Positions 1-39,990 of a stretch of DNA of 39,990 nucleotides are shown here, piece by piece. Both the position numbers and the translations under genes were made by a program. Source of the DNA: Oscillospiraceae bacterium (GTDB taxonomy: Bacteria > Bacillota > Clostridia > Oscillospirales > Oscillospiraceae); contig CACYOR010000013.1 of NCBI GenBank assembly GCA_902775985.1, positions 1-39,990 on the forward strand, written 5' to 3'. The notes beneath the pieces were generated by a model that saw only the letters and a program-made list of their open reading frames with translations, was not told the DNA's origin and ran no database searches. Each line of letters starts with the position of its first letter. The first letter of the stretch is position 1.

Positions 1-95
1 CGAGTCTCTGCACTTATGCGATTGAACCGCCGTGTACTGAACGGTACGCACGGTGGTGTGAGAGGTCGGGGCTTATTCAGCCCCTCCTACTCGAT
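1..95 (+). mobile_element. Group II intron, 3' end (domains V and VI), partial
   Basis: This is the last part of a bacterial group II intron; the rest, including any reverse transcriptase, lies upstream of the window. Domain V is seen at about 25-58: arms ACCGCCGTG and CACGGTGGT pair around a short inner stem, with the diagnostic two-base CG bulge on the 3' side. Domain VI follows: GGGGCT (68-73) pairs with AGCCCC (79-84), and the intron then ends in CCTACTCGAT at about 95. The CGC rather than AGC catalytic triad suggests bacterial class C, which typically inserts downstream of terminator hairpins. The intron end lies about 10 bases from the stop codon of the convergent gene at 106, so it may separate that gene from its terminator. 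Identification rests on remembered domain V/VI consensus. Confidence 0.8.
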
Positions 96-105
96 TAGAG
101 ACGTT

Positions 106-1317
106 TTATATCTCGGGTTCCGGCGTGTAGGAAAAATCGGTCTCGCGGACCCAGATCTCACCCGTGGAGGCGAGATACTGGCAAATCCTGACATGGATCA
201 CGCCCTCCTCGGGAATCCAGTCGGGGCGGCGGAGCACAAGTTTTTTGGTATAAGAGACTTGCGGGATCTCTTCTCCACTGTCGGTGATGAGGGTGTATTC
301 CTCCCCCACGACGATCTCCTCATATTCCTCCGGTGCGGCATGCCGCCCGTTGTACGAGATGTCGACGCTGAAGGTCAGAGGATCCCTGACCGCGTCGGGG
401 TCGTTAATGACATAGCGAATCTCGTCCGTCTCTTCCCAGGGGGTGACCACAAAGCTGTCGGCGGGAATATTCGCGTCCCAGTCCCAGCTCGGCTTCTGAT
501 AGCTTATCCCGATGCCAAGCTCAAAATCAGGCTCCACCGTAAGCGTGAGCATGTCCTCGCCGTCGCCGGCCTCGTTTTCGTACCAGGCCTTGACCGTCAG
601 TTCAAGCTCCGGCCAGGCGTTGATATCCTGATACGCCTGCAGGTTCTCCATGAACAGATCGCCTGTGGAGAGCATCGGCAGCTCATAGAGGCCGCTTGCG
701 ATCTCCTCCTCGGAGAGGAAATGATCGTAGGCCTGCTTGTCCAGCACCTTGTCTCTTACCGTGACCTGAACGGAGTGCAGCGCGCCGATGTTGTCCATGT
801 GTACGCGAGCGTGGTGCTCGTGCGAGAAAAAGAAAAAGTCGGCCGTGATCACGGGCACCTTGCTGAGCGGTGTGGGCTCCGGTATCGGCACAGCGACGGG
901 CTTCGGCGTCGGCGCAGCGTCTGTCTCCGGCGCCGCGCCCGGATTGCTTGACGGCTGCGTCGCGGCCGTCGCGGCAGGTGCGCTCGGCACAAGGGGAGCG
1001 CCGGGCGAATGAGAGCCCCGGCTCGCAGACGAAGCGGGCCAGGTCGCGATCACAAGCACGCAGGCTGCCAACGCAAAGAGCAGCCGCTTCCCTTTGCGAC
1101 GAGCGCGGCGAGACGGGGGAGCATCCCCACTGCCGCGACCGGGCGGGTCAAATTCCCTGTCTGGATCGGGGTTGGCATAGTCCGGACGCGGCGGCGGGGA
1201 AAACTCGCTCTCCGTGTCGGGCGGATAAAACTCCGCCTCCTCACACGGCGCAGAGAACCCTTCTGATTCAGGAGGATACTCCTCCCAAATCGGATATTCA
1301 TGATCCATCTTTGCCAT
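106..1317 (-). CDS. Membrane-anchored hypothetical protein with acidic Pro-rich cytoplasmic head
   Basis: I do not recognise a named family for this 403-residue protein. Residues 1-75 are acidic and proline-rich (repeats such as YPPESE, FSPPPRP). A basic patch RRARRKGKR (about 70-78) precedes one hydrophobic segment (about 79-95), consistent with a single-pass type II membrane protein with a small internal head. An Ala/Pro/Thr linker (100-150) leads to an outer domain of about 250 residues rich in beta-strand-like sequence and acidic residues, ending YTPEPEI. The start lies 6 bases after the mscS stop codon and has no good ribosome site of its own, so it is probably translationally coupled to mscS. 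An ATG three codons later is an alternative start. A role at the envelope is only a guess. Confidence 0.75.
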   Translation of the reverse strand: MAKMDHEYPIWEEYPPESEGFSAPCEEAEFYPPDTESEFSPPPRPDYANPDPDREFDPPGRGSGDAPPSRRARRKGKRLLFALAACVLVIATWPASSASRGSHSPGAPLVPSAPAATAATQPSSNPGAAPETDAAPTPKPVAVPIPEPTPLSKVPVITADFFFFSHEHHARVHMDNIGALHSVQVTVRDKVLDKQAYDHFLSEEEIASGLYELPMLSTGDLFMENLQAYQDINAWPELELTVKAWYENEAGDGEDMLTLTVEPDFELGIGISYQKPSWDWDANIPADSFVVTPWEETDEIRYVINDPDAVRDPLTFSVDISYNGRHAAPEEYEEIVVGEEYTLITDSGEEIPQVSYTKKLVLRRPDWIPEEGVIHVRICQYLASTGEIWVRETDFSYTPEPEI

Positions 1318-1323
1318 AGCGCA

Positions 1324-2175
1324 TCAGCCGTTATGGACATCGAGCTGCGGGAAGGGGCACTCCACGCCCAGTTTACGAAAGCCGAGAAGCAGGTCGTGGT
1401 TAAGGATACGCGGAACCGAAAAAATGTTGCCCTCTTCAATCTCAACGATAAATTTCAGCGTGATGCCGGAGGCGCCGAGCTCCTGCACGCCGAGATAGCG
1501 CGGAGCGGAGAGCATGACGTCCTGGTGGCGGCTGTAGATGTCCTGCATCAGCGCGGGGATCTGCTGCTCCAGCTTTTCCAGATCTGTGGGATAGGGAATG
1601 TCGATGGACGCGGCGGCAATCGAGGCGTTGTCCGAGCGGTTGAGGATATTTTTCATGTCGGAATTGTTGACGATCTTGATATTCCTGCCGGTGTCCATAA
1701 TGGACGTGGTGCGGATGCCGATTTCCTTTACGGTGCCGCGAAAGCCGTTGACCTCGACGATATCGCCCACATTATACTGATTTTCAAACAGCATGAAAAA
1801 GCCGGTGACGACGTCGGCAATCAGACTTTCCGCGCCAAAGCCGATGACGAGCGCGACGATGCCGACGCTGGCGACAATGGTGTTGACGTCAACGCCGAAA
1901 AGGGACAGACCCCAGCAGAGGATCACGATGGCGGCGACATAGCGAGTGAGACTGGATAGAATGGTTAGAACAGTCCTGCCGCGATGAGATGCGACCTTGA
2001 TCGCACCGAAAATCAGCACCAGCAGTCCGGCACAGAACAGGACGAGCGCTGCCATCGAAACGACCTTGAAGATGGGATGCGGTAAGGCAAACCGGTCAAG
2101 CGCCCAGAAAGCCAGACAAACGGCAAGCGCGGCGGCCAGTTTTCCGATCACGGATGGAGATGATTTCTTGTCCAT
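1324..2175 (-). CDS. mscS: Small-conductance mechanosensitive channel, MscS family
   Basis: The 283-residue protein has the MscS layout: an N-terminal pair of membrane helices (about 12-65), a third helix rich in small residues (VNTIVASVGIVALVIGFGAE, roughly 95-115) that lines the pore, then the beta domain motif GDIVEVNGFRGTVKEIGIR and the phrase NIKIVNNSDMKNI typical of the family. Such channels open under membrane tension to release solutes during hypo-osmotic shock. The start at 2175 is preceded by GAAAGGAGT with good spacing; an in-frame start 9 codons upstream (2202) is less likely. The membrane-protein gene at 1317 follows directly and is probably coupled to it. Confidence 0.93.
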   Translation of the reverse strand: MDKKSSPSVIGKLAAALAVCLAFWALDRFALPHPIFKVVSMAALVLFCAGLLVLIFGAIKVASHRGRTVLTILSSLTRYVAAIVILCWGLSLFGVDVNTIVASVGIVALVIGFGAESLIADVVTGFFMLFENQYNVGDIVEVNGFRGTVKEIGIRTTSIMDTGRNIKIVNNSDMKNILNRSDNASIAAASIDIPYPTDLEKLEQQIPALMQDIYSRHQDVMLSAPRYLGVQELGASGITLKFIVEIEEGNIFSVPRILNHDLLLGFRKLGVECPFPQLDVHNG

Positions 2176-2220
2176 GTGGGGTACTCCTTTCTCAAAATAC
2201 AACAGGAACGCTTATCGAAA

Positions 2221-2235
2221 GCCGACCTCGTCGGC
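2221..2235 (-). terminator. Weak terminator-like hairpin after the small unknown gene
   Basis: GCCGAC-CTC-GTCGGC forms a 6-bp stem. On the minus strand it is followed by TTTCGATAAG, a poor T-tract. It may give partial termination between the 108-residue gene and mscS. Confidence 0.35.
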
Positions 2236-2257
2236 GGGTACACGAAAAGAAAAACGA

Positions 2258-2584
2258 TCAGGCCGGCTCGTAAGAGCGGCTTTTTTCGTTGCCGTCGGCA
2301 TCGTATTCGATATTTTCCATCACGGAGTGGTCGACGCGCGAGAGCTTTTTGATGACGAGACCCTGCCCCTGCAGGTTGTACACCCAGATCTTATAGCCCG
2401 GGAATTCCGGGTCGGGCTTGTTGAAAACCGAGGTGGTGTTGAGACGACAGAACTTGGCGCGTCCCTCGGCCGTGTCGAGCAGATCGCCGGGACCGTTGTA
2501 ATATAGCTCGTCCTTCATGGCCTTCTGCTTGAATTCCTCCCAGTTTTCGTCCTCGACCTTCATAACATCTTTCGGATCGATCAT
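2258..2584 (-). CDS. Small hypothetical protein (108 aa)
   Basis: A soluble acidic protein that I cannot assign to a family. It begins MIDPKDVMKVEDENWEEF and has no membrane segment, signal peptide or cysteine motif; the centre reads as alternating strands (YKIWVYNLQGQGLVIKKL) and may be a small alpha+beta domain. The start at 2584 is chosen because GAGGAGG lies 7-8 bases before it; an in-frame extension to 2650 would place the ribosome site inside the gene. A promoter (TTGCTA, 17 bases, TATTCT) lies at 2622-2650. It is a separate unit from glnN, which diverges from it. Confidence 0.75.
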   Translation of the reverse strand: MIDPKDVMKVEDENWEEFKQKAMKDELYYNGPGDLLDTAEGRAKFCRLNTTSVFNKPDPEFPGYKIWVYNLQGQGLVIKKLSRVDHSVMENIEYDADGNEKSRSYEPA

Positions 2585-2621
2585 GGAAAAAAACCTCCTC
2601 ATTTCGGGAACTGTTTTCTTC

Positions 2622-2650
2622 AGAATATCATACTTTCCATACCGTAGCAA
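2622..2650 (-). promoter_or_regulatory. Predicted sigma-A promoter for the 108-aa gene
   Basis: On the minus strand TTGCTA (2650-2645) and TATTCT (2627-2622) are separated by 17 bases, about 40 bases before the chosen start codon. Confidence 0.5.
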
Positions 2651-2696
2651 GAGGAAAGAAACAACTCGCTAAAGCGCAACAGCACGGAAAAATCCA

Positions 2697-2725
2697 TTGA
2701 CAAATGTGAGAATTGGCCTTAACAT
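2697..2725 (+). promoter_or_regulatory. Predicted sigma-A promoter for glnN
   Basis: A perfect -35 TTGACA (2697-2702) and -10 TAACAT (2720-2725) are separated by 17 bases. The leader is short, and GGAGGG lies just before the ATG at 2762. No clear GlnR-type operator was seen. Confidence 0.7.
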
Positions 2726-2761
2726 ACTTTTATTCTGACAATTCGGAACGGAGGGCCGCCT

Positions 2762-4855
2762 ATGAACACGCTCACAGAGTATTTCGGGTCAATGGTATTC
2801 AACGATTCCGTCATGCGCTCCCGCCTGCCGCGGGACGTCTTTAAGCAGGTCCAGCGTTCCATCAACGAAGGAAAGCGACTTGACAGCGAGGCGGCAAACA
2901 TCGTGGCGAACGCGATGAAGGACTGGGCGATCGAGAAGGGCGCGACCCATTTTACCCACTGGTTCCAGCCGATGACCGGCATCACGGCCGAAAAGCACGA
3001 CAGCTTTATCTCGCCGATCGACGGCGGTAAGGTGATCATGGAGTTTTCCGGCAAGGAGCTGATCCAGGGCGAGCCGGACGCCTCCAGCTTTCCGTCAGGC
3101 GGGCTGCGCGCTACCTTTGAGGCGCGGGGCTACACCGCATGGGATCCTACGTCGTATGCCTTTATCAAGGACGGCGTGCTCTGCATCCCGACGGCCTTCT
3201 GCTCCTATGGGGGAGAGGCGCTGGACAAGAAAACGCCGCTGCTTCGCTCTATGGAGGCGCTCAACCGTCAGGCGATGCGCGTGCTGCGCCTGTTCGGCAA
3301 TGAGGACGTGACCAATGTCAAGACGACTGTCGGCCCGGAGCAGGAGTATTTTCTGATCGATCGCAGCGTATATGAAAAGCGCCGCGATCTCTGCTATACC
3401 GGCCGGACGCTCTTCGGCGCGCTGCCGCCGAAGGGGCAGGAGCTTGACGACCACTATTTCGGCTCGATCAAGCCGCGCGTCGCCGCCTTTATGAAGGAGC
3501 TGGATGACGAGCTTTGGAAGCTTGGCATCATGGCAAAAACCGAGCATAACGAGGTCGCCCCCGGGCAGCACGAGCTGGCGCCGATCTTTACGACGACAAA
3601 TATCGCCGCAGACCACAACCAGCTGACGATGGAGCTGATGCAGAAGATCGCGCGCAAGCACGACATGGTCTGTCTGCTGCACGAAAAGCCTTTTGCCGGC
3701 GTCAACGGCAGCGGCAAGCATAACAACTGGTCGATCATGACGAACACCGGCGTCAATCTGCTCGAGCCGGGCGACACGCCTTATGAGAACGCCCAGTTCC
3801 TGCTGTTCCTCTGTGCGGTGCTGCAGGCGGTGGACGATTATCAGGATATGCTGCGGCTCTCCGTCACCTCCGCGTCGAACGATCACCGGCTGGGCGCCAG
3901 CGAGGCGCCGCCCGCAGTCGTTTCGATGTACGTCGGCGACGAGCTCGAAGAGATCCTTTCATGCATCGAAAAGGATGAGCCCTACGGCGGCAAGGAAAAG
4001 GAACTGATCAAGGTCGGCGTCCATGTGATGCCCAAGCTGCCCAAGGATACGACCGACCGCAACCGCACCTCGCCCTTTGCCTTTACGGGCAATAAGTTTG
4101 AGTTCCGCATGCCGGGCGCGTCGGCTTCGATTTCCGGTCCGAACGTGGTGATCAATACGGCCGTGGCGGAATCACTGCGCCAGTATGCAGACGTGCTGGA
4201 AAAGGCTGAGGATTTTGAGGGCGCGCTCCACCGTCTGATCCACGACGTGATCGCCGCGCACAAGAAAATCCTCTTCAACGGAAACGGCTATGACGACGCC
4301 TGGATCCGGGAGGCAGAGAGCAGGGGACTTTATAATCTGCCTGCCACGCCGGACTGCGTGCCCTGCTATCTGAGCGAGAAAAACACCAAGCTTTTCACGG
4401 CGCACCGCGTCTATACTCCGGCGGAGCTGAAAGCACGCTATGAAATCAAGCTTGATACCTACAACAAGGTCGTCAAGATCGAGGCGCAGACCATGGTCAA
4501 CATGGTGTGGAAGGATATCCTGCCCGCCGTCAGCGCGTACAGCGCGTCACTGGCTGAAGCGGCGCTGTCCAAGGAGGCGCTCGGTGCAGGCGTAAACACT
4601 GCCTTTGAACGCGCGACCGCCGCAAAGCTCAGCGAGCTGATGCGTGATACGGCGGAGCGCGCAGAGGCCTTGAAGGCGGCGAATGAGAAGGCAAAGGCCG
4701 AGCCGGAAGCGCTTGTTCGTGCGCGCCTTTACCACGACGAGGTGCTCGTGGCCATGGAGCGTCTGCGTGAGAGCGTGGACGCGATGGAGGTGCTGTGCGA
4801 CCGCGAGGTCTGGCCGTATCCGACCTATGGAGATATCCTCTTCAGCGTCAAATAA
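2762..4855 (+). CDS. glnN: Glutamine synthetase type III
   Basis: This enzyme makes glutamine from glutamate, ammonia and ATP and is a main entry point for ammonia. At 697 residues it matches the long GSIII subfamily (about 700), not the 440-470 of GSI. It shows the GSIII opening ([15 protein letters not shown]), [10 protein letters not shown], the glutamate/metal region [16 protein letters not shown], the [13 protein letters not shown]-site motif, and the family signature [20 protein letters not shown]. The extra C-terminal helical region (about 560-690) is also GSIII-like. The start follows GGAGGG with normal spacing. It is monocistronic: its own promoter lies upstream and a shared bidirectional hairpin follows. 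Confidence 0.97.
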
Positions 4856-4870
4856 ATGCTTAAAATGAGA

Positions 4871-4903
4871 AAAAGCTGCACACCGAGACGGTGTGCAGCT
4901 TTT
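4871..4903. terminator. Bidirectional terminator between glnN and the degV gene
   Basis: A perfect 14-bp stem (AAAAGCTGCACACC at 4871-4884 with its complement at 4890-4903) has a 5-base loop. It ends in T-runs on either strand, so it serves both convergent genes. Confidence 0.93.
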
Positions 4904-4915
4904 TTATAAGTCAGC

Positions 4916-5764
4916 TTATTCGTTGATGAACAGAACGCCGAGCGTTTTCGGCCCGCAGTGAGAGGCAACGGTGCAGCCGGCGGTCGTGTGGTGGATCTCC
5001 TGCACGGGGATGAGGGAGCGGACAAGCTCGTCCAGCTCGCGCAGCGTCTCATCCTCAATCTCACCGGAGTTGGTGATGAAGACATGGCCGGGACGGACGG
5101 ATTTGCCGGCAAGGCGTTCTGTCACATACTGCTTGTAAACGGACTTCATATTGCCGCGATATTTTTTGTAAACACCGAGCTTGCCACCGTTCATCTCAAG
5201 AGCGGGCTTGAGATGCAGCAGGTTCGCGCCGAGCGCGGCGACGCCGGAGCAGCGGCCGCCTTTCCACATGAACTCCAGCGTGTCGAGGACAAAGCTGGTG
5301 TCCACCTTGTCGGTGAGGGAGGTGATATGCTCCGCGATCTCACGCGCGGACATGCCGCGGTCACGGCACTCGGCCGCCTCGATCACAAGAAGACCGACGC
5401 CCGTTGAGAGCATCCGGCTGTCGACGGGGTAGACGCCGCCGAGCTCCTCGGCCGCGATGCAGGCTGTGGAAAAGGTGCTCGACAGCTCCGAACTGATGTC
5501 GAGATGGACGATCTCATATCCCTCGTCGAGATAGGGGCGGAAGAAATCCAAAAAACGCTGGACGGACGGCGCAGAGGTTTTCGGCAGAGTTCCGTCGGCG
5601 CGATAGCGGCGATACATATCGGCCGGCGTGAAGTTCAATCCATCGTAGTAGCTCTCATCTCCCAAAAGAATAGAGAGAGGAAGCACCTTGACGGAATAAC
5701 GCTCGACAAGCTCCGGCGAGAGATCGCAGGTGCTGTCGGCAGTAATGATAACGGATTTGCTCAT
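4916..5764 (-). CDS. DegV family fatty-acid-binding protein
   Basis: A 282-residue DegV-family protein. Known members bind a fatty acid between two domains and, as FakB subunits, present it to the kinase FakA for incorporation of exogenous fatty acids into phospholipid. The family pattern is clear: ITADSTCDLSPELVERY at the N-terminus, KTSAPSVQRF, the segment IVHLDISSELSSTFSTA, and the C-terminal ITNSGEIEDETLRELDELV. No membrane segment is present. AGAGGAACCC precedes the start. No fakA-like gene is visible here, so the ligand and partner cannot be told from context. Confidence 0.93.
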   Translation of the reverse strand: MSKSVIITADSTCDLSPELVERYSVKVLPLSILLGDESYYDGLNFTPADMYRRYRADGTLPKTSAPSVQRFLDFFRPYLDEGYEIVHLDISSELSSTFSTACIAAEELGGVYPVDSRMLSTGVGLLVIEAAECRDRGMSAREIAEHITSLTDKVDTSFVLDTLEFMWKGGRCSGVAALGANLLHLKPALEMNGGKLGVYKKYRGNMKSVYKQYVTERLAGKSVRPGHVFITNSGEIEDETLRELDELVRSLIPVQEIHHTTAGCTVASHCGPKTLGVLFINE

Positions 5765-5804
5765 TTAGGGTTCCTCTTTACTGTGTTTTTTCACAATTTC
5801 TGTC

Positions 5805-5833
5805 ATTATATCACTGTAATGGAGAAAGAGCAA
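5805..5833 (-). promoter_or_regulatory. Predicted sigma-A promoter for the degV gene
   Basis: On the minus strand TTGCTC (5833-5828) and a perfect TATAAT (5810-5805) are separated by 17 bases, 40 bases before the start codon. Confidence 0.65.
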
Positions 5834-5882
5834 GAGCGAAGTCCGCTTTCCGGGAGATTTTGGGAAAATGGCGGCACGACAC

Positions 5883-5911
5883 TTGAAAAGTCTTAGGAAA
5901 TAGAACATAAT
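5883..5911 (+). promoter_or_regulatory. Predicted sigma-A promoter for the tatD gene
   Basis: TTGAAA (5883-5888) and CATAAT (5906-5911) are separated by 17 bases, about 45 bases before the chosen start. Confidence 0.6.
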
Positions 5912-5955
5912 AGACAGCGTAAACGCGCGCCGACAGAGTGACAAGGAGCCGAAAG

Positions 5956-6717
5956 ATGATTTTTGACACGCATGCCCACTATGACGACAAGGCCTTTGAC
6001 GAAGACCGGGAGGAGCTTCTCTCATCAATGCCGTTAAAGGGAGTCGGATTGATCCTTGATCCCGGATGCGACGTAATAAGCAGTAAGACGGCGCTCGCAC
6101 TCTCTGAGAAGTATCCATATGTCTATGCGGCTGTCGGGATCCATCCGGAGGAGTTGGGGGAGGATCCGCACAGCGCTCTTGAAGAGATCCAAAAGCTCGC
6201 GGCGCACAAAAAATGCCGGGCGATCGGAGAGATCGGACTGGATTACTATTGGGACGTGAGCCGAAAAGAGGAGCAAAAGGAGATCTTTGCCGCGCAGCTT
6301 GCGCTCGCCTGCGAGCTGGATCTGCCGGTGATCGTTCACAACCGTGAGGCGCATGGCGACTGCCTGGAGATCGTCAGCCGCTTTCCGGCGGCGAGGGGCG
6401 TGTTCCACTGCTTTTCCGGCAGCGCGGAGACGGCGGAGGAGCTGCTGCGGCGCGGGTGGTATCTCGGCTTTGACGGACCGGTGACCTATAAGAATGCGCG
6501 CAAAGCGCTTGAGGTGCTTGCGATCACGCCGCTCGAGCGGCTTCTGGTGGAGACGGACAGCCCCTATATGAGCCCGGTGCCGATGCGCGGAAAACGGAAT
6601 GACTCGTCCAATTTGGTTTATATCATTAATAAAATCGCAGAAGTCAAGGGACTCGCGCCCGAAGAGATCGAACGAATCACCTTTGAAAACGGAAAGAGAC
6701 TGTTCCGCATATCATGA
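5956..6717 (+). CDS. tatD: TatD family metal-dependent DNase
   Basis: A 253-residue TIM-barrel hydrolase of the TatD/YcfH type, which cleaves DNA using two metal ions. Metal ligands and motifs are all visible: DTHAHYDD at residues 4-11, the IGEIGLDYYWD motif with its conserved Glu, a histidine in VIVHNREAH, the histidine of GVFHCFSGS, and ETDSPYM near the C-terminus. The start at 5956 follows AAGGAG with 8-base spacing; an upstream in-frame start at 5938 would add MTRSRK and lacks a ribosome site. It stands alone with its own promoter and is followed by a hairpin. The family has also been linked to RNA and DNA quality control, which cannot be distinguished here. Confidence 0.95.
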   Translation: MIFDTHAHYDDKAFDEDREELLSSMPLKGVGLILDPGCDVISSKTALALSEKYPYVYAAVGIHPEELGEDPHSALEEIQKLAAHKKCRAIGEIGLDYYWDVSRKEEQKEIFAAQLALACELDLPVIVHNREAHGDCLEIVSRFPAARGVFHCFSGSAETAEELLRRGWYLGFDGPVTYKNARKALEVLAITPLERLLVETDSPYMSPVPMRGKRNDSSNLVYIINKIAEVKGLAPEEIERITFENGKRLFRIS

Positions 6718-6721
6718 AAAG

Positions 6722-6747
6722 AACGCCGCTCCGAGAGGAGCGGCGTT
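6722..6747. terminator. Hairpin terminator between the tatD and capA-like genes
   Basis: AACGCCGCTCC (6722-6732) pairs with GGAGCGGCGTT (6737-6747) around GAGA. The downstream T content is modest on the plus strand. The minus-strand gene also ends just beyond it, so it probably acts for both. Confidence 0.75.
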
Positions 6748-6759
6748 TGTTATTGTATC

Positions 6760-7992
6760 TTATTGATGCTGGGAGTGCCAGTCGCTGTAATCGGCCTGAC
6801 CGTCGGGCCCGGCATAGCTGCCGTCGATTTTGCTCAGGGCGCGGTTATAGTCGTCGGAACCCTCTTCATAAGGCGTCGGGCGGAAGTCGTTATAGTCCGT
6901 CTTGGGCCTGCGCACGGCGGCGGAGAGGTTTGGGTCGGTGACGGGCAGGCTGCTGACGCAGCAGGGAATGATGTCATAGCCCGTGATACTGACCGTGCCG
7001 TCCGTGCTGCGCTCGACCTTCAGCTGGACAATGGCGGTATCCTGGTCGGAGGGGAAGGAGGAACCGCCAAATATGAAGTTGCCCATCGAGTAGAGGATGA
7101 CGCCGCCGTTGTATTCCTCCATCGGCTGCAGACAGTGAGGATGAGAGCCGTAGATGATGTCCGCACCCTCGTCGATGCAGCGACGACAGATATTGACCGT
7201 TTCGGGCGTTCTCTGCTCGGGGTAGTAGTTCAGCTCGATGCCCATGTGGAAAGCACAGATGATGAGATCCGGATCCTCTTCTTTCAGCGCGTGGATCGCG
7301 GCGACGGCCTTTTCCTCATCGGGGCGGAAATCGCCATAGGCGTTGCTGAACTGGCAATAGATGCCGAGACGCAGCCCGTTCGGCGTCGTCACGATCTGAT
7401 ATTCGTCGTTCTTGCCGTAGGCGATGCCGTATTCTTCGAGCGTGGCCCAGGTGTCGCGCTTGCCGGCCGTATGGAAGTCATCCGAGTGGTTGTTGGCCGT
7501 TGTGACAAAGTCGACACCGCCCTCGAGCAGAATGTTGGCCGAGGTGGTCGGCGCACGGAAGGAAAAGGTCTCGATCGAAGAGAGATACTGGTCGGAGAAG
7601 GTACACTCAAGATTACCGATGGTATATTCATCATCGCTGAAATACTGCACGACGTTGGAGAAGGGATAGCCGTAATCGCCGTTCATCGTGGCTTCAAAAT
7701 GCACCGGCGTGCCGGGCGCACCCGTCAGCGTCAGATCGCCGATGAAGCTGAGCGTATACACCTCGGGCTCAGGCTCAGGGGTCGGCTCGGGAGTCGGCTC
7801 CGGTGTAGGTGCGGCTGCCTCGGGGGTGGCCTCCGGCTCAGATACGACGGGAGCGACGCTTTCCACCACGGGGGGAGGCGTATTCACGTCCGTGTTGAGG
7901 AAGGAGCCGGAGAGATCGGAGCGCATGAAAAGAAGGATGCCAAGCATGGCAACAGCGCAGAGAAGGGCAAGCGTACCAAACAACTTTTTCAT
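6760..7992 (-). CDS. CapA family protein (poly-gamma-glutamate/capsule type metallophosphatase fold)
   Basis: A 410-residue exported protein. An N-terminal hydrophobic segment (about 5-22) forms a signal anchor, followed by a Pro/Glu/Thr linker with repeated PEPT units (about 55-77). The PGA_cap calcineurin-like domain then begins at LSFIGDLTL and carries NLECTF, the TTANNHSDD metal-binding motif, AFHMG, GSHPHCLQ and YSMGNFIFG. Related proteins (PgsA/CapA) take part in poly-gamma-glutamate or capsule production, but no pgsBC genes are nearby, so only a cell-surface hydrolase-like role is supported. AGG-type ribosome site and promoter lie upstream. The linker repeats are coding and are not a CRISPR array. 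Confidence 0.88.
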   Translation of the reverse strand: MKKLFGTLALLCAVAMLGILLFMRSDLSGSFLNTDVNTPPPVVESVAPVVSEPEATPEAAAPTPEPTPEPTPEPEPEVYTLSFIGDLTLTGAPGTPVHFEATMNGDYGYPFSNVVQYFSDDEYTIGNLECTFSDQYLSSIETFSFRAPTTSANILLEGGVDFVTTANNHSDDFHTAGKRDTWATLEEYGIAYGKNDEYQIVTTPNGLRLGIYCQFSNAYGDFRPDEEKAVAAIHALKEEDPDLIICAFHMGIELNYYPEQRTPETVNICRRCIDEGADIIYGSHPHCLQPMEEYNGGVILYSMGNFIFGGSSFPSDQDTAIVQLKVERSTDGTVSITGYDIIPCCVSSLPVTDPNLSAAVRRPKTDYNDFRPTPYEEGSDDYNRALSKIDGSYAGPDGQADYSDWHSQHQ

Positions 7993-8041
7993 CTATTTTA
8001 ACCTCGCAGCTGGAATGTCGAATCATGCATAAAACAGATGT

Positions 8042-8070
8042 ATTATAAAGAAGAATCTCTGGGAAAGCAA
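8042..8070 (-). promoter_or_regulatory. Predicted sigma-A promoter for the capA-like gene
   Basis: On the minus strand TTGCTT (8070-8065) and a perfect TATAAT (8047-8042) are 17 bases apart, about 50 bases before the start codon. Confidence 0.65.
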
Positions 8071-8101
8071 GAGAGGATTCTTATTTTTCCCCGTTAAAAG
8101 C

Positions 8102-8141
8102 AAAAAAATACCGGCTTCCCGCTCAATCGGGAAGCCGGTAT
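8102..8141 (-). terminator. Rho-independent terminator of hppA
   Basis: A perfect 13-bp stem (8108-8120 with 8129-8141) with an 8-base loop is followed on the minus strand by a run of seven T residues. It sits just after the hppA stop codon. Confidence 0.92.
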
Positions 8142-8153
8142 CGAATGTGCGGA

Positions 8154-10151
8154 TCAGAGCAGGCCGCTCTGGGAAAAGATCGGAGCAAAGACCAGCGCGA
8201 CGACAGTCATCAGCTTGATGAGGATGTTGATCGAGGGGCCGGAGGTATCCTTGAACGGGTCGCCTACCGTGTCGCCGACGACAGCGGCCTTGTGCGCGGG
8301 CGAGCCCTTGCCGCCGTTATGGCCCTCTTCAATGTATTTTTTGGCATTGTCCCAGGCGCCGCCGGCGTTGGACATATAGATGGCGAGAAGCACGCCTGTG
8401 ACGAGAGAGCCGGCTAGCAATCCGCCGAGCGCCTCGGTGCCGAGCAGAATGCCGACGAGCAGCGGGCAAATGACTGCCATCAGGCCGGGGACGATCATCT
8501 GCTGCAGCGCAGCCTTGGTCGAGATCGAGACGCAAGAGCTGTAATCCGGCTTGGCGTCGCCGTCAAGGATGCCGGGGATGTCGCGGAACTGACGGCGGAC
8601 CTCTTCGATCATCTTATAGGCCGCCTTGGAGACAGAATCCATCGTGAGCGCGGAGAAGGCAAAGGGAAGCATGCCGCCGATGAGAAGACCGATGACGACC
8701 TCGGGGGAGAGAAGATTGATGCTCCCTAGCTTGACCTGGTCGGCATAGGAGACAAAGAGCGCAAGCGCCGTCAGCGCGGCAGAGCCGATAGCAAAGCCCT
8801 TGCCCATGGCGGCGGTCGTGTTGCCGACGGCGTCGAGCTTGTCCGTGATCTCGCGGACATGGGGATCGAGACCGCTCATCTCAGCGATGCCGCCGGAGTT
8901 GTCAGCGATCGGTCCGTAGGCGTCAACAGCTACGGTGATGCCGGTGGTCGAGAGCATGCCGACGGCCGCGAGCGCAATGCCGTAGAGATTGCCGGTGGCC
9001 ATATAGGAGATGTAGATGCCGACGGAGATCAGCACGATCGGCACCCAGGTGCTCTGCATGCCGACGGCGATGCCGCTGATGATCGTTGTGGCGGAGCCGG
9101 TCTCGGACTGGTCTGCGATACGCTTGACGGATTTGTAATCCTCGGAGGTATACACCTCCGTGACCTTGCCGATGACAAGTCCGACGAGCAGGCCGGCAAC
9201 GATCGAGAAGGCACAGAAATAACCGCCGAAGAACAGCTTGCTGAAAACGACGGAGGCCACTGCGACAAGCGCGGAGGAGATATAGGAGCCCATCTTCAGC
9301 GCGGCATGCGGATTGGCGTCTTCCTTGCCGCGGACAAAGAACGAGGCGATAACAGAGGCGAAGATCCCGATTGCCGCGATCACGAGCGGGAAGAGCGCGC
9401 CGGCGTTCGAGAAGGTCTCATGCAGGCTCGCGTGCATCGTCACGCCGAGCGTGAGAGCGGAGACGATCGCGCCGACATATGACTCGAACAGGTCAGCGCC
9501 CATACCGGCCACGTCGCCGACATTGTCACCGACATTATCGGCAATGACAGCAGGGTTGCGTGGGTCATCCTCGGGAATGCCGACCTCGACCTTACCGACG
9601 AGGTCAGCGCCGACGTCGGCCGCCTTGGTATAAATGCCGCCGCCGACACGTGCGAAGAGTGCGATCGACGAGGCGCCGAGCGAGAAGCCGAACATCGAGT
9701 TGATGTTGCCGGTGATGTAAATGAGGCTGCAGCCGAGCAGACCGAGACCCACGACGCACATGCCCATGACCGAGCCGCCGGAAAAGGCAATCGACAGAGC
9801 CTTGTTCATGCCGCTTTCCATGGCGGCATTGGCTGTGCGGACGTTCGCGCGGGTGGCCACGCGCATACCGAAGAAGCCGGCGGCGATCGAAAAGAGCGCA
9901 CCGAGCAGGAAACAGACAGCCGTTCCGATGTCGATAAAGATCGCGATCAGCGCAAAGAGGACGACAATGAAGATCGCAAGGATCCGGTATTCCGACATCA
10001 GGAAAGCGTTGGCGCCCTCGGCGATGGCGGCGGCGATCTCCCGCATCCTTTCGTTGCCGGCGGGAGCCTTGGAGACATATACCGCCTTGTAGACTGCAAA
10101 CAGCAGGGCTACCACGGAGAGGACAGGCGCAAGCCATACGATGCTTTCCAT
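8154..10151 (-). CDS. hppA: Membrane-bound K+-stimulated ion-translocating pyrophosphatase
   Basis: A 665-residue polytopic protein that couples pyrophosphate hydrolysis to pumping of H+ or Na+ across the membrane. The substrate region [20 protein letters not shown] and the C-terminal [20 protein letters not shown] are canonical, with about 15-16 hydrophobic helices between and around them. The motif [17 protein letters not shown] carries Ala and Gly at the two positions that in the K+-independent subfamily are Lys and Thr, so this is the K+-dependent type, many members of which pump Na+. Whether it moves Na+, H+ or both cannot be read safely by eye. The start follows GAGAGGAG. It has its own promoter and terminator. 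Confidence 0.96.
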
Positions 10152-10208
10152 ATCAATACTCCTCTCAAAAAAGACTGAAAAAGAGAACGAAGTCCCTTTC
10201 CTTTGGTA

Positions 10209-10237
10209 ATTTTAACTTATTTACTGCTGCTTTTCAA
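10209..10237 (-). promoter_or_regulatory. Predicted sigma-A promoter for hppA
   Basis: On the minus strand TTGAAA (10237-10232) and TAAAAT (10214-10209) are 17 bases apart, about 58 bases before the start codon. Confidence 0.6.
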
Positions 10238-10560
10238 GGTGCACAGACGTCTTTATCATGCAAAATCAACAAATTTATGGAAAACAACGAAAAAGAAAAA
10301 GTTGTCAGAAACCTTTTTGGCAACATGCACAAGCTGCGGCAGGCTCCTGTTTTGAAAATAGAGCAAAAGCCGGAAATCGGCATCGAAACAAATCCTGTTT
10401 CAAAGCTTTTTTGAGGAATTGCACCGGAATAAAAACAAATATGACGGCTATCCGCTATATATGAAAACTACGAGGGGCGAACTGACCAAGGGAAGCGGCA
10501 GGGACAGATCACAAAGAGGAAAGGACTGGTAAAAAAATAGTCGAAAAACAGAGCTCAAAC
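10238..10560. other. Divergent intergenic region between hppA and glgB, no gene seen
   Basis: About 320 bases of A-rich sequence between the two divergent promoters. An open frame exists at 10258-10464, but it has no ribosome site and its composition is unlike protein. I see no riboswitch, tRNA or strong hairpin. Confidence 0.5.
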
Positions 10561-10589
10561 TTGACGATGATGGAAAAAGTAGATACAAT
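10561..10589 (+). promoter_or_regulatory. Predicted sigma-A promoter of the glycogen operon
   Basis: TTGACG (10561-10566) and TACAAT (10584-10589) are separated by exactly 17 bases. AAAGGAGA follows at 10612-10619 before the glgB ATG at 10628. Confidence 0.75.
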
Positions 10590-10627
10590 AAAATACGAAC
10601 TATAACAACTGCAAAGGAGAACACGGC

Positions 10628-12535
10628 ATGGACAAAAAGCTTATGCAGTATATCCCGCAGAATGACATCTATCTATTCAATACCGGCAACGCGCAGAAGG
10701 CCTGGCTGTGCTTCGGCTGCCGCTATATTCCGGAGATCGGACTTCACCGGTTCCTCCTCTGGGCGCCGAACGCAAGAGCCGTAAGCCTGGTGGGCGAGTT
10801 CAACGGCTGGGATCCGGCGGCAACGCCGATGGAACGCGTCGAGGGTGGCGTATGGGCTGTTTTTGTCGAGAACAACGGACTCGGCGGTCTGTACAAATAC
10901 GCGGTGACCCAGGCAAACGGTAAGGTCGTGTGGAAGACAGACCCCTTTGCCGCATGGGCGCAGAACGGAAGCGACAACGCGGCCATGGTATATGACGATC
11001 ATTACGAGTGGACAGACGGCGCGTATATGAAAAAGCGCGCGAAGCGCGATTTTATGCACAGCCCGATGAGCATTTACGAGCTGCACGCCGGCTCGTGGAA
11101 GCCGTTCAGCTATGAGCGCGCGCAGTACCGCGACCTGGCGGACGAGCTTGCGGCGTACTGCAAGGAGATGGGCTATACGCACGTCGAGCTGATGCCGCTG
11201 ATGGAGTACCCGTTTGACGCCTCCTGGGGTTATCAGGTCACGGGCTATTACGCACCGACCTCCCGTTACGGCAGACCGGAGGATTTTGCCTATCTGGTCG
11301 ACAGATTGCACCGGGACGATATCGGCGTGATCATGGACTGGGTGCCGGCGCACTTCCCGCGCGACGAGCACGGCCTTGCCAACTTTGACGGCACGCCGCT
11401 TTTCGAGTGCAAGGAGAAACGTATGGCCGAGCATCCCGAGTGGGGGACGCTGATCTTCGACTATGCCTCCAATCAGGTGCAGAGCTTTTTGATCTCCTCT
11501 GCCTGCAAGTTCTTTGAAGAATATCACATCGACGGGATTCGCGTGGATGCGGTCAGCTCGATGCTGTATCTTAATTATGGCCGCCGGGACGGCGAATACA
11601 CGCCGAACCGCGAAGGCGGGTATATCAACCTTGACGCAGTGGCGTTTTTGCAAAAGCTCAACCGCACGATCCTTGTTAACTATCCCGGCGCGATCACGAT
11701 CGCCGAGGAATCGACGGCCTTCCCGCTGATCACCGCGCCGCCCGAGAACGGGGGACTGGGCTTCTGCTTCAAGTGGGATATGGGCTTTATGCACGACACG
11801 CTTGACTATATGCAGCTCGACCCCTATTTCCGCAGCTTCAACCACGATCGGCTCACCTTCTCGATGATGTACACCTTCTCGGAGAATTATATTCTGGCGT
11901 ATTCTCACGACGAGGTCGTACACGGGAAGTATTCGATGATCAACAAGATGAGCGGCGATTACGACCAGAAGTTCGCCTCGCTGCGTACCCTGTACGGCTA
12001 TCAGTTTGCCCATCCGGGCAAGAAGCTGACCTTTATGGGCAGCGAGTTCGGCCAGTTCATCGAATGGAACTGGGCTCAGCCGCTTGATTGGCTACTGCTG
12101 GATTATCCCAAGCACGAGGCGCTGCGGCAGTACTGCCGAGAGCTCAACCGCCTGTATACGGCGGAGGACGTATTCTATCGCTGTGACAACTCCTGGGACG
12201 GCTTCCGCTGGCTGAACGTCAACGACCGCGACAGAAGCACGATCGCCTTCCTGCGCACCTATCCGGGCGCGGAGCACGGTATCGTTTGTGTATGCAACTT
12301 TACACCGAACCGCTATGACGAATTCGTGATCGGCCTGCCGCAGGCGAGCACGCTGCGCGAGGTTTTGAACAGCGATGACGAGCGCTATGGCGGAGGCGGC
12401 GTGAAGAACAGCGGCACGATCTACAGCCATCACATCGGCTTTTTGGATATGGAGCATTCGGCGAAGATCACCGTGCCGCCCATGTCCTGTGTCTACTTCC
12501 GCTATCGGCCGAAAAAACAGCATCTGCATCATTGA
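10628..12535 (+). CDS. glgB: 1,4-alpha-glucan branching enzyme (GH13)
   Basis: A 635-residue cytoplasmic enzyme that transfers alpha-1,4 chains to form alpha-1,6 branches in glycogen. An N-terminal CBM48-like domain (HRFLLWAPNARAVSLVGEFN, about 38-57) precedes the GH13 barrel. The four conserved regions are visible: DWVPAHF; GIRVDAVSSM with nucleophile Asp307; TIAEESTAFP with the acid/base Glu at about 360; and SHDEVVHGK with the third carboxylate. The GSEFGQFIEWNW phrase is diagnostic of branching enzymes rather than amylases. It is first in an operon with glgA 27 bases downstream. No glgC or glgP is in the window. Confidence 0.96.
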   Translation: MDKKLMQYIPQNDIYLFNTGNAQKAWLCFGCRYIPEIGLHRFLLWAPNARAVSLVGEFNGWDPAATPMERVEGGVWAVFVENNGLGGLYKYAVTQANGKVVWKTDPFAAWAQNGSDNAAMVYDDHYEWTDGAYMKKRAKRDFMHSPMSIYELHAGSWKPFSYERAQYRDLADELAAYCKEMGYTHVELMPLMEYPFDASWGYQVTGYYAPTSRYGRPEDFAYLVDRLHRDDIGVIMDWVPAHFPRDEHGLANFDGTPLFECKEKRMAEHPEWGTLIFDYASNQVQSFLISSACKFFEEYHIDGIRVDAVSSMLYLNYGRRDGEYTPNREGGYINLDAVAFLQKLNRTILVNYPGAITIAEESTAFPLITAPPENGGLGFCFKWDMGFMHDTLDYMQLDPYFRSFNHDRLTFSMMYTFSENYILAYSHDEVVHGKYSMINKMSGDYDQKFASLRTLYGYQFAHPGKKLTFMGSEFGQFIEWNWAQPLDWLLLDYPKHEALRQYCRELNRLYTAEDVFYRCDNSWDGFRWLNVNDRDRSTIAFLRTYPGAEHGIVCVCNFTPNRYDEFVIGLPQASTLREVLNSDDERYGGGGVKNSGTIYSHHIGFLDMEHSAKITVPPMSCVYFRYRPKKQHLHH

Positions 12536-12562
12536 TGCTTCCATGGGGAAAGGACAGGAAAA

Positions 12563-14041
12563 ATGAAGAAGGAATTTCGTGATCTTTTAAAGGAAAAGGG
12601 CAGAAAGAACATGCCGAACGTGCTGCTGGCCTCGGCTGAGTGTGCGCCGCTTTCCAAGACAGGCGGACTTGCCGACGTCGTCGGCACGCTGCCGAAGGCG
12701 CTGGCAAAGCTCGGCGTCGACGCGCGCGTCATCACGCCCTATCACCGCGTGATCAAGCAGAAATACGCCGACAAGGTCGAGCATCTCTTTACGATCCGCT
12801 GCTATCTCGGCTGGCGCAGCTGCTATGTCGGGATCGAGCGGCTGATCCTCGACGGCGTTATCATCTATCTCGTCGATAACGAGCAATATTTTGGCGACCG
12901 GATCTATTACGGAGGCTATCCCGAGGGCGAGCAGTATTCCTATTTCTGCCGCGCCGTACTCGAGGCGATCCCGCTGCTGGACTTCATGCCCGACGTGATC
13001 CACTGCAACGACTGGCACACTGCCATGCTGCCGATGCTGGCCCGTACCCAGTATCAGGGCCGCCAGCAGGACGGCATCCGCTATCTGCTGACGATCCACA
13101 ACATCGCCTTCCAGGGCAAGTTCGGCTTTGACTATGTGCAGGAGCTGCTCGGCATCGACCCGAAATATTATACACCGGAGTTTATGGAGCTTTACGGCTG
13201 CGCAGACTATCTCAAGGGCGGCTGCGTGTTCGCCGACAGGATCAACACCGTAAGCCCCAGCTACGCTGAGGAGATCAAGACCTCGTATTATTCCGAGGGG
13301 CTGGACGGCATCCTCAACGCCCGCAGCGCCGAGGTTTCCGGTATCATCAACGGCATCGACACCAAGGTCTTCAATCCTCACAGCGATCCGCTGATCCCGG
13401 CAAACTATGACCGGGCACATATGAAGGGAAAGGCCGTCTGCAAGGAGGAGCTGCAGCGCCGGATGGGTCTCGAGGTCAATCCCGATATCCCGATCATCGC
13501 GATGGTCACGCGCATGACCGAGCAGAAGGGCTTTGATCTTGTCGCGTCCCAGCTTGACCGGCTCATCTGCGGCCGCGATGTCGAGTTTATGCTGCTCGGC
13601 AGCGGCGACGCCCGATTTGAGGACTTCATGCGCGGCGCCGAGGCCCGCTACAAAGGCCGCGTCTGCGCCTACATAGGCTATAACGAAGAGCTTGCGCATC
13701 TGGTTTACGCGGGCAGTGATTTTTATCTGATGCCCTCGCGCTTTGAGCCCTGCGGCCTGAGCCAGATGATCGCCATGCGCTACGGCACGATCCCCATCGT
13801 GCGCGAGACGGGCGGACTGAAGGACACGGTCGAGCCGTACAACTGCTTTACCGGCAGCGGCAACGGTTTCTCCTTTGCCAACTACAATGCCGATGAGATG
13901 TATGACACGATCCTGTATGCCCTTGGTTGCTGCGGCGACAAGAAGGTCATGCGCTATCTCATCAGCCATGCCATGGAGGCGGACTTCAGCTTTGATCTCT
14001 CGGCGGAGGCGTACGCGAGGCTCTATGTATGCATGCTTTGA
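12563..14041 (+). CDS. glgA: Glycogen synthase (GT5)
   Basis: Transfers glucose from ADP-glucose (or UDP-glucose) to glycogen. The KTGGLADV sugar-nucleotide motif lies at residues 32-39, with HCNDWHTA, LTIHNIAFQG and the C-terminal MPSRFEPCGLSQMIAMRYG plus VRETGGLKDTV all typical of GT5. The start at 12563 is preceded by AAAGGA with normal spacing and gives 492 residues. A second ATG at 12611 would give 476 residues and place the KTGGL lysine at position 16, closer to the family norm, so it is a fair alternative. The 3' end overlaps the next gene by 13 bases, implying coupled translation. Confidence 0.96.
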   Translation: MKKEFRDLLKEKGRKNMPNVLLASAECAPLSKTGGLADVVGTLPKALAKLGVDARVITPYHRVIKQKYADKVEHLFTIRCYLGWRSCYVGIERLILDGVIIYLVDNEQYFGDRIYYGGYPEGEQYSYFCRAVLEAIPLLDFMPDVIHCNDWHTAMLPMLARTQYQGRQQDGIRYLLTIHNIAFQGKFGFDYVQELLGIDPKYYTPEFMELYGCADYLKGGCVFADRINTVSPSYAEEIKTSYYSEGLDGILNARSAEVSGIINGIDTKVFNPHSDPLIPANYDRAHMKGKAVCKEELQRRMGLEVNPDIPIIAMVTRMTEQKGFDLVASQLDRLICGRDVEFMLLGSGDARFEDFMRGAEARYKGRVCAYIGYNEELAHLVYAGSDFYLMPSRFEPCGLSQMIAMRYGTIPIVRETGGLKDTVEPYNCFTGSGNGFSFANYNADEMYDTILYALGCCGDKKVMRYLISHAMEADFSFDLSAEAYARLYVCML

Positions 14042-16404
14042 TTCTGCCGGAAGGAACGACATATACCATATATTTCGGCGGATCTTATGAGGAGCACTGG
14101 GCAGAGGATTCTTCGCTGTTTATTTCCTACCGCGACCGCCGCGCCGTAACGGCGCGGCTGACGGGGGAGAGCTGGCTTCCCATGGGCGGTGATGCGCAGC
14201 TTTGCGCCGCGATTGTTTCTTCCCCGCGCGACGCGGTGATCCGGCGCTATTTCACCTCGGCTGTTACGACTTATGCCGCCTCGCAGGAATGTCTGCGCAG
14301 ACATCTGCCGCTGACGCGGATCTATGAATACTTCTCCTTTGACGACCCGATCGCCGCGGCTGAGCTGCTGCGGCTGCTGATGGACGACTGCGGCTTTCGC
14401 ATCGAGGCCGCGTTCCCGGCTGTGGTGCGCAGCTGCGCCTCAATCCTGCTGACAGAAGAGGAGCAGAGTGCACTCAGCGACTATCAGCCGCGCACGGCAA
14501 AGCTTTCCGAACTGCTGCGACGGGCGAAGGACAATCTCCTTTGCATCGAACATGACGGCAGCCGCGAGGAATTTCGCGATCCGCCGCGCGCACTGCGCTG
14601 CGGCGAACGCGTCAGGATCGCGTTCCGGCTGCTTTCCGGCAAGATCGAGAACGCGGAGCTGAATGTCTTCGGAGACAAGGGCAGAGAGACCATCCCCATG
14701 ACAAAAGGGGAGGGCGGCCGTTATTCCGCCGTTTTCCACACGCCCGACGAGGCGCAGGCGATGTGGTACTCCATCCGTCTTATTGCGAGCGAGGGCAGCT
14801 ATACGATATGCCCGGACGAAACGGGATACTGCGGCGAGATCTGCGGCGGCGAGCGGGCCGGTTTCCGGCTGACGGTCTTTCGCCGTGATTTTGAAACGCC
14901 GGCGTGGTTCCGCCATGCGGTGATGTATCAGGTCTTTCCCGATCGCTTTGCCTTTTCCGACGACGGCACGGCGGAAAAGGGGATCGCTTATCACAGCGCG
15001 CTCGGCCAGACGCCGGAGCTGCACCGTTCGATCGACGAGCCGCTCCGCTGGCAGCCGAGGCCGGGCGAGAAGAGCTATTCGCCGGACGACTTTTACGGAG
15101 GAACGCTCAAGGGGATCGAAAACAAGCTGCCCTATCTCAAGGAGCTGGGGATCAGTTGCCTGTATCTTAACCCCATCGTCGAGGCGCGCTCGAACCACCG
15201 CTATGATACCTCAGACTATGGCCGGGTCGATCCGATCCTCGGCACGAACGAGGATTTTGAGCATCTTTCGGCGAAAGCATCAGAGCTTGGGATACGTATC
15301 ATCCTCGACGGCGTCTATTCCCACACCGGGGCGGACAGTATTTACTTCAACCGCTATGGCAACTATGATTCCCGCGGCGCATATCAGGGGGCGGACTCGC
15401 CGTATTACGACTGGTACGAGTTCCGCAGCTTCCCGGATGATTACCGAAGCTGGTGGGGCTTTGCCGATCTGCCCGAGGTAGACGAGTGCAATCCCGCATG
15501 GCAGAAGCTCGTTATTACGGGGGAGGACAGCGTTGTCAAAAGCTGGCTCAGACGCGGAGCTTCGGGCTGGCGTCTGGACGTGGCGGACGAGCTGCCTGAC
15601 AGCGTGCTTGCGCTGATCCGAAGCGCGGCCAAGGAGGAAAAGAGCGACGCGCCGATCATCGGCGAGGTCTGGGAGGATGCCGTCATCAAGGAGAGCTATG
15701 GCGGAAGACGCAATTATGCGCTCGGCTATTCCCTCGACAGCGTGATGAACTATCCCTTCCGCACGGCGGTGCTTGATTTTATGCACGGACGCTGCGATGC
15801 GCGCTCGCTGCGTGATTTTCTGATCTCCCAGCGGATGAATTATCCCGCGCCGCTGTACTATTCGCTGATGAATCTGCTCGGCTCACATGACGTCGAGCGG
15901 CTCAAGAGTGCGCTGGCGACAGACATCGTGATCAAAAGCCTCCCGCGCGAGGAGCAGGTGAAGCTGACCTTTAACGCTGAGCGTCTCGAAAGGGCCGTGC
16001 GGCTCGAGAAGCTGTGCGCCGCTCTCCAGTTTGCCATTCCCGGTGTGCCGAGCATCTATTACGGCGACGAGCAGGGAATGGAGGGCGTGGGCGACCCGTT
16101 CAACCGCGCGCCGTTCCGGGAAGACGACAGAGAGCTGCACGATTATTATGTAAACCTTTCCGCACTGCGCAATTCCGACCCGGTCTTTGCCGAAGGCGAG
16201 GTGTCCTATGACGCGCCGTCTGCCGATGTCCTGACGATCGTGCGGTATTATGCCGGCGATCACGGTGCGACGAACAGCGTTTATCTCACGGCGATCAACC
16301 GCGGAGAAGCGGCCGAATATTTTGCTGATCTTTCCTGCGCGGGGCTCGGAATGTACGCGGGGAAGATCGCGGCAGAATGTGCGGAGACGATTCGGATTAG
16401 ATAA
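14029..16404 (+). CDS. GH13 alpha-glucosidase (neopullulanase/cyclomaltodextrinase-like) with extra N-terminal domain
   Basis: A 791-residue intracellular alpha-glucan hydrolase. Residues of about 180-285 form the usual neopullulanase N-domain, and the barrel begins at WFRHAVMYQVFPDRF. Catalytic residues are Asp517 in GWRLDVADE, Glu546 in IIGEVWED and Asp621 in LLGSHDVER; region I is DGVYSHTG. The first 170 residues form a further domain I do not recognise, starting ALILPEGTTYTIYFGG. The gene starts inside the end of glgA, so the product is probably made with the glycogen enzymes and may trim or turn over glycogen or imported maltodextrin. Exact specificity (debranching, cyclodextrin or maltose release) is not decidable from sequence alone. 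Confidence 0.9.
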   Translation: MHALILPEGTTYTIYFGGSYEEHWAEDSSLFISYRDRRAVTARLTGESWLPMGGDAQLCAAIVSSPRDAVIRRYFTSAVTTYAASQECLRRHLPLTRIYEYFSFDDPIAAAELLRLLMDDCGFRIEAAFPAVVRSCASILLTEEEQSALSDYQPRTAKLSELLRRAKDNLLCIEHDGSREEFRDPPRALRCGERVRIAFRLLSGKIENAELNVFGDKGRETIPMTKGEGGRYSAVFHTPDEAQAMWYSIRLIASEGSYTICPDETGYCGEICGGERAGFRLTVFRRDFETPAWFRHAVMYQVFPDRFAFSDDGTAEKGIAYHSALGQTPELHRSIDEPLRWQPRPGEKSYSPDDFYGGTLKGIENKLPYLKELGISCLYLNPIVEARSNHRYDTSDYGRVDPILGTNEDFEHLSAKASELGIRIILDGVYSHTGADSIYFNRYGNYDSRGAYQGADSPYYDWYEFRSFPDDYRSWWGFADLPEVDECNPAWQKLVITGEDSVVKSWLRRGASGWRLDVADELPDSVLALIRSAAKEEKSDAPIIGEVWEDAVIKESYGGRRNYALGYSLDSVMNYPFRTAVLDFMHGRCDARSLRDFLISQRMNYPAPLYYSLMNLLGSHDVERLKSALATDIVIKSLPREEQVKLTFNAERLERAVRLEKLCAALQFAIPGVPSIYYGDEQGMEGVGDPFNRAPFREDDRELHDYYVNLSALRNSDPVFAEGEVSYDAPSADVLTIVRYYAGDHGATNSVYLTAINRGEAAEYFADLSCAGLGMYAGKIAAECAETIRIR

Positions 16405-16432
16405 TTATGTAAACCAATAAAGGAGCGCTGCC

Positions 16433-16957
16433 ATGAGAAATTATCTGATTGTTGTGGATATGCAAAACGACTTTATCGACGGCGCTCTCGGCACGGCTGA
16501 GGCCGTCGCGATCGTGGACAGAGTGGCGGAGAAGATCCGCGGCTTTGACGGTGAAGTCATTTTTACACGCGACACGCACCCGGAAACGTATCTTGACACG
16601 CAGGAGGGGAAAAACCTGCCTGTGGTGCACTGTATTTCAGGGAGTACTGGCTGGCAGATCCGCGAAGGACTGGGAGAGATCCGCCCGTGTCTTGTGATCG
16701 ACAAGCCGACCTTCGGCTCGGCCGAGCTCGGCGCCTTTCTGGCGCAGAGAAATGAAGAAGAGCCGATCGGGGAAATCACACTGATCGGTCTCTGCACCGA
16801 TATTTGCGTGATCTCGAACGCGCTTCTGATCAAGGCCTTCCTTCCGGAGGTGCCGGTGCGCGTCGACGCGGCCTGCTGTGCCGGCGTTACGCCGGAGAGC
16901 CACCGCAACGCGCTCGAAGCGATGAAAATGTGTCAGATCCGGATCGACAATGAATAA
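16433..16957 (+). CDS. Isochorismatase-like cysteine hydrolase (nicotinamidase-related)
   Basis: A 174-residue cysteine hydrolase. The catalytic Asp9 lies in VVDMQNDF, a DTHPE motif provides a nicotinamidase-like Asp-x-His metal pair, KPTFGS supplies the expected lysine, and the nucleophile is Cys125 in GLCTDICVISNAL. Family members hydrolyse nicotinamide, isochorismate or N-carbamoyl compounds; the metal pair favours an amidase such as nicotinamidase, but the third metal-binding histidine is not in its usual place, so the substrate remains open. A good AAAGGAG precedes the start, 28 bases after the GH13 gene, and a terminator follows, so it is probably the last gene of the glycogen operon. 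Confidence 0.88.
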   Translation: MRNYLIVVDMQNDFIDGALGTAEAVAIVDRVAEKIRGFDGEVIFTRDTHPETYLDTQEGKNLPVVHCISGSTGWQIREGLGEIRPCLVIDKPTFGSAELGAFLAQRNEEEPIGEITLIGLCTDICVISNALLIKAFLPEVPVRVDAACCAGVTPESHRNALEAMKMCQIRIDNE

Positions 16958-16959
16958 CG

Positions 16960-16989
16960 AAAAAGGCTCCCGCTGCAGGGAGCCTTTTT
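16960..16989 (+). terminator. Rho-independent terminator of the glycogen operon
   Basis: AAAAAGGCTCCC (16960-16971) pairs perfectly with GGGAGCCTTTTT (16978-16989) around a 6-base loop and ends in a T-run. Confidence 0.93.
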
Positions 16990-17013
16990 TGGAAGAGGAG
17001 AGGGGGAAGCGAA

Positions 17014-18285
17014 GTGAAAGAGGCCTTTGAACGCTTTGACATGAAGCGGCCGCCGGTGCGGACAAAGTGGTATCTGCGTCCGCTGACGCTGCTGCTGAGT
17101 GCACCGGACACCTATAAGCATCATGCGATCATCCGCCGCCATGGAACGGAGGGATTAAAACCGCCGTATCTGATGTTGTGCAACCACAACGCCTTTCTGG
17201 ACTTCAAGGTTGCGACCCGGACGATCTATCCCCACCGTGCCAATTATGTTGTGGCGATCGACGGCTTTATCGGGCGCGAGGAGCTGCTGCGGAACGTCGG
17301 ATGTATCTGTAAGCGGAAGTTCACGAACGACATCACGCTGATCCGCCAGCTCAAGGCCGTCGTTGACAACGGCGACGTTGCGATGATCTACCCCGAGGCG
17401 CGCTACTCACTCTGCGGCACGACGGCGGTGCTGCCGGCCTCGCTCGGCAAGCTGTGCAAGCTCCTCAAGGTGCCAGTCGTGACGCTGATCTGCCATGGAC
17501 ACCATGTGAATTCACCGTTCTGGAATCTGCACGACCGCGGCGTCAAGCCGACGGAGGCGGACTTCACGCTGCTCTTCACGCCGGAAGAGCTGCGATCGAC
17601 ACCGGCAGACGAAATTAACCGCCGGATCGTCGAGGCGTTTCAATACGACGATTTCGCCTGGCAGAAGGAGCGTGGGATCCGCACGCCGTATGAGCGACGG
17701 GCGGAGGGGCTGCACAAGGTGCTCTATCAGTGCCCGCGCTGCGGAGAGGAGTTTCACATGAGCTCGTCCGGGACGACGCTGCGCTGTGAGGCGTGCGGTA
17801 AAAGCTGGACCATGTCGGAACTCGGCGAGCTGTCGGCCGACGAGGGCGAGACGGAGTTTTCCCACATTCCCGACTGGTATGAATGGGAGCGCCAAAACGT
17901 CCGCCGCGAGGTCGAGCAGGGAATCTATTCCAGCGGTGTATTGCCCGTGACGGTCGATACGCTGCCGAATGCAAAAAGGTTTATCCGTCTCGGAGAGGGG
18001 ACAATGGTGCACGACATGAACGGCTTTACCGTGCGGGGAACAGACGTGGACGGTGACCCCTTTGAAATGATCAAGCCGGTGCCGAGCCTGTATTCCTGCC
18101 ATATCGAGTATGAGTATCTCGGCAAGTTCGGGGACTGCGTGGATCTCAACACGTTGGAAGACACCTGGTATATCTATCCGCATGACTGCGTGTTTTCCGT
18201 GACCAAGATGGCGCTGGCGACAGAGGAGCTGTATTTTGCCCACCGCCGAGCGATCGGCCACCCCTGTCCACCGGGACTGGCGTGA
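17014..18285 (+). CDS. PlsC-like acyltransferase with zinc-ribbon and C-terminal domain
   Basis: A 423-residue protein whose first 200 residues resemble glycerolipid acyltransferases (LPLAT/PlsC): the HX4D motif is NHNAFLD (His58, Asp63), and PEARYSLCG matches the later substrate motif usually written PEGTRS. A zinc ribbon (CPRCGEEF then CEACGKSW, about 242-265) follows, then about 150 unassigned residues. It probably transfers acyl chains at the membrane, but the added zinc ribbon is unusual. The start is GTG at 17014 with a strong GAGGAGAGGGGG ribosome site. The gene abuts the mobile region: its stop at 18285 is directly followed by element-like sequence, and the recombinase frame runs antisense over its last 774 bases. 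Confidence 0.85.
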   Translation: MKEAFERFDMKRPPVRTKWYLRPLTLLLSAPDTYKHHAIIRRHGTEGLKPPYLMLCNHNAFLDFKVATRTIYPHRANYVVAIDGFIGREELLRNVGCICKRKFTNDITLIRQLKAVVDNGDVAMIYPEARYSLCGTTAVLPASLGKLCKLLKVPVVTLICHGHHVNSPFWNLHDRGVKPTEADFTLLFTPEELRSTPADEINRRIVEAFQYDDFAWQKERGIRTPYERRAEGLHKVLYQCPRCGEEFHMSSSGTTLRCEACGKSWTMSELGELSADEGETEFSHIPDWYEWERQNVRREVEQGIYSSGVLPVTVDTLPNAKRFIRLGEGTMVHDMNGFTVRGTDVDGDPFEMIKPVPSLYSCHIEYEYLGKFGDCVDLNTLEDTWYIYPHDCVFSVTKMALATEELYFAHRRAIGHPCPPGLA

Positions 18286-19962
18286 CAATGATAAGTACAG
18301 CATGGCCGCCCAAATGGGCGGCCATCTGGCATATTTGAAGGTGGGACTGCGACTCGCTACGCTCGCTGCATAAGTTCGCGTTAGCCAAATCAAAGATTTG
18401 GACGCTCTCTTATCGAACCATTGGATTCTCATCCATTGCCACCGGCACCAAAAGGCGGGGCAGCTAACAGCTGCCCCGCCTTTTGGTGCACCACGGCAAT
18501 CCAAATCCGAACCGGTATTGTTCTTTACGGCTTCTTTCACATCATCCAGGGTGATGGTTCTGGTGCCGTCCTTGTAGTTGAAGGTGAGAACCAGTTTATC
18601 ATCGTACAGGTAAATGGCGTTCACAAAGGTGTCAATCAGCATTTTGCGGTGGGACTGCTGGCGTACATCCAGCTTGCGGAATTTGTGGAGCCAGAAGGTG
18701 ACGAACTCCGGGCTGATTCTGGGCTTGGCAATCTTTTCGTTGGCAATCTTGATCTCCAATTCCTCCTTGGCAGCTTCCAGTTCCTCCAACCGGCTCTTGG
18801 TGGACTTGGTGAGAATGCCCTGCTGGATGGCGTTCAGAAGATTCTGGATGCCGGTTTCCGCTTCCCGGAGCTGCTGCTCATACAGGGGGAGGCTGGTGTT
18901 TTCCCTGTCCTGCAAGTCCATCACCATGGATACGATGGCTTCAATGGCTTTGTCGTCCATGACCACCTTCATCACTTCATTGACCACCAGATCCTCCAGC
19001 CATTGCTTGCGCACAGGCTTTTTCTTGCAGTCTGTCCGCTTCTTTTTCACGGACACACATTTGTAGTAGTGGTGAATGGTGCCGTTCCGGCTCTTGCCGC
19101 TTTCGCCGCAGAGGTAAGCGCCGCAGTAGCCGCAGAACAGTTTGGTGGTCAGCAGATAATCGTCCTCGGCTTTGTGACGGGCCGGGGCTTTTCTGTTTTG
19201 CGCCAGCTTCTCCTGGACCCGGTCAAACAAATCTTCCGGGACGATGGCAGGGATACCGTCTGGGATGATGATGTCCCGATATTTGTATTCTCCGATATAG
19301 CGGCGGTTGCTCAGCATGTGCTGAATGCTGTTGAAATTCAGCGGTTGACCACGGGTATTTCTGACGCCGCTGTCATTCAGCCAATCCCACAGCTCCTTCA
19401 TCGTCGCGCCCTTGTCGTATTTCTTGAACACGTCCAGAACAAAGGGAGCGGTCAGTGGGTCGATTTGAAAATGCTGTTCCTCATCAATCACATAACCGAT
19501 GGGAAGGGTGCCACCGTTGAACTTGCACTTCAGCGCATTTTCTTTTCTGCCACGGATGACCTTTTCAGACAGATCGGCGGAGTAATATTCCGCATAACCT
19601 TCCAAAACGGATTCCAGAATGATACCCTCCGCACCTTCCGAAATCACTTCCGTTGCGGACACCACTTTCACGCCGTTCCTCTTCAGCTGTGCTTTGTATC
19701 TGGCACTGTCGTAACGGTTTCTCGCAAACCTGTCCAGCTTCCAGACGATGACCATGTCAAACAGCTTCTTGCCGCTGTCTTTAATCATTTCCTGAAAATC
19801 CGGTCGGTTGTCCGTCTTTGCGGAATAGGCACGGTCAATATAGTGGCGCAGAATCGTGATGCCGTTCTTTTCGGCAAAGGCGGTGCATTCCCGAATCTGA
19901 CCTTCGATGGATTCCTCCCGCTGGCTGTCGGAGGAATAGCGGGCGTAAATGACAGCTTTCAT
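17512..19962 (-). CDS. Large serine recombinase (mobile-element integrase), frame open past its natural end
   Basis: The true protein is about the first 493 residues (19962 down to about 18484). It has a resolvase domain with catalytic Ser10 in IYARYSSDSQ and VWKLDRFARNR, a recombinase domain (about 150-260), a zinc-beta ribbon (CGYCGAYLCG to YYKC), a coiled coil (about 345-410) and the ending GSDLDCRGAP typical of these Clostridia enzymes. Such enzymes integrate and excise elements at att sites. No stop codon occurs there: the frame passes through a perfect hairpin (18445-18489), leaves the element and runs antisense to the acyltransferase until 17512. The extra 320 residues are almost certainly not native protein. 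The start overlaps the XRE gene stop by 4 bases, so the two are an operon. Confidence 0.85.
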   Translation of the reverse strand: MKAVIYARYSSDSQREESIEGQIRECTAFAEKNGITILRHYIDRAYSAKTDNRPDFQEMIKDSGKKLFDMVIVWKLDRFARNRYDSARYKAQLKRNGVKVVSATEVISEGAEGIILESVLEGYAEYYSADLSEKVIRGRKENALKCKFNGGTLPIGYVIDEEQHFQIDPLTAPFVLDVFKKYDKGATMKELWDWLNDSGVRNTRGQPLNFNSIQHMLSNRRYIGEYKYRDIIIPDGIPAIVPEDLFDRVQEKLAQNRKAPARHKAEDDYLLTTKLFCGYCGAYLCGESGKSRNGTIHHYYKCVSVKKKRTDCKKKPVRKQWLEDLVVNEVMKVVMDDKAIEAIVSMVMDLQDRENTSLPLYEQQLREAETGIQNLLNAIQQGILTKSTKSRLEELEAAKEELEIKIANEKIAKPRISPEFVTFWLHKFRKLDVRQQSHRKMLIDTFVNAIYLYDDKLVLTFNYKDGTRTITLDDVKEAVKNNTGSDLDCRGAPKGGAAVSCPAFWCRWQWMRIQWFDKRASKSLIWLTRTYAASVASRSPTFKYARWPPIWAAMLYLSLSRQSRWTGVADRSAVGKIQLLCRQRHLGHGKHAVMRIDIPGVFQRVEIHAVPELAEILILDMAGIQARHRLDHFKGVTVHVCSPHGKAVHVVHHCPLSETDKPFCIRQRIDRHGQYTAGIDSLLDLAADVLALPFIPVGNVGKLRLALVGRQLAEFRHGPAFTARLTAQRRPGRAHVKLLSAARALIEHLVQPLRPSLIRRADPTLLLPGEIVVLKRLDDPAVNFVCRCRSQLFRREEQREVRLRRLDAAVVQIPER
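18302..18325. terminator. Hairpin after the acyltransferase gene
   Basis: ATGGCCGCCC pairs perfectly with GGGCGGCCAT around AAAT. No T-run follows on the plus strand, so termination would be weak; it may instead protect the 3' end of the mRNA. Confidence 0.5.
18445..18489. terminator. Perfect 21-bp hairpin inside the recombinase frame, terminator-like on both strands
   Basis: The arms 18445-18465 and 18469-18489 are perfect complements with a 3-base loop AAC. The GC-rich core (GGCGGGGCAGCT) is followed by TTTT on either strand, the layout of a bidirectional terminator. It lies in the recombinase reading frame before any stop codon. Confidence 0.8.
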
Positions 19963-20315
19963 TTCTTTCCCTCCGTCATCATCTGAAACAGGGTTTCCTT
20001 CAACCGTTTGTTCATAGGGGAGCCTGGTTCAAAGCACATCTCGATAAAGTCCCGCAGTTCTGGAGCATCACGCTGTTTCATGATTCTGTTTTCGTAGAGT
20101 TTTCCTCTGGGGTCATCGCAGCGGGCAAAGATATAATCCATCGACACATCAAAGTAGTCTGCATACTTGCGCAGAAGCTCTACGGTTGGAGCAGCCTGCC
20201 CGTTTTCATAGCGGTTGATGCTGGACTGGTTGGAGCCAATCTCCTGTGCCAGCTTTGCCTGAGAGAGCCCAACGCTCTCCCGCAACACCCGCAGACGTTT
20301 TCCTAACTCTTTCAC
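19959..20315 (-). CDS. XRE-family HTH transcriptional regulator
   Basis: A 118-residue phage-repressor-like regulator. The helix-turn-helix is clear at residues 5-60: LGKRLRVLRESVGLSQAKLA, then EIGSNQSSINRYENGQAAPT and LLRKYADYFDVSMDYI. The rest (about 65-118) is a short helical tail that may mediate dimerisation. It probably represses its own promoter and so controls the recombinase, which overlaps its stop codon by 4 bases (ATGA). The start is GTG at 20315 with GGAGGTGA seven bases upstream. A near-consensus promoter and an 11-bp-spaced direct repeat lie just upstream. Confidence 0.93.
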   Translation of the reverse strand: MKELGKRLRVLRESVGLSQAKLAQEIGSNQSSINRYENGQAAPTVELLRKYADYFDVSMDYIFARCDDPRGKLYENRIMKQRDAPELRDFIEMCFEPGSPMNKRLKETLFQMMTEGKK

Positions 20316-20343
20316 TATCTCACCTCCAGCTTATTCTGGGTTT

Positions 20344-20378
20344 ACTATATCACGCACGCAACCCTAAGTCAACCCTAA
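20344..20378 (-). promoter_or_regulatory. Promoter and tandem operator of the XRE-recombinase operon
   Basis: On the minus strand TTGACT (20372-20367) and TATAGT (20349-20344) are 17 bases apart. The sequence TTAGGGTTG occurs twice, at 20378-20370 and 20367-20359, starting 11 bases apart, one helical turn, over the -35 and spacer. That is a natural binding site for the XRE protein, giving autorepression. Confidence 0.8.
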
Positions 20379-20439
20379 AATAGAATTACTGCGAAATGAA
20401 ATCGAATTCCGCATCAAATAAGCGCCCGCAGGGTGCGTA

Positions 20440-20580
20440 GCTCACAAGGAACTTGTGATTCAAAGGGCTTGGGAGATTTCCCAACAAGCAGAAAACGCAC
20501 AGATCCGCCGGAGCGGAAATGCGCGTTTTTCGCATATGGCGCGCCATAAGCATTGCTTGCGACTTTTGTCGCAGCAAGGT
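20440..20580. other. oriT-like hairpin-rich remnant of a mobilisation region
   Basis: Within 140 bases are several short hairpins: CACAAG-GAA-CTTGTG (20440s), TTGGGA-gatt-TCCCAA (about 20468-20483), TCCGC-CGGA-GCGGA, and a bulged 10-bp stem at 20553-20577 with TGCGAC-TTTT-GTCGCA. The GGGCTTGGGAGATTTCCCAA-type sequence resembles stretches upstream of MobA/MobL relaxase genes in Firmicute mobilisable elements. No relaxase is present here. This rests on remembered resemblance and is an inference. Confidence 0.45.
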
Positions 20581-20676
20581 TTGTGGCCACACATGCATTG
20601 CTTGCTGGTAGAAAATCCAGTCATTGAAATAGTTCCGTTTCGATGGTAATATTGATATGAGTTATCCCCTATACTG

Positions 20677-21213
20677 GTGAATCTGATGTCTGACTACCAA
20701 TACCAGCACGATATTTTCTTCCAGTACACCTTCGGCTCTACTGCATTTCTGGTGTATCTTGCGGTGGTGAATCTGGCGGATATCAGGATCAATTGGCAGC
20801 GTGTGACTGTCCTCGCAGCCGCGTTTATTGTCAGCGTGGCTTGCTTTTACAAGGTCGTGGTTCCAAAGGCAATCCATTATCCGGTTCAAGCTGTTCGCTA
20901 TTATGACTTCTATCAGAATATAAGGGATGCGCTATCAGAAATTCCGGATGGAGCTTCTGTGACTGCTACAACATTTTACACAACGTATCTGTCTCAACGG
21001 GAAATCCTATACGATGTGCGGTATTGCTCGCCGGAGCATATGCTGGAAACCCAGTATGTTGTTTTGAAAATATCTGCTGACAGCGATTTCAAAAAGTATG
21101 CAGTGAACGAAGAGGGCAATGGTTTTGAGAATCTGGTCAATCTGTTGGAGGAAAACGGCTATGAGCCATACATGTCAATTGAGGACCTACTTGTGATCTA
21201 CCGAAAGAAATAA
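20677..21213 (+). pseudogene. C-terminal fragment of a DUF2079 membrane protein
   Basis: The 178 readable residues match the C-terminal part of DUF2079 integral membrane proteins: LMSDYQYQHDIFFQYTFGST, two hydrophobic segments (about 15-33 and 42-62), then an outer domain ending LEENGYEPYMSIEDLLVIYRKK. Full-length family members have several hundred more residues with many membrane helices before this point. The frame upstream continues only about seven codons (to an in-frame TGA at 20653), where the sequence becomes the oriT-like region. The apparent GTG start has no ribosome site. The gene was probably cut when the mobile element rearranged. Confidence 0.75.
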
Positions 21214-21660
21214 GCTGGAATACCATTTCTCCCTAGATCATATCAAACCCTCTGCCATTTTACGCATTTAGACCCCCAAAAGCCGTTGCGGCGCAACCAC
21301 TTTTTTCCTCAATTTTGGGAGGGGTGATATCGGTATATTCGGAAGCCGAAAACGGGTTCTAAATGCGGAGAAAGCTCACCTGTCGACATCAGAAAGACAT
21401 TTTTCGAAGTGGACATACAATATCCTTATTTCAATAGAAATGCGGCGAAAAGTCATTGCAGTACAACGGCTTTTTCTCTAAAATGTCGACACCTGGCTGC
21501 AAGTTTTGTCCGCCCTCAATCAAGACGTAGAAGAATAGAAGCCGGATTTTCCGGTGGCGAGTACGATTCCCTTACTGCAATGAAATCGCAAGGAAAATCC
21601 ATTGTGATGCAAGCACTTTTCCACCGCTATTGTTCTACATCGCAACCACTTTCCAAGCTA
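21214..21660. other. Non-coding stretch in the mobile region, with one inverted-repeat unit
   Basis: No supported gene. The notable content is the inverted-repeat-bounded unit at 21263-21367 (listed separately) and the upstream flank of the promoter at 21661. An open frame at 21409-21687 overlaps that promoter and has no ribosome site. Confidence 0.5.
21263..21367. repeat. 105-bp unit with 10-bp inverted ends, copy 1
   Basis: The unit begins CGCATTTAGA (21263-21272) and ends with its exact complement TCTAAATGCG (21358-21367). It resembles the unit at 22104-22201 at both ends, sharing an AAAACGG..TTCTAAATGCG right end. No gene lies inside. Confidence 0.65.
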
Positions 21661-21688
21661 TTGACACTCACTCCCAATGTGATATAAT
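21661..21688 (+). promoter_or_regulatory. Perfect-consensus sigma-A promoter of the small mobile-element ORFs
   Basis: TTGACA (21661-21666) and TATAAT (21683-21688) both match consensus exactly, with a 16-base spacer. Transcription would start at about 21695, just before the hairpin leader. Confidence 0.85.
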
Positions 21689-21698
21689 ACACGCAAGC

Positions 21699-21747
21699 AA
21701 AATGCAGACGCCCATCAAGCCCATGGCTTGACAAGCGCCTGCATTTT
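21699..21747 (+). repeat. Hairpin leader repeat, copy 1
   Basis: A 49-base element: outer arms AAAATGCAG and CTGCATTTT, and an inner perfect stem TCAAGCC-CAT-GGCTTGA. A second copy at 39911-39958 keeps the outer arms and the fold but differs in the inner loop. It is the 5' leader of the transcript from 21661 and could act as an attenuator or structured RNA. Confidence 0.85.
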
Positions 21748-21768
21748 CCGTTTCTTGAGAAAGGAGCC

Positions 21769-21996
21769 ATGCCGTCAGCAACAGATTGTCCGTCCACCCA
21801 CAACTGCACCTTAAAAATTTCATACCGAACCGGAGGGAACAACCAGCTTGGGCCGCAGGAAAAAGCCAATCAACAATTCCGGTATTCCGCAACACGAAAT
21901 CGAGCACATTGCCCGGTGTATCCTCCCCGACATCCTCGCCTATTACGAAAGCGAAGAAGGCCAGCGGGAGTTCCGGGAATGGCAGGTTCAGCGTGA
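21769..21996 (+). CDS. Possible small leader ORF overlapping the 64-aa gene
   Basis: A 75-codon frame with an excellent ribosome site (GAAAGGAG six bases before ATG) directly after the hairpin leader. The first 25 residues (MPSATDCPSTHNCTLKISYR and onward) look protein-like with two cysteines, while the rest is arginine/proline-rich and overlaps the next gene in another frame, as shadow sequence does. It may be a short translated leader that couples to the TTG-started gene at 21848. I do not recognise it. Confidence 0.4.
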   Translation: MPSATDCPSTHNCTLKISYRTGGNNQLGPQEKANQQFRYSATRNRAHCPVYPPRHPRLLRKRRRPAGVPGMAGSA

Positions 21997-22042
21997 AGCA
22001 GGACAGACGGAAGGAAAGGAAGGGAAGGGGAAAAGTAAGTAA
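21848..22042 (+). CDS. Small recombinase-associated mobile-element protein (64 aa)
   Basis: A small basic protein beginning MGRRKKPINNSGIPQHEIEH and containing ILPDILAYYESEEGQREF. It resembles short unnamed proteins that I recall next to serine recombinases in Clostridia elements; the function is unknown. The start is TTG at 21848 with GGAGGG ten bases upstream. A helical core followed by a Lys/Glu-rich tail suggests a small nucleic-acid- or protein-binding factor, but that is a guess. It has its own strong promoter, hairpin leader and terminator, yet no recombinase follows here; the nearest lies 1.9 kb away on the other strand. Confidence 0.7.
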   Translation: MGRRKKPINNSGIPQHEIEHIARCILPDILAYYESEEGQREFREWQVQREAGQTEGKEGKGKSK

Positions 22043-22054
22043 TTGACCGAACAG

Positions 22055-22077
22055 GGTGCCGTCAGTTTGGCGGCACC
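22055..22077 (+). terminator. Terminator of the small mobile-element gene
   Basis: GGTGCCG (22055-22061) pairs with CGGCACC (22071-22077) and is followed by TTTTCT. Confidence 0.85.
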
Positions 22078-22103
22078 TTTTCTCATACAGCAGGCACCTC
22101 CGC

Positions 22104-22201
22104 TCACGCATTTAAGGGGCAAAAAAGCGGCTGACAGCAATGCTTTCTGGGCGCCTTTTTGATCAGGGAATACAATTAAAAACGGCCTTCTAAATGCGTG
22201 A
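22104..22201. repeat. 98-bp unit with 11-bp inverted ends, copy 2
   Basis: Begins TCACGCATTTA (22104-22114) and ends with its exact complement TAAATGCGTGA (22191-22201). Its ends and the AAAACGG..TTCTAAATGCG right flank match the unit at 21263-21367. The two units bracket the small ORF and its promoter. Confidence 0.65.
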
Positions 22202-22328
22202 ATTTTCCAAATCTGCCCCTCGTTCCATCCGTCATCCCCTTGATAGAATGAATGATTGGTAGGTCAGTATTTGATTAAGCAACCTGAATTTAGGGGCTCC
22301 TTATCATTGGCAATGGATTCATGGATTC

Positions 22329-24656
22329 TCATTCCAGCCTCAGCATCCATTGCAGTACCTGACGTGCGTTTTCTATCAAAGTGTTCCGGGAGATCAATCC
22401 CAGTTCCATGGCCTTTTGCAATCGTCTAAGGCTGCCGTGGGGCATGCGCACATTGTTGCCCGCCAGAGCCTCCCGATAGTGCTCCGCCCAGTTGCCCCAG
22501 TCTGTCACCACAAGGCCGTCGTAGCCCCACTCCTCCCGGAGGATCCCGGTCAGCAGTTCCTCATTTTCCGAGGTATAGGTACCGTTCAGCAGGTTATAGG
22601 CGGTCATAATGCTCCAGACGTCACTCTCTTTTACAACGATTTTAAATGCCTTCAGATAAATCTCTCGCAGTGCCCGTTCAGAAACCCGGGAATCGCTTGC
22701 GTATCGGTTGGTTTCCTTGTTGTTGCAGCAGAAGTGTTTCACACAGGCGGAAACATTTTGGGACTGGATCCCCCGCACCATGGCGGCGGCCAGCTTTCCC
22801 GCCACCAGCGGGTCCTCCGAATAGTATTCAAAATTCCGGCCGCACAGGGGACTTCTATGGATATTGATGGCAGGGGTCAGCCACATACCGATGTTGTTCT
22901 CCAAAACCTCTTTCGCGCCCGTCTGGCCCACCGCATAGATCAGTTCCGTGTCCCAAGTGCAGGCAAGCAGCGTTGCCACCGGCCAGGCTGTGGTTTTCAC
23001 CCCTCGGTCGGGGACGATCCGAAGTCCGGCAGGGCCGTCGGCGGTCATCACCGCCGGAATGCCCAGATAGTCCAGTCCGCCGATACCCCTTGTATCTGCC
23101 ACGCCCCGGTTGGGAGTGCCGCCCAGCAGGGTAATCAGCTCGTCATCCGTCAGACTTTCCAGGAACGCTTCCGTGGTCACTTCACCGGAGGCTGCCTGTT
23201 CAAAATTCAGCCGCCCTTCCGGAATTTTGATACCTCTGGAATCGGGCAGGATGTGTTCGGCATCCCAGCTGTGCTTCTCCGGCCATCCGGCGGTGTCGTA
23301 CAGGGTTGGATACTCGCCGGTTTCCAGATCCTCGAAGCTGCCGTCCGCTTTCAGGCGGCGGGGCAGCTTGGCAGGAACGCAGCGGTTCTTCACCTGCTCC
23401 GTGATCCGCTCCGCTTCATTGACAAAATGACCCACCTCTTCCAGAGCGCGGACACAATTTCCCACCAGAATCGTGTAGCTTCCCGCCGGCAATACAAAAG
23501 CTGCCAGCTTTTCATCGTAGGCGGCAAGCTCGGCGGTGGGGAAGGTCAGGGTCAATTCCTGCGCCTGGCCCGGCTGGAGCAGCCGGGTCTTTTGGAATGT
23601 CCGCAGTTCCAGCTTCGGCATGTCGAGACGGCATTGGGGCGCGGAAGAATAGATCTGCACCACTTCCCGGCCCGCCGTATTTCCGGTGTTGGTTGCCCGG
23701 ACAGTGACAGAAATTTCCTCGTCATCTCCTTGCGAAATCAGCGGTTCCAGACGGAACGTGGTGTAGGACAGGCCAAAACCAAAGGGATAGTTGACTTTCT
23801 CCGCCGCACCGGGGATCGTCTCAAAATATCGGTAGCCCACGAAAATATCCTCGGTGTAGCAGACATAATCCCTGGATTCATTGAAGCCGGCCGAGGAGGG
23901 ATAGTCGTCAAAAGATGCCGCGAAGGTATCCGTCAGCTTGCCGGAGGGGTTTACGTCGCCGCAGAGGATATCTGCCTCCGCCATAGCCCCCTCCATGCCG
24001 CCCTGCCAGGCCAGCAGCACGGCGCCGATCTTTGGATTACAGGCAAACCAGGAGGTGTCCACCATGCCGCCCACATTCAGGACGACCACAATCCGGTCAA
24101 AACGGGCACAGACATCCGACACCATCTTTTGTTCTTCCAGTGACAAGTAGAAATCGCCGTCGTTTGGCTCCCCCTTACGATCCCAGTCCTCGGCAGAAAA
24201 CCGGCAGATGCTGATAACAGCGGTATCGCACTCCATCGCCGCCTGCTCAAGAAGTGCCGCAGGTATCTCCGGCTCCACAGTAAACCCCGGTTCTTTCCCC
24301 GCCGCCCGCTGGCTTGCCACATTTTCCCGGTAGAATTCATGCAGCGGAGCAAAAATATTCACCTTTCCCTCTGCCGCCTTTTCCTCCATGCCATCGCAGA
24401 GGTTTCGGACATAGGCCACGGTCACGTTGCCGCTTCCGCCGCCGCCTTTCACATAGTCCACGCTGGCCTTGCCGAACAGTGCCACGCGGCTTCCCCGTTT
24501 CAGGGGAAGCAGACGGTTTTCATTTTTCAGAAGTACCATACCCTCCGCTGCCACTTTCCGGGACAGCGCAATATGTTCCTTTGAACCAGTCACGATTTTC
24601 CCATCCTCGCCCAAAGGCCGCACGGGCATGAATTTGTATCTCTGCCATTTACTCAT
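22329..24656 (-). CDS. Glycoside hydrolase family 3 (beta-glucosidase type), permuted domain order
   Basis: A 775-residue cytoplasmic beta-glycosidase. The order is reversed relative to most GH3 enzymes: the alpha/beta sandwich domain comes first (AAEGMVLLKNENRLLPL near residue 40, then the Gly-rich KGGGGSGNV), a fibronectin-like domain follows (about 310-410, NTGNTAGREVVQIY), and the TIM barrel comes last, with the nucleophile Asp719 in VVTDWGNW. This layout is known for some rumen and gut Firmicutes enzymes. Exo-acting beta-glucosidase or beta-xylosidase activity is likely; the substrate cannot be fixed. The start at 24656 has AAGGAG seven bases upstream. No signal peptide is present. It lies downstream of the GH2 gene, separated by a MITE-like repeat. 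Confidence 0.93.
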   Translation of the reverse strand: MSKWQRYKFMPVRPLGEDGKIVTGSKEHIALSRKVAAEGMVLLKNENRLLPLKRGSRVALFGKASVDYVKGGGGSGNVTVAYVRNLCDGMEEKAAEGKVNIFAPLHEFYRENVASQRAAGKEPGFTVEPEIPAALLEQAAMECDTAVISICRFSAEDWDRKGEPNDGDFYLSLEEQKMVSDVCARFDRIVVVLNVGGMVDTSWFACNPKIGAVLLAWQGGMEGAMAEADILCGDVNPSGKLTDTFAASFDDYPSSAGFNESRDYVCYTEDIFVGYRYFETIPGAAEKVNYPFGFGLSYTTFRLEPLISQGDDEEISVTVRATNTGNTAGREVVQIYSSAPQCRLDMPKLELRTFQKTRLLQPGQAQELTLTFPTAELAAYDEKLAAFVLPAGSYTILVGNCVRALEEVGHFVNEAERITEQVKNRCVPAKLPRRLKADGSFEDLETGEYPTLYDTAGWPEKHSWDAEHILPDSRGIKIPEGRLNFEQAASGEVTTEAFLESLTDDELITLLGGTPNRGVADTRGIGGLDYLGIPAVMTADGPAGLRIVPDRGVKTTAWPVATLLACTWDTELIYAVGQTGAKEVLENNIGMWLTPAINIHRSPLCGRNFEYYSEDPLVAGKLAAAMVRGIQSQNVSACVKHFCCNNKETNRYASDSRVSERALREIYLKAFKIVVKESDVWSIMTAYNLLNGTYTSENEELLTGILREEWGYDGLVVTDWGNWAEHYREALAGNNVRMPHGSLRRLQKAMELGLISRNTLIENARQVLQWMLRLE

Positions 24657-24673
24657 TTCCATTCTCCTTGTTT

Positions 24674-24840
24674 TAGGGCAACACCGCATAATTCGGCAAG
24701 GAAGCTCAGCGAGAGATTTTGTGCCATTTCAAAGTTTCAAAAACGGGGGAATACTGTATGTATTTCCCGTTTTTGGAACTGCAGAAATGGCGCAAAAGAT
24801 CCGCTGAGATCCGCTGACGCAATTGTGCGGTGTTGCCTTA
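24674..24840. mobile_element. MITE-like 167-bp inverted repeat between the GH3 and GH2 genes
   Basis: The two halves are imperfect inverted copies over almost their full length. The left end reads TAGGGCAACACCGCATAATT and the right end, on the other strand, TAAGGCAACACCGCACAATT. The similarity continues through TTTTGTGCCATTTC versus TTTTGCGCCATTTC and AAAAACGGG to the centre. It contains no gene, and TTA flanks both ends, consistent with a short target duplication. A non-autonomous transposable element is likely; as RNA it would fold into one long hairpin. Confidence 0.75.
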
Positions 24841-24912
24841 GATAAACGGTCTGCTTATGTCCGGCATCCTTGGGGGACTGACCGTCGGGAATCTATTGTT
24901 CTTCCTAAATTC

Positions 24913-27669
24913 TCAAAGCCGGAACCGGAAGGAGAAACAGATATCCTTTTCAGCGGAAACCCGATACGCTTCTTCCATATTGGCTCCCCAGCTGTCAATG
25001 CCGCCAACGCCCCGCATGGCGCAGCAGAGCGTCACCACCGTTCTGCAGGGAGCGGGCAGCTCGTCAGCGTGGAAGGCCTCGCTCAGCTGCTGAGGGGTAT
25101 AGGGAATGGCAGAAAAAGCAAAGGGCGCCCCATCCTTTTGAATCGTCAAAGCATGACCCGCCAGACGGAGGATCATTTGGTGGGTGTCCATATGACAGCT
25201 GCACTCCTGGGGAACCAGATAGTCCGCGATGTGTGGCACTTCGCTGTAGGTGCCGAAAATACCGCCCTTCTTCCTGTCCGGGTAGGTTTCCCCGGACAGG
25301 CCGACCCACTCCACCTGTTCGACTGGAACCGGCGTTGCAAACCGCAGGCCGAACAGCGGAAGCTCCGGCCGCCCCTCCATGCCAAAGTAGTGGACATCCA
25401 CTTTCATGCAGCACTCGCTGTCAACGGAGTAAGTTACCTCCGTTTTCAGGCCGGGCATGGCGGGGGCAGTGTAGGTATAGCGAATGGAGACCATATCCTC
25501 CGATTCTTCCAAAACCTGAATGTCGCCGCACTTCTGCCAAGCGTCCACAGCCGCCCAAATGGAACTGGCTGCGGCAAAGCCATTGCCCAAGTCGTTTTCC
25601 GTGGGAGCACGCCAGAAGGCAGGCCGGGGCGCGCGCCACAGCCACTGCTGTCCGTCAGAAATCAGGGAAACCGGGCCGCCCTCCGGATAGGAGAACAGGA
25701 TCTCAAAATTCTTCCCGGAAACCCCCAGTGCGCCGTCGCCGTGCACAATCTTCAGCGGTTGATTTTGTCCGCTTTCCTGCACCCGGAACGCTTCCGCCCC
25801 AGATGCATTGGCAGTGTCCTGCGCTTTCCGGGCTTCTGCGCCGGAATACCAGTAGCGCACCTCCTGCATGGCGGGCTTTTCCCTGCCGTCCGCAAAAACA
25901 ATGCCGTTGCCGCTGAACGCATAGTCGCTCTGCCGCTCGCCAAAGTCTCCGCCGTAGCCCAGAACCTTTTCCCCATTGGCGTTCTCATGCCACAGCGCCT
26001 GATCCATATAATCCCAGATGAAACCGCCCTGATACTGCCGGTATTCTTCTTCCAGACGGATGTAGCTTTCCATGCCGCCCAGAGAATTGCCCATGTCGTG
26101 CATATACTCGCAGAGAAGAAAGGGCTTTTTGGGATTGCTTTGCAGATAGGCCCGAATGGCATCCGGATACGCGTACATCCGGCTTTCCACATCGGAAATT
26201 GCGTCAAAGGCACGGTTGTGGAACACGCCCTCATAGTGAACCAGCCGGCTGGGATCCTGGGCGCGGAAGTAGTCCGCCATTGCCAGAATGTCCTCCCCGG
26301 CGTAGGACTCGTTTCCGCAGGACCAGAACAGGATGGAAACATGGTTTTTATCCCGCTCAAACATGGACATTGCCCGGTCAAGCACGCAGTCCTTCCATTG
26401 AGGGAGGCTTCCGGGAACGTTCCAGCTTGGTTCAATTTTCCCCAGCTTCTGCCAGGAACCGTGGCTTTCCAGGTTCGTCTCGTCCATCATGTAGATGCCG
26501 CTTTGGTCGCACATATGATACCACGGTGTCTGATTGGGGTAATGGCAGGTGCGGACAGCATTGATATGATTGCGGCGGAAGGTCTCCATGGCCCGCTCCA
26601 TATCCTTCATGCCGATGGCACGGCCTGTGCTTGGATTCCATTCGTGACGGTTGACCCCGTGAATCACCAGCCGCTGACCGTTGAGGAGCATGATTCCGTC
26701 CTTTAATTCAAACCGGCGGAAACCGATGTCATAAGGAATTACTTCCAGCACTTCCCCAGAGGCGGCAGTCAGGGTCAGAACCGCATGATAGAGATTGGGT
26801 GTTTCGTGGCACCATGGCTGGATATTGGGGAAGATAAATTCTGGACTGACATGGTATTTTCCGTCAAAGCTCAAAGGCAAATCCTCGTCCATCAGGCCGT
26901 CAATGGCACAATGGAGGGTTACGCTTTCCGTTTCACCGCTGAGGAGCAAACGGATTTTCAGCTTGCCGGTGGTATTGTCCTCCAAAAGCGTGGTTTGCAG
27001 CCACAGGTCGTCCACATTCGCGGCGGGCTTGGCGTAGAGAAACACGCTGCGGAAGATGCCGCTGAACCGGAAGAAGTCCTGATCCTCCAGCCAAGCCGCG
27101 CTGCTGTGCTGATAGACCTCCACGCACAGGCGGTTCCCGGTTTCCCGGACGTAGGGAGTCAGGTCAAAGTCCGAGGGGGTGAAGCTGTCCTCGGCGTAGC
27201 CAACGAAGTGGCCGTTGAGCCAGACATAGAACGCCTGCTCCACACCCTGAAAGGAAATGCACACCCGCTTCCCCAGCAGTCCCGGCTCCAAATCGAACCG
27301 GCGTACATAGCTGCCCACATGGGTATTCTCCCAGTCGATTTCCGGGGGACGAAGTTCCGCGTGGCCATCCCAGGGGTACAGGGTGTTGATGTACTGAATT
27401 TCACCATAGCCCTGCAGCTCCATATGTCCGGGCACCTGAATCGTACCGAAATCGGAATCGTCGAAATCTTCCTGCCAGAAGTCAGCCGGACGCCGCCGGG
27501 GATTTTTGCTCCACGCAAAGCTCCACTGCCCATCCAAGCTCTGGCGCAGGGAGGTTTTTCCCTGTGCCATTTCTTCCGGGTTGGCAAAGCAAATGTGGTC
27601 AGAATGGGCATCCAGCCGGTTGACCCTGAAAACGGTTGGGTCTGTGAGCCAATCCAAATTCGCATTCAT
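24913..27669 (-). CDS. lacZ: Glycoside hydrolase family 2 beta-galactosidase (LacZ type)
   Basis: A 918-residue cytoplasmic enzyme with the LacZ five-domain layout: a jelly-roll sugar-binding domain (about 40-215, including FQGVEQAFYVWLNGHFVGYA), an Ig-like domain, the TIM barrel with acid/base Glu454 in FWSCGNES and nucleophile Glu521 in LLCEYMHDMGN, a further Ig domain, and a C-terminal beta-galactosidase small-chain domain (about 640-915). It hydrolyses terminal beta-galactosides; some GH2 members of this shape act on other beta-linked sugars. The start has GAAGGAG eight bases upstream. It sits 39 bases after the GH43 gene, so it is in the same minus-strand operon. Confidence 0.93.
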   Translation of the reverse strand: MNANLDWLTDPTVFRVNRLDAHSDHICFANPEEMAQGKTSLRQSLDGQWSFAWSKNPRRRPADFWQEDFDDSDFGTIQVPGHMELQGYGEIQYINTLYPWDGHAELRPPEIDWENTHVGSYVRRFDLEPGLLGKRVCISFQGVEQAFYVWLNGHFVGYAEDSFTPSDFDLTPYVRETGNRLCVEVYQHSSAAWLEDQDFFRFSGIFRSVFLYAKPAANVDDLWLQTTLLEDNTTGKLKIRLLLSGETESVTLHCAIDGLMDEDLPLSFDGKYHVSPEFIFPNIQPWCHETPNLYHAVLTLTAASGEVLEVIPYDIGFRRFELKDGIMLLNGQRLVIHGVNRHEWNPSTGRAIGMKDMERAMETFRRNHINAVRTCHYPNQTPWYHMCDQSGIYMMDETNLESHGSWQKLGKIEPSWNVPGSLPQWKDCVLDRAMSMFERDKNHVSILFWSCGNESYAGEDILAMADYFRAQDPSRLVHYEGVFHNRAFDAISDVESRMYAYPDAIRAYLQSNPKKPFLLCEYMHDMGNSLGGMESYIRLEEEYRQYQGGFIWDYMDQALWHENANGEKVLGYGGDFGERQSDYAFSGNGIVFADGREKPAMQEVRYWYSGAEARKAQDTANASGAEAFRVQESGQNQPLKIVHGDGALGVSGKNFEILFSYPEGGPVSLISDGQQWLWRAPRPAFWRAPTENDLGNGFAAASSIWAAVDAWQKCGDIQVLEESEDMVSIRYTYTAPAMPGLKTEVTYSVDSECCMKVDVHYFGMEGRPELPLFGLRFATPVPVEQVEWVGLSGETYPDRKKGGIFGTYSEVPHIADYLVPQECSCHMDTHQMILRLAGHALTIQKDGAPFAFSAIPYTPQQLSEAFHADELPAPCRTVVTLCCAMRGVGGIDSWGANMEEAYRVSAEKDICFSFRFRL

Positions 27670-27708
27670 AATCCATGCTCCTTCGCTGTCATAATGGCAG
27701 TTTTGATT

Positions 27709-29385
27709 CTATCCAAGGCAGAACACATCGCCCCGGATCACACCGTGTTCGTTGAAACAGTCAACACGAACCCATGCCGGTTGCCCTTTGATCAACGCGG
27801 TGATGGCCGCTTCCCGGTAGCCATACACCATTTTGCTGTGGTATAATTTATCCGGGGCATAACCCCAGGAGATACAGGCATTCGCGCCCTCGCCGGACTC
27901 CCAACGGAGAAAGCCATCCAGAGGAAGCCTCCGGCATTCCAGAACCCTCGCCTTTTCGGGGGCCTGACCCTGAGAAATACCGAATACCCGCAGCCCGGAA
28001 ATCCGCGCCGTCTGATGATAGGGCAGTTCCGTCACCGTCAGACGGATATATCTTGCCTGAACCCCTTCCTCCTTCACCACCAGATCGTGGGGCAGATCCG
28101 TATCGCAGGCTCGCTTATCTTCCATAATATCCCATGCTTTTCCATCCATGGACGCTTCCAGCAGCCAGCGGGTGTGAAGAGGCCGATCTTCAATGACCCG
28201 GGGAACCCCCAGGAACTGACTCCACACTGCGTCTTTTGGGGGTTTCACCCGGAGGGCATCATCGGCAAAGTTCACCTGTACCGCATGAACCATGCAGCTT
28301 TGCTCCAGATCCAGGGTCAGCTGGGGACAGGGGTCGGAATCGTCCGCGCTCCACCAGGAGCGGATATTTTCGTCTTCGTCCACAGCCCACTGCGGATGCG
28401 CTCCTGAGCTTGCCCGGACGGGCTTGCCGTAGGAAAGGAGCATCCATTCCGGGTCAGACCAGGCGGGCGCGTCCATGGCGCGGGGCCAGTCACCGAAGCG
28501 CTGGTCGCAGTACAGGACCCCATCGCTGTCAAATCCGGCCTTCCAAAGACCAAGCCGACGTTCGTAGGGATGGGTACAGCTGATCCGCAGAGTGTCTGCG
28601 TGCCAATAGGTGCCATCCCGATCTTTCAAGGTAGAACCGTGGCCGGAGCCGGTGATAAACCCGCCGGGCTGGAAGGAATAGGGATTGCTCGGTGCAGGCT
28701 GGTAGGAGCCAAGAGGCGTGTCCGCCACATAGACCCCATCGGAATAGACGTTGAATTCCGTTCCCGGCGCGGCGTACTGTAAATAATATTTTCCCTTGTA
28801 TTTGGTCATCCACGCCCCTTCAATGTAGGGGGCAGTTCCGTTGGGTCGGTTATCTTCGCCGAAACGCTCAAAGCCGTGCCGTTCCGGCTGACCCCAGATC
28901 AGCCCCGCAGGGGCGCAGAGAGGCTTCATGGTTTCTTTTTCCAATTCAACACCCCAAATCGGGGACGTATTGGTGCAGCCCCAGAAGAAATACAGCCGCC
29001 CGTCCTCATCCTGAAATAAATGAGGATCCCAGAATTCAAAGCTGGCCGGAACCTTTTCAAAGGGGACATGGACGGGATCGGGACTGTGGTAGAACGCGCC
29101 GTTCCTGCCGCCTCTGGAAGCGGAAAACCAAAGCGCTCCGTCAATGACGCACACATCCGGTGCGTAGTCATGGATGGGGATCTCCGCCGTGAAGGGGTGA
29201 AATTCCCAGCTGCACAAATCTGTACTTGTGAAGAAGCCTCCGGTCATAGACGGAAACAGCCAGTAGCGGTCTTTGAAAAAGATCAGGCTGGGGTCAGCCG
29301 CCTCCCGGAACGCGGTATCCACCCCATTGCGGACGGATAACTGATACTTGTAGGGAAGATTCAATGGATTGCAGTAGTATTTCAT
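27709..29385 (-). CDS. Glycoside hydrolase family 43 protein with C-terminal discoidin-like and Fn3-like domains
   Basis: A 558-residue enzyme with a five-bladed propeller (about 20-310). The three GH43 acidic residues are visible: Asp31 in REAADPSL, Asp120 in FWDPHLFQDEDG and Glu189 in YIEGAWMTKYKG. From about 330 to 465 an F5/8 type C-like domain follows (GKPVRASSGAHPQWAVDEDE through YIRLTVTELP), then a short strand-rich tail. Such enzymes remove arabinose or xylose, in some subfamilies galactose, from side chains. The discoidin-like domain is usual in extracellular enzymes, but no signal peptide is present. GAGGGGGAAAC precedes the start, and only 12 bases separate it from the upstream oxidoreductase gene. 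Confidence 0.85.
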   Translation of the reverse strand: MKYYCNPLNLPYKYQLSVRNGVDTAFREAADPSLIFFKDRYWLFPSMTGGFFTSTDLCSWEFHPFTAEIPIHDYAPDVCVIDGALWFSASRGGRNGAFYHSPDPVHVPFEKVPASFEFWDPHLFQDEDGRLYFFWGCTNTSPIWGVELEKETMKPLCAPAGLIWGQPERHGFERFGEDNRPNGTAPYIEGAWMTKYKGKYYLQYAAPGTEFNVYSDGVYVADTPLGSYQPAPSNPYSFQPGGFITGSGHGSTLKDRDGTYWHADTLRISCTHPYERRLGLWKAGFDSDGVLYCDQRFGDWPRAMDAPAWSDPEWMLLSYGKPVRASSGAHPQWAVDEDENIRSWWSADDSDPCPQLTLDLEQSCMVHAVQVNFADDALRVKPPKDAVWSQFLGVPRVIEDRPLHTRWLLEASMDGKAWDIMEDKRACDTDLPHDLVVKEEGVQARYIRLTVTELPYHQTARISGLRVFGISQGQAPEKARVLECRRLPLDGFLRWESGEGANACISWGYAPDKLYHSKMVYGYREAAITALIKGQPAWVRVDCFNEHGVIRGDVFCLG

Positions 29386-29397
29386 AACGTTTCCCCC

Positions 29398-30624
29398 TCA
29401 AATATGGTCTGCCGTTGCCGCGTAGCTGTCCTGTTTCTCCGCGGCGGGAACCCAGCTGTCATCGAAATGAATGATAACCCCGGTATCCGCCAAGGCTTTT
29501 TGCAGCTTCTCAATGGGGATATTGGCAATGGGAACATCATGGGTAGCTGCCAGAGCGGCGGCGATCCCCGCCGCCTGGCCGGTGAGAACCGCAGGAGGAA
29601 TGACCCGCAGCACATCCCAGCCCCAGCCGGAGGCGGAGGCGCTTCGGCCGCAGGTAATCAGATTGTCAAACCCATCCTTGACCAGAACCCCGTAAGGGAC
29701 TTCGTACAGCCGATCCCGGAACTCAAAATCGCAAATGGTGCCGATGGAGGTATCACAGTGCCGGTAGCAGTCTTCGCCGGTCAGCGTCGCGTTTCCCCGG
29801 ATCCGGCGGGCGGTGCGCAGTTGGGGGATACCGGGAAGCATGTGAATATTCTGCTCCATGCCGCAGTTTCCGCTTTCCTTTTCGTACATCCGAAGCTGGT
29901 TTTCCTGCAAATACTGATTGATGGTTTCCATATCGCAGCCCATATAGGGGGGCTTCCCCTCGGGCTGGAACTGTCCGTGGAGGTTGGCCGCGCCGCCGTA
30001 GGGATGGTAGTAGGCAAGGAAAATGTTCTTCTTCTCCACAGCTGCCCGGCAGCCGCCAAGGGTGATGCCCTCGCCGTAATAGGTGAAGAAATTTTCCCCA
30101 TCGGTGGTGGGAACCCCGGCCTGCTTCATGATGGAGGCGTCGCCGGTGGCATCCACCAGAACGCCGCAGGGATAAAACCGCCTGCCGGATTTTCCGTCGA
30201 TGATCACGCCCGCGCAGTGCCCTCCCACCATGACCGGGGCGGAAATCAGCGCGTCATAGAGGATCTCCACGCCTTCATCCGTCAACAGTTTCAGCAGGGT
30301 CAGAGAGAACATCCCGCCAGAAAACCAGGTATCGCTGCGCTGTGTGGTTTCGTGCTCCGGCTCTCCCTGCTTCCAATCGGGATAGAGGGTGTTGAAGCTG
30401 TGAGCCAGAGAAAGCTGCAAAAGCTCCTGCGCCATGCCCTTGATGATGTATTTTCCCCGGCCGTTGCACAGGGGAACCCAGTAGTTCACCAGGCCGGAGG
30501 TCGCCAGTCCTCCCAGAACGCACCCGGACAGTGCCGCCGCCGCACCGGCTACTCCACCGCCGCAGACGATCAGATCGTATTTCTTTGCCACGGGAATCCT
30601 TTCCTGCCACGTTAAATCTTCCAT
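29398..30624 (-). CDS. FAD-dependent oxidoreductase (FAD_oxidored family) with a truncated Rossmann fold
   Basis: A 408-residue flavoprotein of the PF12831-like group. The N-terminal FAD motif CGGGVAGAAAAL (21-32) is intact and GRSASASGWGWDVLRVIPP with TGQAAGIAAALA closes the family C-terminus; VDATGDAS is also typical. Between AAAAL and LGGLATSGL there are only SGCV, where homologues carry roughly 13 more residues including the second beta strand and the Glu that binds FAD ribose. The fold may therefore be compromised. It heads the minus-strand operon oxidoreductase-GH43-GH2(-GH3). A substrate is not known; oxidation of a sugar or glycoside is inferred from the neighbours. Confidence 0.82.
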   Translation of the reverse strand: MEDLTWQERIPVAKKYDLIVCGGGVAGAAAALSGCVLGGLATSGLVNYWVPLCNGRGKYIIKGMAQELLQLSLAHSFNTLYPDWKQGEPEHETTQRSDTWFSGGMFSLTLLKLLTDEGVEILYDALISAPVMVGGHCAGVIIDGKSGRRFYPCGVLVDATGDASIMKQAGVPTTDGENFFTYYGEGITLGGCRAAVEKKNIFLAYYHPYGGAANLHGQFQPEGKPPYMGCDMETINQYLQENQLRMYEKESGNCGMEQNIHMLPGIPQLRTARRIRGNATLTGEDCYRHCDTSIGTICDFEFRDRLYEVPYGVLVKDGFDNLITCGRSASASGWGWDVLRVIPPAVLTGQAAGIAAALAATHDVPIANIPIEKLQKALADTGVIIHFDDSWVPAAEKQDSYAATADHI

Positions 30625-30648
30625 GAGGCCACATCCTTTCCAAAACTC

Positions 30649-30654
30649 ATTATA
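30649..30654 (-). promoter_or_regulatory. Extended -10 promoter of the glycosidase operon
   Basis: The minus strand carries TCTGCTATAAT, a perfect -10 with a TGn extension and no good -35, about 25 bases before the oxidoreductase start. The weak -35 fits activation by the AraC-type regulator nearby. Confidence 0.55.
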
Positions 30655-30706
30655 GCAGATGAAGTGGGAGAGAGGGTAGTGCGCTTTTGATACTTTTTTA
30701 CGAATT

Positions 30707-30720
30707 CTTTACCCGTAAAG
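30707..30720. promoter_or_regulatory. 14-bp palindrome in the divergent control region
   Basis: CTTTAC-CC-GTAAAG lies between the divergent promoters. A wider inverted pair, GCGCTTT at 30681-30687 and AAAGCGC at 30718-30724, surrounds it. It is a candidate operator; the binding factor is not known. Confidence 0.45.
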
Positions 30721-30730
30721 CGCGGTTCTC

Positions 30731-30760
30731 TTTACAAAGTGACGAAACCCATTATATAAT
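30731..30760 (+). promoter_or_regulatory. Predicted sigma-A promoter of the sensor-regulator-transporter operon
   Basis: TTTACA (30731-30736) and a perfect TATAAT (30755-30760) are 18 bases apart. The GGAGG ribosome site follows at 30776-30780 before the ATG at 30789. Confidence 0.65.
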
Positions 30761-30788
30761 CCAAATCACAAAGCCGGAGGAACACAAT

Positions 30789-32499
30789 ATGGCGAATCAA
30801 AACCCCTTCTCCCTTGTCAGACGCTTGACCAGTACGATTCTGATTCTGCTGCTGGTTTTGCTGGTGATCCAGATCGCCGGCACCCTTTGGGGACGATATA
30901 TGGTCACACAGGAGCTGTACTCCTCCGCACAGAATAATGTCAATTATCTTCGGGATACCTTTGAGGAAAATGTCCAGCAGATTCAGCGGGAAATGACCAA
31001 CCAGCTATTTTATCAGGATAGTCCGCAGTTGATTACCTTTTACACCCAGCTTCGCATGGGCTCCTTTTCCACCAACGCCCATTATCACTGGGAGCTGAAC
31101 CAGTTGAAGCTGGAGCTGAATGTGGCCCAGCAGATGAACGCCATGATTGGCGGAATGGACATTTACTTCCCCAAGCTGGAGCGCGCGCTGTCCGTCAGGC
31201 AGAGAGCCATTTTCCTGAACGCGGCGGCCTATGCGGATATTCAGAATATATACGCCGCCTTCCGGGAAACAGGCTTTCGGCTGACCCGAATGGATGATGT
31301 GTTTTTTATCCCCTGCTATTATCCCATCGGCGGCACTTCTGCGGAGAGCGGACATATTTTGATTGCGCTGCGGCTGGACGAAGGGAAGATTCAGGAAATA
31401 CTCTCCTCCTTCAATACTTTTTCAGGAAAGAACGCACTGCTCTACCATTATGCCTCCGATACCTGCATCACAAGCCTGGGCAGCGTTCAGTTGCAGCCCC
31501 AGGAACTTCAGGCACTGCTGACCAGCCACGCAAAGACGGACACCCAGCGACAGATCGCCATAGATGGCGTGCGTTATCTTGCCATGTGCGCTTACAGTGA
31601 AACGCTGGATTGTTCCTTTGTGCAGCTGATCCCCGAAAGCCAGGTCAGCAGCGTTCCCAATATCCTGCTGATTAGCACACTGGTTTTCTTTGTGGCGATG
31701 CTGACGGTTGTTATGCTGATCCTGCAATCCTTCCACAAATACGGGAGAATTCGCCGCAAGAGTAGCGCCCCAGAAGTCTCAGGAATTTGCCGCCCTGGCC
31801 AACGGATTCAACCAGATGACCACAAAGCTGGAAGAACTCATCGATACCAATTACCGGCAGACCATCACCCTGCAGCAAGCCCAGTTGAAAACGCTACAGG
31901 CGCAGATCAATCCCCACTTCCTCTACAACAGCTTCTTTTTCCTCCGTTCTATGCTGGAGGACGAGGAAACGGAGGTGGCGGCGGAGTTCGCCGGGTATCT
32001 GGGGAAATACTTCCGATACATCACCAAGGCGGACAGCAATCTGCTGACCCTGGAAAATGAATATGACCACGCCATTACCTATTTGAAGATTCAGCTAATG
32101 CGCTTCGGGCAGACCATCCGGGCGGAGGTTCCCGAGATTCCGGAAGCCCTCCGATGCAAGAGCGTTCCCAAGCTGTTTTTACAGCCGGTGCTGGAAAACT
32201 GCATCGAGCATGGCATGGGCGGCTCGGCAGATCAGGCCCGGATCCGCATCTCCTTCCAGATCCGGGAGGGCAGCGCTTCTGTAGTGGTGGAAAACAGCGG
32301 AGACGGCATTGCGCCGGAAATGCTGTATGAGCTTCAGCAAAAGCTGAATTGTTCCACCGATGACAGCCAGACCAGCGGCCTGACAAATGTCCACAGGCGG
32401 TTAAAGCTGTTCTTTGGAGGCGCCGGCGGCGTAGAGCTTGCAGCCAGTGATTTGGGCGGTCTGAAAGTCATCCTGAAGATAGGAGAAACAGAAACATGA
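30789..32499 (+). pseudogene. YesM-like sensor histidine kinase, frame broken inside the HAMP domain
   Basis: The first part (30789-about 31740) starts MANQNPFSLV after GGAGG, has a membrane helix (about 15-35), an outer sensory domain and a second helix near LVFFVAMLTVVMLIL. At SFHKY the frame changes by one: the reading continues in the other frame at 31741 as TGEFAARVAPQKSQEFAALA, the end of a HAMP domain, then QINPHFLYN with the phospho-accepting His (31915) and the ATPase boxes (VVVENSGDGI) up to 32499. About 14 HAMP residues between the two halves are also missing, so a deletion that is not a multiple of three is likely, rather than a single-base error. As it stands the kinase cannot be made whole. 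It is the partner of the regulator at 32496. Confidence 0.85.
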
Positions 32500-33731
32500 T
32501 CTTTCAAATCCTGATTGTAGATGACGAGCCTCACGTTGTGGATGCCATCCGGGGCATTTTGGAGCAGGAACCGGCGGTGGATATGGAGATTCATACCGCG
32601 TTCCGGGGGCAGCAGGCGCTGAAAATATGCCAGCAGTACCCCATTCAGCTTTTGATTACGGACATTCGGATGCCGGACATGAGCGGTCTGGAGCTGGCAA
32701 AAACCGTAAAAGAAAACAATCCCGACTGCAATGTGATCCTGCTCACTGCCTATTCGGATTTTTCCTATGCCTATGAGGGGATCCGACTGCAAGCCTCCGA
32801 TTATATTCTGAAAACCGAGGATCGGGAGGTTATCCGCAGCCGGATTATTCAGGTGCTGACCCGGATGGAGCAGGATCTGCGGAAGAAGTCCTGGCTGGGG
32901 ATTCCGGAGGAAACCGATCCCATCGCGGACCGGCTGATGAAGAAGCTGTTGGTTCCTCAGCGTGCTTCCAGTCAGGAGGAAGCCTTTTCCCTGCTGGGAT
33001 TCGGGGAGAGCAGCTTCCCGCTGATGCTGACAGTGGTGAAGGTTCCCGCTTCCGAAAAGATCCAGCCAAAGATCCTGCGAAAAGCCCTTCTGCGTTATTT
33101 CCCCGGGAAGATCGAACGGCTGTGTCAGACCACCCCGGCGGAAAATATCGCCTGCTTTGTACTGGCGCTGGACAAAACCGGCTTTTCCATTACCAACACC
33201 TGGCTTATGGTGACCATGGAGCGGATCCAGGCCGTGTTTACCGCCACCACCCAGACAGAGTGTGCCATTCTCTACAGCTATCCTGTGGAGAGCCTGGATC
33301 AGCTGGCAAAAAAATACCACATTGCCATGGAATCCATGGAAGGACAGGCGCTGACTGACTGCGTGCAGGTGATTTCCGACCTTTGGAAGGAAAGCCCTCT
33401 GGTAACGATACGTTTTGTCAAGCGGTATGTGAAGGAGCATCTGAACGAGGATCTGTCCCTGTCCCAGATCTCCGATGTGACGGGCTATAATCCCACCTAT
33501 CTGTCCCGTCTTTTCAAGGAGCAGACCGGCGAAACCCTGATCCGGTACATTACACGCAAGCGAATGGATCACATTACCATGCTGATGAAGGATCCGCAGC
33601 TGTCCATGCAGCAGATCATGGAGTCTGCCGGATTTACAACACGATCCTACTTCAATCAGTTTATCAAGAAGGAAACTGGCCTGACGCCGAAGCAGTATCG
33701 GATGCGGTTGGGAACACAGCTTCCGGAATAG
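32496..33731 (+). CDS. YesN-like AraC-family response regulator
   Basis: A 411-residue two-component regulator. The receiver domain has the acidic pair DD at 9-10, phospho-acceptor Asp56 in LLITDIRMPDMSG, the conserved Thr in LLTAYSD, and Lys in DYILKTED. A linker of about 170 residues leads to an AraC DNA-binding domain (about 310-405): two helix-turn-helix units, DLSLSQISDVTGYNPTYLS and MSMQ-like SMQQIMESAGFTTRSYF. Its ATG overlaps the kinase stop by 4 bases. Such regulators activate the adjacent sugar-uptake and glycosidase genes in response to extracellular oligosaccharide; here the kinase partner appears broken. Confidence 0.93.
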   Translation: MIFQILIVDDEPHVVDAIRGILEQEPAVDMEIHTAFRGQQALKICQQYPIQLLITDIRMPDMSGLELAKTVKENNPDCNVILLTAYSDFSYAYEGIRLQASDYILKTEDREVIRSRIIQVLTRMEQDLRKKSWLGIPEETDPIADRLMKKLLVPQRASSQEEAFSLLGFGESSFPLMLTVVKVPASEKIQPKILRKALLRYFPGKIERLCQTTPAENIACFVLALDKTGFSITNTWLMVTMERIQAVFTATTQTECAILYSYPVESLDQLAKKYHIAMESMEGQALTDCVQVISDLWKESPLVTIRFVKRYVKEHLNEDLSLSQISDVTGYNPTYLSRLFKEQTGETLIRYITRKRMDHITMLMKDPQLSMQQIMESAGFTTRSYFNQFIKKETGLTPKQYRMRLGTQLPE

Positions 33732-33744
33732 GGAGGTTACCCAT

Positions 33745-34701
33745 TTGAAAAAGGCAATCGCGGAAAACCGTTTGCAGCCTCAAAGCCGAGGAAAAGCCGC
33801 AAATCTGTTGAAAACCATCCGAAAGCACTGGATGCTGCTTCTGATGGTGCTGCCAGGGATCCTCTGGTGCGCTGTCTTCCGATACGGCCCCATGTACGGC
33901 GCGCTGATCGCCTTTCAGAAGTACCACATCGGCGACAGCATCCTTACCGGCAACTGGGCGGGACTGTACTGGTTTAAGAAATTCTTCTCCCATCCCCAGT
34001 TCAGGCAGCTCATCACCAACACCCTGGCCATCAGCATTTTGCAGCTGGTTTTTGTATTCCCGGTGCCCATCATTTTTGCGCTGCTGCTGAATGAGGTGCG
34101 CAACACCAAGGTGAAGAAGCTGGTGCAGACCGTTTCCTATCTGCCTCATTTTATTTCCCTGGTAGCGGTATGCAGTATGCTGAATCTGCTGCTCAATCCC
34201 AGCTCCGGCATCATCAATAAGATTCTGAACGTCTTTGGCGTGGAGTCCATCTATTTTATGGGAAGCACGCAGTGGTACCGCCCGGTGTATATCCTCTCCC
34301 AGATCTGGCAGACCTTCGGTTACAGCGCCATCATTTACATCTCGGCCCTGTCCGCGGTGCCTCAGGAGCTGTATGAATCCGCCAGTGTGGACGGCGCTTC
34401 CCGGTTCCGCCAGATCATGACCATCAGCCTGCCCTCCATTATGCCCACGGTGGTCATCATGCTGATTCTGGAGTGCGGAAAGCTGCTGTCTGTGGGCTAC
34501 GAAAAGACCCTTCTGCTCCAGAATTCCGCCAACAATTCCGTGGCGGATATCATCAGCACCTTCGCTTACCGGGTCGGTATGAGCCAGGGTATGTACAGCT
34601 TCGGCACAGCCGTAGACCTGTTTACCGCTGTGATCAACTGCTTGATGGTGTTTGTTGTGAATAAAATCAGCCAACGGGTCTCGGAAACCAGTCTTTGGTA
34701 G
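33745..34701 (+). CDS. ABC sugar transporter permease, LplB/YteP type
   Basis: A 318-residue inner-membrane subunit with six predicted helices. The EAA-loop signature that docks on the ATPase is YESASVDGASRFRQIMTISL (about 211-230). The N-terminal approximately 25 residues are basic and cytoplasmic, as usual in the LplB/YtcP family for complex oligosaccharides. The start is TTG at 33745 with GGGAGG eight bases upstream. It lies 13 bases after the regulator. No ATPase gene is in the locus. Confidence 0.94.
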   Translation: MKKAIAENRLQPQSRGKAANLLKTIRKHWMLLLMVLPGILWCAVFRYGPMYGALIAFQKYHIGDSILTGNWAGLYWFKKFFSHPQFRQLITNTLAISILQLVFVFPVPIIFALLLNEVRNTKVKKLVQTVSYLPHFISLVAVCSMLNLLLNPSSGIINKILNVFGVESIYFMGSTQWYRPVYILSQIWQTFGYSAIIYISALSAVPQELYESASVDGASRFRQIMTISLPSIMPTVVIMLILECGKLLSVGYEKTLLLQNSANNSVADIISTFAYRVGMSQGMYSFGTAVDLFTAVINCLMVFVVNKISQRVSETSLW

Positions 34702-34712
34702 GAGGATCATGC

Positions 34713-35579
34713 ATGATGAAAGACCGTTCGCTTTCTTCCAAGGTATTTGATTTTCTTCTCTTTGCCATGTGCGCGGTGGTTCTGGTCAGCATCATTGCGC
34801 CTGTTCTGAATATCTTTGCCGTATCCTTTTCCAGCTATGACGCTTTTGCCCGGGGCGATGTGAGCTTCTGGCCTGTAGAGTTCAGCCTGGATGCCTATAA
34901 AGCCATTATCCATGACGGCAAGGTGCTGCAGGGTCTGAAATATTCCGTTCTTTACACCGCCTTGGGTACGCTGATCAACGTAATCCTGACGATCCTGACG
35001 GCATATCCCCTGTCCCGTCCCGAAATGCCCTTCCGAAAAACCATTTCCATGTTCTTTGCCTTTACCATGTTTTTCAGCGGCGGCACCATTCCGACCTTCC
35101 TGCTGGTGCAGAAGCTGGGGCTGTACAATACCATCTGGGCCATGGTGATCCCCAATGCCATGCAGGTTTACAACATGATCATTATGCGTACCTTCTTCCA
35201 GTCCATTCCCTTTGAGCTGACGGAAGCGGCGCGGCTTGACGGAGCCAATGATTTTAAGATCCTGTGGGATGTGATCCTGCCTTTGAGTAAGGCTTCCATC
35301 GCCACCATTGCCCTGTTCTATGCCGTCATGCACTGGAATTCCTGGTTCCAGGCCTCCATCTATTTCAGCTCCTCGGATAAGGCTCCGCTGCAGCTGGTGC
35401 TGCGAAATATGGTCATCAACGCGGAGACTCTGGTCAAAAGCGGTGAGGCCAGCAACCTCGGCTCCACCAGCATCAACTATGCAACGCTCTTTATCTCTAT
35501 GCTGCCAATGATGGCACTGTACCCCTTCATTCAGAAATACTTTGTCAAAGGTGTTATGGTCGGCTCTGTCAAGGGCTGA
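34713..35579 (+). CDS. ABC sugar transporter permease, YtcP/LplC type
   Basis: The 288-residue partner permease with about six helices. The EAA loop reads LTEAARLDGANDFKILWDVI and the C-terminus ends in FVKGVMVGSVKG, typical of this group. The start at 34713 follows AGGAGGA with seven-base spacing; an upstream in-frame TTG at 34695 would overlap the preceding gene and has no ribosome site. Together with the permease at 33745 and the lipoprotein at 35612 it makes the membrane part of a sugar importer. Confidence 0.94.
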   Translation: MMKDRSLSSKVFDFLLFAMCAVVLVSIIAPVLNIFAVSFSSYDAFARGDVSFWPVEFSLDAYKAIIHDGKVLQGLKYSVLYTALGTLINVILTILTAYPLSRPEMPFRKTISMFFAFTMFFSGGTIPTFLLVQKLGLYNTIWAMVIPNAMQVYNMIIMRTFFQSIPFELTEAARLDGANDFKILWDVILPLSKASIATIALFYAVMHWNSWFQASIYFSSSDKAPLQLVLRNMVINAETLVKSGEASNLGSTSINYATLFISMLPMMALYPFIQKYFVKGVMVGSVKG

Positions 35580-35611
35580 TTGGAACATATATAAAAAGGA
35601 GGAAAAATTCA

Positions 35612-37228
35612 ATGAAAAAATGGATCGCACTGCTTCTTTGCCTGGCAATGGTGCTGGGCATGACCGCCTGCGGCGGAAATACCGCTGAAGCCCCCACGGA
35701 AGCGCCCACCACCGCCCCTGCCGCTGCCACGGACAGCACCACGGCAGATCCCCACGCAGAGCAGGTTACTCTGACCATCGCTTACAACAAGAAAGGTACT
35801 GACTGCATCGAAAACAACATTCTGGATCAGATCCTGCTGGAAAAGTTCAACATTGTCGTGAACTGGCAGGACCTGGAGGATTCCGACTATGCCACCAACG
35901 TCACATTGCAGATGGCCGGCAACGACTATCCCGACATCCTGTGGCACGCCAACAACTCTCTGGCCCAGGAGCTGAGCCAGACCGGTCACATTCTGGCCGT
36001 GGATGATCTGGAAGACAAGCTTCCCGACTGGATCAAGGTCTTTGACGAAGGCGTGGACGGCGGCTGGGCCTATGTCAAGGGTATGCTCTGCGCCAGCGAC
36101 GGCAAGCTCTACTGCCTGCCCTCCAAGAACCCCAGAAACACCGCTATGTGCTGGCACCTGCGTGCGGGAACCATGCAGGAAATGGGTCTGATCGACAGCG
36201 TTGACGACCTGCCCACCACCGTGGAAGACTTTGTTGCCCTGCTGGAGCAGATCAAGGAAAAGGATCCCGACTCCATCCCCTTCATGGTGCAGGGCTGGGG
36301 CCATGTGTGGGACGGCTGGGACTACGCCTACAACGTCCAGTCCGGCTATTATCTGGATTACTTCTCCGGCGAGTTTGTGCCCTACGGCCCCGCCACCGAC
36401 AACTGGCGTCAGATGCTGATCACCCTGAACTACCTGTATAAGAACGGCCTGATCGCCGAGGATTACCTGACCACCACCGAGGACATGACCAAGGAAAATA
36501 CCATCGCCGGTATGTACTACGCCGAGTGGAACTGGGCCGGTTCTCACACCAACGCCATGAACGAGCGCAACAGCCAGACCGACCCCAACTGCGGCTGGAT
36601 CTACTACCTGAACACCATCGCCGCTGACGACAGCCAGCACGTTTACAACAAGGAGACCCCCTACAAGTCCCAGGGCTTCGTCCTGACCGACAAGCTGTCC
36701 GGCGCGCGTCTGGACCGGGTGCTGGAGTTCCTAAACTGGTGCGCCACCGATGAAGCCTCCGAGATCCTGAGCTGGGGCGAGGAGGGCCTGACCTACACCG
36801 TGGATGCCAACGGCAACAAGAGCTACACCGACCTCATTAAGGACTTTGATACCACTGGCGCTCCTGCCGTCTCCCTGAACGCCTACACCCGCTTCCATCA
36901 GGACTTCATCCCCAACCGGAATGTGGATGCGGTGATCGCCGTCTCCGGCCCCGTCAACATCGAGCTGGGCGATTCCTTCCAGGCCCAGGGCTATGGCTAC
37001 TTCAAGCCTCTGAATTTCCTGTTTGACACCGACACCCAGGAAGAGGTCAACATGCTCAAGACCCTGCTGAACGATACCATGACCGACTACTCCAACAAGT
37101 TCGTTATGGGCATGATGGATCCCAACAGCGATGCCGATTGGGAAGCCTACCTGAGCGCTCTGGACGGCTGCGGTCTGCAGGAATGGAACCAGTACTACAC
37201 CGACTACTACAACGCAAACCTCAAGTAA
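35612..37228 (+). CDS. Lipoprotein sugar-binding protein, YtcQ/LplA type
   Basis: A 538-residue extracellular solute-binding protein. A signal peptide (KKWIALLLCLAMVLG) ends in the lipobox MTAC with Cys20 as lipid anchor, followed by a Thr/Ala/Pro linker (about 23-45) and a large two-lobe binding domain. At about 540 residues it matches the long family that captures oligosaccharides. Codon choice is strongly biased to C-ending codons (AAC, GAC, ACC), a sign of high expression. An excellent AAGGAGG precedes the start, and a GC-rich hairpin follows the stop codon. Confidence 0.95.
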   Translation: MKKWIALLLCLAMVLGMTACGGNTAEAPTEAPTTAPAAATDSTTADPHAEQVTLTIAYNKKGTDCIENNILDQILLEKFNIVVNWQDLEDSDYATNVTLQMAGNDYPDILWHANNSLAQELSQTGHILAVDDLEDKLPDWIKVFDEGVDGGWAYVKGMLCASDGKLYCLPSKNPRNTAMCWHLRAGTMQEMGLIDSVDDLPTTVEDFVALLEQIKEKDPDSIPFMVQGWGHVWDGWDYAYNVQSGYYLDYFSGEFVPYGPATDNWRQMLITLNYLYKNGLIAEDYLTTTEDMTKENTIAGMYYAEWNWAGSHTNAMNERNSQTDPNCGWIYYLNTIAADDSQHVYNKETPYKSQGFVLTDKLSGARLDRVLEFLNWCATDEASEILSWGEEGLTYTVDANGNKSYTDLIKDFDTTGAPAVSLNAYTRFHQDFIPNRNVDAVIAVSGPVNIELGDSFQAQGYGYFKPLNFLFDTDTQEEVNMLKTLLNDTMTDYSNKFVMGMMDPNSDADWEAYLSALDGCGLQEWNQYYTDYYNANLK

Positions 37229-37237
37229 TCCATTTCC

Positions 37238-37268
37238 CCATACCCCGGCGGTTTCCGCCGGGGTATGG
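37238..37268 (+). terminator. Perfect 14-bp hairpin after the binding-protein gene, without T-run
   Basis: CCATACCCCGGCGG (37238-37251) pairs exactly with CCGCCGGGGTATGG (37255-37268) around TTT. No T-run follows, so it more likely stabilises the 3' end of the abundant binding-protein mRNA, allowing partial read-through into the next gene. Hairpins of this kind are common after transporter binding-protein genes. Confidence 0.7.
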
Positions 37269-37288
37269 CAATATGGGGAGGAATTTCT

Positions 37289-39778
37289 GTGACCCACTAT
37301 GATACCATTCTTGTTGGTGCCACCGCCCTTGCACTGGGATACGCCCATCGCGCGGAAGCGGAGGGACGGCACTGCGCCGTGATTGAAGCGGGCTGTATCT
37401 GTATGCCGGAGGTTTCCGCCGCATGGAGCGGGGAAACGTATATGCCTCAGCACCGCTATTCGGATGAAACGGAGCCATTTGTGCGGAAAATGGAGCGGCG
37501 GGGTATTTGCCGGGAAAAACAGCCTGCCTACCCGGAAATGGGCCCCCTGGCCGCCAAATGGTTTGATCATACCGGCTGTGATGTTTGGTTTCTTTCCCGG
37601 GTCACAGAGGTATCCCGGGAGGCGGACGTTTGGAATCTGACAGTCAACACCATCGGCGGCAGCTTCCCGGTAACCGCCGATCACCTGCTGGATACCACAC
37701 CGGACTTTGACCTGCACTGGTTCTTTGGCGAACCTGCGCCGAAGGGAACCCTGGCTCTGACAGTCGCGACAGAAGATAGGTTTGATATTCTCCCTGTGCC
37801 CGATGGATTTTCCATGGCGGAGGCCCGGGCCTCTGTGTGGGAGCATTACCCCCGGAAAATTCTCGCTTTCGCGCCGGCGCTGTCCTTTACAACTGCGGAA
37901 GAGCCCCGTTCGGTTTGGTATCCTTCCAATACAGCGGGAAGTGTGGCGGACGCGATTGAACTGGGACTGCATCTGAATGCGTTTTCCACACCCGTACCCT
38001 GCCGGGGAGAGGTGAAGGAAGAAACGGCCGATATCGTTGTGGCGGGACTGGGGACAGCCGGTTCTATGGCAGCTATCCGGGGCGCGCGGAGCGGCTTGCG
38101 GGTGATGGGAATTGAGCAGCTTGGTTTTCCCGGCGGCACCAATACCGCAGGAGCCATTCAGGGTTACTACGCCGGGGTCAAGGGCGGACTGTATCAGCAG
38201 ATCGACCAACGGGCAAGTGAGATTGGCGACAAGCTTGTTTCCTGTCATGTGGCATACAGCAAGTCTATCGCCCTGCAGGAAGCGTTTTCCCAGGCAAACG
38301 TGATCACAAAATACGATGCCCGGGTCTGCCAGGTTCTGACGCAGGGGCAGCGGGTCGTCGGACTTCTCTATCGTGACGCCGAGGGCTTACACCGGGTTCG
38401 GACGAAAATGGTCATCGACGCCACAGCGGACGGTACGGTCTGCCGCCTGGCCGGATGCGAAATGCTCCCGGGCCGGGAAAGCGACGGCGGCTTTATGACA
38501 TTTTCCAATACCTGTCAGTATTATGACCGTACACGGAAGCGAATGTGGTGGGATAATCGGGATAACGGAATTCTGAACCAGTATGATCCCATCCAAATGG
38601 GGCATCAGCTGCTGCATTCTTCCTGGGAGGACAACCAGCTTCCCCCGGTGCCGGACTCCAACAAACGGTATCTTGGCATCGCACCCCTGATTGGCATTCG
38701 TCAGGGGCAGCGGATTTTGGGCGAAGAAGTTCTGGCCTTTTCTGATTTCCTGCAAGGACGGTTGACACAGCAGCCCATTTTCTGGTGCCGCACCAATCTG
38801 GACACCCACAACAAGGAATTCGCGCTGGAGGATCGGCTGCTGCGAAGCTGGTTCACCATCGGCGGAATGTGGGGCTGGAATGTGGGCGTGCCCGTTGGCG
38901 TGGGAACCCTGATTCCAAAGGGATGGGGAGGCATTCTGGCTGCCGGAAGGTGTCTGTCCTGTGATCACAATTTCTCTCAGGGGGTACGCATGATGGACGA
39001 CTGCTCCAAGTCCGGCGAGGCGGCGGGGGCATTGGCGGCGCTTTCCATAGAACTGGGGGAAGCGCCGAATAAGGTTTCCTACGAATTGCTGAAAGCAAAG
39101 CTGGAAGAAACGGCCTGCATCAAATCCGGGGACTGCCTTCGTATCGAGCGTCAGGGAAAGGAGCCTCTGCGTCTGCGAGCGGACAGTTTTTCCGAATTAT
39201 GGCTGGAGGAATGGGAGATTGTGGAACAGTTGGGAACCGATTGCCCGGGCTACGCCATCTGGTCCGCGAAAATTCGGGGCAGAAGCAGTATCCCGATGCT
39301 GCGAGCCGCGCTGTCATCGGAAGATCCGCTTCTTCGCTGTCATGCCGCACTGGCCCTCAGCCTGCTGGACGATGCTTCCGGCGAGGATATCCTGCTGGAT
39401 ATGGCAATGGATCGTTCCGGGAGCGCGCCGGACACCAGCTATATGTACGTCATGCCCTATGCCGTCTCCGCGATCTCTGCCCTGGGGCGGCTGGGAAGCA
39501 GGAAAGCCATTCCGGCGCTAATGGAAATTCTGGAGGATCCCTTTCACCGCTTTGAGGCTCAATGGAACCGGCTGATCACAAACGAGGAAGATGCTGCTTT
39601 CCAATTTGCGTCCCACGCCGTTTCGGCACTGGCAGAAATTGAAGCAAAACATCCGGGCTGCGTCCCGCTGAAACAAATTCAGGCTCTGCTTTCACAGCCG
39701 GATTATCCCGGCAACGTTACCATGATGGGTACATCCAAAAGATGGAATTTCCGGGATGCCCTAGCGAAGCTGATTTGA
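37289..39778 (+). CDS. Large FAD-dependent oxidoreductase with two Rossmann-like modules and HEAT-like tail
   Basis: An 829-residue protein. Residues 1-235 begin YDTILVGATALALGYA and contain HCAVIEAG, a degenerate Rossmann start lacking the normal glycine spacing. A second, canonical FAD domain starts at about 247 (IVVAGLGTAGSMAAIRGARS, with GIEQLGFPGGTNTAG) and carries DATADGTV and the family C-terminal GGILAAGRCLSCDHN. The final 180 residues (about 640-829) are helical repeats of HEAT type (IPMLRAALSSEDPLLRCHAA, KAIPALMEILED). The start is GTG at 37289 with GGGGAGG seven bases upstream. It is the last gene of the transporter operon and has no signal peptide, so it works in the cytoplasm, presumably on imported sugar. 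Confidence 0.82.
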   Translation: MTHYDTILVGATALALGYAHRAEAEGRHCAVIEAGCICMPEVSAAWSGETYMPQHRYSDETEPFVRKMERRGICREKQPAYPEMGPLAAKWFDHTGCDVWFLSRVTEVSREADVWNLTVNTIGGSFPVTADHLLDTTPDFDLHWFFGEPAPKGTLALTVATEDRFDILPVPDGFSMAEARASVWEHYPRKILAFAPALSFTTAEEPRSVWYPSNTAGSVADAIELGLHLNAFSTPVPCRGEVKEETADIVVAGLGTAGSMAAIRGARSGLRVMGIEQLGFPGGTNTAGAIQGYYAGVKGGLYQQIDQRASEIGDKLVSCHVAYSKSIALQEAFSQANVITKYDARVCQVLTQGQRVVGLLYRDAEGLHRVRTKMVIDATADGTVCRLAGCEMLPGRESDGGFMTFSNTCQYYDRTRKRMWWDNRDNGILNQYDPIQMGHQLLHSSWEDNQLPPVPDSNKRYLGIAPLIGIRQGQRILGEEVLAFSDFLQGRLTQQPIFWCRTNLDTHNKEFALEDRLLRSWFTIGGMWGWNVGVPVGVGTLIPKGWGGILAAGRCLSCDHNFSQGVRMMDDCSKSGEAAGALAALSIELGEAPNKVSYELLKAKLEETACIKSGDCLRIERQGKEPLRLRADSFSELWLEEWEIVEQLGTDCPGYAIWSAKIRGRSSIPMLRAALSSEDPLLRCHAALALSLLDDASGEDILLDMAMDRSGSAPDTSYMYVMPYAVSAISALGRLGSRKAIPALMEILEDPFHRFEAQWNRLITNEEDAAFQFASHAVSALAEIEAKHPGCVPLKQIQALLSQPDYPGNVTMMGTSKRWNFRDALAKLI

Positions 39779-39910
39779 ACTGGCGTAAATGACCGTTCCT
39801 ATCTGCATTCTTCACAAAAATTGCATCAAAAGTGATTACGGGACAGCAGATTTTTTACCTCACAATGCCGACATCGTGACCGCACCCAATACGCTATCAT
39901 ACAATCAGTC
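39779..39910. other. Non-coding downstream flank of the island
   Basis: No gene is supported. The last 35 bases resemble the promoter region at 21661: CCCAAT and a TATCAT (39895-39900) in the place of TATAAT, but the -35 is poor (GTGACC) and the spacing to it is short. A frame at 39789-39983 crosses the hairpin repeat and looks random. Confidence 0.5.
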
Positions 39911-39958
39911 AAAATGCAGACGCCGGTCAAGCCGCAGCTTGACAAGCGCCTGCATTTT
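39911..39958 (+). repeat. Hairpin leader repeat, copy 2
   Basis: The same element as 21699-21747: outer arms AAAATGCAG and CTGCATTTT, shared TTGACAAGCGC, and inner stem TCAAGC-CGCA-GCTTGA. The loop has changed while the pairing is kept. By analogy, another small mobile-element ORF and perhaps a recombinase should follow just beyond the window. Confidence 0.85.
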
Positions 39959-39990
39959 CCATTTTTATACTGATATTCAATAGAAAAGCC

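Follow-up and report, generated by a model that had tools for sequence, protein, structure and literature searches.

Among IMEs, insertion at tRNA 3′ ends is described as a trait of the tyrosine-recombinase type, and the site-specific serine type as disrupting genes (excerpt of PMC5704250). Serine recombinases that use a tRNA gene are called rare, the cases given being Mycobacterium AICEs (tRNA-Leu) and the phage phiRSM1 (tRNA-Ser) (excerpt of PMC3218068). The ssrA islands of Dehalococcoides (DsiB) combine insertion in an RNA gene with metabolic cargo, tandem islands and islets devoid of an integration module; the 3′ end of their serine recombinase gene overlaps attL, and its stop codon lies outside the island (excerpt of PMC3146451).

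The stretch of DNA analysed here, the window, makes up a whole contig (39990 bases). Its element and six complete relatives resemble serine-recombinase IMEs such as Tn4451 in having a serine recombinase at one end and a very short core common to both junctions, and a MobA/MobL relaxase occurs in five of the six relatives. Unlike these IMEs, the family is found at tRNA 3′ ends, and the window copy yielded no relaxase. With DsiB, as excerpted, it shares the placement of the 3′ end of the large serine recombinase (LSR) gene at attL, an RNA-gene target, metabolic cargo and islets; DsiB differs in its tmRNA target and two serine recombinases, and the excerpt mentions neither DUF6061 nor the 64-aa gene ORF64 described below. 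The AICEs are conjugative elements of actinobacteria and phiRSM1 is a filamentous phage, whereas the window family appears to use Leu, Glu and Val tRNAs. CIMEs and tandem accretion provide a parallel for the islets, which lie at tRNA ends without a recombinase and have a matching attachment half; of the att pair that defines a CIME, the far half was not recognised in the islets. No description of the LSR family was found among the literature matches listed, and DUF6061 gave none.

Recombinase end, cargo and copies in other genomes

The element begins on the left, at about 18489, with the 3′ end of its LSR gene, where CACCA forms the junction with a host terminator (Table 1). The LSR frame does not stop at this junction but extends into the host DNA, staying open to 17512. 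In the genomes G025 and G081 a similar terminator hairpin adjoins the 3′ end of tRNA-Leu(CAA), providing empty sites (L179 and L180). Terminators themselves had been considered as the insertion target and were replaced by the tRNA 3′ end after these empty sites. The LSR appears to insert the element at tRNA genes, and the complete members of its family sit at the 3′ (CACCA) end of such genes.

Table 1 Features of the window (positions in bases of the contig)
Feature	Position	Strand	Basis and remarks
Host intrinsic-terminator hairpin left of element	18445–18489		Inverted repeat I8
Left attachment half	18489–18513	−	Core CACCA 18489–18493 + GGTTCGGATTTGGATTGC (minus-strand reading); recurs in recombinase family
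Large serine recombinase	18496–19962	−	Pfam Resolvase, Recombinase and Zn-ribbon domains; full-length
Cro/C1-type HTH regulator	19959–20315	−	Pfam HTH_3; overlaps LSR start
DUF2079 membrane protein, N-terminally truncated	20677–21213	+	Pfam match limited to profile 275–457 of 459
Left boundary repeat of hairpin unit	21262–21367		Ends ACGCATTTAG .. CTAAATGCG; repeat scan
Promoter of hairpin unit	21661–21688	+	TTGACA 21661–21666, 16-nt spacer, TATAAT 21683–21688; read from sequence, conserved in alignment
Hairpin copy 1 (49 nt)	21699–21747	+	Starts 10 nt past −10 box; predicted to begin near +2 to +4 of transcript
Shine–Dalgarno AAGGAG and ATG of short leader ORF	21761–21771	+	Leader ORF weakly conserved
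ORF64, 64-aa gene, TTG start	21848–22042	+	Homologues; codon-position differences
Terminator-like hairpin 3′ of ORF64	22055–22081	+	Read from sequence
Right boundary repeat of hairpin unit	22106–22203		ACGCATTTA .. CTAAATGCGTGA
Last homology to tRNA-end islets	22204–22277		Sugar locus begins here; DUF6061 gene of islets absent
GH3	22329–24689	−	Pfam
LacZ-type GH2	24913–27669	−	Pfam
GH43	27709–29385	−	Pfam
FAD oxidoreductase	29398–30624	−	Pfam
Histidine kinase, split in two frames	30687–32060 and 31816–32499	+	Pfam
AraC-type response regulator, two ABC permeases, binding protein, FAD oxidoreductase with HEAT repeats	within 30687–39778	+	Pfam
Copy-2 region	39885–39964	+	TATCAT −10-like box 39895–39900, hairpin 39911–39958
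Hairpin copy 2 (48 nt)	39911–39958	+	Within the 39885–39964 match to the copy-1 region

Pfam scanning of 33 distinct window ORFs, the first 10 kb included, found the LSR as the only recombinase; it lies 1.7 kb to the left of hairpin copy 1 on the opposite strand. The original prediction had placed the island between, or next to, two related recombinase modules, which is at odds with this single gene. The window gave no MobL match, and no relaxase domain was detected among the ORFs submitted to Pfam; the window thus shows no relaxase of the kind that an IME would carry, although such a gene could lie past 39990. The DUF2079 ORF is, judging from its truncation, probably a gene remnant.

The 18 kb between the two hairpins hold a single sugar-utilisation locus, as had been proposed: glycoside hydrolase, regulator and ABC transporter genes were all recognised by Pfam. 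The proposal that this island is mobile cargo is likewise supported, by the serine recombinase at its left end and by its left part, whose surroundings differ in each of the three genomes that have it. Genome G023 carries 10.3 kb of the island (99.4% identity over 9401 bases and 99.2% over 866), with an LSR 100% identical over 489 aa, and G199 carries 11.5 kb (97.6% over 9231 bases and 95.9% over 2249). Besides the LSR, these near-identical parts cover the hairpin unit and the beginning of the cargo. The flanks differ among the three contigs, pointing to different insertion sites, and the G023 junction lacks CACCA. Of 102 genus genomes (own genome counted), 93 have matches to the host genes that lie left of the island; in G023 the identity is 75–77%. 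Such a distribution, among what are draft assemblies, indicates that the element has moved between species. Window positions 29953–39990 have no near-identical match in G023 or G199, where this part gave only short matches of 66–75% and the copy-1 hairpin. Two contigs bear RUG labels, which suggests an origin in rumen metagenomes.

The hairpin unit and its relatives at tRNA ends

The recurrence of the hairpin with outer stem and fold kept and the inner part altered, as originally predicted, was confirmed by sequence, BLAST and folding alike. A BLAST search of the own genome aligned 39885–39964 with 21673–21753 at 83% identity (E 6e-16), the match covering the −10 region upstream of the hairpin. 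The two copies have the same outer stem, AAAATGCAGACGC / ACAAGCGCCTGCATTTT, and differ only in the inner stem and the loop. They fold with z-scores of −5.9 and −6.7, none of 200 shuffles being equally stable, and a gapped stem pattern run on the own assembly matched these two hairpins only. The similarity also appears as D3 and D10 in the repeat listing.

The hairpin was thought to be the leader of a recombinase; it belongs instead to a unit of about 0.95 kb (21262–22203) in which promoter, hairpin, ORF64 and terminator follow one another. The hairpin begins 6–10 nt past the −10 box in all 11 copies aligned. The differences by codon position in ORF64 (54/69/326 over 45 pairs) indicate that the gene is under purifying selection, and structure prediction returned a two-helix model (pLDDT 79.6). 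The terminator-like hairpin behind ORF64 is retained in nine of ten other aligned copies, with one stem change in L160, and is absent in L159.

Since the transcript should start just a few nucleotides before the hairpin, the latter would most likely cap and stabilise the ORF64 mRNA, with no role in recombination. A DNA-level site (an oriT, or a binding site for a recombinase or regulator) or a minus-strand terminator appears doubtful by comparison, if the least doubtful of the rival readings. It draws on the minus strand, which folds more stably in all nine copies folded because A·C mismatches turn into G·U pairs; the copies are too alike for covariation to distinguish the strand, and the asymmetry resembles a state inherited once, not covariation that arose repeatedly. 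Against it, the hairpin model scored at best E 0.26 in the six complete LSR elements, five of which have the relaxase, and the tight spacing to a sigma-70-type promoter would be left unexplained.

Searching 394 genomes of the order with a covariance model of the hairpin gave matches in seven genomes besides the own (E 2e-4 to 8e-3 per genome), where about four matches at E ≤0.01 are expected by chance. For the loci that went into the model, a match follows from its construction. Sixteen of 27 loci found with the hairpin pattern were excluded as unrelated palindromes, by eye, as they lack the shared promoter and leader. Rfam gave no match for the hairpin or elsewhere in the window, and seven other sources yielded only tRNAs and a SAM riboswitch. 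In viral contigs the full hairpin pattern had no match, and an ORF64 search gave 14 pattern matches with none confirmed; four short-pattern matches were judged from their sequence to be chance.

Outside the island, the unit was found, whole or in part, at nine loci. In seven the unit, pointing toward the tRNA, lies at a tRNA 3′ end with TCCGAACC immediately behind it, and five lie beside DUF6061, which has no match anywhere in the window. The match to the window begins at 21261–21265 in eight loci and within the unit in the ninth (L143); it stops at 22262 (L143, L160), at 22277 (L145) and earlier in the other six (BLAST). One attachment half is present in seven of these islets, the far half not being recognised. 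Within the 2 to 8 kb available per locus, tblastn found no relative of the window recombinase or of MobL in any of the nine, which gives no support to a standing pairing of hairpin and recombinase module. A composite transposon would have a recombinase for each bracketing repeat; one was found in the window, which is not led by the hairpin, and no relative of it in the outside loci.

Both ends were visible in six of 22 recombinase loci (25 stretches) examined for ends, many contigs stopping short. These six complete relatives have an LSR-family recombinase at one end, a tRNA (called in five) or tRNA-like 3′ end (the sixth) at the other, and CACCA at both junctions. All contain LSR, HTH and ORF64 homologues (one ORF64 partial), five MobL and five DUF6061, the latter at the tRNA end. 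In all six the HTH gene is located upstream of the recombinase, next to it or no more than about 0.9 kb away, and in five ORF64 lies between MobL and HTH. The right-end motif was absent from L216 with L217 (about 37 kb past the LSR) and from the long stretches L212, L222 and L225–L227. One LSR family appears to use Leu, Glu and Val tRNAs within one genus, a type of target called rare for serine recombinases (excerpt of PMC3218068).

Copy 2 and the far end of the element

Combining these data, we consider it likely that the sugar locus is cargo of an LSR-driven integrative element of the tRNA-3′-end family, with its right end inferred. The window offers full-length LSR domains and a defined left attachment site, and copies of the element sit at different insertion sites (the G023 junction being without CACCA). 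As the window is the whole contig, and hairpin copy 2 ends 32 bases before its end, sequence past 39990 could not be read. Copy 2 has the position and direction expected of a tRNA-end unit and probably sits near the far end of the element, beyond the assembly. Because that end is not assembled, we infer the role of copy 2, which would be the same kind of ORF64 unit at the right end. It has no recognisable −35 box and no left boundary repeat, and the 26 bases following it could be diverged leader. The missing part should then hold an ORF64-like gene, perhaps a minus-strand DUF6061 gene, the right attachment half and tRNA-Leu(CAA), all within about 0.6–1.0 kb as in six islets. The right half is expected to carry GGTTCGGATT, and a circular junction would join it to CACCACGGCAATCC. 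The family provides attachment halves that are open to testing.

The original interpretation is supported in part: a relation of the hairpins to a boundary agrees with the layout of the tRNA-end islets, but copy 1 is internal to the element. Copy 1 may be an older tRNA-end unit left inside when two elements fused by tandem insertion and deletion, the second of which would have brought the sugar locus in.

It is unlikely that copy 2 is an unrelated stray hairpin region in host DNA or another islet, the element ending between 29.9 and 39.8 kb and the bracketing being coincidental. Near-identical DNA is indeed missing to the right of 28833 or 29952 in the two other genomes, and the similarity of copy 2 to copy 1 is limited to 80 bases, with a weak promoter in copy 2. 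Still, the series of regulator, transporter and oxidoreductase genes extends as far as 39778, and the copy-2 hairpin follows after 132 bases, in an orientation that suits a tRNA-end unit. The DNA beside it looks accessory, as the last cargo gene has only partial and weak matches in the other 100 genus genomes (29–53% identity, E 5e-16 at best).

A small independent mobile element of about 0.95 kb with ends ACGCATTTAG / CTAAATGCGT, inserted twice, is quite improbable: the left boundary recurs in eight outside loci and a right boundary at 22178–22277 in seven of nine, and the end motifs are inverted, but the same relation to tRNA and attachment half in seven and to DUF6061 in five is unexpected for independent insertion, L156, L159, L160 and L164 have their left flanks in common too, and copy 2 lacks the left boundary repeat.

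The contig with the missing right end was not found in the own genome, where the other ORF64 homologues lie solely beside the recombinases of contigs C28 and C58 and the only DUF6061 in C28. The tRNA-Leu(CAA) of this genome (C57) adjoins other genes, and the 10 kb read for its ylbJ-like gene (C44) contain no tRNA. The arrangement of G025 is therefore not simply restored; neither contig was confirmed as the other flank of the island.

Under the preferred reading, cargo of a tRNA-end LSR element, one family member has taken the sugar genes from one species to another, and such transfer offers a concrete way for carbohydrate loci to spread among Clostridia. We regard it as quite improbable that ORF64 is an excision (directionality) factor or relaxosome partner whose separately promoted, hairpin-capped extra copies at tRNA ends permit capture in trans. 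If so, these copies would let recombinase-less islets and cargo move in trans, shuffling sugar loci in tRNA-end arrays between species. The plasmid records gave no match to the hairpin region, and phage records were searched with the ORF64 protein only. The protein itself matches eight phage and two plasmid records at 42–63% identity, and two uncharacterised small proteins, ORF64 and DUF6061, are linked here to mobile elements.

Left end of the island and its transfer between genomes

The sugar-utilisation island opens on its left with a large serine recombinase (LSR; coordinates in the table). At the end of the recombinase gene stands GGTTCGGATTTGGATTGC, with a CACCA core after it; the reading frame of the gene runs on into host DNA. 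Similar ends, i.e. CACCA followed by varied sequence and often a terminator hairpin, recur in recombinases of the genus. G023, a genome from another species of the genus, carries window 18495–28833 at 99.2–99.4% identity at a different site, while the ordinary genes left of the island are 75–77% identical between the two. A second genome, G199, holds window 18487–29952 at 95.9–97.6% identity, inserted in a gene of the small-protein family DUF6061. Because every junction falls inside one contig, with flanks that differ, the junctions hold whether or not the binning is right. Thus, the recombinase at the left end and the near-identical stretches elsewhere bear out the original prediction in treating the island as movable cargo. 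The left junction in G023 lacks the CACCA core, probably due to a later small deletion. Indels distinguish the three island copies near the 3′ end of the GH43 gene, with 72 bases unmatched against G023 and ~160 extra in G199. A sensor histidine kinase is split across two overlapping frames, through a genuine frameshift or through a fault in the assembly.

Coordinates of features in the window (plain numbers) and in other loci (L-numbers)
Feature	Position	Strand	Remark
Housekeeping genes	first 10 kb		e.g. glutamine synthetase, H+-pyrophosphatase
Host terminator	18445–18489		
Large serine recombinase	18496–19962	−	ORF
Hairpin, copy 1	21699–21747	+	
ORF64	within hairpin unit		64 codons, TTG start
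End repeats of hairpin unit			ACGCATTTAG / CTAAATGCGT
Indel region	27704–27967		
Split histidine kinase	30687–32060, 31816–32499		
Hairpin, copy 2	39911–39958	+	
Complete element, own contig C28	L039		tRNA-Glu called at end
Complete element, G035	L183		tRNA-Leu called at end
Complete element, G038	L182		tRNA-like 3′ end at right junction
Complete element, G032	L215		tRNA-Val called at end
Complete element, G049	L220		tRNA-Glu called at end
Complete element, G067	L224		tRNA-Val called at end
Other cargo between MobL and DUF6061	L183:11251–17091, L039:6272–14755		includes a 1946-aa ORF and other large ORFs
Arrays of terminator hairpins / partial tRNA 3′ ends	L188:1565–1800, L178:2490–2740, L180:1–300, left flanks of L096 and L039		

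The hairpin unit and ORF64

The recurrence of the hairpin was confirmed, with an identical outer stem and a changed inner part. The two copies align over ~80 bases from the −10 region to just past the stem (83%, E 6e-16), and folding compared with shuffles gave z −5.9 for copy 1 and −6.7 for copy 2, the latter standing 32 bases before the end of the 39,990-base contig that constitutes the window. A gapped stem pattern matched only these two copies in the own genome. Scanning the genome_contigs collection (one genome per species, 84,980 species) for the stem pattern returned 27 loci, 16 of which are unrelated palindromes. The other 11 are true relatives with promoter, stem and leader as in the window; two belong to the island copies in G199 and G023 (L142 and L153), and nine lie outside the island. 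Among these nine, the match to the window starts at 21261–21265 in eight (in L143 within the unit; with a gap in L145) and ends at 22178–22277 in seven, L156 and L159 diverging earlier (22081 and 22018, respectively). The unit so delimited comprises TTGACA-16-TATAAT, the hairpin 10 nt on, a ribosome site, ORF64 and a terminator. Differences between ORF64 homologues fall mostly on third codon positions (54, 69 and 326 at positions 1, 2 and 3, 45 pairs), and no Pfam or NCBIfam model matched ORF64 at the limits used.

The stem begins 6–10 nt past the −10 box in 11/11 copies and hence within a few nt of the expected transcript start. ORF64 would be expressed from its own predicted promoter, and the 5′ stem would probably shield its mRNA, a protective role known for 5′ stem-loops in general. 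The minus-strand fold is stronger than the plus-strand fold in 9/9 copies. This asymmetry seems to be one inherited set of A·C positions, and a minus-strand role for the hairpin is possible.

Islets and complete elements at tRNA ends

In seven of the nine outside loci the unit sits a short way downstream of the 3′ end of a tRNA; the remaining two, L150 and L159, extend only 932 and 499 bases past the hairpin. ARAGORN called the tRNA in six of the seven (five Leu, one Arg), and L145 shows a tRNA-like 3′ end. These islets run from the ACCA of the tRNA through sequence with TCCGAACC, then TTCGGATT, a DUF6061 gene and the unit, whose ORF64 points toward the tRNA. The DUF6061 gene is present in L143, L145, L149, L160 (where Pfam named the family) and L164; in L156 no more than the beginning of one is visible, and L155 has none. 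Downstream of several tRNA 3′ ends, terminator hairpins and incomplete tRNA-3′-end sequences form short arrays with GCACC(A) between the members, which look like serial small insertions at one core.

G025 and G081 each have a counterpart of the host terminator beside the island, and in both it abuts the 3′ end of tRNA-Leu(CAA). As the LSR end takes the place of this tRNA beside the window terminator, the tRNA would be expected at the opposite end of the element. Ends were read in 25 stretches, i.e. 22 recombinase loci picked for long contigs and three extensions. Both ends were found in six of the 22, delimiting elements of about 7 to 17 kb with recombinases 57–75% identical to that of the window. 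Each has the LSR end on one side and CACCA with TCCGAACC on the other. In five, the relaxase MobL, an ORF64 homologue, an HTH gene and the recombinase follow one another in this order at one end, and DUF6061 lies at the end with the tRNA; L224 carries the HTH gene and the recombinase, and its ORF64 homologue, close to the tRNA, is only partial. None of the other 16 loci revealed the two ends together, and many of their contigs stop; no right end appeared in ~37 kb of L216 with L217, or in 13–18 kb of L212, L222, L225, L226 and L227. After several recombinase ends (including L085, L088, L101 and L109) come CGTCARAA.. segments that resemble one another and contain inner inverted repeats; in L085 and L101 a second end motif follows. 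The layout is suggestive of stacked elements or small cassettes.

Across the six complete elements a hairpin model produced no hit with an E below 0.26, and the hairpin is thus no regular component of the recombinase module or the attachment site. For the window's recombinase and for MobL, tblastn detected no relative in 9/9 outside loci, other recombinase types being judged only from ORF listings. The two related recombinase modules proposed to flank the island therefore found no support; the hairpin is a feature of tRNA-end islets.

Position of copy 2 and comparison with known systems

Copy 2 lies to the right of the cargo, and its position and direction are those of an islet unit if tRNA-Leu lies to its right. 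Copy 1 points the same way and is internal; its homology to the islets does not extend past 22277, close to the expected place of their DUF6061 gene. The simplest history would have two related units at one tRNA, joined through a deletion, and the sugar locus between the two. Recombination by the LSR between CACCA cores would probably insert and excise the element as a whole, thereby moving the sugar locus. G023 and G199 do not cover the copy 2 side. Other ORF64 homologues in the own assembly are those beside the recombinases of contigs C28 and C58, and its only DUF6061 gene is in C28.

Serine-recombinase IMEs are known in Firmicutes, tRNA 3′ ends being given as tyrosine-recombinase targets in the accessible text of PMC5704250, and that of PMC3218068 describes tRNA genes as a rare insertion target of serine recombinases. 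The relaxase expected of an IME was not found in the visible sequence of the window element. The nearest parallel is provided by the ssrA islands of Dehalococcoides, for which the available portion of PMC3146451 describes a recombinase gene that likewise overruns attL and, as in the family of the window, islets devoid of an integration module.
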